From contig NC_049979.1 of assembly GCF_000003815.2 (NCBI RefSeq), positions 27,832,249 to 27,896,248 of the forward strand: a stretch of DNA of 64,000 nt, in the 5' to 3' direction. Positions 1 to 64,000 of this stretch are shown here, one piece after another. Under the pieces are notes generated by a model. That model made no database searches and was not told the origin of the DNA. It saw only the letters and a list, made by a program, of their open reading frames with translations. Position 1 is the first letter of the stretch; every line of letters begins with the position of its first letter. The DNA comes from Branchiostoma floridae. Taxonomy: Eukaryota; Chordata; Leptocardii; Amphioxiformes; Branchiostomatidae. Both the position numbers and the translations under genes were made by a program.

Positions 1-161
1 CTGTTTTCTACATGTGCATTTGTACTCGTTTCCCACAACATTACTTTCCAGCCATACTCTGACAAAAATAGTGACAATGTATCTTTATAGTTGAATGATG
101 AGATGAAGTATCAACCACAAACAAGTACAGTTTACATTGTACAATGCACTTCAGTACAAAC

Positions 162-2403
162 CGATAGCTTTCCTCCTATAGTTCTCATCTACGGCTAGCA
201 TGGCGATGTAGCCTCGGCGAACCATTTTCTTGTGCATGTCCAGCTTGCACACAATCGCTCCCACACACTTCCCTCCCGACATGGCCTGGGGAAAAAAAAA
301 GCAGTACATGCATATCAAAAATGATAAAACAATTTTGGCAATACATGTATACTTCACAATAAAAGTGATAACTTTACAGTTGGAAAATTTCTGACAAATT
401 TACAAAGTTGGCCATATCATTTCTTTGTTTCTCTGTTTTGACCAATGCATATCATTTCATTGTTTGTATGTTTGACCAATGATATGTAGTTGTGTGCGTG
501 TCTGTTCAGGTATACTTGCGAGTTTTTGTGAGTGTGCACATTTTGTGGTACAGTACGTGTGTGTCTGACTGGACTGCGTGAATGTCTGTATGAATGTATC
601 AGTATGATTACAGATGATATAGGGTTGGACAAGTCCATTGGCCCAATTTCCTGGGGCAAGTAAAAGTAAAAATGGAAGCACCCTATCAGGTAGCGCAATA
701 CACCTTTCTCACGCCGCGGCCATGATAGATCTAAAACGAGTTCAATGAGGCAAACAAAAGACTGTCCATCATAATTAGTAGTTCAACCAATGATAGCATG
801 GAAATTAGAAAACTGACCAATAAGAGAATGGCTGCATGTCCGTCAAATATTTGCATTACTATGTTTTTATTTTGCATCTCTTAAGGGAATATGGGATCAG
901 TACGCGAGTCTAAATTGCTACATATTTCGCTGCATAACATTGGTTGTAATATTTATCATTTGATCTTATATTGTAAAAATTTGTGTGATCTGGGGAAAAA
1001 CTAAATGGAAGCTGATTTTAGAAATAAGTTTTGTCTGTTTGCCTCATTGACCTCGTCTTCAATCTATGATGGCCGCCGTGTGAGAAAGGTGTATTTCTTT
1101 TGATGGGAACAATTTTTCCATTGGTATAACATAAATTTTTTGAAGTGTTTCTTTACTGAAGAATATAAGGATTTCCTTGTTAGAACTTAGAAGTAATATN
1201 NNNNNNNNNNNNNNNNNNNNNNNNNNNNNNNNNNNNNNNNNNNNNNNNNNNNNNNNNNNNNNNNNNNNNNNNNNNNNNNNNNNNNNNNNNNNNNNNNNNT
1301 GTTACACCATGAGCCGGTTTACCTGGCATGCAATAAGCTCTTTCGCACTTCTGAATAAGCCAGTGCAGCGACAGGCATTGTGGGTAACAAATCAAAGGTC
1401 AAGGCCCCTGACTTGTAAATTCGACTAGACCATTGTCTAGATTTGCATATTAATGTCCAGATGTGTTTTGTTTATGTCTCAGGGGCCTTCACCTATGACA
1501 TACTACCCACAATTTCTGAAGCTGCACATGCGTACTACTCAAAAGTGTGAAAGAGCTTATACAGTAGAGGCCAGTTAATTGCACAACGGATAACTGCACA
1601 CTTCTGTTAATCGCACGGAATCCAAAAGCCCCGCAGTGATGCCGTCCTGCTGAATACCTTCGCTTTGTTGCACCATCCGAATAATTGCACAAAATGTGAT
1701 GGCAAATGGGAGTGCAATTAAACAGCCTCTACCGTAGCACAAACCAACTTACCAGAAAGCATAGCTTGGGCCAATTGTGAATGAAGTAGCGGTAGGTGTA
1801 TATGGAGTAGGGTTCTGAGAGGTCCTTCGTGATGAGCCTGATGATGTCCGGCATCTGCAGTTCTGATTGGTAACTAACATAGCTAACATGGTCCTCCCCA
1901 TCCTCCTCCTCCTCAGCAGCAGCATCCCCATCAAAGCCTGATGATGGAATCTTCTCAATCAGTAGTTCCCTTCCCGACAACACGCCATCCTCCTCAACAA
2001 CGACAGGGTTATCAACTCTACCAAGTACTGCTTTCTCTGGGCGTCTTTTCGTTCTGTCGCCATCACCTTTTAACCCTTCTTCCAACGAGAGAGATAACAT
2101 GGCTTCTGCTACAGTACTTTCCTCGCTGTGTCTGTTGTTGTCTGTTGTTGTTGTTGATTTCGTTCCCGCAACAACAACTGCATGCTTCTCTGCTAAGGCG
2201 TTCTTTTCCTCTGGTATTGCCACGACACAGCCATTGAGCCTGGTGTTATTCTTGGGTTGAACTTCGGCAGCATTTGGCGACTTACAAACACAGTTGTTGG
2301 TAGCGTTGTCGCCCTCCCACTTTCCGAGCACACTTCCCTCTCCCACTACCTCCTTGTTGCAAGAAACGGCCTCTTCTTTACCAAAAACCGACGAGTCTGA
2401 CAT
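162..2403 (-). CDS. NAA30: N-alpha-acetyltransferase 30 (NatC catalytic subunit), first two coding exons
   Basis: Catalytic GNAT acetyltransferase of the NatC complex, which acetylates the N-termini of nascent proteins starting Met-hydrophobic on cytosolic ribosomes. Exon 1 is 1753-2403 (217 codons; ATG at 2403-2401; donor GTAAGT after ..LCFL). Exon 2 is 162-285 (acceptor CCCCAG; donor GTTTGT). They join in phase 0 as [17 protein letters not shown]. About 170 N-terminal residues are low-complexity and acidic, as in vertebrate NAA30. The GNAT domain then begins with [18 protein letters not shown] and continues with [15 protein letters not shown], nearly identical to the human protein as I recall it. 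The acetyl-CoA loop reads YRRKAIG, where the family pattern RxxGxG/A would put Gly at the Ala. The remaining exons (about 65 residues) lie left of the window. The intron holds a gap and three palindromic elements. Divergent from COA6, with 1.4 kb between the start codons. Confidence 0.95.
697..1096. mobile_element. Palindromic MITE in NAA30 intron
   Basis: The left end (AATACACCTTTCTCAC.., then GCGGCCATGATAG and TCAATGAGGCAAAC) recurs as its reverse complement at about 1030-1096. That gives imperfect terminal inverted repeats of about 65 bp around a 270-bp interior with no ORF. I do not recognise the family. The interior contains the CCAAT-rich segment that also occurs at 53.3 kb. Confidence 0.75.
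768..860 (+). repeat. CCAAT-containing repeat segment, copy 1
   Basis: Contains TAGTAGTTCAACCAATGATA followed by AACTGACCAATAAGAGAATG and GCTGCATGTCCGTCAA. The same order (AATTAGCAGTTTGACCAATG, GAGAG.., GCAGCATGTCCATCAA) is found at 53279-53400, where the CCAAT unit is expanded to three copies. Confidence 0.6.
1200..1299. other. Assembly gap (100 N)
   Basis: Run of N of round length, so probably a placeholder rather than a measured size. It lies inside NAA30 intron 1. Confidence 0.99.
1318..1560. mobile_element. Palindromic element in NAA30 intron
   Basis: The arm AGCTCTTTCGCACTT near 1336 is matched by AAGTGTGAAAGAGCT near 1543-1557. Inside it ATTGTGGGTAAC and GGTCAAGGCCCCTGA pair with CAGGGGCCTTCACC and TACCCACAAT. 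No coding capacity. Confidence 0.65.
1562..1734. mobile_element. pogo/Tigger-like MITE with TA duplication
   Basis: 173 bp. The left end is CAGTAGAGGCCAGTTAATTG; the reverse-complemented right end is CGGTAGAGGCTGTTTAATTG, and both continue into CAC. The element is flanked by TA at 1560-1561 and TA at 1735-1736. TA duplication and CAGT-type ends are characteristic of Tc1/mariner/pogo non-autonomous elements. It lies 19 bp from the NAA30 exon 1 boundary (1753), so it sits at the start of the intron. Confidence 0.7.
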
Positions 2404-3267
2404 CTTATAAGGCCACCAGTACTGTCACAAATATAGAAAACACCGAGCAGAAATATTCCTGTACCCTTCACGGCTTTAAAGAACGATTTTTACCCCCAAT
2501 TTTAGCAGATTCTGTCCAGTCACATCCCTGTATCGCCATGTTGGAGTTTGTTCACACTCACTGTTGTTCTCAAAAATATTCATCCGCTTACCAACTTGAT
2601 ATATCAAAAGAATCCCTGGCCCTTTCGAATGAAAAACTAGATAGAAAAATGGCATAAAATATGCCAGTATGTGCACATTAAAAATTGATATCGTAAACGG
2701 CTTGTATAGGGCCTAAAATATGTTTCCATAATTGGCCTACTTGTTTCCCGCGGCGTTCTAGAAAGGTCATGAGGTGTGTAAAAAAATTGAGGTCATCTGA
2801 GGTAGGTGTTTGACCTCTTTACGAACGGACGTAAAAACTGGTCACTCACAAGTGGTCAGTACAGTAAAACCAGTCGGTAGTATTCCTATATTTTCAGGTG
2901 AGGCTTCTAGGGAGGTGTTGTTCTTACCAGGATTTGATATACGTTTTGTAGATAGCATACAGTATGCTGATATTATGTATATAATAGAGCGTGCCTGTAT
3001 CTTGTGTAACCAACGCATAATTTGGGGTTTCGGGGAGGGGAATAACAAATTTTTTGCAAGTCACCTAAAAAGTTTAGTAGTATAGTTTCATCAAGGACAT
3101 ACTAGTAATGTCCTGGTATAAACTATGGCCACGCTGGCCACAAGTTCGTTTCTTCGCTCACTGATAATTTCAACCAATTTGTTATGAATGAGCTATAAAA
3201 TAATTGTCTATTTTATGCAAAGGGCCGTAGCCTTTTTGCATAATGATGATCACTTGTATTAAAGTAC
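2404..3267. other. Intergenic, NAA30/COA6 divergent promoter region
   Basis: No coding exon seen. It presumably carries the promoters of the two divergent genes. I could not identify a TATA box or other core element with confidence. Confidence 0.4.
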
Positions 3268-3422
3268 TGTAAATGCATTTAAGTTCGCGGGTATTTAATT
3301 TTGCGGTAGCGGGAAAAGGACTTTTCGCAGTGGTTTTAAGTTCGTGGTAGCATCCTACACTGTAGTCAGACTTACTGCCATGGAAAAATGTTTGCGGTGG
3401 TTTTAAGTTGGAGGTGAACTGT
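3268..3422. repeat. Dispersed repeat with TACTGTAAATGCATTTAAG end
   Basis: Begins TACTGTAAATGCATTTAAG and contains TTTGCGG and GGTTTTAAGTTCG words repeated internally. A second, inverted partial copy at 6360-6437 ends in TGCATTTACTGTAAAT. Confidence 0.6.
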
Positions 3423-3845
3423 TATAAAGTTCTCATGATTTTGCACTTAGTTGTGACTTTTTCATATTATTATATAAATTAGGCACTTATTGGCATCTGT
3501 TTATGTACCACCTGCCGTGACGTCCAAAGCTATCTTGGCACCCAAGGACAGACTTGCACAATGTATGCACATTTGTCCAATTGGTAGAGACACTTTTCAT
3601 AATGCTGGGCCTTTTACACGTTTATCAATGTTTATATAGATATCCGGGTCAATAATATTTGGAGCCCATTCAATCTATACAACTGGATAAATATCTGAGA
3701 TTTACTTTTGGGCTTTCATCACTCTTTATTGCCTTTATTTTTTTATTCATTTACTGTTATCTGTGTTTACATATGAATGTTCATGTACCATACTTTCAAA
3801 GCCACCAGCCTGCTGTGGACGAGTTGTCAGAAGTACGCGTGAGCC

Positions 3846-5626
3846 ATGCCGCCCAATCAGCAACAGCGACAGAAATGCTGGGACTCCAGAGACCGCTTCT
3901 TCGCTTGTTTAGAACAGAACGACGAGAACGCAGCGAAGTGTCAGAGTCTACGACAGGAATTTGAAGGTTGCTGCTCCAATACTTGGGTATGTTTTTTTTT
4001 TTTATTATTATGTGTGCAACCCCAGTTTGGGGTAAGTCACTGGCAAACCAGTCCTACGTAGACGGTAGAGACATCCAACGGCGCCAGCAAACCGCCTCTT
4101 GTCTGTACTCTGCTATCTCAACCATCACCATCAGTTCCTGCTTGGGTAACTTAAGGCATGTGATTCGATGGAGCTCCCTGGGGAGTTAAAAAGGGCGTGG
4201 CCCCGCAAGGTTACCAGGGTGATGGAACCGAACATGAATTTCGAACCACTCCGTGACCGCAGGTGACCTGCGGGACTGCCAAGTTTTCAGAACGGTCCAA
4301 TGTCATGATGTAACGTTACATTGCGAAAACAGGAACTCACTTTGTGTGGGACACTCTAACTACTTTTAGAAAGACGACTAAGTGCTAACCGTTTTAGGTA
4401 TTGATGAAGTATTTATCAAATATTGAAATAATTCGATGCGATTAAGAATACAAGGCCCCCGCGGAAGCCGCATAATGGTACCGCCCGAACCGTGTTCGAT
4501 GTAAAATGGCAAAAACGAACAGCTTTGATTGACAACGGCCCGAAGCTTCGCGAAGCATCTTGCATAGTCACATTTATGGGCTTCAGCCTCGGTCAAAACA
4601 GCATTATTTCTGACAAATTTAGTGTATTTTGATGTATTAGCACTTGTTTGTTAAAACTGTCCGCGGCTATTTTGTTTTTGTTTAAAAGTATTTTCACTTG
4701 AGGTCATTTTTAATGAAAAATTAGGAAAAAAACAATCTTTTTTCTCTTTTTGGCCTAAAAAATTTAACATTCCTTCACTTTAAGCAAAATAGCCGCGGAC
4801 AAAATTAATCTAAAGGAGGTAAGCTCTTATCTTGATGAATATAAAGGCTAAATGTGCTGTCCTCGCCAAGGCTTGGATATGTGAAGTGAACGATGTTTTT
4901 TTTTACCAAAATGTGTATTTCTAACCCCAAATTCCATCGATCCACATAAAAATCCACAAGTGTCTAGTACATTTTAAATTATTCAAGCATTGTGTGAAGT
5001 TTCATCTTGATACGACTACGCGACAAAAAGTTATGAGGATTTAAGCGTTTTAACATAGCTACACGCGTGTCACATGCCTTAAGTTACCTGAGTGTTGGCA
5101 TCACCACAAACCAGCTGTCAATCAGAGAATAGGCCTTTCAGTTTTCAAAAGGGATCTCCCATATATAAGTGTAAGCTCATTAATATTTATAAGCAGGGTG
5201 GTCAGGAACTGATCATGACGGTTGAGATAGCAGAGTGCACGAGGCGGTTTGCTGGCGCCGTTGGATGTCTCTGCGTAGGAGAATGTGGCAAACCTGCAGG
5301 ACTAAAACCAAATATGAGAAAACTCATCAGATAAAAGTATGCACCCCTTCTCCACCAATCTTGCATACATTTTGCACCTGATATTGCAATTCATATTTAT
5401 GGTGTGTTCTTTTCGTTTCTAGCCATTTCTTTCAAAATTTCAAACCTTAAAATTTCCTCCATGAATCTTTTGGTCATATAAATGAATGAAGTATGATCAG
5501 CTGCCTGGACACAATATTTGTGTTCTTTTGCAGGTAAAATATTTCATTCGGAAGAGGGAGTATGACAAATACAAGGCAAAGCTGGAGACAGAGGGATTCA
5601 AACCATATGAAGGAAAGAAAACGTAG
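3846..5626 (+). CDS. COA6: Cytochrome c oxidase assembly factor 6
   Basis: Small twin-Cys protein of the mitochondrial intermembrane space needed for copper delivery to COX2 during complex IV assembly. Exon 1 is 3846-3986 (47 codons; donor GTATGT). Exon 2 is 5534-5626 (30 codons plus TAG; acceptor TTTTGCAG), joined in phase 0 for 77 residues, the usual family length. An in-frame TGA lies two codons upstream of the ATG (3840-3842), which fixes the start. The first Cys pair is CWDSRDRFFAC (CX9C). The second lies in KCQSLRQEFEGCC (CX9C or CX10C), followed by NTWVKYFIRKREYDKYKAK, which matches the coiled-coil-helix-coiled-coil-helix fold and C-terminal helix of human COA6. The intron holds a large foldback element. 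AATAAA at 5971 or 6577 could serve polyadenylation. Confidence 0.93.
4043..5285. mobile_element. Foldback element filling COA6 intron 1
   Basis: About 110 bp at the left (GAGACATCCAACGGCGCCAG, CAAACCGCCTC, CTGCTATCTCAACC, GTAACTTAAGGCATGTG) recurs inverted at about 5068-5280. The right arm holds an extra stretch of about 100 bp between the GTTCCTG and GTAACTTAAGG blocks. A smaller inverted repeat with the core TGTCCGCGGCTATTTTG sits in the middle (4657-4677 against 4780-4803). No ORF and no transposase. Confidence 0.75.
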
Positions 5627-5837
5627 CACTGTGACAGAGTCTACAATCCTACAGAACTTTTGACTATTACATAGTGCTAGTACTGAATTACATTGTTTTT
5701 CTATACTGACATACCGGTAATGCTGTTGCTGTTATAGAAGGAAGGGAGATGTGGAAGCAACAGCCACAAATTAGATTGTGCGGTAGGGAGAAAATATAAT
5801 TTTCACAGTAATGAAAAATTATAGAATTTTCACAGTA

Positions 5838-6222
5838 AGGCCACACCAATTTTATTTGCTATTTCTCGGATTTCCCAACCCTATTTTTTCCGATTTGAAA
5901 AAACAAAACAAAAAACTTTTCAAATTGATGGCCACAATGTTGACGAAATTTCACAGCCTCTCCTTTCTCAAATAAACTAAGGGCGGCCGACCTCAAATTC
6001 CAGTAGCTGTATGTGCCTATTTTGGACAGTACTCTTATAATTTTCCTTCAGACTATGCTACTAAGGACCCCCTAAATTAACTGTAACTTGAGTAAGACCC
6101 TCGATCTCTCCTACCCCCGACTTTTTGCAAAAGTTTTTTTTTTAAATTTTTTTCGACAGACCCATCCAATTTTTTCTGAAAAAAATCAGAGAAACAACAA
6201 ATGAAATTGGTGTGGCCTGATG
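5838..6222. mobile_element. MITE with GGCCACACCAATTTTATTTG ends
   Basis: Terminal inverted repeats with CACACCAATTTTATTTG at the left and CAAATGAAATTGGTGTGGCC at the right. The subterminal TCTCGGATTT.. pairs with AAATCAGAGA. The same family is complete at 53885-54272, more degenerate at 11580-11745, and a single end is at 10460-10495. It lies just 3' of COA6 and may contribute its AATAAA. Confidence 0.8.
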
Positions 6223-6599
6223 GAAAATTATAGAATTTTCACACAAATTTTAATCACAGTAATGGAAAATTCTATGTTCAAAGATTGGATTTATGCTCAA
6301 TCTGTGTATCTACTAGTAGTGCTTGGAGAAGGGCATAGGTCGACCAGAAGACAGGACAAAAAATGTTTTGGTGGTTTTGAGTTTGCTGCAAAGAGTTCAC
6401 CTTGCAAATGGCAAACATTTCTGCATTTACTGTAAATCATGGATAGTTGTATATGGGTAAAATTTGTCTCTTTTATTAGGTAGCTTTTAATAGTACCTAT
6501 GTCCAAGCAGGTATGCAGAAAAAGGGATTTTGAGCCTTGCTATGTGAAGATTGATTGACAGAAAAATTATTTAAAAAATAAATGAAACCGTATTGTTTG

Positions 6600-8219
6600 C
6601 TCAACGACTGTTTCATTGAATTGTTTTCTCTGGTGCTAGGTGAAGATTACATGGTGACTGGCGAGGAGATGAATTGGTGCATTTGAAGGTGTTTTGTATG
6701 CTTCAAGCTCATTAGCTGTAGTTTGATAATGCCTAAGAAAAAATGCTCTGTTTCTGGTTACCTGACGTATTGTACCATAGCAAAACTTCATGTCACCCTA
6801 GCCTTTTTTTGGTTGACCAAATTAGTGATTGCAAGGAACAGAAAATTTTCAATCTGAAAAGTCATAGAATTGTTTTCCAACATGTTCTCGTCATTTCTGT
6901 TGAAAGGGACAATTTTGCTTGTACATGATTATACAAGTCAGAATTATGTAAGTCAGAATATGATATTGAAAATAGCAGTGTCCTAATGCATTTCAGCTTC
7001 ACATTGCTATAATAATACATTGTATTTGCTGGATCACTTAAGCAAAAAAGAATTCCAGCCTACCGATTTTTACAGAGCTGTAACCAGAAACACAGCATTT
7101 TTTCTGTAGGCCTAAAAGCATTTGTTGTATAAAAGTGCTTGTAGTGCCACAGGCAGAGCTTGAGGCCTTGTTACATGTACATGTACCCCAGTTTAAGTAA
7201 GAGACACACTCACAGACATTCTCAAAACAATACTTTACTGAGTCCACTCCCATTTGGTGAAGTAATTACTAGTAGGCAATGACAAAGCAATCAAGACAGT
7301 TTCCCTATACTCATTCATGAATTATTTCTTTGTCTTGGAGCCTATGTATAAATACGTATACATATGACCAAAACCGGCCCTGAATTATACTTTCAGTTTG
7401 GCTGTGCAGAAGAAGCTGAAAAATCACAATGAAATAATGTCAGTTTTGGGGAGTTAAATTTTGTGCATTGGTGGAAAAACATCTCTACAGACTAGTCTCC
7501 ACTGCCAATTGGCCTACCTTACACTACACACCGCTTCAAAGTGCCTAACAATATCACTGCGTTCTACTATCTGTTCTCATTCTCTCTCTGTCACCTTCCT
7601 TCTTTCCTTTTGCTTTCATCCTGACTTCTGCCTGAATCAATTGTATCTCCAATAGTTGATTTAATTATATGGATGACATCCTCTGGGAATGACCCCCCTA
7701 ACTGATATCAGTGTGCAAAAATGACCCCCCCCCCCAAGTTACCTTTGTTATGAAATCTAATTGGACAGGAATGTTGAACAAAGGACTTGATAAACACAGA
7801 GCATGGTACATGTATATCAAACAATAGATTCTTCATTTTTGTTCTTTTACATCTTCGACTTTGAAATTGACTTTGACATTCTATGTCATGACAGGTAGTA
7901 TTTGTGTCCCTTTATATTGTTGTCATTTATGCCACATATCTGCTCATTTTGCAGCTGCTTTGTACAATGTACAGTATGGCCCCAAACTGTATATTGTGTT
8001 GTTGTTTTTTTTGTTTGAAAGAAAAATTAACTTGTGCGAGGATGTCATCCATATGGTGGGATCCAAATGGCTTGAACTAGCAAATTAGCAACCGACCATA
8101 CACTAAGGCAAGCTTATCCTTCAACCTTCCTTTTCACACACTTCTGACTTTTTCTCTAAATCTGTAGCTGCTGGGTAACTGGCATTTCTACTGATCTAAT
8201 CATAATCATAATCAATCTA
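6600..8219. other. No gene recognised
   Basis: AT-rich sequence downstream of COA6. All open frames are short and without recognisable domains. A C tract lies near 7728. Nothing else supported. Confidence 0.5.
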
Positions 8220-9390
8220 CTAATCATAATGATTATGGTGCACAGTAATGTTAGAAAGTGATCACATCTACACAGTCAAAATATTAGTTATTAGCTCTAT
8301 ATCACTAATAGTACAAAGTTGGTTATCATCAGTTCACCATCACTACCAGCAGATACCTATTAGGTCTACACTAACAACAGTCACCATCAGCTCTACACCA
8401 TCAGCAGTTATCATCAGCTCCATAGTAACAAGTCATCATCAGCTATATAGCTCCACCATTAGCAGTGATCATAAACTCTACACTGACATCAGTCATCATC
8501 AGCTCTACACCATCAGCAGTTATCATCAGCTACAGAAGTCATCATCAGTTCTATAGCTACACCATCAGAAGTTATCATAAACTCTACAGACATCGGTGAT
8601 CATCAGCTCTACACAAACATCAGTTATCATCAGCTATATATCAACAGCTGACTAGAACATTAATCACCATCAGTTCTAAACTAACATCAGTGACCATCAA
8701 CTCCACACTGACATAAGTCATCATCAGATTTATGCTACAAGCAGTCATTATCAGCTCTACACAAACATGACTCATCATCAGCTCCAGACTGTCAATGCTA
8801 CAAGCAGTCATTATCAGCTCTACAATAACACCAGTCACCATCGGCTCTACACTGATATTATCATCAGCACTATCAGTCATCATCAGCTCTGCGCAAACAT
8901 GAGTCATCATCAGCTCTAGAGTATCACAGTTATGATCAGTTCTACAGTAATATCAGTCATCATCAGCTCTACACCATCAACAGTTACTTACATGTAGTAT
9001 CTTGTCCGCATACCCAACATTTTCTATTGACAGGTGGCTGGCTTTGGTGTCAAGTCCACACCTGGCTGTGTCTCAACTGATCAATGATGTCTATATTTTA
9101 CTACCATCAGCTCTGTGCTACCATTATCACTTCTACAATTTACTATCATCGGTTATAAGCTCTAACAACCAGTTATCAACTCTATACTGCCATCAATTAT
9201 CAACTCTACTGTCACATTACTGCCATCAGCTGTAATACTACCATTAGTTATCAGCTCTATACTTCCATCAATTATCAACTCTATACTACCATCAATTATC
9301 AACTCTACTAGTACATTACTGCCATCAGTTATAAGCTCTATACTATCATCAGTTATCAACTCTACCTTTCTACCATCAGCTCTACATTAC
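8220..9390. repeat. ATCATCAGCTCTACA minisatellite
   Basis: About 1.2 kb of degenerate tandem units of roughly 20-30 bp built on CAGTCATCATCAGCTCTACA. From about 9100 it grades into the variant CCATCAATTATCAACTCTA. Apparent ORFs on both strands simply reflect the period. It is interrupted near 9000-9080 by unrelated sequence. Confidence 0.85.
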
Positions 9391-9399
9391 AAAACGAAT

Positions 9400-11170
9400 T
9401 GGCACCTAAATTCAGTCTCTCTTAGTCTTACTGAAAATTCCACAAATATAAGGTGCTTCACATTTTGGTTGTGTCAGCCCTTGAAATATCTGATTCAGCA
9501 TTTCTTATCCTTTTACCATACAAATTACAGTATCCACATTATTAATTTCACCTCTATGGTAGATTTTCATTCCCAAAATATACAATTTGCTTTTGGCATA
9601 CAGTCAATGTCAATAGGGGCTTATAGTATAATATAGTGCCACGCAGTCTACTATTATATAATAATACTTCATAGAAATAGGTCTTTTCCATTTTTAAGAC
9701 GCTGCTAACATCTACACTACCTAGCTTTTAAAATCTCAATGTAGTTTGATAGTCATTTATTTCAGTTCATTATTTGCATACACATCAAAATGGAATTTGC
9801 AGTACACTGTTAAAAAGTCTTGTTAAAAATTTTAAAGTCTAACTGCATGCTAACATTGTTAGAGGCCACACATTAGGTTTTCTGATTTGAGAAAGGGAGG
9901 GGGGCGTTGCATAAATCTCATTCTGGAACTGCCATTGAAGTGTACAGTAGCTTTAGTACAGCATAGTTTGTTGAAAATTATCAAAAGTACAGTTTTGATG
10001 CAAACGTACTTACCGTATGTCATTCATGAAAACAACAGTGATAACATTAGCAGATAAAAAATGAATAACACGATTTTACAATTTTCCCTTAGCCAACATT
10101 ATGACATTACATGACATTACTGAACATATAAAGGATATCATCCAAGGGAAAGGGGAAGGCCACACAAGACTAATGCTCCATGCAGTAGAATTTGATATTG
10201 CCCTGTAGCAAGTGGCTGGAAAATGTAGATAGAAGATCTTTTTACTGTCCTGAAATGGTGATAAGAACACACCGATTTATTTCCCTGAAGGTTTCAGATA
10301 TTCTATTGGTAAAATACAGCAAGTGGTGAAGATGAAAACTGGGCTGAAAGGAAAATTTGTGTCTATTTCTGATCAAACCTTGAATTTGCATTTACCATTT
10401 AGGCCCTGGTAGATTCTTTTTTCATCTTGATAAATTTCCAGTTCAGCTATTTTTTCAGTCCAAGATCCAGCAAATAAAATTGGTGTGGCCTTACTGGGCA
10501 GTTTTTCTATTGTCTTGACTACAGCCTTGTCACCATTCTCCTCCCCTTTCCCTGCAAAAGATTCTCCTTAAATCAAAGTACATGAATGTAAACAACAATT
10601 TACAATTATAGATTCAACAACAAACGCACACATCAAGTAATTGTACATGTAATTGCCTTTTAAACCATCTAGTCATTAGTAAAATCTTGCAATATACAAT
10701 GTATCAGAAAAGTACATGTACACCTTGGAAAAGCTGTCTAGCAGTATGAAATAGAGATTCAGAAATTTACCACTGGCGGTAAGCAGTGGGTTTATCTAGA
10801 GCAACATCAACTATTACAGTGTCATATGCAGCTGAGCTACCCAGCAATCATCGTCCCTATCTACAGTACATCAGTACAAAACTGCAACCTACTATTCCTA
10901 CATAATCAGTCACAGCCATTATCTCTTACATTATACTTTTTAACTGCGCTTATTTGAGATAGCTGGTTAATGGAGGTGGTTAATGGAGCTTTATATTTCA
11001 GGCGACTTACTTTTTCCTACTTTTGTGGGTATCTCACTGAGGATGCAGTAAGTTGGTAGAGGCGCTGTGTCAGCTATCTGACAGAATACTCAACGAAGTT
11101 CATCGCTGATTTTTGCTTTCTGAGTTCTGTTGTCTTTTTAGATATTCATGCATTTGTACATTTTTCATGA
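9400..11170. other. No gene recognised; solo repeat end
   Basis: Only a solo end of the GGCCACACCAATTTTATT family (about 10460-10495) and a GTGGGTATCTCACTGAGG fragment near 11026 are identifiable. No coding exon supported. Confidence 0.5.
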
Positions 11171-11176
11171 TATTTC

Positions 11177-11271
11177 TAAGCTCCAAGCAGATCTTGCTGT
11201 GGCTTGAGAAGGACTTAAGCCAGCAGAGGAGTTTCATTGGTCACCACAAGATCTGCTTGGAGATTATGATA
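11177..11271. mobile_element. Short palindrome related to the Mutator-like termini
   Basis: CTCCAAGCAGATCTTGCTGT.. at the left faces ..ACAAGATCTGCTTGGAG at the right across about 90 bp. The sequence matches the first about 70 bp of the terminal repeats of the 1025-bp element at 30636-31660, itself a palindrome. This may be a terminal-repeat-only derivative. Confidence 0.65.
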
Positions 11272-11579
11272 TTCCCATTATAAAGTCAAGGGTAGCACAG
11301 ATGGAATTTAGGACACAGCGACGCTTCCAATGCACCACTTTTCTCTCTGTAAGTTGTTTTTATTTCCATGTATGTATATGTGAAACTGGGCCCTATCGAA
11401 AACCAGTGTAATGGCACTGAATAGGCTACCCAGGTGTTTCAAAATAAACAAACAAACAAACAAACCACAGCTTCAGTGAGTGAGTTTACTTACTTTTTCC
11501 TACTTTCACACCTTCCTGTTTTGATTTGATGTTTATTTTCTGTCCACATTCTTATGTAAGATTGATGCTTGTGCTTCTG

Positions 11580-11745
11580 AAATGCCACACCAATTTTATT
11601 ACTTGGTAAACCTCATTATAAGAAGCATATAGAAATGGTAGGTCTGTAACATTCTGTATAATGTTAGCCTAATTTTAGTCATTTAAAAATATATTTTCAG
11701 AACCAACCAATAAAATTGGTGTGACCTAAAATACACCAATTTTAC
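11580..11745. mobile_element. MITE, GGCCACACCAATTTTATT family, degenerate copy
   Basis: GCCACACCAATTTTATTACT at the left and AATAAAATTGGTGTGACC at the right, inverted, about 150 bp apart. Confidence 0.65.
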
Positions 11746-11829
11746 AGTAGCATCTCTGTAAGTGCTCGGCTATCTCTTTAAAACAGTTCCAGGCCAAAAT
11801 GTGTGACAGACACAACAGAATATTGACGC

Positions 11830-12118
11830 TGCTAGTTACGCTAGGTTACCTTTATCCGCAGGGTAATGTTTATCCATTGTCTTTAAAAACAGTATTTAGG
11901 GATACCGTGTCCATGCTTAGTAGCAGTTTCAAATGGCAAAATTTTGAATTTCAAAATATTACTGTGACAATATTGTATAGATGGCACTACTGGTTGCAAA
12001 TTGTATTATTTTAAAAACATTGCAGTTGAAACTACCAACTGTCCACATTATATCTCTAAATTCTTTTTTAATAATACAGATATAGGTTACCCCGCAGATA
12101 AAGGTGAACTAGCATTAT
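11830..12118. mobile_element. Palindromic MITE, CGCTAGTTCACCTTTATCCG family
   Basis: Left end ACGCTAGGTTACCTTTATCC, then GGGTAA and CCATTGTCTTTAAAAACAG. The right end is inverted: GATATAGGTTACCCCGC, GATAAAGGTGAACTAGC. The inner arms carry TTTCAAA and TTTGAAACTACC words around the centre. At least eight copies lie in the window: 11830, 15640, 41105, 43205, 45580, 47895, 48150 and 58060. Confidence 0.8.
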
Positions 12119-13252
12119 AATAGTGTATTCAAATTAGTGAAGACCTTGCCAAGTCTACTGACGTCAAACATGTACCTTTGCCAAGGAATCATTCTAATTT
12201 CATTGGACTGGCCTGTGGCCATACTTACTCCCCAATAGGTCTGCATAATCACATCACAGCTTTACAAGTGACCAACGCTTGTGTTCAGCTCTCACCTAAC
12301 ATTAGCAAATCATGATATTTTCATATATTTTCATATCATACCATGTTTTTTTATACATGTACTATCATCCAATGAATGTTTCTACAGTCCAGCGGTATAG
12401 CTGAAAAAATCAGGCTTTGAATTCTGCAGATTTGTCTATATTCAACTGCATGTGGTGCTTTTAGACAAATTTGCACAATTTTTCAGCTATGCCTCTGGAC
12501 TACATTTGTACATGATTAATAAGGACTTGATTGAGACCAACAAGAATATAGGATATAGTATTATACTCTCTTGCATTAGTTCAATCCACATCTGCTGTGT
12601 GGTTATAAAGCTCACTTTAAAATCCGATGCAACACATATTAGCATATAAAATGGCAATCTGAGATCTGCAACTCCAACAGACAAGTATAGCAGCACTGAC
12701 AATGTAGGGCAACACTGTGTTATATTGCAAAAACACACACAAATACACAAACAAATACACAGTCAAAGACTAGCTGAGAGAACCAAGTAAATATCATGAT
12801 GTTAAACATGAAATTTGCCCTGTTCTTCGATACACAGTTACACTGTCTAGCAGGCACACAATTGGAAAACTGTACCAATCACTCTCTAGCTGAAGATTAT
12901 TACACTTTAAGTGATCAAATAGGGTGGAATAAATCATTGAGTGGTAGAAGTGATTACCTGATAGTGCGTGACAGTTAGTGGCAATTGTTCACAAAGCATT
13001 AGAGCCTTTAGTTGAGTGTAAATATTATAAAGCCTGAAAAATTGCAGGTTTTGAAAAATTTTCAATACAATTTGCAGTCTTGCAGCAAAGTGCAAGCTGC
13101 GGGTGTGTACATTGTTGCATTGTCTTATATAAAACATTAAGGAAAGGAAAAGGATCTAAGAAACCCTTTTCAGAGGTTCATCCATCCTTGTCACAGACAT
13201 CACATATTGGTGTAAGAAATGCCAGACTGGTAAGGTGGTTCCTCCTGCATCA

Positions 13253-16200
13253 TTATGGTCCTTTCTTAGAGGGGGGTGGTTCCAATTTGATCCCGCCATC
13301 TTCTGACACTCCCATGTGATCCTTCGATATCAGATCTGTCGGGGACAGAAAAACAGCTGCATCAGGTACGCTTGCATGAAACAGGCAATTATTGCAAAAT
13401 CTTTTTACCCTTATGGCAGATACTTCTATTAGCAATGCTCTTATCTGTTGCCAATGTAGAGATAACAAGGATTCCCTCAGGAGAGACAATTGCAGCACTC
13501 TGTCAAAGAACGACAAGAAATCTCAACCATCGATCATTTACAGACTGCTCATTATGTTCAACACATGTCTCACAGTGCTTGCAGGTCACAATGGTATCTT
13601 ACATTGATACAATTCTAGCTAGTGTCTTTCCTTCTGTCAGAATTTTGCTGCTGGGGATGGATAAAAATTTTGACGTGACAGACCGTGAGTTTACCAGCAA
13701 ACTTTGCCCCTCAAAATAAAGGAAACAACTTTTCAGAGGGTCTAGATTTCAAAATTCCCCCCTCGGATCGTCGTGCCTTTGAAAGGATTTCCATTAAAAA
13801 TCCAAGGGACAGAAAAAAATTCAGGCTCGCTAGAACATTACATTGATACAAGTATGCCTAAACTCTTAGAAGGCTAGCATTTGTGCACACAAAAATGCAG
13901 GTTCCCCTTATTTCACTATGGTGTATCCATTATTGTGAACATAAGAAGCATTGCAGAAAATCAGTTCTCTAAAATGCCAGGATAAAATCAAGATAATAGG
14001 ATTTGCTACTGAGCAAAAAAGGGCTCTACAGAAGCCGTACAAAATTGGTTGCCTGCGGGCAGATTTTCTGCTGAAAATTGCTTTTGATATCACAGACTAG
14101 TACCGGCAACTGCAGTATGTAATATACATTCTCATAATTCCACCAAGTGCCATTATACTGCCACCTCAAAAAACCTTGTTATAGAGGCCTTCTCAAGATT
14201 GTCTCCAATGCCTAAATATCTGAATTGTATTACATTTAAGATATTTAACATGCGGTGTTCAAGACAATCATGGGAAGACCTCTATACTGACGTTTTTTAG
14301 GTGGCGGTATAATGGCGCCCGGCGGAATTACGATAGTCGATGCTACATTTTGAATCAGGTCATTGAACTTTTTCTTTCTGCCTGAAAGTGTCCACAGTCA
14401 TCACAAAGCTATGATGGTTTTGATGATATAGACGTGACATGCATGATACATAATGATTAGGTTCATCATGTAGATGGTAAGGTCATACAAGGTCGTAAAT
14501 GGTTCACTAGTTTAGGTAGCGGCCATTTTATGGTGAAAGCCGCTATAGTGTCGTATTTACATAGTATTTAGGCTGAAGGCTGCACGGATTTTCTACGGAG
14601 GTTTGGAGATAAGACGTTTTGAGATGTGAGCTGATGTATAGATGTGAATATCAATCAGCACTAGGGACAGCAATTTATGTGTGAGTGGTTTTCAGAAATG
14701 GTGTTAGGGATGGATGTGTGCATGTCATTCAGAACAAGAACAAGGACAGAATGGATGTTAGAATACTAGTTAACATCGGGGATGGTTGTGTGGATGTTGT
14801 TCAGCACCAGTGACAGGGGTGTGTGTGTGAATGTTGTTCAGCACCAGGGACAGGGATGATTTTGTGAATGTTGTTCAGCACCAGGGACAGGGATGGATGT
14901 GTGAATGTTGTTCAGGGAGAGGGATGAATGTGTGAATGTTGTTCAGGGACTGGGACAGGGATGGATGTGTGAATGTTGTTCAGCACCTGGGACTGGGATG
15001 GATGTGTGAGTTGTTCAGCACCAGGGACAGGGATAGATGTGTGAATGTTCAGGGTCAGGGATGGGTGTGTGAGTAAGTGAATGTTCAGCACAAGGGTCAG
15101 GGATGGGTCTGTGTGTGCGTGTTGTTCAGCACCAGGGACAGGGGTGGTGTGTGAATGTTATTCAGCACCAGGGACAGGGATGGATGGATGTGTAAATGTT
15201 GTTCAGCACCAAGGACAGGGATGGATGGATGTGTGAATGTTGCTCAGCACCAGTGACAGGCATGGATGTGTGTGATTATAAAAAGAATGCTGCTGCAATT
15301 GCTCACAAATACACACCAATGTTCAGATTTCACAAAGACATGGATTGAGATAAACTTGAAATAGGTGTAGCGATGTCCAAGCTTGTAAAAGTTGTCTTTT
15401 TACCAACACCAATGCATCAAACCATAGACAACATCTCCACTATGACATAGATACATGCGTTATGAGCTTGCCTGTGAGAGAGAAAAAATCTGAGTCCATT
15501 ATGGAAAATACAATGGATAGGCTGATGAAGAGATATTCCTCTCTATGTTATTACTGACAGAACGAAAGGGAAAAACATTGTCCAGTTGCATAAATAGAAT
15601 TAGTAATTCCTGTCTGACTTATTTTCACGAATGCATCTGTTATGCTAGTTCACCTTTATCCACGGGGTAACCTATATCCGTTGTTATATCAAACTGCAAC
15701 ATTTTTAAATTTTGAGGTCCGTTGTTGCATGAAACTGAAATATTTGCAGTTTGAAACTACCGTCCATTGACTTGGTATCCCTAAATACCCTGTGTTTAAA
15801 AACAACGGATATAGGTCATCTCACAGATAAAGGTGAACTTCCGCCTACCTTTGTATTTCTTGGCACTTGGTACTCGAGTGAGTTTGGAGTCTAGCTCCTC
15901 ATCGTCTGAGATTTTCAAGACCTGTGTCCGGTACTCCAGTATCTTGGTCAGCAGGTCTGGTCGCCTCGTGATCTCGAAAACGTGCTCGATGTACGACAGA
16001 TCATCTGTGGAGGACAAGGCCTTGCAATAAGACTTGCTGTTTTCTTGAAGAAGGTGGCTACATTTAAGAAGCAGGGTTGGACAAGTCCACCAGCCCTATT
16101 GTCCAGGGCAAGTGAACGTGCTGTTCGGGCAAGTGCATGACCTACCCCACTTGCCCGATCGGGCAAGTAAGATTTTTTCATTGAGCTTGATTTTGATATA

Positions 16201-19200
16201 CTTGTTACTTTTTACAATCATGACATCAAGTAATGGTAAACATAGAAAAATAGAGGCAATAATAAGAATTCCATTTGCAGGAAGTAAAAATGCATATACA
16301 ACATGTAACAGTGACATTTTAATTTTGGGCAATTGAAAAATCTATTCGGGCAAGTAAATTTTTTATGTGCTTGCCCGATAGGACAAGTGAATTTTAGAAA
16401 ACTTGTCCAACCCTGAGAAGTCTAACATTTTTCTTGCAGCCTACTATATTGTAGGCATACTAACTATCCAGTGATGGTTACAGGTAATAGTAGGTCTATG
16501 CCCAGGATACTTCCAATTGACTAATTACGTTCGTCAGAAAGTTATCTTTTCAGTTTGCAATGATGGGCCTCAAGGTACTGCAGCAGGGCTTCAAAGTTTG
16601 AGTGCTATGGTAACCATTGTGATATTGAATGGTTGATAGCTCTTGCTTGTAATGTAAATTTTTTAGCTCACTTTGCAGTAACCCATTTTTAAATTTTAAA
16701 CTGTAATTTTTAATGCCAGTCTGTGACAGTTACTCATTTTACATACAAATTTATTCATCTTTTATTGATTTATATGATACTATCAATATATTTATTGATG
16801 TTGAAGAGATCTGCATTTTCTAGCAAGTGTTGAAGGGCCTTTAATACATTATGCGCAACCTTTTAGAGTCACACACAATGTATAATATTGTATTGAAGGG
16901 CCAATCAGTCAATATATGCACTTTACACCGAGCGTGTAAATGTCACTTAGGATAGGTCTCTTAAGGGCTTGGAGCCACACCTCAAGAGAAAGCTTTAGTT
17001 ATTGGTGTGTAAAAAGCACTCAGTCTGTTAGGCCTAGGAAATAAATGTTCTGTTTCCTGCTACCCGACCATGAACCCTAGCAAAAATCTGCCAACCCTTT
17101 TCTTAGATGGATGTGGGCAAGGAACATTCATTTGAAATCTGAGACAGTGATGAAATTTGAAACAAACTTGAAACCCATTCCCTAATTTGCTCATACATGT
17201 GATTGAGGGACCGATCAGCGCCCTCATCCAAAATTTGGACGATTCCAGGCGTTAATTTCAAACGATTTCAGATGAGATGTCAAGGTTCCCAGACAAAATA
17301 GCAGAGTTGCAACTGTATATAGTGAACAATAAAAGTCAGAGCAAGAATCGATTAATGTATATATATTAGCTATATGATAAGCACAGGAGTGAACTACTAT
17401 CCGAATGGTACCTAGGTTAGTATTTCATACAGACTTAAAAGATTAGGGCCTTCAACAGATTATGTACACTAAATATCATATTAGTCCATCTCACGCCATC
17501 CAACATGAAATTGATCCATGGTCTTAAAGTGTAACAGAATAAAAATTATAAAGATTCAAACTTTAAACATTTAATATTGAGCATTTCCACTATCTGTCTA
17601 CCAGAGGTAACGTTAAGCGTTTCTTGAAATATCAAAGGATTTACATGTGTGAAGGATACAGAAAGTCATGTTTCCAAAGCATTAGCTATTCATAACGACC
17701 TATACTTTCCTCTGAAGTCAGGTTTTATGTGTCCTTATGAGGTTAGATCTAAGCCATTCCACCTTCAACAACCTTCAACAACAAAGACATTTACGAAACG
17801 CTAGAGCCTGAGAGCCAATCGTGATGTCTGTAACATTACCACTAGTGCTTCTAAGCACTGCACTTCTATCTGGGGGGTGCTAGTCACTTAATGGGTAAGC
17901 TTTTCTTATGCTAAGCACTGCACTTCTATCTGGGGGGTGCTAGTCACTTAATGGGTAAGCTTTTCTTATGCTAAGCACTGCACTTCTATCTGGGGGGTGC
18001 TAGTCACTTAATGGGTAAGCTTTTCTTATGCGGAGCAAAAACCGCAACATGCCTTCCAGTTCATCTCCAAGCAGATGTTCGGAGGGAAGATGTTTTTTTA
18101 CAAAACCCATTTTCTGACAAAACTCATCACATCTGCTTGGTCATCATCATTATCACTGTACTGTACGCTCTGGATGCTTTGTCTAATGCAGTTGCATATT
18201 CAAATGATATGCAGCAAGTCTTATGTATCTATCTTTTTTTATTTCAAGTTACTACGCCCGTTTCAAGATAGAAGGAATTTCTGGCCACGAATATTGGCTC
18301 ATCATCGTTTGCAGTCTGCATGGGAAGTGATTGGTGATTATTAGTATTTGAATATCAATTTTGATCCAATAGACTGATGTCCTGGTAGCCAGCAGCCATC
18401 GGATATAAACAACAACAGCGATCGCTCGTATTGTCAATGTGGTATAACATAAACATAATACTATTACTGCCAGGTCATAAATATCTGCCACCCTGAAAAA
18501 GTATATCTAAAGAGATCACAAACACAACATCCAGCATAATGCACTGGTGCATACATGTACATGTATCTAAAGCTATAGCTGTGCATAACTGGGGGGTACT
18601 GTACTAGAGCTCTCTCAAACACACTGTTTTGCAAAGTGGCGGATTTATGTCCTAGCGGGTAAATGTTGAATGGTGGTTAGATGGGTTGCCATGATATTTG
18701 TTACTATCATTTTCCATGGCCAAGTCCTGAAAAGAAATCCTACTTCTCAACGTTACCTGGCGATAAAGAGCAACTTATGATAATGACAGCAGAATTTCAT
18801 ACCCTAATGTCTCAACCAGGTCTACTAGCAACGATAAGCTTGCACTTTGTACAGACTCTGTGTCGATACCTCAGTGCCAGGAGGCAAAAGCAAAGGCTTT
18901 GGCTTACCTCCTGGTGTCTGGGAACCACAATCATCAAGTTATCGCTGCATTCAGATTCAAGCCTTCTTTTTGAGTTACTGTAACAGTTATTTTATATGCC
19001 CTCCGTGAGGGAACATTTGATATCATTGGTTTTATCTAGTGTCTATGGACACTGGTTCCAAACTTTCGAATGAACTCCGTTGACCTTGTTCACAGAATGA
19101 ATGACGGAGGTCAATGGAGTTTGTCAAAAAATTTAGAGCGGTCCCTATACCGGTAGTGGTAATTCCAGTGTTGGAAGTAAAGTGTTAGCATTTTTCTATA

Positions 19201-19643
19201 ACTTATTCTACCAACACAGATGTGTAAGAAAGGAGTAAAAACAGAAAGAAACAACATGCTAATACCCTGGATTGAACACGGGCCGGCAGATCACAAAGCC
19301 AGCAGTGCTAACCACTATACTACAAAAGGCTGACCAGCCCATTGGCCTGGCTTATTATTATTGGTGCTACTTGAACCACCCACTGTTACACATGCTAAAA
19401 TAAATAGATGCATAAATAAATATCCCACAGAGTTCTTGCATGCAAATGAACCTGACCTTGAGCCAGCTTCTCGATCTTCTCTAAGAACATGAACCAGTCC
19501 CGAGGAGTCTTCAGCTCCGGCACCTTCTCCTCGGGTATGTCGTCCTTACAGGCCGTCTTGAACTGCTCCAAGTCGTCCGATGTGATGAGGTTGGTGAGAT
19601 CCAGTAGGAACTGGAGGTACGTCTCCGAGTCCAGCTCCGACAT
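13253..19643 (-). CDS. PEA15: PEA-15 death-effector-domain adaptor
   Basis: Small cytosolic adaptor. In vertebrates its DED binds ERK1/2 and FADD, holding ERK in the cytoplasm and modulating apoptosis. Three coding exons with consistent phases: 19457-19643 (ATG 19643-19641), 15849-16004 and 13253-13335 (stop TAA), giving 141 residues against 130 in human. The DED carries [30 protein letters not shown] and [18 protein letters not shown], including the RxDL motif, then RVLKIS-like [20 protein letters not shown] and AKKYK. The tail [15 protein letters not shown], then [12 protein letters not shown], aligns with the human ..IIKLAPPPKKA end. The PKC-type serine in VPSAKKYK is kept; the RQPSEEE site is not. 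An in-frame TAA upstream (19676-19674) fixes the start. A likely acceptor (TTTATTACAG) at 19693 implies an upstream non-coding exon. Confidence 0.95.
14130..14335. mobile_element. Palindromic element in PEA15 intron 2
   Basis: AATTCCACCAAGTGCCATTA, then TACTGCCACCTCAAAAAA and TAGAGGCCTTCTC, at the left. At the right is the inverted set GAAGACCTCTATA, TTTTTTAGGTGGCGGTATAA and TGGCGCCCGGCGGAATT. About 200 bp, no ORF. A diverged relative occurs at 60580-60760. Confidence 0.7.
14650..15275. repeat. GTTCAGCACCAGGGACAGGG minisatellite
   Basis: About 15 imperfect units of about 36 bp: GTGTGAATGTT, GTTCAGCACCAGGGACAGGG, ATGGAT. Lies in PEA15 intron 2. Units vary in length (insertions of GGAT and losses of CACC). 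Confidence 0.85.
15640..15840. mobile_element. CGCTAGTTCACC-family MITE abutting PEA15 exon 2
   Basis: TGCTAGTTCACCTTTATCCA at the left, GATAAAGGTGAACTT at the right, with inner CCGTTG and CAACGG words. Its right end is immediately next to the PEA15 exon 2 donor (GTAGGCGG occupies 15848-15841), so only 8 intron bases separate exon and element. Confidence 0.8.
16072..16415. mobile_element. CAGGG-ended word-repeat element (CTTGCCCG type)
   Basis: 344 bp. Starts CAGGGTTGGACAAGTCCACC and ends ACTTGTCCAACCCTG; flanked by a perfect 5-bp duplication AGAAG (16067-16071 and 16416-16420). The interior repeats the word GGGCAAGT / CTTGCCCG at least seven times. It lies 68 bp upstream of PEA15 exon 2, in the intron. 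Confidence 0.8.
17851..18030. repeat. Three identical 60-bp tandem units
   Basis: The unit begins CTAAGCACTGCACTTCTATC and ends GTAAGCTTTTCTTATG. Three copies are identical base for base. Lies in PEA15 intron 1. Confidence 0.95.
19205..19392 (-). mobile_element. tRNA-derived SINE, copy 1
   Basis: On the minus strand TAGTATAGTGGTTAGCACTG resembles a tRNA A box and GTGTTCAATCC the B box. The 3' part has GTTGTTTCTTTCTGTTTTTA. The same flanking words (CACTGTTACAC, AGAAAGAAACAA) occur in copies at 22235 and 37727. Confidence 0.7.
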
Positions 19644-19679
19644 TCTCACGTATCGAGTTGCTGAGCCTCTGTCTTAAAG

Positions 19680-22228
19680 TATTACTGTTCCACTGTAATA
19701 AAGGCAACCACATCATTAGCTTTATCATCAGACTGATTAAGTAAAAGATGTCATCTCTAAAAAGTTGAAGGACATGAGCTGTTGATTGTGGAAAATGTAC
19801 TCGTATTTCATTATAAATTTTTTCATTTTTTGTTTCCAAAATGAACTAGTATCTGCTGAACAAAGGACTTGAGTTAGCTAGTAACAGCTTTCAAAAATGG
19901 ACTCAAGTAGTACTGTTAGCAGGACTTACATTGGTACCTTTTGCATCAGAAGCTGAGATACTTGTGATACAGTCTCCAGAGTAAATGCACTAGAATTTGG
20001 CCAGAATGATTCAATTTCTTATGCCTGCTTATATAAGCAGGTTGCAGGTTGCAGGTTGCAGGTTAGCTGAGCCAAAATGATGATAAAATGTCTAGTACTG
20101 TATTCTACAGTGATTCAGGTAGGCATGGATTAGGCCATTCATGTTCATTTTAAGGGTTTTTTTGTCATGGATATGTTACCTGAGCAAGGTATGGGGTTCA
20201 GGTGACTGTCATTTACTTGAGATTTACCCCATTTTTTGTTATTTTTGGCCCTCTTCCTTGTTTTTTAACCATCCCTCCAATCAGTGCCAGACTGCAGACC
20301 AGTGACAGTGTAAAGAGGACTTGATTTTGGTATTCTGGGGGTATATTGCTGGGGGAGGGGGGGGGATTCCCCTATGGGAGGGGTCCGAGACTAGATGAAT
20401 GTTGTGATTTAGCCTTGTCACACTCTTTTTCATTCTTTTTGCCTTTTCTATGATTGTCCCTATCCATACAAGTAGCCATTATAGACCTTCTAGGGCCCTT
20501 GAATAGACTTTAGGCTTGCCTTGAAAGTGTCTAGAAAGGGGATGTAGGAGTCTAAGTGCAGAGAAGAATGTCTCCATTAGCTTATGTGACCAACTTTTAT
20601 TCACTGTCTTGTTTCTGTCAAATTCCACCTGTAGCCAGCATCCCTAGCCCAGGTCCACAGTAGTGTAGGTCATCAATCCCCAGGGGAGTGTTTCTTATCA
20701 GAGGTCTTTGATATTGATGATTTTTACTTCACACCCCTACCCCGCAGTGGGTGATATGATTGACATCTGTCAATTGTGAACTTGAATTTACTAGAAGGGG
20801 TGACGCAACCAACGTCTCCCCTGAAATAAATTTTCCCTTATAATATTTCTTTGGTTCCATTCATATGATCTGCAATTTTTCCCTCTCCAACATCACATTT
20901 GAACAGTTGCAGTTAGTCATGCCTCAGTTGGGTTGGGGCATTATTTGGAATACACAGAATTCTACTGCTTATTATAAAGGGAGGCCAGATGGTTCCAGCT
21001 GGTCTCATGAGGAAAGTCGACTGTATGCACCGCCAATCAGGCTGTGCTATATGGATGACGACATCACCACACAGACTTCTGCAGCTGAACCACCAAGAAC
21101 AAGACGATAATTTTCCCTGATTTTTCAACAAGCAATCGTCAATATAATAAGTGCATAATTGTTGATGACAAAATGATAAAAGATCAGATTCTTTTCTTCA
21201 ACATACAGTCACTCCTTTTTTCAGGAATATCACACAAATGCATTAATTCTTCCATGAGTTATCCTTGTCTAAATTTTTCAACAAAAACACCCCTGCAATT
21301 TCAAAACTAACTGATAGGGAGCCTGAACCCTTAACATTTCTTCTAAATTATAATAATCTTCCACCAATTAGCAAGACCATATCATTTCCAGGATAGAGAA
21401 ACCAAACAACTTCTGCTGCAGTCACATACCAAGACCTGATCACATACTAGCTATTAAAAATTTACCCATAGCAAGTAGATAAGAAATGATATTGTGCACC
21501 GTGATACAAACAAAAACACCAAAATCTCTCTTTCATAGGTGAAAATCGGGCTTGGTATTGATGCATGGATGTTTATTACCTTTCGTTCAAACACTTTTGA
21601 AGCCTTTTACGAAAACTGAGATTCCTTAAAACTGTTTTGTTTAGCTTTCTAAATATTATCTACCAATGTTCTTATTAACTGTTCCAACATAGATTTACCA
21701 TTCATTGTAACATGTCAGAACATTTTGTAAATGGGTCAATGGGCTGGGAAGAGAGCAATTCACACATCCTTGCAAAGTACAGGTAATTATGCCTAGGTTC
21801 CATTAATAAACTGCACACCACAAAATAAAGACCCACCAGTACTGTGTCCAGCTGTGAAATTTATAAAATATACAGAAGCAGGCAGTAAAGCCAGATTAGC
21901 ACATACTTTTATGTTGGCAATAACCCAAATCTACCATTTGGAAAATGATGCAAATTTTTAGATCAATGTTCTGACAGTTATCACATACTAGATGTTTGAA
22001 AATTGATCTAGACAAAGACAAACTTGTGCAGTTACATGCAAAATTTCCAACATATATAGCTGACCTTCAGAATGAAGGTTACATATTGTTTTGGTCTGTC
22101 TGACTGTCACTGTTTGTCTGTGTGCATATCTGTGTGTCTGTATCTGCTTCCAAATATTTGTGGTCAGCATAACTTAAGAACCTATGAATTGACTAATTGT
22201 TGTATACTTGGTATGTGGATAAGGGCTT
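19680..22228. other. No coding exon recognised; PEA15 5' side
   Basis: Contains a (GCAGGTT)4 run at about 20038-20066 and ordinary AT-rich DNA. Nothing else supported. It probably lies in a 5' intron of PEA15. Confidence 0.45.
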
Positions 22229-22234
22229 GTGTAT

Positions 22235-22396
22235 AAGAAAGGAGTAGAAACAGATAGAAACAATAGTCTGACTCCCGGGATTCGAACCCGCGCTGACAGA
22301 TCACAAACCCAGCAGTGCAAACAACTACGCTACAAAAGGCTGGCAGCCGTTTGGCATGGTCGTTTGGCGGTACTTGAACCCCACTGTTACACTTGG
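22235..22396 (-). mobile_element. tRNA-derived SINE, copy 2
   Basis: The minus strand carries GCGGGTTCGAATCCCGGGAG, a good tRNA B box, preceded by GTAGCGTAGTTGTTTGCACT in the A-box position and followed by GTTTCTATCTGTTTCTACTC. Confidence 0.75.
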
Positions 22397-22399
22397 AAG

Positions 22400-25300
22400 A
22401 CGAAGGTCAAGGTTGATTTTTGACGACCAGGTATTTGACCTTGCTAGTCCATCCAGATTTTCAATCTTTTGTCCTGGACATGCTATGGTTTTGATTCTTT
22501 AGTGGCATGTAGGAAAAAGTGGTGTAGGTTTGGGCCCCCTAGCAGCCTGCTCTGGAACTGCAGGGGCATTTCTGTTAAAATCTTTCAAGCTCAGGATAAC
22601 CAGACTAGGAACTACGGCATTCCATGATACTCATCAGTTTGCTATAGGCAGATCTGATGTACACATTGAGACTAGAAATATGCAAATTAAGATTCATTTG
22701 AATAACTAACGAGGACATAATATAATTCTAGTGTATTTCATAATAGCACTTATACCATGTAATGTATGTAATCTGTGGCAGGTGGCACATTAACAGATAC
22801 TAATTATGCAAATAACAGTCTAATTTGCTGACAGCCTAATTTGCTATCAAATGAAACTCATCCACCATAAAATCATCCTATATCCAATATGATATGGTAT
22901 TGTGTTAGCAATAATACAAGTGAGACCTTCATTTGCATGAAATATCAATTGATGACCTTTAACCAATTACCTTCCTATCACAATACCTACTAATGAATAT
23001 AAAAATTTTAACAACTATGGTATGATAGTATTTTGTCATATATTATGCAAATTAGAGCCTAATAATTCATACCTCATAATGCTTGTCTGATTCTTCAATA
23101 AATGTTGGGTGTGTTTGATTTTTCTATGATCATAGAACACTATTGGGCATATATGAAGTTTTCTCATTAATTTTGCAAATTGAACTGATTTGTATAATTT
23201 ATTGCAAAATTGTTTGTGGAACATTTTGACCTTTACTTCCTGTCAAACTCCACAAGACATGCCTTAAATAGCTTATGGAAATAACTACTGAAACACAAAT
23301 AAACAGACAAACATAGTGAAGACAATATAAAGGAACTTGACATATTTCAAAGGAAGGAATCTTGAACATGTTATGACAAAATGTATGAAATGTGGATAGG
23401 GGTTGGGTGTTGCAGGCTTGTGAACATTCTGTTGGCTGTTGGCAGCTTCCTTCCTGTTTTTCCTGCACGTTTGACCCCCTTTCCTTAATACCCAATTACT
23501 GTCATCAAGAATAGGGGATCAGAAGACTATCACTACAGTACTATGACTGACATCTACTGAATATGCATGTTGGCGCCCAATAAAACATACAAAAGGTCGT
23601 ATAGTTACTGAGTTGGTTTTTCAGACGACATCTCATTACCATATTGACCACAAGATTTTGACCTAGACTGTACGTACAAAAGAATTGGGAAACACACCTC
23701 CCCCGTTTTGTAAGATAGTCTCGCCCGGCCTCACCCTTAATAATAGTGTAGCCAACAAGTAGATTTCTGGAACGATCCGACTACATAACTGACATTGCTG
23801 TTTGTAGACAGAAACAGGGACTGCCATTTGTAAGTTCGCTACAGTATGTGTTTATAACGGTTGCATATCTTTAGAAATGAAACGCAACCATTTAGTATGC
23901 CCTCCGGGCGTAACATTAGTTCTCTCGACCTCTCTTAACGTTACCAACTACAGATGTAACCATAGCCATATTCGGCTATACACTAACGAGTACAGCCTTC
24001 CTCTATATTCATCAAGAGGGGATAAACTAGTATTACTCACCGACAAAGCGAAGAGAAGAGGACAACCTCATGAAGCGGTTTTGGATCAATCCGTTTTTTC
24101 AGGGGTATCACGTACACCGCACCGGAAAAACTTTCACCCTTGCAAACACGCACACACTCCGTCTCTGTGTGCTGGCTTCGGCCTATCCTGGCAAGGATTG
24201 AAAACCATGAGGTAATGTTTGTTTGCCGGCAAGTCTCACTCGTTTTCTGGGGAGGAAGGCTACAAAACTCCGTAAAACCGTCGCAACCTTTAATAGACAC
24301 TGCTTCTTTGTCATCTATACAACAAAACTGGAAAATTAAGGCAAGCTTCTAACGGGATATGATAATAATTTGGGTGAACCTTTTTTGTACAAGGAAGACA
24401 GTATAGCACACCTTGGCTTGGTGTTGGAAGATGCCATAAGCCGGTTACGTGGCGGGCTTTTCAAAATGGCTTTTCTTTATTTTATGGAATAAAAGAGCGC
24501 TTGAACAGTCAAACAATGGATCGTGAGATTTGGAGATAGAATGGTCGTAGCTTCATGCAAGAAGATGATTTTAAGGTCTACGTCACAATTCGAAACCAGG
24601 GCCAGGCCGGGCAGCTTTCGGGAACGAAAAGTATGATATAAAAGACGCCAAACTACACAAGGCGTAAAGAGAAAAGTCGTTGGCATTGTATTCTACGTAC
24701 ATGTATACATTTCTAGATTACGGACGATAATACCCAGGCTATGTACAAGATAATACTTGTTGGGCCGCGCCTGTTGGCGACAAATTACTGCGGCAACTTT
24801 GCGAATTTTCGATGGATAAATACTTCGAAATTGGCCAGACAGACTTGGGACTACAGCTTGAGACAGGCCGGCGTGTTATCAATTTGACTCGCCAATTTCG
24901 ACCATTTTTCCAGCGCGCCCGTGGAGTCTGGTAGCGACACTATCATATAACAGGGCTGGGTATTACATGTAGCTGTTCGCCGGGACTTTAAACCTTGCAT
25001 CATTGTTTGTGACACGCGCACAGTTTGTGACACAAATAAGGTTACTTATGAATATATTGCACCAGGCATTCCTGCACGTTCCGGACGTAGCAGTAGACGG
25101 GTCCATTCTATGACGAAGTGAGGCGAAAATTTGGTTGTCAATTAAAAAGTCCCTAGGAGGTTGGTTACTAGTAGATGAAGGTGTAGTCTTCTTTAATAAT
25201 GTCATTTACCAACACAGATGAAATGCTAAAGTTGCTTACATGACATCTATCTTATGTCTGAAGCAACCTACGGCCAGACACTTGCACGTAACGGCTCCAA

Positions 25301-27075
25301 ATCTGACCTAGTGAAAGAAGTCAAAGAAATGAACCACGAGCTTTCGCTCTACTAACGTTATATGTTTTTGTACCGTGTATATATTGATAGATTTATTAGG
25401 ACTAGATGTAATCCGTATTTCTATCATATCTTATCTGGTCGTTACATCCCTTGTGACCTCAGGGAAAGCAGCGTGTTGGCCGATTTCAGCTTCTCAGGAA
25501 TGAATAAAGGTTCAAACAAACAAACTTGTTTGAAACGGGTTGAAAAACGTTTCGCGACAAACAACGCCATGTGTCACGTACAGCAAACGATGCGTGGAAA
25601 CCTATATAACTGTACTTACAATCACAATGAAGTTCTGTTCGACGTAGCCAAGGCCGCGCCAATGTGTAGAATATCCACAGGATGAAATCTACATGTGAAT
25701 ATATATTTTTATTTTTATTTTTATTTTTAGAGGCTGTGTCATTGAATCAAGGTGGTCACACAGCGCCCCCTAACAGTTCCCATCACATCGCACAATACGT
25801 GCGCCGGAAAAATCAGATCGTCAAGCTACTAGTATCTTATTTTTCAATACAATACAATACTATAAACAAATGGCGTATCATGTTGCAGCCGGAACCTACA
25901 CCTCTTCAGTAGATTATTTTTCTTTTTTTCTTAAGAGAGTTTGACCGAACAATGCGCCGGAAATGACTCATTTTTACGTAAATACAATACCTGTATGGCC
26001 CGCCGGAATATTGGCACAGTTGTGACATAAAAAGAGAATAACACGCGGTGGCCCTCAGTTTTTCACCTTGTGAACCAACATGCATGTAGCGATTCGTACT
26101 CTTGCGTTCACTCTAAACTTTCTATAGCATGTATCTCACTGGGCTATGCCGAATGGCCATTGCGCCAGGAATTCGCAAATCTTCGCAATTCATAGCTTGT
26201 AATGGCGATTTTGTCCTTAAAAGTTTCAAGAAATGTGCCATTGGCATAATGGCGAAAATGGACGCAAAACTGTGAACATTCTTAAAGTTTGATAACTTGA
26301 AATCTCTTTAGTGCGAATTTATTTCATCATTTTACACGTTATTCACTAGTTGTTATTTCAGTTGCAAACTATTTCCGATTGAATTACCTTGTATCGAAAC
26401 TGAGAATGTTACATTCCATGCGAGGAATGGCTTTTTTTTTGTTGTTGCTCAGATATGGCCTTCGTACGAAAATGCATCGCAATTCAATGTGACCGCAGGG
26501 CCTAGGGGAAAATTGGCACATAATGTTGCTCCTAGCGCAATTTGTAGGTACAAATTCCTGGGCACAATTTCCTAGCGCAATTTGACACAATGTCTTAGCG
26601 CAATTTGGCGCAATCTCGTGAGCTACCTACTTTTTGACAGGGACTTTTATGCACTTACCATCCGCAGCCTTCTGCAACCTTCAATTACTACTAGTACTCC
26701 CACCCCAGAGCCTGTTGGTCGTAGATAGTTGCGAGAGCAGCAAGCTGTAAAGAGGCTGCAATCCTAACGTTAGATCTTTAAGCCCCGCCATCCGCACATT
26801 TAGAACTTATTCTTCACATTCAAAGCTTTCAGGGCCTGGAATTTGTAAATGGGTCATTCGACTGTCCATAAATGTAGTCATTTGAAACCTCCATAGTTCG
26901 CTAAAAATAGTAGAAATTATTGGTAACATCACATCAAAGGAGCATGTCGAGAGTCACCTTCTAGACAAATAACTGTTATTTCATAGGTGTCCATTGGTGA
27001 AGTAATGCTTTTATTGCTTTAGGTCGCAAAGTGTTATCCTCGGCCAGCTAACTCCTCTCCCATGTTATCTATCTC
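22400..27075. other. Long stretch without recognised coding exons
   Basis: Open frames at 23877-24215 (+) and 24037-24300 (-) overlap and show no domain. On the minus strand there are donor-like sites GTGAGT (near 24015) and GTAAGT (26657), which could end 5' non-coding exons of PEA15. Fragments of the GCCTGTTGGCGAC repeat lie near 24769, a (TTTTA)n run near 25707, and GCGCAATTT repeats at 26500-26620. Confidence 0.4.
26658..26770 (-). promoter_or_regulatory. Candidate 5' non-coding exon or promoter for PEA15
   Basis: On the minus strand CTGCGGATG is followed by a consensus donor GTAAGT at 26657. The preceding 100 bases are less AT-rich than their surroundings. It would pair with the acceptor at 19693. 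Purely a splice-signal argument with no homology support. Confidence 0.2.
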
Positions 27076-27079
27076 TTTT

Positions 27080-27142
27080 AGCCAATTTGTACTACTGGTA
27101 TTTTTTTCCAGCGAACTGTGGAGCCTGGTAGAGGCTACGTAG
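27080..27142. repeat. GTGGAGCCTGGTAGAGGCTA repeat, partial copy
   Basis: Shares TAGCCAATTT.. and GTGGAGCCTGGTAGAGGCTA with the palindromic copy at 33138-33248. Confidence 0.6.
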
Positions 27143-28341
27143 AAATGCCCTTGATTTTGATCGGAGGACAGAAAAATTATGTGAAGCCTGCGTGCATTGA
27201 GAATTTTCGTTACATCTATTTCGTTACACCTATGGTGGTATGCTCCTCTCACAAGGCTCTTGTTTGTCCGGTCTGAGAAGGGATCATAAACGTTTATATT
27301 TCCTTGTCATCCCAAAAATGTAACACCTATAGCAAGCTATCAGTGATAGCTATCGTGGCTCGGATATTACTAACGCTGCTTTCGTGGATTTATTAAAATT
27401 CGTCGTTGTTTTTCTTCAAATCTAACGCTATCATAGTGCTGCAGGAGTAGTGTTTACTTGTGTATAACGTTATTGTTTACAGCGCTACACCTGTTCCCGC
27501 GCGCCAAAGGCAAAGACAGGTGGTCAATTAACTCAATTTGGAGGGTAACCAATCAGAGGTGATATGCAAATGAAGCGGGCATGGTTGTGACGCTGTGAAT
27601 TTTCCACCGTATTTCGTGAAATATTTGGGCTAGAACTGTAACAATATGAAATGTTTGGAAATTTGCTTTACATTTAAGCCTGAGGCCACAGCAATTCAAT
27701 TTCTTGGTTCTCTGTTTTTTTTGCAGGAACTTGATTGGGTTGAAAAATCGCATTCTCCAAGCAGAGGTTTCGCGCGATTTTGTGGTGGTCAGGATTTCTT
27801 ACGACTGCGTCTCTTCGTCAGAAATCCCGGTCAGTACTATTCTAATTGAGTCAAGTTAGCGCTCTCAGCCTGTTTGCGCATTCCTTAAGAAGCGTAAACA
27901 GGTTGGGGGCGCGCCACGTGACCTCAATTACACCTGGACATACTCACCTGACACAGGGGTACTTATTACACTGAGAAATCTTGCATTTTGTCATTCGGAG
28001 CGGACGAGCCTCACCGCAGCGTAGGGGAAGCTTCGCTACCACGTTTCTCGTCTTCTTCACGTGCTCTCGACTTTGTTTTTAGACCAGGTCTTCCCAGCGC
28101 GACAGATGCTGATTTTGAGAGCTTTTGATTTTGAGAGGTTTGGGGGATGGTTTACTCTTACCAAGGAGATTTAATAGCTCCATGCTCTTACTTATCGTCC
28201 TGGGGTTTGCAGACTACGGTTGGTCGGGTCGGAGAGCCCGAGAATAGAGCCCAGGACGGGTAGTTTAACGTGGCAGCCTGGCGACGGAGTTACTTGAACG
28301 TTTTGGCCGACTTAGAGCATTCTTCTTGGGGTTCACAGGTG

Positions 28342-28891
28342 NNNNNNNNNNNNNNNNNNNNNNNNNNNNNNNNNNNNNNNNNNNNNNNNNNNNNNNNNNN
28401 NNNNNNNNNNNNNNNNNNNNNNNNNNNNNNNNNNNNNNNNNNNNNNNNNNNNNNNNNNNNNNNNNNNNNNNNNNNNNNNNNNNNNNNNNNNNNNNNNNNN
28501 NNNNNNNNNNNNNNNNNNNNNNNNNNNNNNNNNNNNNNNNNNNNNNNNNNNNNNNNNNNNNNNNNNNNNNNNNNNNNNNNNNNNNNNNNNNNNNNNNNNN
28601 NNNNNNNNNNNNNNNNNNNNNNNNNNNNNNNNNNNNNNNNNNNNNNNNNNNNNNNNNNNNNNNNNNNNNNNNNNNNNNNNNNNNNNNNNNNNNNNNNNNN
28701 NNNNNNNNNNNNNNNNNNNNNNNNNNNNNNNNNNNNNNNNNNNNNNNNNNNNNNNNNNNNNNNNNNNNNNNNNNNNNNNNNNNNNNNNNNNNNNNNNNNN
28801 NNNNNNNNNNNNNNNNNNNNNNNNNNNNNNNNNNNNNNNNNNNNNNNNNNNNNNNNNNNNNNNNNNNNNNNNNNNNNNNNNNNNNNNNNNN
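28342..28891. other. Assembly gap (550 N)
   Basis: Run of N directly before a 110-bp tandem array, so probably collapsed or unresolved array copies. Confidence 0.99.
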
Positions 28892-29250
28892 TTCTCTCGC
28901 CTTATGTGGTGGGTAACCACAAGTAAATGATTTTTTGTTTTGTGGAGGCTTTCCACTAATAAATTGTCTATCGTTTCCGCGGAAGGAGTCCGCTAATAAT
29001 GTTCTATCGCTTTATGTGGTGGGTAACCACAAGTAAATGATTTATTGTTTTGTGGAGGCTTTCCACTAATAAATTGTCTATCGTTTCCGCGGAAGAAGTC
29101 TGCTAGTAATGTTCTCTCGCCTTATGTGGTGGGTAACCACAAGTAAATGTTTTATTGTTTTGTGGAGGCTTTCCATTAATAAGTTGTCTATTGTTTCCGT
29201 GGAAGAAGTCTGATAGTAATAATGTTCTCTCGCCTTATGTGGTGGGCAAC
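28892..29250. repeat. 110-bp tandem array next to gap
   Basis: Units start TTCTCTCGCCTTATGTGGTG at about 28892, 29002, 29112 and 29225. Each contains GTGGGTAACCAC, TTTGTGGAGGCTTTCCA and CGTTTCCGCGGAAG, short inverted words. A related about 115-bp duplication follows (CGACGACCATGTGG near 29300, CTGACGACCACGTGG near 29406). Confidence 0.9.
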
Positions 29251-29631
29251 CACTAGCTGTGATCTCTAGTTTTTGGAGGGTATTATGTTTTTTATCCTCC
29301 GACGACCATGTGGTGGGTCATTAATTTTAGCAGTTACATTTTGGTGTGGTTTGCAGCTGTACGCTGTAATCCAACATGGCGCAGGTGGCGCATAATTTGA
29401 TTCCTCTGACGACCACGTGGCGAATGATTAGTTTAAACAATGGCATTTTTTGTGTGGTTTATAGTTGTGCGCTTTATTCCAATTTGGCAGTTGAGGTCTT
29501 AGGGAAAGCCTGTACTAATTGAACTGGTTTATGCATGTGGAGGATAGTATATTTTATCGTTTTTGTGGTGGGTTTCCTATGGCACGTAAATGATTGGTTA
29601 TGTAGAGGGAAATCCATTTGTCAATTTTATT

Positions 29632-29731
29632 NNNNNNNNNNNNNNNNNNNNNNNNNNNNNNNNNNNNNNNNNNNNNNNNNNNNNNNNNNNNNNNNNNNNN
29701 NNNNNNNNNNNNNNNNNNNNNNNNNNNNNNN
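29632..29731. other. Assembly gap (100 N)
   Basis: Run of N of placeholder length. Confidence 0.99.
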
Positions 29732-30562
29732 TTTTTAATTGTTTGATCTCTTTTTGGGTACGATATCCATGTTTTGCGGATGCAGACGTTTTATCGGTTG
29801 TGTGGAACGCACCTACTGTGAATAGGTTTATTTACCGATTGTTGCTAGTTTACGAGGCGGCTAATTTCTGTTTGTTTTTCCATGGTTAGCATTGTTCAGA
29901 AGTTTTTAGACCTAGTAAGTAATGCTTTTTAGTTCCTTTTTCGGGGGATGTTCGACGGCGGGCACCGGGGTTTCCTATTATTACCCTTCTACTTCGGTAG
30001 GCCCACCAACCGGGGGCTGGTGCTCGTCCTAGGGCTGACCCTGGGTTAATCTTTCTTTTTAAAATTGCATGTTTCTAGTCTGCTTGCCGTGTATTTTTTG
30101 TTTGGAATGTCGGCTATTGAGAGAGACGGTCATTTCTTAGTTTGCAACTTTCCTTTTTCGTTACAGTAAGAGTAAAAGTGAGTTGTTTTTGTTTGAGAAT
30201 TGTCATCTCAGGGTCAGCCTTGGGACGAAATAGTACTTGACTTAGCTAAAGAGTGTTTTTTCTAGGTTCGAGTAGAGGTTTGGGTTGGAAGAAGGGTTTG
30301 GATATAGGTTTGGGATAGGATAGAGGTTTTGCAAAGGATAGAGGTTTGGAATAAGTTTGAGGTTTGGGAAAGAATTGAGGTTTGGGGAAGGATAGAAGAA
30401 TGGGAGAGGATGGAGGTATGGGGTATTAGAGGTTATTTATACTGGTGTGTGCCTCAGCATACCGCATTACGTACATGGAAGGGAGATTGCGGAGGACTTT
30501 TTTGCCCATACCTTACACTCTCTTCGGAGCACGCCCGGAGGTCAGGCAGGATATAGTACTAT

Positions 30563-32013
30563 TCTAATTGAGTCAAGTTAGCGCTCTCAGCCTGTTTGCG
30601 CATTCCTTAAGAAGCGTAAACAGGTTGGGGGCGCGTAATCTCCAAGCAGATCTTGCTGTGGCAAATGGGAAGGAGTTTAGCCGGCAGAGCTGTTATTGGC
30701 CACAGCGAAGATCTGCTGCAGAACGCACCGGTCAAAGGCTATTATCAGGCAATTAAACTGCGTTAGGAAGAAGGTGCGAATTGCCCCGGGCGTGCGGGGC
30801 CAGGGATCCCGTCACGGGTCGGCTGTAAGAGTTCATTGTGTTTTCTGTGACATCTGGGGATTTCTTTGCTTCTTTGGTGTCAATAACTTACTACGTACAG
30901 GAGGAAAACAACAGCAAAACGCGTCAGCACGATGCGACAGGACGCAAGTGCAGTGGGGAGGGGGGCGCTGACGTCGATTTCCCCATCGAACATTTCACGA
31001 AGCAACGGCGCCTTTGTTTGTCTGAGAATGCACCGGACGCCGTTAGAAATAATTCAAATCGACTTCGCTGAAAATGCACGTGCTGATTATGTGGATACCT
31101 TTCCAAAATTTCAAGTTCTGTCTACGTTTGTACACGCCGATGTCTGTCCGTCAAATGTGACGAGCGCGGGTCCTTGAACCGAATCCAAGCGTATATGATC
31201 GGTAAAGATTTGAAGTTGCAGATATGAAAAAATGATACAGGAAGTGTTTAGTTAAAACGCAGCTTTTACTGCGAAATATATACAAGTAACAACTAGATAA
31301 TAACTTGTTATTTGTGTACAACTGATAATCATATGTCGATACGTTGTCTTGGTGCGCTGTGATGCAGTCTGCTCCAGCGGTTTCGGGGGGAAGCCCCCGC
31401 TGTGAACTGGCGCGGCTCGCCGCGTTTGTCCCAGATACTGGCTCGGAAGGGTTGTAAAACGATAATCCCGGCCAAATTTAGCCAATTTGCACGTTGGAGG
31501 TAAGTGGATACTAGGAGGAGCAGAAACACGTTTCTGAAAAGATCGCTCCTCCCGCTGCCTTTGACCGGTGCGTTCTGCAGCAGATCTTCGCTGTGGCCAA
31601 TAACTCCTCTGCCGGCTAAACTCCTTCCCATTTGCCACAGCAAGATCTGCTTGGAGATTAGGGGGCGCGCCACGTGACCTCAATTACACCTGGACATACT
31701 CACCTGACACAGGGGTACTTATTACACTGAGAAATCTTGCATTTTGTCATTCGGAGCGGACGAACCCCACCGTAGCTTAGGGGAAGCAAGCGGATGAGCG
31801 TGGCTAGATGCGTGTGGTTGGGGTCATCAAGGAAGGGGGGGTGGGGGGTGGACCGGGCAAGGAAAGTTGCCGTTCCAAAACGCCCACCCCCCACCCTGAT
31901 TTTTTGTATGTTTCGTTATCCCGCCGTTTACGACCGTCCGGGCGTTTGCTCCGGACTTTTTTGCCCATACCTTACACTCTCTTCGGAGCACGCCCGGAGG
32001 TCAGGCAGGATAT
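30563..32013 (+). mobile_element. Short member of the shared-termini pair, split by a Mutator-like insertion
   Basis: Same start (TCTAATTGAGTCAAG) and same last about 70 bp (GGACTTTTTTGCCCATACC .. GGCAGGATAT) as the preceding long element, bounded by AGTACTAT at 30555-30562 and 32014-32021. Without the 1034-bp insertion it would be about 417 bp. Adjacent, same orientation. Confidence 0.6.
30636..31660. mobile_element. Mutator-like non-autonomous transposon with 9-bp target duplication
   Basis: 1025 bp with terminal inverted repeats of about 105 bp: TAATCTCCAAGCAGATCTTG to GAACGCACCGGTCAAAGGC, differing only at a few bases. A perfect 9-bp duplication GGGGGCGCG lies at 30627-30635 and 31661-31669. 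The uninterrupted site GTTGGGGGCGCGCCACGTG is present at about 27902-27920. Long terminal repeats plus 9-bp duplications are hallmarks of Mutator/MULE elements. Apparent ORFs (for example 31252-31683 minus) run through the terminal repeat and encode no transposase. Bases 31004-31160 match 63219-63375. Confidence 0.85.
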
Positions 32014-32021
32014 AGTACTAT

Positions 32022-33137
32022 CCTCGCGTCCTAAACTGCTGCTCGGAGAATAGGAAATGGCTTGTTGTGATAGATATAGGTAGTATTAATCGACATACCA
32101 TCCTGAATAGAATTGCAAGTAATGCATTGGAACAAGGTTATACGAGAGAGGGATATACCCTCCTTGATTGGAACTTTTGATGCACTGCACTTCCGTCAGA
32201 AATTTGCATTTTTATGTTTTTGCGCCAAAAAGCAGTTACTCAAGCAACTGGAAATGATTTTGGAAACGGCCAGACGTTTCAGACATCACCGATGTCTTTC
32301 GTCAGCAACATCTTGCTGGAGAGCATGCAGTTTTTATATCCTAGCTATGAATTGATATGCAGAAGAGATCTAGTTTGAGAACAGAATTATTTTTCATATT
32401 TGCATATCCATGTTTTGACGGAGGTGGCCAGGGATAGGGGATTGGTCTACTGGGAAAACGTATTACTAGTAATATTGGTAGCAAATATGGGCATTGGCTT
32501 TTAGGCATAATCAGAAAAAAAATGCAGCAGCCAAATCTGCAAACTAAAATCTATTTGGTCTATACGTGTGCAAACTGCAAAGAAGCTAGCTGCTTTTCGC
32601 CTTTCTTTCAGAGGGGAAACAAAAATGTTATGAACCCTCATGACTACCACCATCAGACCCCCTATTTTCGAAGTAGAGTAGTCCGTTTACCTCGCCTCTG
32701 GTGCTTAGAGTTTTGAAGGCAACACAATGAAGTACAATGTATAGAAGCTCTTTAAAAGTCTAGTGTGTGGCCAGTTCCTTACAGTAAACTTGTATCAAGC
32801 AAGAACCTAACAAAAATAAGTCAGCAAACAAGAAAAATATATTTTGGCATGAACTTGTAGAATAATAGAGAAATACTATCTTCACTAGAGTATTGCTATT
32901 TATTCACAGAAATGGCAAAGTAGTTAGTATTTCTTGGAAATCATAGGCATCTACTTTACAACATTAGGTGATGACAAACACTTGCCTAATCTGCATACTT
33001 AACAGTATTACTGTGCATCAATAGAAAACAATCCTTCACTTTTAATCAACACATAAGCTTTAGCATATGATCACCAACTACAAATGTAGTATAGATAGTA
33101 TACATTGTACGGCTAGAATTGTTGAAACAAAAGCTGT
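32022..33137. other. No gene recognised
   Basis: Downstream of the transposon complex. GGCCAGACGTTTCAGACATC near 32269 looks like a dispersed-repeat fragment. TTTATT at 32899 is a possible minus-strand polyadenylation signal for cofilin. Confidence 0.4.
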
Positions 33138-33248
33138 TGGCTTCTTGTAGCTTCTGCCAGGCTCCACATGCTGCTTGGACGGCATCTGTCTATTTGGCCA
33201 ATTTCTGCTGTCTTTCCAGCTACATGTGGAGCCTGGTAGAGGCTAGAA
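33138..33248. mobile_element. Palindromic GCCTCTACCAGGCTCCACAT element
   Basis: TAGCTTCTGCCAGGCTCCAC.. at the left faces ..ACATGTGGAGCCTGGTAGAG, GCTAG at the right; about 110 bp. A partial copy lies at 27080. Confidence 0.7.
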
Positions 33249-33269
33249 AAGTTTTTTTAAAGTGGAGTT

Positions 33270-33715
33270 ATACACTACAGGAATGTCATCAAAGATAACA
33301 CAGAAGCGACGTTGTATGGTCAACAAAGCAGAGGAAAATGCAACAATCTCTATATAGATGACATTTTTCATCATGGAAAATTTGGTATCAGTTCCAAAGG
33401 CTGGTACAGACTAGAATTCTTGAAAGAAGAGTTCTTTAAAAAGAAGTTGCAGGAATGTCAGCAAAGATAATAGATGTTGTACGGTCAACAAAGCAGCGGA
33501 AAATGCAACAATCTCTATATAGACGACAGTTTTAATCCTAAGGGACAGTTCTTTGTTGATACTGTTAGTGTATGTAGTAAGCACATCTTCTACCAACAAC
33601 TTACAAACGTCTGAACAGTTAAAACATCCATGGCATGATGTTAATAGTGGGTATAGTTCCCGACCATTCTTTCACATGGAAAATTTGGTATCAGTTCCAC
33701 AACATGGTAGTCTGG
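33270..33715. repeat. Duplicated segment in probable cofilin 3' region
   Basis: GGTCAACAAAGCAG.GGAAAA, TGCAACAATCTCTATATAGA and TGTCA.CAAAGATAA appear at about 33287-33362 and again at 33455-33530. CATGGAAAATTTGGTATCAG appears at 33374 and 33676. It lies 370-820 bp beyond the cofilin stop. Confidence 0.8.
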
Positions 33716-34087
33716 CTTGCTTCATGTAAGAATTGTATCATGGTAGCAACAACATATCAAACTTGACTCAATTTGAAGCAAAACTGTATCCAACTCCCTA
33801 TTTCAGTTGGAAGCCAGTTTCAGTTAAGCACACAGTGACTCAGCGTTAAATGATGTTGTAATGCAAACCAACAGGTGTAGATCACATACAACAAAATTGG
33901 TCCCAGCCTACAAGTTTAAGGGCAGCCAACGCTATATTCATTGGAATGCATCAAATTCAAAATGTGCAACAGATATACCTGTAGTAGTACATGTAGAGCA
34001 AGCTGTCGAGACAACAAAATTTGAGTAGCAAGAGATACAAAGTCAAGCCCCTAAAAAGGACATGTATGAGTGTTTCCATCTGGAGCA

Positions 34088-36872
34088 CTACTGGCTTGTT
34101 GCAAGAATCTTGCCCCTCACTTCTTCGAAATTGAGATCAGAGCGGTCGTTTGCTTGATACTGGAATCCCTTGCACTTCTTCATAAGGGCGTCGGAGCTTG
34201 AGGAATGTATCATCCTTTTCTTGATCCCCACATCATCGGGACACCTTGGGAAAGAGAAAAAAAGGCCTTTTATTTTTAATGCTTGACATTGTTTGCCACA
34301 AGTTTTGAGAGCCAAACCCAGTATGATGACTACTGGCTGAGAAATCTTATTATCATTATATCGTATTGGAAGAAATATGTTGAATGCCATATTTCTATGC
34401 ATTCGAGACCCTGACAGATACAATCAATATTTACTGCCTAGGCTTCTGCAACTTTCTGTAGGATTGTAAGGATTCAGGGATATATGAATGTGCATGTGCT
34501 GCCAGGTATCCTGTGCAGTGTGCAAGCTGACATAACAGTTAACTCTATACTTAAGGACACATTTGGAAACATACATTGCAAAGGGCTGTAGCAGTAGAGG
34601 ACAGGAATGCTTCTATCGGTCCTTTATCAGCTCTTGTGTAAATTTGTCATTTGATTATACATGTATTTCCTCTTTCATAACATCTTTGTCAACATAGCAT
34701 GTACAAAATGTACTTTATAGCTACAAAATAAATCCTTTTGGTACAGGTGCAAAATACTGGTGCAGGTCCCAAATACCGAATGCTAGCTTGACTTAATCAC
34801 ATTTCTTGTGGCCTAAAGGCAATGCGTATTCAACTAACCGATAGGGGAGCAGGCCATTAGCTCCTGGCAGCGACAGACTGTGTGACACAGGCTACAAGAA
34901 TACCCGTGTACCGGTGCTGTATGTTCACTATTGACGATATACCCTTGATTTGGGTAGTAAGGATAAATCCAGTATCAAGAAACAAGGACATTTTTGAAAT
35001 ACACTTGTTTTTAAGACTGAATCTAATTACACCAAATTCTACATCTTGCAATGCTTTTACTTTTTCCCACATGATAATGAAATCAAGTACTAACCATCTT
35101 ATTATGACCAGCTTGTCACGATCCTGGCCCTCATTGGTCTTGTAGTCAAAGTCGTACACGCACCATCGTGGCTCGTTCGCTGGAAGACTAGCCTGGAACT
35201 GGTCCCAGGTTGATTCCTGCCATGAAAAGTATAAACAACAGCTTGTCAGCTAATCTGTCTGCAAATGGAACAAGAGTCCTTTTAATTAGCCTGGGTGCCA
35301 TGCGGGTAGTAGTTCACTCCTATATGTTAGCTTCTGCTACCTGTCTGGAGACCTGCACATTCAAACTGTTTGGTGCTAACGCCAGTTAATGAGCAAATTA
35401 AGGAATAGGTTCTAGAGGGCTTCGATGACAACATTTTTAAAACCAATCCGTCAACTTTGAAGGACAAAAATCCTTGTTGGAAGCTACAGGCGGCTTGGGG
35501 ACGCCGTCCACGGCCGTAAAAGCCACATACTGTTTGTTTTGCTATTGTTATGATTGTTGACAATATGTGTCGGCGCCCTTTCGCATACGACAATCTCATT
35601 AAAACCCGTTTTTCAAGGTCTCAGTTCAGTCCTTCTAATTGATTTTCACGGTTTTCACGACGATTGCAATTGGCTGACGGAAAAAAAAATCGAGCTGGCT
35701 AAAGCCCTGCCTCCCGCAAGCAGACAGAGGGCTTTCGTGTGTTGGAACGCCTGTTCGAACGAGCGCTTGAACCCATTCCTTTATTCGTTCAGGTGTAGGG
35801 AACAATCATTGCCCTCGTCCAGACGTTAACTTGGCCAAGGATCCCAGACGGAACAGCAGATAAGTGACTGCAGGGCTTGAAATACTTTTTTCTGCATACC
35901 TGCACTGGTGCAGGTAACACAGAAACTTACCTACACCACGCTGAATGGATCATTCTAAAATTGTTCAGGAATCAGTGCTATTTTTTCTTCTATACTTTAT
36001 AGGTGGTAACAGTCAATGTACCTAATAGCACTTCATATACACCTATATCATGACATTATTATAAAACCCAGTACATGGTCTAGTGCAGGTTAGGTGCAGG
36101 TAGACACCAGAAATACCTGCACAACTCCAATTTTACCTGCATATGCAGGAGATATTTTGAGCCCTGGTATGTAAGGAAATGGTTGGATTGACACAAACGT
36201 CCTTTTGTTCATCTTACATCAACATCATTGCCTTATTTCTGCCGTAAAGACCTACCTTTGTTTTGCTTTCCACAATGATCTCTGTCTCATTCTCCGCCAC
36301 CTTGAACGTCACATACTTGTACTTGTGCCCTTTGTTCACCTCATCATATGCCGTCATGACGTCATCTGTAACTTTGATACCAGAAGCCTGGGAAAAGATT
36401 ACAATACATGTACTAGTATGTTACAAAAGTGGAGGTGACTTAAGTAAACAGTTGATATGAGTAAATCTCACTTAATTGAGATAGTTGATATGAGTTAATC
36501 TCACTAAATATCAAACAGTCGATATGAGTTTATCTCACTAAATACATGAGGTTTATCTGAAACATATTTTGTTCTGTATCAATTCAACTTTACTGTGTTC
36601 CTTATCATAAGTTTTTTCCAGTGCACAAATAGTGCATTATCTAAAGAGCAACATAAAAAGGTGCTAAAAAGACAGAATTGCACTTTTTTTCCAGCCAATC
36701 CTGTAGTAACAGCGATGTACAGTACTGTTTATTTTCTAATCATATAAAAACTGGTCCACTGCTTTCTTTTGAAGAGCAAAAAAATACCAGGTTTTGTACC
36801 TGTACCTAACGTTACACCTAATTACAATTCTTTACAAATCAATACGTCTATAAAGAAATAAAAACTCACCAT
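34088..36872 (-). CDS. ADF/cofilin actin-depolymerising protein
   Basis: Binds and severs actin filaments in the cytoplasm. Four coding exons: 36870-36872 (ATG only, donor GTGAGT), 36256-36387, 35095-35216 and 34088-34244 (stop TAG). Together they make 137 residues. The isolated start codon is a known hallmark of animal cofilin genes. Protein starts M-ASGIKVTDDVMTAYDEV with the regulatory Ser3, continues HKYKYVTFKVAENETEIIVE, WCVYDFDYKTNEGQDRDKLV and ends GIKKRMIHSSSSDALMKKCK.. The K-x-R/K-M actin-binding helix is present. It lacks the basic nuclear-localisation insert of vertebrate cofilins and is closer in length to actophorin. A 5' non-coding part of exon 1 runs to 36929. A further non-coding exon probably ends at 39084. 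Confidence 0.95.
35871..36166. mobile_element. CAGGG-ended word-repeat element (ACCTGCA type)
   Basis: 296 bp, from CAGGGCTTGAAATACTTTTT to GATATTTTGAGCCCTG. The interior repeats ACCTGCA / TGCAGGTA about eight times. No clear target duplication is visible. In cofilin intron 2 (between coding exons 2 and 3). Confidence 0.75.
36440..36545. repeat. Three-unit tandem repeat GTTGATATGAGTAAATCTCA
   Basis: About 40-bp units GTTGATATGAGTTAATCTCA followed by CTAAAT.., in the intron between the cofilin ATG exon and exon 2. Confidence 0.75.
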
Positions 36873-36929
36873 GATTTTACACCTTTTGGCAGCTCAGAAT
36901 AGTGGATTGACTCAATGATTTTTATGGAC
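36870..36929 (-). other. Cofilin exon carrying 5' UTR and start codon
   Basis: Acceptor CTTTCTGTAG precedes base 36929 on the minus strand. The exon ends with ATG, then GTGAGT. Confidence 0.75.
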
Positions 36930-37077
36930 CTACAGAAAGGACAACAAAAAGTGTTAGTTATTTCGTTATATTCTATTGCATCTGTGCTGCTTGTTTGGGC
37001 TTGCATCAATCTACTCCCCTATATGATATTGCTGTTTTGTCAAATATAATGTTACCTATGATTACTATATATTATAG

Positions 37078-37369
37078 CAGGGCTCGAAATACTGGGTGCA
37101 TGTGCACCAAGGTGCACCCAAAATTGGAGCTGACTGCTGTGCACCCAATTATTTTCTGTTAAAGATATCAAAGTATACTGGTATACATCATATTCTAGAC
37201 AGAGCTCTAAGTGTTAGAAAGATAATAAAAATGTCTGTCATGGTACTTGTTTAAGAATTTGATAGCTTGTAACTAAGTTTTATTACCCAAAATTTTTTGG
37301 GTGTACCCAATTTTTTAAGCTGCAGGGTGCACCAGTGCACCTAATCCCAAAAATGAATTTCGAGCCCTG
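37078..37369. mobile_element. CAGGG-ended word-repeat element (GTGCACCC type)
   Basis: 292 bp, CAGGGCTCGAAATACTGGGT to GAATTTCGAGCCCTG, with a perfect 6-bp duplication TTATAG at 37072-37077 and 37370-37375. The ends repeat GTGCACC / GGTGCAC. Confidence 0.85.
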
Positions 37370-37726
37370 TTATAGGTATACATGTATAAAGAGGAATCCT
37401 TTGCTACATAAAAAAATTCACTAAGTAACACTAACAGGCATTTCTGGTGCATCTTCCTAAGGTCTAGGAAAAAAATGTTGTGTTTGCTGTTTAGACCCAC
37501 CCTAGAAAAACTTGCCAACCCTACACTTTTTTGGGGGGTGAACAGTGGAGTCACATAGTTTTCACTTAGAATTTTTATTCTGTCTGCTTCCTATTCAATT
37601 AAAAAAAATGCTTGTGAAGGATAATTGTATCCAAAGATTTGTAGCCATTTCGCACAAAATTGAAGTTAACTTTGGCATTGAAAATATATTATAAGTGTCC
37701 TCATGTATTTCAGTTGAAACAACCAA

Positions 37727-37895
37727 AGGGACGAGTAAGAACAGAAAGAAACAACACCCCGACTCCCGGGATTCGAACCCGCGCCAAACCCGGGCAGCCG
37801 GATCACAAATCGAACGTGCAAACCGTTCGGCCAAAAGGCTTAAGCCGTTAGGCGTCTTCGGTTTAGCAGTCCTTGAACACCACTGTTACACAGTT
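37727..37895 (-). mobile_element. tRNA-derived SINE, copy 3
   Basis: The minus strand reads TTGGCCGAACGGTTTGCACG (A-box region) and GCGGGTTCGAATCCCGGGAG (B box), then GTTGTTTCTTTCTGTTCTTA. It is the most tRNA-like of the copies. Confidence 0.75.
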
Positions 37896-38071
37896 TTACT
37901 TTGTTTTTACTCTGTATCGTATCACTAAGAGTTTTGGTCAATATATAAAAAGATTTTATAAAGAAGATCCCTACATACTGACCCTAATTTTTTTTCAGGA
38001 CTCAACAGGAAACACAACATTTTTTTCCTTAGGCCTAAGCATTTGGAAGATTATCAATAATATACGATAAA

Positions 38072-38109
38072 CCAAGGAGCTTTTATCGATATTGATAAAA
38101 GCTCCTTGG
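38072..38109. repeat. Perfect 16-bp inverted repeat, 6-bp loop
   Basis: CCAAGGAGCTTTTATC and GATAAAAGCTCCTTGG separated by GATATT. Upstream in the cofilin 5' intron. No U tract of terminator type, and function unknown. Confidence 0.85.
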
Positions 38110-39083
38110 ATAAACAAACAATCTTTGAAAAGGTATCTCATTGGAATGCACCAATGAGCTGGAAAATTGCACCAACGTTGCAATTTAGCATCAATTATCC
38201 ATTGGGTTTTCATTTGGGTCCTGGATCATTGTAACCCAAATACAAGTCATATTGACCTTGGCTTTGTGTACTATGATGATGTCATGGTTCAATCATATAA
38301 AACAAAATGCCAGAGGAACTGGGCCTGTGGAATTTTTAGATAATTTTTTTTCTTCTCTAATTTCAATTTTGGGAAACTGTTGGGTCATTGACACGGTTTC
38401 TGACCTGATTCATGTCCTTGGGTATACAAATATGTCATGATCTGATTCATGCAGACATCCGCCACTCCATATATGGAAGTTGCAAACCATATATGGAAAG
38501 ACTCACGTCTGAGCTACAACACCGGCCAGGACTCCACCCTGAACGTTACTACAGACAGCAAACTCCAGATTTTCAAACTCTCGACAGTTTTCCCCTTTGT
38601 TTGGACAACCTGTACAATACCTGGTGACTGTAGATTACTGTAGATGCATGTAATGACTTAATCTTAAGCCCGTTGTGTAGCTTAGCACCCCAAAATGTCG
38701 AATATTTGAATAGTATTTGCGTGTTTGCTTTCGCCCGCTGCACAAGTCACCATACCCTTGCCCATTACCATCCATCCGGTAAAAATAATTTTTTCCAGAT
38801 TAAAAAAAATCAAGATTTTACGGTCGTGATACGTAATAGCCTGGATAATATTTCACCGTTGAAAATCAGAAAATCAAAAGCTACTTCTCACGGTACGACC
38901 CCCTTTTTGTCCAAATTTTGGGCAGAATTTGGGAGGGGTGCAGGGTGTAGCTTCGTGTGTTTAGAGAGGAACTCCTTGAACTAGACAAAAATAATTCCGT
39001 AAACTTATTGAAAATAACCCACAAACCACGCATAGCTGAGAAAAACGAAGCTCTATTAGTCACTACGTAAAGGTTTAACCTAC

Positions 39084-39150
39084 CTCAAGACGACCAAAAA
39101 GGAGTCTTTCTGACAGAAACAGCGGCTGGTTGTGCCGGCTATATAACGGG
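39084..39150 (-). promoter_or_regulatory. Probable cofilin promoter and first non-coding exon
   Basis: On the minus strand CGTTATATAGCC (TATA-like, about 39138-39149) is followed by about 50 bases ending in CGTCTTGAG and a consensus donor GTAGGT at 39083. No transcript evidence; inferred from the TATA-like word, donor and upstream position. Confidence 0.4.
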
Positions 39151-41030
39151 ACGTGTGCCTCAGAACGCCCGCCAAAACCTTCGCCTTTCCAGAAACTGAA
39201 ATATTGCACGCACCTTCTCCTTCGTCAGACTTCCGTTTCCTGGGATGAGCACCGGAAAATACTCAGTGGAATGTTGTAGAAAAGGGAAGACAAATGTTTG
39301 CAGACCTCCTATCGTGGACCTTCCTCTGGAAATTTGAGGAGTTTGTCCCAGGAAACCAATATATTCAGCGAGCGTACTGCAGTGCTAAATGCAAATAGCG
39401 GTGAACGTAATTTCTGGTAGCCTCGCAGCAGGCCCGAGTACGGAGAATATTTGTATTGAAAGATTAGCATTTTATTCCTCTGAAGCACTATTTTTGCAAG
39501 CTTAATTTTCGATGTATTTCGCTTCCGTGTTGACAACAATAGTAAACATTCATAATTACCATTGGAGGACCCTGATAAACAAACCCTTAATAGGGCCTGC
39601 TGTGCTAGGCTACTACTCGAACTAGGCTGCGCTCCGAACCGTTACCATATATGGACACATGAGGAACCAGGTGAAGTAAGGTGCATACCTGAACCTGAAT
39701 AAATGGCACCAGGCATACGTGTTAAGGGCCATGTACTTGATGCATTAAGTCTGTTTAATATTGACTGTCGTTTTCTTTTTCACCGGAAATGAAATGTTAT
39801 TAACTGTTATAAACAAACGAACAAATTTATTTTAATGATCATTTTTTTAAAGTTATAACGTTATCTGGCTTTGGTGTTTCAAAAGATCATCATTATCATC
39901 ATAAATAAAAGATAGTAACCTCTGATGAGCTTCCATTTTTTTGATGAAATGAAATTTGGTTTGGGAGAGACTTTTTCTACAGGTTTTGAAGCAAAGGGCA
40001 AGAAGAATATAGGGTCTCCATAGAATTATTATTTTTAAACCACATTTTGTCAATACCCATGTTATATTCTCAGGCATCAACAGAGTTCTCCCTTCAAAAC
40101 ATCAGAAGAAACATTCCTGTTACTGTAAGCCAGTCTGAGTACCAATTCCTCCAGTCACCCACTGGCTCAATACTTTTGACAGCTATTAATAAACCTCTGT
40201 GGTTTAGCAAGCGAAAGTATTGAGCCAGTGGTCACTATGGCCGGAGGATGGTAACGTTAACGTTGCTCAAGCCATACCGCATCAGCATAACTGTTCTAAA
40301 TGCAGTAACATTAACTCTAAAAAAACTAAATGTACTTAGTTTTCCCTTCAACTGGGAAATGAATAAATGTATTGAAGAAGCAAGAAGTAATTAGATTTTT
40401 GCCCCCTAATGTCTGTTTTTGGTACTGCAGCACATTAGTCAATCTCTTACAACCAAGTCACATGCTGATGGTGGCAGGAAAAATGTGTATGTAGGGCAGG
40501 ACCCTCTTTCATTGGAATTGAAAATAAGATTTTGTTGGTGTCTGAAATGATTTACACATGTGAATGTCAATTCTATTATCATATACATGTAACTGTATTT
40601 CTAAGAGGCGCAATAATTCAACAAACCCTGGGTGTTGTAAGCAGTACTCTGATGACTTTCTTAAACAACTTTATTGAAAATCAAAAAGAACTAAGCAACT
40701 TAATTTTTGTAACCCGGTGATCAAAACATCTCATGATCAGGGTACATCTGAAGCCAAAAATTGAAGCACAAACCTGTAACAATGATATCTGGCTGCAGAT
40801 GGTACTAATAGCTACACACCAACCTCCATGGATGACGCGTAAGAATAGAAGATGGCGCACGATCTACAACCGGTCACTACCGGTACTTGACCCCTCATTT
40901 TGATAAATAAATAAACATCAGCTCAATGGCTGTGCTCCATGTTCACAAAACAACCGGAATGTTTGCACAAAACAACATCAAGGAAACCAAACAGGAAAAG
41001 GCAATTTTTCATTCTTATTGTTATGTGAAA
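39150..41030. other. Intergenic, short inverted repeat only
   Basis: A short palindromic element at 40148-40250 (CCACTGGCTCAATACTTTT facing AAAGTATTGAGCCAGTGG) is the only structure seen. Open frames are short and without domains. Confidence 0.5.
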
Positions 41031-41104
41031 TTTAAAGAGAAAACTTGGGTTGGTGTTGTGAATTCAAACACTTGGGAGATTGCACAACTAGAATAACATT
41101 ACCT

Positions 41105-41325
41105 GTAATGCTTAAGTTCACCTTTATCCATGGGGTGACCTTTATCTTTAAAAACAGCACATTTAGGAGTATCAAGTCTGCTGACAGTAATGGTTTCAAA
41201 TTTGCAATATTTTCAAAATGTTCCAATTTTAAACCACCGTCCGTTGACTCTATATCCCTACATACGTTTTTTTGTACAAACAATGAAAATAGGTTACCCT
41301 CGGATAAAGGTGAACCAGCGTTACA
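41105..41325. mobile_element. CGCTAGTTCACC-family MITE
   Basis: AAGTTCACCTTTATCCATGG at the left; the inverted right end ATAGGTTACCC.. GATAAAGGTGAACCAGCGTT. Overlapping open frames on both strands are artefacts of the palindrome. Confidence 0.8.
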
Positions 41326-41910
41326 TCCACCACTGTGTGAAACATATGAAGAATTGTTTTCTGGAAAGAATCATAGGGGAAATCAATGTGCAAAATATCC
41401 TTTGTTTACTAATATACTAAGTCTTCCAAATGTGGCCAATACTCCCCAGAAGCACATCATACTCTAGTTTTCAGCAGAATGTACATGTTATTGAGAGCTA
41501 CCATGAGCTAGTTCTTTTAAGCGACAAGTTTTCTGTAAAAAGTTCTTCCGTGCATTTGGAACAAGGTGATGAGACTTCAGTCTATTCATGCAGTGTTGCA
41601 CGTCAATTTCTGAACACCTAGATTCTTAAGACTTGAATGTGTTCCCTTGTTCAATAACACAGCAAGTAAGCAGGACCTTGTGTAAAGGGCCAAGTTAACA
41701 TCATTCAATATTGCTGATCAAACATTCATCAACTTATCTTCTTTCAACAGTTCTCATTCTTGCCTGAAGCCATGTTGTTTCATGTCTTCTTGGACCCTGA
41801 CACAATTCATTTACCTCCAACATGATAGTTGCCAGTAAAAATGCCTGGTCTCACACAGGTGTTTTTCTTTGCATTCAAAGAAATAGTCCACCTCACGGTC
41901 AAACCTTGCT

Positions 41911-42118
41911 AATGTTAGGGTCACATTTCTCAACCGGAGCCAAGGCAGACTGGTTTCGGGAATGAAACATAAATTTATATATCAATAAAAATGCACAAGC
42001 AATGCTCTTGAATCTTTTTTTGGGGTTTCTTTTTTTTTTTTCTTTAATGTCATACATTTTAGTCTCTGCAACGTCCTGGCCTGGCCCTGGATTGGAAATG
42101 TGATCTTAACGTTAACAT
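41911..42118. mobile_element. Possible inverted-repeat element
   Basis: AATGTTAGGGTCACATTTCT near 41911 faces GGAAATGTGATCTTAACGTT near 42094, with CCTGGCCTGGCCCTGG just inside. A related word cluster (GGGCCAGGCCGGGC) lies at 24600. Weaker than other elements. Confidence 0.45.
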
Positions 42119-42504
42119 TACACAGACATTCTTTCATACTCCTTTAAGAGTTGCCCTTTGCCTTCTGAAACTCTCATGCATGGTGAGAGGACTACCATTC
42201 CAGACATAGATGCCCAGTTTGGATGGGGGTCTGTAGTTGGACAGTTTTTTAAAGTTAGTTTTCTTTCTTTCTTTGTTTTGCCAACTAAAATCAGACCTAT
42301 TTCACCATCTCACACCTTCCCTTAACCACTGTGCTCTACACAACAGAAGCAGCTTAGCAAGATGATAATGATTCTAGTGATGTTTCCTTTTAAAGACTTG
42401 CAGAAATCTCCAAAGTAACACTAAAAAGTAGCCAATAAAAGCAACATGTGATCATCTTTGCACTTGTAAGTTTCAGTATTGAGCTGTATAACTTAACAAA
42501 TCTT

Positions 42505-42900
42505 AGGCACAGGTACAGATACAGAAGTTTAGGTACAGGTCCTGACCTGTACTTGTACCTTAACAAAAATATCTGTAAGTTAAACATGTACCCAACTGTC
42601 TTTCTCAGTTGTAGATTGTCTTGCATTTGTGCATGTGTAAAATTTACTTATTTCAGTCTCAGGTCCAAGGTTTATTTTTCAATCTTCAACCCTCTTGGCA
42701 CTATGAGCCAATATAATGTTACAGGCTTTATCAGCAGGTTATCAAAATTGTCATCTTTGAGACAGGATTTACATAATTATCATAAGTCTGAAAAAGTGGC
42801 CTAGTTTGTTCAGTTAAAGGTAGAGGTACACAGGTCCTACAGGGTGTTCAAGTCCTAAGCAATTTTACAATGGACAACAGGTACAGGGTTTAGGTACACA
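42505..42900. repeat. GTACAGGTAC word-rich region
   Basis: Clusters of GGTACAGGTCC, ACAGGTACAGATACAG and TTAGGTACA at 42510-42560 and 42825-42900 flank unrelated sequence. Resembles the better-bounded copy at 49175-49647. It is probably in the 3' UTR of the C1 gene. Confidence 0.5.
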
Positions 42901-42950
42901 ATGCCCTAATTCAGAGCGCCATTTTGCTTCTGGGCACTGCTTCGCGTCTG

Positions 42951-45900
42951 TCACAGTCGCTGACCACTGCGAGGCCTGCCCCACCAACTCCACCTTCTCC
43001 TCGGAACAGTCTTCAGGAAGTGCTCCTTGTACGATGCAAACGTCAATCTGGAAGGGGAAAGAATATCATTTAGACTAGAGGTCATACATCATATTTTTCA
43101 CCTCATCTTTTCCATCAGTTTTATCATAAATACATAAAACAATGTAAATATAGATGCATCGGTACAGAAAGTGCTGCTTTCAGAGGGGTAAAAAAAATGT
43201 AACGCTACTGTCGCTAGTTTACCTTTATCCGCGGGTAACCTATATTTGTTGTTTTCTTTAAAAACGGGATAAGGGATATCAAGTCAAAGGAAGATGGCTC
43301 AAAATTGCCATGTTTTAAAAATGTTGCAGTTTGAAACCACTTTCCGTCGACTTGCTATTCCAAAATACCATATTTTTCAGTACAACGGATATAGGTTAAC
43401 CCTCGGATAAAGGTAAACTAGCGTTAACAGCTACGTGTGAAAGATAAAATTCAAAAATCTTGATCCACTCACACCAGAAAGGACCCGTAATTTTGTGTGT
43501 GGTGGGTTCTTCTACGTGCTCAAGGTGAAGCTCTCCTCACACATTTAACATCCTATCCGAGGGACGACGGCAACCCAAGTTGTCTACTTATTTTCATGTC
43601 TGGATATTTGTGTAAATATTCTCAAATGCACAACATTGGTGCACAACACGGGACTCAAACCTACGCCAAACACCCTACTGTTACTACTACATATTCTACT
43701 ACTAGTGATATGCAACATGATGCCATAGTCATTTACAGAAAAGATGTCTAATACTGTAATTCACCTTATCTTCACGGTACCAAATTTTCACGGTCTGAGA
43801 AAATTGAACTTGTTCTCGGAACTAAATGTTCACTATCGAGTCAAGTGCGCATGAAAAAAGTCTGTGAATTATTTTTTATCGGTAATGATAAGTTCACGTT
43901 ACAGTCGTCACAGTGAAAACCGTGAACATAACATTACAGTGAAAAAATCAGGAATTACAGTATAGTATAGTCTGATGCATACAAAGTCTCTGTTGTACTT
44001 TCAAATTGACTAATATAAGATGATGCATGTACAATGAATTATAATACTAGTACCTTGTCAGAAGATCCACAGGGAAGAATTTAGCATGTGCTATGGAAAG
44101 GACAGAGGATAGGAAGAATATTAGTATAATTATTATCNNNNNNNNNNNNNNNNNNNNNNNNNNNNNNNNNNNNNNNNNNNNNNNNNNNNNNNNNNNNNNN
44201 NNNNNNNNNNNNNNNNNNNNNNNNNNNNNNNNNNNNNNNNNNNNNNNNNNNNNNNNNNNNNNNNNNNNNNNNNNNNNNNNNNNNNNNNNNNNNNNNNNNN
44301 NNNNNNNNNNNNNNNNNNNNNNNNNNNNNNNNNNNNNNNNNNNNNNNNNNNNNNNNNNNNNNNNNNNNNNNNNNNNNNNNNNNNNNNNNNNNNNNNNNNN
44401 NNNNNNNNNNNNNNNNNNNNNNNNNNNNNNNNNNNNNNNNNNNNNNNNNNNNNNNNNNNNNNNNNNNNNNNNNNNNNNNNNNNNNNNNNNNNNNNNNNNN
44501 NNNNNNNNNNNNNNNNNNNNNNNNNNNNNNNNNNATAAATACTGCATTGGCTAGCAGTTAGCCAGTGCTGTCATAGAGCAATGGATGGCAGTAATCTCCA
44601 AGCGAGGTTGGGAAACTAAATCAGTATGTTTTCGGAGCTGCCCTTTTCTGCTTCAAAATGCCTCCTTAGTAACGATTATTCTGTGTCAAACTACCTACTT
44701 CGTAAAGATTTATAGGCTTATTTTCCAGGGATATCACTGCTGGTGTAATATGTCACACAGTAGCAGCGCCCTCTGGCAGGAAGGATGATGCATGACAGGT
44801 GCAAGATAAGGACTCCTGCTATACTCACATTTCCATCTGCCCTACACGGCTGTTGGGACAGTACAGCTCTGTCCTGAAATGACACTCCTTGTGGCAGATC
44901 AGCTTGCAGTCTGTATAAAAAATGTTGATGTTGAAAATGTAAGTTGTTACGTTCAAAAACAAAAAAACCCATATAAAGCTGCACACACTTTTAACAGATG
45001 TACGCTGACTACTAAAAGCAAAATATCAACAACCTACTGGTCAGGACGTCTCATCATCACACAATGGAGGACAAAACTTTTCAAAGTTAACATTTCTAGC
45101 CTCTAAGATGTGGCACTTTTGCAACAATCATGAAAAATAAGGCTTATTTGCATAATTGCCATTATTATAATATTTTGAAATATAGCATGATAACATACTG
45201 ACCTCTGCACTCATAACCCCCTTTGCCAATCCTTCGGGCTATGGCCAGGTCGCAAACAGCACACCTCGGTACCCTGAGAAAATAGATGACACAGCCATAC
45301 ATGTATTTCTATAGTGCTACTAAATTCAACTCATTTTCAAAACTTTTCCATCTTTGAAGATGTGTCCTGATGACAAGCACCAAACTTGGTTTTACAAAAA
45401 TTTATCACTATCATAAAATGCCTAAGGTATAGGTAAACTAGGGGTAGCAAATATCATCAAGATCCATCAACAACTTCTGGGGTTATCCTGTCCACTCTGT
45501 CACACAAACAGACAGAAACACACACACAAAAACATAACCTTCTTGGCGAAGGCAATATTTACAACAGCCCCATAATAAGTAATGCTAGTTCACCTTTATC
45601 CGCTCGGAAACCTTTAGTCGTTGCATATACAATCGGAGTATTCAGGAATATCAAGTCAACAGACCGCTGTTTCAGACTGGAATGCTATGAAAAAAATGCA
45701 ATTGAAACCAATGTCTGTCGACTTGATATTCCTAAATACATCATTTTTAAAAACAACAGATAGAGTCCATTCCAAGACACCCTGAGGGTTTTTAGGCGAT
45801 ATTTATAATTAGTCTGAATTATTTTGAATAAAAGAATATCTGAGCCACAATAATTAAATTATTTTCAAAAAATTGACTAAGAAAATACTCATTTATTTGA

Positions 45901-48900
45901 ATTTCTTTGAATATTTTAGAAACATTTTGAAAGTAACTGTACAAAAATATCTTTATTTAGAATAATTGTGAAACCTCTCTGTGATTATTTCACATTTACA
46001 AATATTTACAAAAAATGGTAAACCTGGCCAAATGGTAAAATTAGTTTATTGCCCCCATAAAAGAAAGCCCTATTGTTGCATCTGTATATTTTTAGATTTC
46101 ACTGCTGGGCACTGGTGGATCCTTTGTGGTGGGCCATTGTTGCATGGCACCCAACCATACTTTGCAAGGATGTGTGAATTGCTATCTTCCCAGCCCACCG
46201 AACCATTTACAAAAAATGGTAGAAAATGGTAGAAAATGGTAAATTATGGTAGAATACTGTTGTCATTATTTAGAAACCATTAGAAGTATCCAATTCCACA
46301 CCATGAATATTTCCAAAGTTTTATAGGACCAGGGAAATATTTATAAAGTTGAAACAGTGTTAAAAATATTTCTGAAGTATCAAATGTCCTAGACATGTAA
46401 TTACAAAACTTTAAAATCAATTCTAAACAATGGCAACAAACATCCGCATGGTGTCTTGGAATGGACTCTATACATTACCATGTGGGTAAGGTGGACTTCT
46501 GTCACATTTAAGATGTATTCTTTAAAGAACGACTTACCCTTTGAAGTGCTTGGCTACAAATGAGTGGTCATTATGCACATGAAGTTTCTTCCCTCTCCTT
46601 CTCAGAGTTCTTCGTCTTGCTAGCTCAGGTGGGATTAAATAATGTCTGTGGGAAAATAAGAGAACAACATACAAATGAACAGCCCTTTATAAAGAACAAT
46701 TAACTTACACTTCTTAGTGATTTAATTGGCACCTGTATTCTTAAGGGAATCTGACCTGATTTAAATTAAAAGTGGCTAATCTCTCTATTCGGCTTCAGAG
46801 ATGTTTCTTTTTTTAATAAAAAAAAAATTAACAGGTGTCAATTTTGTTTCAGGCTTTGAAAGCGAACACAATCACGTAACTCAAGAATAGGACGAGGGAT
46901 TGTCATGATTTTTGGTACCTAGATAGCTCAAGTGATTACTTAGATAAGCATATTCTAATTATGCAATCCAGGGGCTTTCGTTTAGAAATGCACTTGAATA
47001 GTCATATGCTAATCATGCAATCCAGTGATTTCCGATTATGCAAATCAAAACCAAATTCACATAATGCATCAGGAAATACTACTACAATCATAGTCTTCTT
47101 TGCTAAGATGATACCATCGTACTTGAAGTCTTAGGTACAGAAAATGATAAACTGATATAATCTATGCAAATGAGGACCTAGTTGCTGATCCAATTAGAAA
47201 CATTTATGATATATTAAGGGTTGGACAAGTTTTCTAAAATTCACTTGTCCTATCGGGCAAGTACCCAAAAAAATTTACTTGCCCAAACCAACTTTTCACT
47301 TGCCCGAAATTTAAATGGCATGTATTCTTACTTCCATCGATGGAAATCTTGTTATTGGCTCTATATTTCTGTGTTGACCAATGCTTGATGCCATGACTGA
47401 AAAGTGGCAAGTATATAAAAATGTCACTCATTGAAAAATCTTACTTGCCCGATCAACAAGTGGGGTAGGACATGCACTTGCCCGACCATCACTTTCACTT
47501 GCCCGGGACAATAGGGCTAGTGGACTTGTCAAACCCTGCATATTGCCATCTCTAACCAACATGACCCAGACATGAGTGACCATAGTGGAACATACTTTTA
47601 TTAGGGCTAGAAAGACGGAGTAACTGACCTGAGCTGTCCTTTCTTCTTTGTCTCCAACACAGTGATGGACATCTCCTCCAAGTTCCCACTGATGCCGCTG
47701 TAGCGGGCACTTCCGTAGCTGTAAGTCGAGGCACGAGCCCCGTAACTCCGTAAGCTGGTTGTCTCCGAATTGGACACTAACTGCTCGTAACCTGCGGTCA
47801 CAGTAATGTTCATTGTGAAGATACAGTTATGTGGAATCACATGTATTGTCATGGGATCTCTGGAATCATTCCAATATACATCATTTGGAGAGGTGGTAAT
47901 ACTAGTTCACCTTTATCTGCAGGGAAACCTATATTCGTTGTTAACGCTAGTTCCCCTTTATTCATGGGGTAACCTACATGTATATCCGTTGGTTTAAAAA
48001 TTTGTGATTAGGGATATCAAGTCAACGGATGGTGGTTTCAAATTGCAAGATATTCAATATACAGTTTGAAACCACCGTCTGTCGACTTGCTTTCCCCTAA
48101 TACCTTGTTTTTTCTTTAAACAATGGATATAGGTTAACCCACGAATAAAGGTGCACTAGCGTTATATCGAACTGCAACATTTTCAAATATTGGGGTCCGT
48201 TATTACATGGAACCGAAATATTTTGAAAATTTGCAGTTTGAAACTACAATTTGACTTGTTATCCCTAAACACTGTGTCTAAAAAGATAGGATATACATTG
48301 TAGGTCCCTTCGTGGATAAAGGCGAACTTTCATTAACTTAACTCTGACATTAATGTACAACTACAACATGTACATGTTGTATGTGCTGGTGTAATAATGA
48401 AAAGTTAGCTAAATTAGATTAAGAATTTCTTCATTCAATATGTACTTACCTTTGGTTTGAACAAACAAAATCAAACATATTTTGCCAAAATGTCAGGTTA
48501 TCTCTAAAATATTATTAGTACAAGGTGTTCTAAAAATATCTTTTCTCCTGATTTTCCCATTTTTTAATTATACTGCAATTTTCTATCATGGTAAAACAAT
48601 ATCTTCAATGATTTTTGCAAGAAAATGTTGCATATTCCACTACCATCCCTCCCCATAACAAAAAAATGTCACCCCAGTGCAAGTATAGGGAGTGAAACAT
48701 TCAGTAGAAGTCAAAGAAACCTACTGTATCTACATTATAGTTGCAACAGAAGTTAATATCGACTGTTGGTCAGTTCTACATGTATTTTGAGCAATGTTGT
48801 TGCAGACTTAACATTTTTCATGCAAAATATCATATAACACTCACCTTGACACATGCCAGCTGAAAGCATGCCGTGCATTAGTACTAAATTGTGTTCATCG

Positions 48901-48932
48901 GTCACTTTGCAGGCAGCACACGTTGTCGTCAT
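42951..48932 (-). CDS. Small C1-domain (DAG/phorbol-ester-type zinc finger) protein
   Basis: Unrecognised 202-residue protein from six exons with fully consistent phases: 48845-48932, 47629-47791, 46538-46645, 45203-45273, 44829-44910 and 42951-43047 (TGA). ATG at 48932 has an in-frame TAG 27 bases upstream. The N-terminus is MTTTCAACKVTDEHN (one CxxC). A Ser/Tyr-rich stretch follows (STYSYGSARYSGISG), then a basic run RRRTLRRRGKK. A complete C1 motif then reads HSFVAKHFKGVPRC-AVC-..-YECRDCKLICHKEC-..-LYC, i.e. HX12CX2CX14CX2CX4HX2CX7C. The tail is very basic (VPRRRWSWWGRPRSGQRL). Such domains bind diacylglycerol or phorbol esters, or act as atypical structural or lipid-binding modules; membrane association is inferred. 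I cannot match the whole architecture to a named family. AATAAA is possible at 42676-42671. Confidence 0.88.
43205..43430. mobile_element. CGCTAGTTCACC-family MITE in C1-gene intron
   Basis: TCGCTAGTTTACCTTTATCC at the left, GGATAAAGGTAAACTAGCGT at the right, followed by TAAC. Inner arms GATATCAAGTC and GACTTGCTATTC. Confidence 0.8.
43752..43962. mobile_element. Palindromic ATTACAGTA/TACTGTAAT element
   Basis: TACTGTAATTCACC, TTTTCACGGTCTGAG.. at the left; ..CACAGTGAAAACCGTGAACA, GGAATTACAGTATA at the right. Repeats the word TTCACGG. Confidence 0.7.
44138..44534. other. Assembly gap (397 N)
   Basis: Run of N inside the last intron of the C1-domain gene. It does not interrupt any predicted exon. 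Confidence 0.99.
45580..46500. mobile_element. CGCTAGTTCACC-family MITE split by a mariner-like element
   Basis: The left part 45580-45762 starts ATGCTAGTTCACCTTTATCC and breaks off in ..AAAAACAACAGATA. The missing end resumes at 46469 (TATACATTACCATGTGGGTA.. AAGGTGGACT), matching the family end GATATAGGTTACCC.. AAAGGTGAACT. Confidence 0.75.
45763..46468. mobile_element. Tc1/mariner-type MITE with TA duplication
   Basis: 706 bp with perfect 19-bp terminal inverted repeats GAGTCCATTCCAAGACACC, flanked by TA at 45761-45762 and 46469-46470. The interior is very AT-rich with AATATTT words and has no transposase. It lies in the C1-gene intron between coding exons 3 and 4, nested inside another MITE. 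Confidence 0.85.
47216..47538. mobile_element. CAGGG-ended word-repeat element (CTTGCCCG type), inverted copy
   Basis: Begins AAGGGTTGGACAAGT and ends GGACTTGTCAAACCCTG; interior rich in CTTGCCCGA. It is the reverse orientation of the 16072 copy. Its terminal C is mutated and the target duplication is imperfect. Confidence 0.75.
47895..48340. mobile_element. Cluster of CGCTAGTTCACC-family MITEs
   Basis: At least two and probably three copies in series: a left end at 47898, a fuller copy about 47943-48166 starting TTAACGCTAGTTCCC, and another about 48150-48340 ending GATAAAGGCGAACTTTCATT. Lies between coding exons 1 and 2 of the C1 gene. Confidence 0.7.
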
Positions 48933-49174
48933 GACAGCAATGGTTTGGGATTGGTACTACATTTTTAATGGATCATTCACTATTGCTACACAGCAAATGC
49001 CAGGTACTTAATAGCACATTGGTAAGTATGCAGCAATCTATTTGAGACCACTTAACTGCAGTGGGGGGACTTCAAAGAAAAGTGCTAAATTTTCCCAAAA
49101 GAGTGGTCTTGTATCTAATTTGGGGCTGGAACTGTGGTGTGACATTCCAGTTTGAGACACAGCTACATGATGTA

Positions 49175-49647
49175 GAGGTGGGTACCGGTGCAGAAAATTC
49201 AGGTACAGGTACGGTTCAGGTACAAAGGACCATGTCCAGGTTCAGACCTGATTAGCTAAAAACTTATGAATGGGTGATACTAAAAACAATGGTCCATTTT
49301 GTTCCAAAAGGATTCTGTTTGATGGAGTATCTAGTGTCCATTGGCATTTTAAAGTTCTATCTTCATGTAAACAACAGTTGACTAACTACCTCTGTTTTAG
49401 ACCAAGTTTGACCGTAGAAGATTGGTAAAAATGACTATAAACTCTCCTCAGAGCTACTTTGCTCTTGTTCTTTTCTTAGTCGTGCAAGCTCCAAACACGT
49501 GAACACCTGCCAGTATTATCTGCTCATTTTCAAATCGGTCCAACATACGGTCCACTGATTTTTTGCAGGTCTGTTTTTTCTGGACCGGTCCAAGGAGAAA
49601 AAACGGTTTTGTACCAGGACACTGTACCTGTACCCACCCCTAGACAC
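49175..49647. mobile_element. GGTGGGTAC-ended word-repeat element (GTACAGGTAC type)
   Basis: TAGAGGTGGGTACCGGTGC at the left, CTGTACCTGTACCCACCCCT at the right. The interior ends repeat CAGGTACAGGTACGGTTCAG and GGACCGGTCCAAGG. It has the same construction as the CAGGG elements but different ends. Confidence 0.65.
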
Positions 49648-49754
49648 AGCTATCTTGTTTGTTGAGATCGCGCATTTTACATGTACGTGTGTCACATTGT
49701 CAGTGTGACTGAAAGGGAAAAATTGGTGAACGAAAAAGTTGACGCAATAATTTG

Positions 49755-50002
49755 TTATACCCCCTTTCCACTAGGACGGCGTTCTTGCCAAGCTCTCTCT
49801 GTGACCTAAAATTTGACAGATCCCTCAATGAATTCTATAGAAAGGAAACAAATCTTTTTACACTTTGTGTGTTTTGTTGTCTTCTCAGTCACACTTTTAC
49901 GTTTTGTATGATATACCCAGTGTGAAAGCAAAGGTTAGACATATCCTATTTAGGTCGCAGTGAGAGCGCAGTGCGATCACTGTCTAGTGGAAAGGGGGCC
50001 CC
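49755..50002. mobile_element. MITE with CCCCCTTTCCACTAG ends
   Basis: ACCCCCTTTCCACTAGGAC at the left and GTCTAGTGGAAAGGGGGCC at the right, inverted, about 240 bp apart. Inner CTCTCTGTGACCTAAA pairs with TAGGTCGCAGTGAGAG. Confidence 0.75.
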
Positions 50003-50902
50003 CGTGAGATACCCTCATGCAGTTACAGATTAGGTTAATTGAAGAGCTCCACAGCCAGTTAGTTTTTAATTGAAATGTGAAAATTTTATTTCTCTGTGCT
50101 TCCTATATATATATATATGTATATCACACAACACTATGCTTCAACTGTGCTACCACTTCTACCAGCAATGAAAGTGTCTACAATAAATTTCAAATCTTTT
50201 TTTTTAAATCTAAGATTATACCAATATTTAAAAGCAATTTCTTGTCATAAATGAAGAAATATATTACACAAAGTACTGTAATTGACAATTCATTACTGAC
50301 GAAAGACAATCTTTACAACTATAGATAATATATAATTTATCGAAGCAGCAAACACAACGTCCAACAAGCACATGCACTTATTGACTACCAAGACATCTAG
50401 AGAAATGTATATTCATGTATAACTTTTCTACCATTATACGGTGATAATAATAAACATGATTTATAAGAATGTCTGATCGTCATGTCAAATTTAAACACTC
50501 TGCTGAATACTACATCTCACCACTATTTTCAAATTGCTGCCAGAGAACTTATGGCAGCCAAAAAATTTCACATGTCCTAAGAAAACAGAATAGCAAAGTT
50601 TCCTACCATTGTCCAATCTACTAATGTAATAGTCAAATCTGAACTGGTGACCACTTCTATGTAATACCCGTGTCACATTATTCATGATCTTCGGGCGCAT
50701 CTATGGAGGATCGGCCATATTTAAGATTGACAGAGGGTTGCGGTTTTTTTTTACCTGAGAACCATACCTGTCACATATAAGCCTTGTACCTTGTACAATT
50801 GTTGTGCAATAAAGTTATTATTATAAGCGAGGCTTGAGCGATCGCCGCAGAATCATCGTCTGATCAATTTTCGCCAAAAGTGACAAGGGTATAAGGACAA
50901 CC

Positions 50903-51060
50903 GACCTTTTAGATTATTTTTTCCCATTGACTCAGTTATAAAAAATCCTGTCTACAATGGCAACCTATGTTTCGTCCATTTTCTTCAATTCCACTATAGA
51001 CACTATACACAGGATTGATTGTTCATGTTTCAGGGTCAATGGGAAAATAATCTAAGGAAC
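50903..51060. mobile_element. Short palindromic MITE
   Basis: CCTTTTAGATTATTTTTTCC, CATTGAC at the left; GTCAATGGGAAAATAATCTA, AGG at the right. AATCCTGTCTA and CACAGGATTG pair inside. Confidence 0.75.
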
Positions 51061-51401
51061 ATCCAAAAAGTGTTGGTCTTCATGTAGAGGTAGTCACCAG
51101 TTTAGATGAGTAACTATCACTTCTTTCAAAGGCCAGGACATATCCTCATACAGATCATGAAATCCCCTAATCAATATTCTCCTCATACCCAAAAACTATC
51201 ACCACTAGAAATAGAACCTACATTGTAATTCATGCCAATGATCTAAAAAAAATTTATCTTACTTATCCTGTTAGCAAAAGACAGTTATGTCTGATCTGGA
51301 TTAATCATAATTTATAATATCCATGTGTAGAAAACCTGGATGCCTAATATTTTATCCAACTAAGTTGATCAATGACAAGCACATCAAGACAACTAAAGAA
51401 C

Positions 51402-51429
51402 ATTTTGTATATAACGTTATATACAAAAT
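51402..51429. repeat. Perfect 28-bp palindrome
   Basis: Two 14-base halves, ATTTTGTATATAAC and GTTATATACAAAAT, with no spacer. Confidence 0.95.
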
Positions 51430-53278
51430 AGCATTAACAAGCAAATCATTTGTCATCAGTGCAATAGTGGTATGACCTGCAAACCACTGTTACCATACAT
51501 ATTACAGTTACTTCAACTACATACAATTATAATACAAGTACCTTACAGCATATTGCCACCAGAGGTTGGGTACTTTCCTATAAGGTTTTAGTGACAGCCC
51601 TAGGTTGCATACATGTATTAAAGAGACAGCTCAGAATGCTGTCAATGGTATTGTGCATTATGCACAATGCTTGCTTGTGTGCAAAGTGTACATCGCACTT
51701 TCCACAAGTAAAACGTGTCGAAGTACAAAATCAAGAATCTCTCTATCACACACTGTTCTCTCTTCATTGGAAAAATCCACTCAGCAAAAGTGTAGTCTGA
51801 TTCATTCACTTCTGACTTTTTGGGAACGTGACAACTGTTGTCCTATGAAGTCCCACATATATCCTCCAACAATACATTCCCGACCATTTACTGTCTACCA
51901 AATGGTTAAATTTTCCCCAGTACGGAGAACACTTCTCAGCACTGTGTGATGACACATGGTAAATAGAGGGGCTTTAATACTAAACCCAATTCAGGAGAGA
52001 AGTTGCTGCAGTTGCAGCTTAGTTGTACAGACTAAATCCTATATATGGTAGACAATTTTTTCTGTAGATGCTTGAATATTACTCCTACCTGTAGTTCATC
52101 AGCTTAACACTACAGATGATTATTTTTTGCATCAATGTCAGTGCTATAGATTGAAACCTTAGACCAGTTTCTCTATAAAAACATTGAAAGTAAAAGATCC
52201 ATTTAGGCATTTTATGTCAAACTATAAGTATGCTGCTGATACACGTATCCAGCTCCCTTCTAAAGTAACAGTTCCTTGCATGTACTGCATATTGTATGTT
52301 TGCATATCAAATCAGCCAAATGGCCACTGTTTTGGTATAGTTCTAAGTATCTGCCACAAACTATGAAAGAATAGTGAAGTAATGCTGTTACTGCTTCTGA
52401 ATGAGTATTGGTTTGAATAAGCTACAAACCTTTGACTAAAAAGTTGCTAAAACATAATGTTTGAAAAAATACAATCAGGCACATACCAGTAAGATATGTA
52501 CCAGCGCATAAATATGCCAATAGAAATTATCCTACCAGTACATCAATTCTTCACGTGCACAAGAGCTACATTTATTTAATGTTCCACAAAGAAATCGTGA
52601 CCATACCTTGTTCACAACACGAGATATCAAAACCAAGTTCCACTGTAATGTCAAGAAGAGCCACCAAGGAGCCCAAAATCTAATCACTTCCAGTTTTTGA
52701 CACAAGCTACCTACACATCTCAAATAAAACCAATCTATCCAGTCGTTTTTAACGAACAGACAGCCTACGATGCCTAAAATATAACCTCCAGTTTCATGGA
52801 GGTAAACATTATTACGTCTACATGGATCCCAACTGTACGAATGACAGTTAAGTAACAATAATTAACTTGTAATCAACCTGAACGACATCCCGCAACGTCC
52901 CAACCCTTGCAAGACGGGAAACAACGGACGCTACACCAGATAGTGAGTGTGTGAGTGAAGGAAAAAGAATTCCCCTTCATCATTAGTGTGATAAAACTAC
53001 AGTAAGCATGTGTGCAGACCAATTGTTTTTTTTACAGAACTACTGGTGATTAAAAACGTTGCTTTCCTCACTCAAATATGAGGGTTTACCTTTCATAAGA
53101 TTTTCTAAAAAATTATGCATAAATGTACTGTTAGCAGACATAAAGGATGCATTTTAGATTCAAGCAACAGTTTGTGTTGTAAACTAGAATGTTTGCTTAT
53201 CCCTGTACCTATCCTATGTATGCTTTCTTCTCCTCCCTGTGTCCTACAAACAACCTTCCTTGTAAGTAAGAAGAGACT

Positions 53279-53400
53279 GTCCATCACAATTAGCAGTTCC
53301 ACCAATGAGAGAAGGACAATTAGTAGTTCGACCAATGAGAGAATGACAATTAGCAGTTTGACCAATGAGAGCGTGGCAGCATGTCCATCAATTATTTGCA
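53279..53400 (+). repeat. CCAAT-containing tandem repeat, copy 2
   Basis: Three units of about 29 bp: ACAATTAGCAGTTTGACCAA, TGAGAG.., followed by GCAGCATGTCCATCAATTAT. Each unit holds a CCAAT pentamer. Homologous to 768-860. Confidence 0.8.
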
Positions 53401-53884
53401 TTTTTTATAGTTTGATGTTGCATTTTTACGTTACGGAGGTGGGGGCTCAAGGATCAGAATATTCTTTAGCCCTCCTTGTTCAGAGGTATGGTACCTAAAA
53501 GTAGCATACCCAATTATATCAAAGTTCCTGTTACGTAAGATATCATGATTTCAAAGTCTTACTATCTTAATATGCTCATTACACCAACTACATCACCATA
53601 GTTCAAAATTGTTATGTTATTTATACATGACATTGTGCATAATATACATGTAATGTTAGCTGCAATTCTAGATTAATTAATTCCAACAAATCGCATTTCT
53701 TTGATGCAGCAAAAAATGTAGATGACTGAAAGCAATCTGGTGCAAAACGTCACACAGCAAGTCATTGTCATCACACGGACAAGAAAATTCTTCATTCAGT
53801 ACAAAACATACGTCTTGCAGAAACTCCGACAGATCAACTGCCCATTCCTCGTATTACAAATGATTGCTTCTTCTTTTTTATTGT

Positions 53885-54272
53885 AAAGCCACACCAATTT
53901 TATTTGTTGCTTCTCGGATTCGCCTGTCCAATTTTTTTTCATTTTCAAAAAAAATTAAGTCCTAAGAAAAAATAATACAGGTTTTGCTAGATCACAAACC
54001 TGTACATATTACCATTCAGAGCCACATATACATAGTTTCAGTCTAAAATCAATGCCTTTTATTCAGAACATTCAATTTAGTAACAACTAAAAGGAAGAGA
54101 TTCATTGTATAAAATGTGCCATGAAACTCCTCATGCTGTTTTTTTTTTGTTATTTAAGCTGTATATCTTCACCCCAGACCTTTTAAAAAAATTCATTTTT
54201 GTTTTGTTTTGACCTGTCGGTCCAATTTAAAAAAAATCCGAGAAGCAACAAATATATTTGGTGTGGCCTCAT
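53885..54272. mobile_element. MITE with GGCCACACCAATTTTATTTG ends
   Basis: GCCACACCAATTTTATTTGT, TGCTTCTCGGATT at the left; AATCCGAGAAGCAACAAATA, TATTTGGTGTGGCC at the right. Best-preserved copy of the family. It lies 3' of the C2-domain gene. Confidence 0.85.
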
Positions 54273-54483
54273 GGAATGTTTCAATGTCATTACCAGTTCG
54301 AAGCACATTAGGTAACACACTAAAACATGCACGACGATATCCTCCAATATCACAAACATTCTTGCAGATTCCAATTTGACAAGCAACACATTATTAGTCT
54401 AAATCAACACAGAGCAGTGTGGTACCTGCAAGATGCATATACATGTATTAGGATTGATCCATTAGAAAGCTGGTTAGTTCAGG

Positions 54484-57400
54484 TTACTTTTTATCCAGCT
54501 TGCTGGTGCTCTTACTTGCACTCTTGGATGCTTTGCTCAGGGCCCGGAATGAGAACTTGGAAAAAAGTTTGGATGTACTTTTTGACTTGGCCTTGGTTTC
54601 CCGTGTTATTTTCGGTTGGAGCTCCACTGACGTCGACTCTTCAGACTGCTGGGCTTCTATGAGATCGCTGTGAGAGCTGTGCGGTCGTTCCTTCTTGCGG
54701 AAGAAGCGTCGTCTGGATGCAGTGGCACCCGCTTGCAACATCAGGGCCTCGTCCGTGGATGGGACTGAAAAATTGAACGCAGAATAAGAGACGGTAAAGC
54801 CATAAACGGGTCAGCACGCAACAGAACTGCAGTAGAAACAGGTCCAGGATTTTTTTAAGGGAAAAAAACAGCTTCAAAGCAAGGTTAAAAGGGACAAACT
54901 TAGGCCATGTTGATTTGATTATGTGGATGACATCCTACAGGAACCCCCAAACGTTTGCCTTCATTATGAAATCTAAGTGGTAAGAAACATTGAATATATA
55001 TATTATCTGAGTAATACTATAATTGCAATTCGACCAACAGATTCTTCATTTTTTTTTGGTACATCTTCTTCTCTGACTTTGGAATTGTCATTGGCATCGT
55101 TTGACATTGGTATACGTTTTCCGATATCATTTGTGCAATATCAGTAATATCGCAGCTGCTTTGCACAACTGTAATATGGTTGAAACTTTTCTTTTCTGAA
55201 ACGCATGTCATCCCTATAATCAAATCAACATGTCATGGCCTAACTAAGCAAGAAGGTGTAGCTTTCCCACAACCTAAGGAGGTAGAAAGAACATGACACA
55301 GCAAGTCAAGACATAGCTTTGAGCATGTTCAACTACATGTACGTGTAGTGTTAGCATGAAAGTTCATCTGTGTTTCGGCCAACCAAAGAATGAAACCGTC
55401 CACTGTAGCTACGGGAAAGTGGACGGTTCCATTCCGTCGTCGACTGAAAATTTGGGGTAAGTCCCAATTTACTTGAAGTATTGGTTAGTTCAAGTTCATA
55501 TTTTTCATAACGTAGCGTTAGGGTTATGCGGCTACCTCGTTGTTTGACGTTAGTCATAAAGCGGGTATCTCACTGAACCGTGCCTGTTGGCGGCAACTTT
55601 GCAAATTTTTCCTTGCAGTCACAATGACGAGCGATGCACGGGTAAAATACATGACCTCTAAAAACAAAATTGCTGCAGCAAGAATGTCACATCCTTAGTT
55701 TCAGCCCAAATCATATCTCTTGGTTAGTTGGTTGTCCATCACAGTCAATGAAGATACAAGATAACTTAACTTGGAAATTGAGTATACTTTTCCACTGAAT
55801 TTAAAACAATATAGTACAATAATTTAAAGATTCAGAAAGAGATTTGCAGTGATTGTCACCATTGGTATCTATTTTTTTTTCAATTTTGAAATAAAAGATT
55901 TGCAATTTCAGGAGACCAGAAGGCACCTGTTGGCGACGTGAAAGTGACAGTTAACGAAATGTCTTTCACAAACAGTCGCCAACAGGGGTAGTCCAGTGAG
56001 ATACCCTTTTCGTTGTCCTTTCACCATCTGCACCTACAGTAATAAATAGTTCCCCTCTAGTCAACTGTTATACCTTCTTTGTTTGGCTTCTTTCTGCCTC
56101 TCAAGAATGACAGGGAGGACCTGGCAGCTGCAACATGCAAAGGTTTTTATATTACTGTTACAAATCATTCACAGACAAACAGGAGTTAAAAGAGTATTAA
56201 CAGAGATACTAATGAGGAGAATACAAATTTGTCTTTTCTTGATTTAATAAAACTATTCAGAATTGTTTGTTTTAGAAAATTGATGGGGCAGCTTGACAAT
56301 TGGGCATAAAAACAATGTTTGAATAATACTACTGAAATATGGACTTAGCAATAACAATGGTTTGTTTAAAGCCAATGCAGCTTTGTAACTTTATATTTGC
56401 AGCCAGAGGCCGTCTATCTCAATCTTTGATATGGCAATAAAATTGAGCTGCTTTACAATATCAAAAATATAATTCAAATCAAATAGAAAAGTAAAAACTC
56501 TTCAACTGAGGAAAAAGTTCCTAAAATCAAGATAATAAAAATCAGTTGCAAGCAAATGTGACTTATCTCTCTCCCATCCCACCCTTGTGCAAAAATATCA
56601 CTTTCAAAAATCATTCCTTTGCCAACAGGGAATGTTCTGAAATTAACACCATTTCGAAATCACCCAAAAAATAATTGACTATCCTTAAGTCACCCTTAAG
56701 CAAGTTAAACAATGGTCTGTATCTGTCAAAACTCCCAGGAATATGGAAAAGTCTCAAAGGCTGTTTTTGCTATAATTGTTGTATGCGTAGCATTGGGTTA
56801 ACATGTAGCATTGGCTGCATACATGACGTTTTATAGTAGCACTCAGATAGATTTCTACCTGTATGCTGGTCACAATACGGTAAGATGATTGCATGCAAAT
56901 ATAATCTTTGAAAAATATGTTAGGTTAGACTAGGTTAGTGAGAAAAATAAGCAATACACATTATTGTGAAGATAGTACTATCCCACAACCCAAAAAAGAA
57001 AGTCATAAAGTTAGTATACTTGTTTCTACCTGTTGCTCTCTTGAATACTCCTACAAAAGACAGAAAATTGATCCATGATCAGATACACGCTATTTCTGTT
57101 AGGTACGTTCATGTAACAAAAAAAATCATTCATAATAAGAACTGTCCAACCTAATCTTGGGGTTAATGGCTGACAAAAATGTCATCAATGACCAATATTC
57201 TGATATCATTTTTATCATCTTTAACAAAAAAATACTGTTGGATTCTAAGCATTGCTTCATTAGGCAATATTTGTAATCAGTGAAATAGTTGGTTTGCTTT
57301 GAAATTCACCACGCGGCACCTTTCCAATACGTCCTGTATAACAATATGGACTAATTAAAGTGGGTGTCTCACTGGCCAGTGCCTGTTGGCGACATCATTG

Positions 57401-60400
57401 CCATAACATGAATTTTTGTCAATTTTCCCTTGCGGCCACACTGACATGCCACACACGTGTAAAATATGCGCTCGGAAGATCACATCCTCAGTTTTGCCTC
57501 CAAAGTAGATACAAGATAATGCAGCGTTACCACTGAATTTAAAAAAAAAATAGATTAATCAAAAAGACATTTGCAGTGGCCATGCACCTATTCATGACAT
57601 TTTGCCAAATGCAACTTTCTTCAAATTTGCCATTTCAGGCCAATAGAAGTATGCTGGCAACATGTTGGAGACTGTCACTTGTCTAACTGGCCCCTCCCCT
57701 TCTAGGAGGCCAGCCGGATGTTGGACTCGCTACTTTAAGCGAGATTTACATGTAATCAGGGTACCAAAAGGCCCAGCCCAATGAGATACCCACTTTATGG
57801 AGTAGTGTAAAGTGCAAGTGGAACAGTGCTTGGCTTATCTTCTGAACCTTGTCCTCCCTCACCTGACAGTAGAGTCTTGCCGCTGTCCTGGGCGGGGGAG
57901 TCGTGCTCGCTGGTGCCCGGCTGGGACTGCTTGTCGCTGCTCTTGTCGCTGATGTCCCCTGAGATATAGCCCTCCGAACCCGGCCCTACCAACGCACCCA
58001 GTCCCGTGGGAGACAAGTCAGTCATGCTAGCTGGTTTCTGTAAACAAGGGGGGTGGGGGTGGTTAACACTCGTTCACCTTTATCAGTGGGTAACCTAATA
58101 GATACAATATGTTGTTTTTAAAAACTGGGTATTTAGGGATTTTAAGTCGACGGACGGTGGTTTCAAACTGCAATTTTTTGAATATATTGCAATTTGAATC
58201 CCTAAATAGTCCGTTTTTAAAAACGGATATAGGTTATCCCGCCAATAAATGTGAACTACATTGTAGCATTAACTTTATTATGACAGACCATACACAAAAT
58301 ATGTTCTGATATCTGATAAGTGTAGAGGATTCAGCAGAATGAAAAAAAATAATTTTAAACAAATTTCAAAGCAAAATCTTTACGATCCAGGATTGTTACC
58401 TGACAATTGATAACAACTAACAAATCTATTTCCATTTACTTCATTTCGGTCCATTTTGTTTCATTCTGTTCCATTGCATACTTTCGGTACAGACAGTTTG
58501 ACCACAAAAAGAAGAGGGTTACAACTGAAGACATTCAATGACGGCAAACAGTTCTCTACCTGGAAGCCTGGACTATGGTGACATCAGGACAAGTTAGTCA
58601 GAAAATTTGCAGGCAGTAAGTGTTAAAGTTTACAGGAACAGGGGTTATCTTTAGGTTGAAGGTTAGGAGCGCTACTGTAATACAATGTAGTTGAGAAATG
58701 TTTCATGAGGAACTGGGTGGGAATAGAAAAATTGAGATGCAAACTACTAATTTATAGATTCAAACAAAATCTACGACACAACAAAACAAAATCTACCACA
58801 CAACAAAACAAAATCTACAAAACAACACAACAAACATAAACACCACTCCAAACAGAACACACATATGATACCTTTGCCGCAATTTCCTTCTGATTGCAAG
58901 ACGTGCAAAAAAAAAAGCAGGAGAGAAGAAATCAAAACAAGAATTATGATCACAAACTTGCAGGGGCTATCTACTGATCATGCATACAAAAAATAAGCAA
59001 ACTTTCCACCAACGTTTTTATCGGAAGCCTCCAACGACATGTCCTCATTTTCCATTTCCTCCTGAAGGTGATGTATGAAAACAGATGATTTGGGAATAGA
59101 AGTTAAAATCTAAACTGAATGAGTTTTAGAAGGGAGTGATGGGGTCTTTGACAGCAAGTGCGCAGGTGTGCCACTCTATGAATTTCTGTGTATGATAAAT
59201 TTTTACTTTTCCTATTAAAGCTAAATCACAAACATCCCATCATCATGTACATGTTTTATATGACTGTTAAGTGTAAGACCAAGTTTTCCCTGCAGTAACG
59301 CAGAGTTTGATAAAAAAAATTGTTGTCTATGACGGCAACTATAGCTGCAGTTAGTGCCTCTAGTCTAGTAGTAGGAAAATTTGAGTGTAAAGCTTAGTCT
59401 TCTTTTTAGCCTGGGTACCATTCTCCGTTGTAACTGTTGGTCCAATTTCTTAGTTTCTGACCGCGGTTAGTAAACAATCTTTTTGCTTGATGACCACAGT
59501 AAACATCAATCCACATAAAAGATGGATTGGCAACAAAAGGCAAGACTTCCATCTCCTCAGCCTTCACAGTATAGTAATTACCTGTAGGGCAAAGGCTCCT
59601 GGTTGTCTGCCACAAGACATGACATCTACATTACATTCTATGTGCAAACATGTCAATACCTCACCAGAGAGATAATTATAATAATGTCTAGAGTAAACTT
59701 TTTCCAACCCATAAACCAAATGTCTCTGTATCAAGAAATACCCCGCATATCAGCGTGACAGGGAAAATCCTGAGAAGAAGTCAAGTGTACACAATGTTGA
59801 AGTATCATCTGACTGTTGGCATTTTTGATAGATGCAATGGAATATCTTTTGAAGTTACCATGCAAAAATTCATAAATGATGCCAGGCCACTCAGACCCCT
59901 GATGTTTGCAATCCATTGTAGAGCGGTGGGACACACACATACTTTTGAAACATCATTTAGATATGGTGGCATCTTTCAGACTTAATGGAAGCAAACCTGC
60001 TAACTGTAACAGTTAAACATGGCCTTAGAGCAGTCAGCTTCCCATTTTTGGTTGGGGTGATAAAAGGGTGACTAAGACAGAGACCTGATTTGTGGGGAAC
60101 TCTTGCCAAAGTATGACGCAAAGGACACTTTCAACTCTATATGCACAATTTTGATTATTTTTCAATGGTTAATAGGATGGGGCAGGCCACAGCAAATGTT
60201 TTTGAACTTGGTGAGAAGGTCATAGAAATTTTTTTTTTGCACAACCTTCTGCTGACTGGCTCTCTTGCTAAATACAGTCCCTTAACAGTAAAACCTGAAC
60301 ATTGGATGGTCACATTGACTGTTCCTGCATCAGTCTTGACCTACCCTAGAGACTCCTGTAATGATAAGTGTGCTGGTTTTTGTGGGGGTCTTGCTGCGTT

Positions 60401-63400
60401 GCTGGGACATCTCCCTCAGCTGCCTGATTGCTGTCTCTGCCACAGAGTCCACTCCATCGATCATCAACAGCTCTACACAAATACAAACATCCCATATATT
60501 TTATATAATATATTAACTAACCTACTCAGAAAAGAAAAGCTATCTCTAATATCTACCTTTCTGAAGCCATTTCATGGAATTGTCCCTAAAATTCCACCAA
60601 ATGCCATAACACTGCTACATGAGAAAAAAAAATTCATGAACATAAAATAAAGAAATATGTACCAATGCTGCATCACTTAGTCCTGAGCTGTATATACACT
60701 TGAGATATTTAGGTGTTCAACTTCAGGACAATGTTGAGAAGGCCTCTACAACATTTTTAATGTGTCTGCATTATGACATCCAGTGGAAATATGAAAGATG
60801 TTAAAGCCTATGCCAAAACATGCAAATGCAGAAAACATAAATTTACAATAACACTGAATCAGATTCAACTTGTCCCGGGCTTGCCTCATTTCTTTTGGTG
60901 TTTCTTTAGATTCACTCCTGAACCAAGTTTGCAATCTTCATCAGCTTGTTGACTTACCCTGTGATGCACTGAGTGTCTGAGATGGGACAGACAACAAACC
61001 AGACTGGTCCTCCACTCCCAGGTCATCCTCATACTTCTTCTGTTGGACAGGAGATTCTGAAGGACAGAAAAAAATTCAAGTCTTTTTTCTCCTTTCTAAT
61101 TCTCTCTCTCTATTCTTAATGATATTACATGTTAATGAAGGGTATGCTAAGTAAAGCAGAAAACCGACATCTCTGAAATAAATATTGAAATACAAAATGG
61201 AGTCTTTCCTTCCTATGAAAGAAAAAGCGATATCGATTTAGTTCAGCTCACTGAAAAGCTATTATTCCACTGAGACAGAGAAGACAGATACTATGTATGT
61301 TTTTACAGGATTGTAATGGAGAAATTTCCCGACCCTCTTTATGACAAGCACATTTAACAGTGGAACACAGCTGGAATCAAACTCATAGCTTCTACTAGTT
61401 CCAGAGGCAGGGCCGTTAACCACTGGACTATGTATGATACTATGCTTCCTATGTGATATTAGTTACATGTAGAAGAAAAATCTTTCTTAATGAATATCAG
61501 GGCTTGAAATACTGTGTGATTGTGCACCCTGGTGCACCCAAAATTGGTTCTGTGCACCAAAATTTTCTGTGGTTGCACTGGTGCACCCAAATACTTTTGT
61601 AGGTTTACGTATGTAACGCTATCAAAATGCCTAATATATACCATATTCTTGACATCAAAATGTTGGAAAGATAATAGAATGTCTGTCATAGTACTACTTG
61701 TTTTAGAATTGGAATTTGGAACTTGGCATCATCGACATTTTCGATGCTCCAAAACTGTATGTCGCACACCTAAATATTTTTTGGTGCACTCAATATTTAG
61801 GTTGGATGAACCAGTGCACCTAATCCCAAAAATAAGTTTCGAGCCCTGAATATGAAAATATGACCCACCATGAACGGACCCAGGTGCAGATCTGTCGTTA
61901 GCCGCTCTTTCTACCGTGGTGGTCTGTGTGGTGATGACCGTACCCCCGGCGGTGACAGTCCGGTACGTCTCCACCTTCTTCTGGGGGGTGGTGGGGTAGT
62001 GGGGCCTGATGGGGGAGGGCTGGGGATGCAGCGAGTTCAGGGCCTGTTGAGCTGCTGACGGCTCCATGAATAAGAACTGCAGCAAAGAACATCATATCCA
62101 AAGGGTTAGCTTGGAGATCATACACATTTCATGCACAATTCCTGTTAAACCGATTATGTCTGTTCAAATAAAAACTCTGTGTTGCTAGAATCCATAGTTT
62201 TTCCATGAACCATGACAGTGGTAAATTCCATCTTCCTGCCACCTTTGATTCACTCCTGACACCATCGTGCTTCCAACTTCCGGAAAGTCAGTGCAGTGAA
62301 TCAGTCATCTGATGAAGGTTGGCGATATCAATGGAAAATTCATGGTGTTTTCTCTTTGACCAAGCACAAATTTTAAAAGTAATTATGCCTGTTGATCTGA
62401 TGCCTTGCCTCGTATATTTACAGAAAACTGTGTATTTTTCATTGTTAAAATACAAAGATTAGCATAATTGTAAGTCACTTGGGTAGGGCATTAAAAGAAC
62501 CCATCACACACTAAAAAAGAGTAGGTGTGCTTCCCATTGTGAGTGGAAGAAATAAATCTAACCAGATATGCAGCTTGTACTGTTCAGTACAAACCTTGTG
62601 TGTTACATCATGAGGCAGTTTACTGGGTAAGCAATACAAACAAAATCCTTTACCTCAGCAGTAACAGAAGCGTTGATACTGTCATCGTTGGATAAAGCTC
62701 TCTGTAGAGGGATGATCTGTCGGGAGCTCAGGTTCTGTGTCAGCATGTCCATGGGGATGACAGCTTCACCGAGTTCATCTGGCAAATTAACAACAGGTTA
62801 AAGAAGTTTCCAGTACCTTCAGAAAAAAAATCTACTGGCCTGAAGCAACATTTCTCTGTCTCAAAATTTAAATGATGTTTTTTTTGTACATTTTTAGTCG
62901 CAGTGACGAAATTCTTTCAAAGTTTTACTTTTCAACTGTGAAGAAAACACTTCAACACATGCTACAATGATTTAATTACAAGATCAAGGCTAGTGAACCA
63001 ATATCTATCCATATGTACCCAATACAAATATCACACTTATGAAAAAAAATGCACTGGCCCGATTGGGCAAGTACATGTACATGCAGGGTTCGAAATACAC
63101 ATACTTAACTTGCAATTTGCATGTAATTTTTAGAGATTTGCACGTAAAAATATTCTGAACTTGCAATCTTGCATGTTGAAAATGCCTGGCCTATAGTAAA
63201 AATACTGAGGCCACGGTGCCTTTGTTTGTCTGACGGGGATCGTCACCAGTCATCAGTAGGTGTTATAGATAATCAAATTTGCTGCAAACTTACATGCTGA
63301 TTATGTGGATATCTTTCCAAAATTTCAAGTTCTGTCTACATTTTCATGCGCCGATTTCTGTCCGTCATAAGTGACAGAATGGGCAAAATTCTTATTTGTC

Positions 63401-63839
63401 CTGAGCAGCAACATTCCGCCAAAGGACGGAATGATGGATGCTGTCTAGAACATTGCAGTATAGACTAATTGTATTTTGCATGTCAATTTTTCAAATTGCA
63501 CGTAAAGTTTTTGTTAACTTGCAATTTTGCATGTAGCAAAAAAAAAAGTATTTTGATCCCTGACATGTAACGAAGGACATGCACTTGCCTCATCCGCACT
63601 TTCACTTTCCCCGAGCAATAGGACTAATGGACTTGTCTAAAATTGAAAACAAGCTAAATGCTAAAATCTTCTCTATGGTCACAACAATTCTGACTTTTTG
63701 CTAGTTAACAGATTATAAACATGAAATTTGAAACCTTTCATATGAAAGAGGAGAATAAAATCCACACTTACTACTGTCTGACCCTTTTTCTCTATCGAAC
63801 AGAGAAAACTTCAGCTCTTTTGTTCTTGTGCTGAGATCA
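54484..63839 (-). CDS. C2-domain protein resembling C2CD2/C2CD2L (TMEM24), C-terminal 400 residues
   Basis: Ten exons join in phase: 63772-63839, 62654-62778, 61869-62076, 60958-61056, 60345-60472, 59014-59061, 58872-58889 (18-nt microexon), 57863-58037, 56074-56127 and 54484-54764 (TAA). The first two encode the end of a C2-like sandwich ([29 protein letters not shown]). Then come [16 protein letters not shown], a Pro/Thr-rich linker ([16 protein letters not shown]), [29 protein letters not shown], and a Lys/Ser-rich tail with [13 protein letters not shown] and [19 protein letters not shown]. In vertebrate C2CD2L the C2 is preceded by an ER anchor and SMP lipid-transfer domain, and a polybasic tail binds the plasma membrane until PKC phosphorylates it; that function is inferred here. 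The N-terminal half lies beyond the window. The microexon and the exon at 59014 are the least certain. Confidence 0.85.
55557..56012. mobile_element. MITE with GGGTATCTCACTG ends, copy 1
   Basis: AAAGCGGGTATCTCACTGAA, CCTGTTGGCGGC at the left; GTCGCCAACAGGGGTA, GTCCAGTGAGATACCCTTTT at the right. It lies in the last intron of the C2-domain gene, with its right end 62 bp from exon 56074-56127. Confidence 0.8.
57356..57799. mobile_element. MITE with GGGTATCTCACTG ends, copy 2
   Basis: AAAGTGGGTGTCTCACTGGC, CCTGTTGGCGAC at the left; CCCAATGAGATACCCACTTT at the right. Shares TTCCCTTGC and CATGTTGG words with copy 1. It ends about 64 bp from the exon at 57863. Confidence 0.8.
58060..58270. mobile_element. 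CGCTAGTTCACC-family MITE
   Basis: TTAACACTCGTTCACCTTTA at the left; GGATATAGGTTATCCCGCC, AATAAATGTGAACTAC at the right. It starts about 23 bp upstream (minus-strand sense) of the exon at 57863-58037, beside its acceptor. Confidence 0.75.
58766..58840. repeat. ACAACAAAACAAAATCTAC tandem repeat
   Basis: Three units of about 27 bp, CAACAAAACAAAATCTACCA type, 30-100 bp downstream of the proposed 18-nt microexon on the minus strand. Confidence 0.8.
60580..60765. mobile_element. Diverged relative of the 14130 palindromic element
   Basis: AAATTCCACCAAATGCCATA, then GAGATATTTAGGTGTTCAA, and GAGAAGGCCTCTACA. The order corresponds to 14130-14290, but the right end is missing. Confidence 0.5.
61330..61440 (-). 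mobile_element. Possible tRNA-derived SINE head, copy 4
   Basis: On the minus strand TAGTCCAGTGGTTAACGGCC (A-box-like) and GAGTTTGATTCCAGC (B-box-like) are about 35 bp apart, as in a tRNA. The 3' part differs from the other SINE copies. Confidence 0.5.
61498..61848. mobile_element. CAGGG-ended word-repeat element (GTGCACCC type), copy 2
   Basis: 351 bp, CAGGGCTTGAAATACTGTGT to AAGTTTCGAGCCCTG, with perfect 5-bp duplication AATAT at 61493-61497 and 61849-61853. It is 20 bp from the exon ending at 61869. Confidence 0.85.
63040..63640. mobile_element. CTTGCCCG-type element interrupted by a second element
   Basis: CTGGCCCGATTGGGCAAGTA at the left; ACATGCACTTGCCTCATCCG, ACTTTCCCCGAGCAATAGGA and TAATGGACTTGTC at the right belong to the same family as 16072 and 47216. 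The middle is the 479-bp nested element. Confidence 0.7.
63084..63562. mobile_element. CAGGG-ended word-repeat element (CTTGCAA type), nested
   Basis: 479 bp, CAGGGTTCGAAATACACATA to TTTTGATCCCTG, with perfect duplication ACATG at 63079-63083 and 63563-63567. The ends repeat ACTTGCAATTTGCATG. The middle (63219-63375) matches the interior of the Mutator-like element. Confidence 0.8.
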
Positions 63840-63935
63840 CTGAAAAACAAAGAAAGAAAGAAGTTAGTACATCTGTAATTATAGGTAATACAAAAGAGCA
63901 TGAAATGTACTTTGGAATGTAGAGTTTGCATCACC

Positions 63936-63992
63936 TGTAGTGTCCGTACCCCCTGTATTGTCCGTACCACCTGTACTGTCCGTACGCTCTAG
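63936..63992. repeat. 18-bp tandem repeat at window edge
   Basis: Three units TGTAxTGTCCGTACCxCC. On the minus strand the period of six codons stays open and could read (WYGQYR)n. A potential donor GTGATG follows. Confidence 0.85.
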
Positions 63993-64000
63993 CATCCATT

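Follow-up and report, generated by a model that had tools for sequence, protein, structure and literature searches.

Short hAT-like elements with word-swapped arms on a common layout in the amphioxus Branchiostoma floridae

Introduction

The hAT5 group comprises hAT transposases that make 5-bp target duplications in animal hosts (Kapitonov and Jurka 2007, cited in PMC12730594; PMC9004415). In Hermes, an N-terminal zinc-finger BED domain reads the subterminal repeats, the first two of which are quasi-palindromic and the phasing of which matters; the contacts S66, N67 and R70 precede the zinc ligand H71 (PMC10368747). The Herves transposase binds a subterminal CG/AATTCAT motif (PMC3143072), the subterminal repeats of Kat1 are important for Kat1 activity (PMC4763223), and the CGG-binding proteins, derived from domesticated hATs, have zinc fingers with many DNA specificities (PMC8097297). 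In Ac/Ds and other MITE systems, the short copies share their ends with an autonomous partner (PMC3260210). There is thus precedent for MITEs, for hAT5, for subterminal repeats and for motifs specific to one enzyme.

The amphioxus elements described here resemble hAT5 in their hAT transposase, 5-bp duplications and animal host, but their sister families differ in the arm words carried on one layout. With Hermes they share the N-terminal zinc finger, the subterminal repeats, the quasi-palindrome of the first two repeats and the catalytic fold (predicted here), whereas Hermes has 8-bp duplications and another repeat motif, and the amphioxus zinc finger falls in another Pfam family, zf-C17orf113 rather than zf-BED. 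Subterminal repeats of a hAT element are common to Herves and Kat1 as well, yet each of these, in the accessible text, is one element and not a sister-family series with swapped motifs. The zinc fingers of the CGG-binding proteins are likewise hAT-derived, but they belong to host genes and, as described in that source, are unpaired with transposon arms. Unlike Ac/Ds as presented there, several partner families have a common tip and different subterminal words. Literature searches, with most subscription papers and Repbase outside reach, returned no account of these amphioxus families or of word-swapped sister families on one layout; Repbase may well already contain the families as such.

Results

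The window, i.e. the whole stretch of 64,000 nucleotides that was analysed, is part of contig C1 (35,335,272 bases) of the 513-Mb genome. The original prediction had placed in it six short palindromic elements with word-filled arms; all are present at those places, and a scan of the window for CAGGG-like palindromes recovers them:

16072..16415, no strand: element of 344 bp; tips CAGGGTTGGACAAGT at both ends; word ACTTGCCCG; duplication AGAAG
35871..36166, no strand: element of 296 bp; tip CAGGGCTTGAAATAC; ACCTGCA six times; ACC group; without duplication
37078..37369, no strand: element of 292 bp; tip CAGGGCTCGAAATAC; word GGTGCACC; 6-bp duplication TTATAG
47216..47538, no strand: element of 323 bp; AAGGGTTGGACAAGT tip; word ACTTGCCCG
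61498..61848, no strand: element of 351 bp; tip CAGGGCTTGAAATAC; word GGTGCACC; duplication AATAT
63084..63562, no strand: element of 479 bp; tip CAGGGTTCGAAATAC; words TTGCAYGT and ACTTGCAA; duplication ACATG

Parts of further copies were also recognised:

62824-62884 and 63574-63640 (62824..63640), no strand: remains of an older CTTGCCCG-type copy, matched by stretches of 47216 and 16072 at 76-82% identity
620..667, plus strand: fragment of a CTTGCCCG-type end (TAGGGTTGGACAAGT), 79-81% identity to the 16072 and 47216 ends
6507..6539, minus strand: ACC-type end fragment that matches 33 bases of the 35871 end at 85% identity

The exact duplications claimed for four elements are indeed there, being 5 bp long at 16072, 61498 and 63084 and 6 bp long at 37078. 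At 47216, ATATT flanks both sides with its right copy displaced by one base, and comparison of the 35871 flanks revealed no duplication (GACTG vs GTATG). Elements 16072 and 47216 are 81% identical in reverse orientation. Element 63084 is inserted into the older CTTGCCCG-type copy, matching parts of which lie on either side of it. The interior of 63084 (window 63207-63375) resembles window 30999-31161 (76% identity over 169 bases), which lies inside a long GC-rich palindrome; the long inverted repeat at window 30685-31611, with arms near-identical at their ends (AGGAGTTTAGCCGGCAGAG...TTATTGGCCACAGCGAAGATCTGCTGCAG), is a different kind of palindromic element.

One more palindrome had been read as an element of similar plan:

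49175..49640, no strand: 466-bp palindrome with GGTGGGTAC-type ends (GAGGTGGGTAC / GGGGTGGGTAC), candidate member

This reading was abandoned, because no duplication adjoins the GAGGTGGGTAC / GGGGTGGGTAC ends and the word GTACAGGTAC is rare, occurring once per strand. The best repeat around it (window 49155-49655) is an 11-bp direct repeat, AGACACAGCTA, located 9 bases off the left end.

The tip CAGGGYTYGAAATAC, with at most three mismatches, occurs 17 times in the window, compared with a mean of 5.3 and a maximum of 13 in 100 shuffles, and CAGGGTTGGACAAGT occurs five times, a count reached by 3 of 100 shuffles. Exact CAGGGYTYGAAATAC is found in the whole genome at 2,360 forward and 2,390 reverse places (4,750 altogether), as against 2 + 2 for the same pattern read backwards. 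In five of the six window elements, the count of the top arm 7-mer was matched by only 0 or 1 of 500 dinucleotide shuffles. In 63084 the best 7-mer count was reached in 55 of 500 shuffles; its literal word CTTGCAA is not significant and was dropped, and a looser one found post hoc, TTGCAYGT, occurs there six times.

To the four window elements that entered the sample we added 57 from the first 4.5 Mb of C1, a regional set drawn from 95 tip places among the 100 listed first; only two-ended elements were taken, tips left unpaired under the pairing rule being excluded. The resulting 61 elements (249-783 bp) have the features of MITEs: they are short, carry terminal inverted repeats, lack a transposase and occur in many copies. 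Exact 5-bp duplications flank 31 of the 61, the hAT5 type, while the 8-bp duplication of classical hATs was found exactly in 0/61; three elements have exact 6-bp duplications (L059, L069 and window element 37078) and three exact 7-bp ones (L042, L085 and L099). With at most one mismatch over 5 bp the number rises to 44/61, and 17/61 have no 5-bp duplication even so. When left flanks were compared with the right flanks of other elements, a 5-bp match appeared in only 3 of 3,660 pairs.

By arm word the 61 elements fall into the groups ACC (ACCTGCA, 40 elements), GGT (GGTGCACC, 15), ACT (ACTTGCAC, 2) and TTG (TTGCAYGT, 2), with two ungrouped: L066, which looks like a degraded GGT copy, and L093, which has AGGTTG-type words. 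Exact 5-bp duplications are present in 16/40 ACC, 10/15 GGT, 2/2 ACT, 2/2 TTG and 1/2 ungrouped elements. Among 102 distinct exact tips taken with 75 bases inward, 65 were ACC, 17 GGT, 8 ACT, 3 TTG, one ACC + ACT and 8 without a word. None of the 61 elements holds two or more copies of another group's word.

A genome search for the hAT dimerisation domain gave 33 matches at 30 loci, and a tip (at most one mismatch) lies within about 1.5 kb of three of these (L012, L013, L031). A whole-protein search gave 31 matches at about 25 distinct loci, six of which have recognisable ends: lineage A on C1 and C9, and lineages B, D, E and F. Tips were not found within the fetched stretch at 13 scanned loci (L104, L105, L107, L110, L111, L112, L033, L017, L018, L027, L024, L015 and L016); the scan left out the second C19 copy, C3:1123404, C6:27014253, C6:21671935, C6:14986057 and C11:14952797.

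Lineage A is represented by two full elements of 3,813 and 3,815 bp with a 719-aa open frame, tips CAGGGCTCGAAATAC and CAGGGCTCGAAATTC, GGTGCACC arms and duplications CATAT and TGTCA. The C1 and C9 copies show only 4 mismatches over 3,816 aligned columns (99.79% identity), which suggests that this element moved recently; NCBI annotates its product as “zinc finger protein 862-like [Branchiostoma floridae]”. Transposase B, encoded at the C172 locus (L041), falls into two parts that match A at 64% and 59% identity; the locus has ACTTGCAC arms at its one recognisable end, resembling L048, L060 and L061; no left end of L041 was found within the stretch fetched. D is a C13 fragment with stop codons, whose ACCTGCA end agrees with the ACC consensus at 56/70 bases, and E is a C5 fragment with one stop codon and a AGGTTGCA end. 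F is a 4,300-bp C19 element with duplication ACAAG, thus of hAT5 length like those of the A copies; its transposase is 32% identical to A, and GGGACA occurs nine times in bases 16-165 of both its ends (0/500 mononucleotide shuffles). At L106 (2628, on C5), a GGTGCACC-type end meets the decayed E transposase on its N-terminal side, another case of word-group nesting.

Domain PF05699 (hAT C-terminal dimerisation) scored above the cut-off in A (E 5e-10) and B (E 2.9e-7), and the predicted structure of the transposases from matching elements has a Hermes-like transposase fold. A PDB sequence search returned nothing up to E 1, and protein searches, each scoring about 8,000 candidates, returned no further lineage under the plain B. 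floridae name. Other amphioxus assemblies do contain relatives: P0002 and P0004 come from hybrid assemblies and P0003 from B. lanceolatum.

The ends of window elements 37078 and 61498 are 85% and 89%, and 78% and 86%, identical to those of the full-length element at L039, which encodes transposase A. Judged by these ends, the two are shortened copies of the L039 element, and they alone of the six have both ends in common with an autonomous element. Element 35871 matches one decayed transposase-linked end, of ACC type, and an autonomous element with matching ends was not found for 16072, 47216 and 63084. The suggested search for autonomous copies with matching arms was thus successful for GGTGCACC (full elements), partly so for ACCTGCA (a decayed fragment), but not for the CTTGCCCG and CTTGCAA/TTGCAYGT groups. 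No tblastn match to the transposases and relatives found was obtained in the window.

Three candidates for autonomous copies were rejected. The 3.66-kb tip pair L062 has ends from two groups and consists of two neighbours. The 6.07-kb ACC-type pair L063 (C1:753055-759122) contains a transposase gene of another kind, likely an insertion, with a long open frame that is presumably of the pogo/CENP-B type. L061 has no transposase match by tblastn; this 2,273-bp ACT-type element (91-2363; C1:3983390-3985662; duplication CAAGC) lacks a transposase, and inside it lies other DNA, with MPACVVCKNNN in an open frame, that may be a fragment captured from a host gene.

The attribution of the elements to hAT-like transposons with short duplications is borne out, since elements with the same tip encode a hAT transposase and make 5-bp duplications. 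For the GGTGCACC pair the full-length elements with matching ends establish this origin, and the other elements probably share it. Target duplications of 5 bp are also made by Transib, the tips of which are of CACWRTG type. Descent from this or another superfamily with 5-bp duplications agrees with the duplication length alone, but the tips here are CAGGG and the transposases within matching elements carry the hAT domain and the predicted Hermes fold; such an origin is already excluded for the GGTGCACC group, and overall we give it hardly any credence.

The consensus sequences of the ACC, GGT and ACT groups (the last built from only two or three elements) have TGCA at common positions, 31, 39 and 62 from one tip and 20, 26, 36 and 56 from the other; random placement shared as many positions in 0/100,000 trials at either end. 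Among single elements, TGCA is in register in 19 to 22 of the 40 ACC copies at the three first-end sites and in 23 to 34 at the four second-end sites, in 9 to 13 and 12 to 14, respectively, of the 15 GGT copies, and in 2/2 ACT copies. The triplet 5' of TGCA is ACC in 7/7 consensus units of the first group, GGG or AGG in 7/7 of the second, and ACT or ACA in 7/7 of the third. Between ACC and GGT, differences affect 14/14 word bases, 0/28 TGCA columns, 1/30 tip columns and 20/61 other arm columns (permutation 2/100,000). GGT and ACT likewise differ at 14/14 word bases and at 27/61 other arm columns, while ACC and ACT differ at 7/14 word bases vs 23/61 spacer columns, without excess.

The original prediction had proposed word-swapped arms served by different transposases. 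Five lineages do adjoin five different words, two of them being decayed one-ended fragments; however, the words of the GAAATAC-tip groups are, by their alignment, related to one another, each varying in register around a constant TGCA core.

The layout extends beyond these groups. At the element end nearer the C terminus of the transposase, A, B, D, E and F, together with 63084 and the CTTGCCCG elements 16072 and 47216, have units near 31, 39-41, 62-65 and 81-86, and one or two of the four are missing in the single copies 35871, L044, L059, L061 and L093. For six ends, between 1 and 237 of 200,000 random placements were as good as the layout, and for 47216 the number rose to 3,955, the unit cores of the CTTGCCCG and GGGACA arms having been picked post hoc. 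The first two units form a quasi-palindrome: TACCTGCAC-TG-GTGCAGGTA, AACTTGCAC-CA-GTGCAAGTT or GGTGCAC-TG-GTGCACC.

These data bear on two other accounts of the words. One is neutral family history, in which each family descends from one founder with drifted arms and a single tip-recognising transposase moves all. The near-identical tips of ACC, GGT and ACT (0 or 1 of 30 columns differ) and their homologous arm layout agree with it, and the lack of mixed-word elements is also expected under single founders. Drift of this kind must nevertheless account for the same swap repeated at seven units per element with TGCA constant, and for different transposase lineages adjoining different words; moreover, several hAT elements need their arms for movement (PMC10368747). 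We consider this history unlikely. The other is that the words spread along the arms via gene conversion or slippage and are homogenised repeats little tied to the enzyme, as the occurrence of one variant throughout all units of an element might suggest. The units, however, stand in both orientations at fixed offsets, are separated by spacers that are unlike, and retain their layout in the distant C19 element, which makes this spread more improbable still.

Discussion

We suggest that the six elements are probably short non-autonomous hAT copies with 5-bp duplications, in which the arm word represents the putative binding site of the element's own transposase. The CAGGG tip common to the families would be the site of cutting by the transposase, and the arm would be a row of sites, each at a set distance from the tip, that the N-terminal zinc finger probably recognises, as it does in Hermes. 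By analogy with Hermes, where the first two of the repeats bound by the zinc finger are quasi-palindromic as they are here, each word is likely a zinc-finger site. Sister families keep the offsets and the site core, but the bases beside the core have been swapped at almost every site, probably together with changes in the zinc finger; each transposase would thereby mobilise its own short copies. What the data show directly is the ends and duplications, the word groups and their register, the adjacency of transposases and words, and the predicted fold; binding, its specificity and the order of these changes are proposed on comparative grounds.

The residues that lead up to the zinc histidine, aligned on what we take to be the counterpart of Hermes H71, are K-N-V-R-K-H in A, P-N-I-T-S-H in B, K-V-I-E-S-H in P0002 and R-A-L-T-G-H in F. 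The residues 5 and 1 before this histidine differ among A (K, K), B (P, S) and F (R, G), whose words differ, and these positions before the first zinc histidine are predicted, from three enzymes, to determine specificity. With less confidence, and only as a tentative proposal, we suppose that at least six sister families may use a single fixed docking array, on which every site had its few specificity bases swapped as the recognition helix of each family's zinc finger changed; the outcome would be transposase-array pairs that are separate from one another.

When a transposase acquires a new DNA preference, every one of its sites, at both ends of the element, has to change as well, which is difficult to account for. 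In this genome, alternative word states coexist and can be aligned base for base, and one of them is accompanied by an open transposase gene that has evidently moved recently. This would explain a class of word-filled palindromes the tip of which recurs thousands of times in the genome, would supply several separate hAT transposase-array pairs, and makes the evolution of multi-site DNA-binding specificity directly testable.
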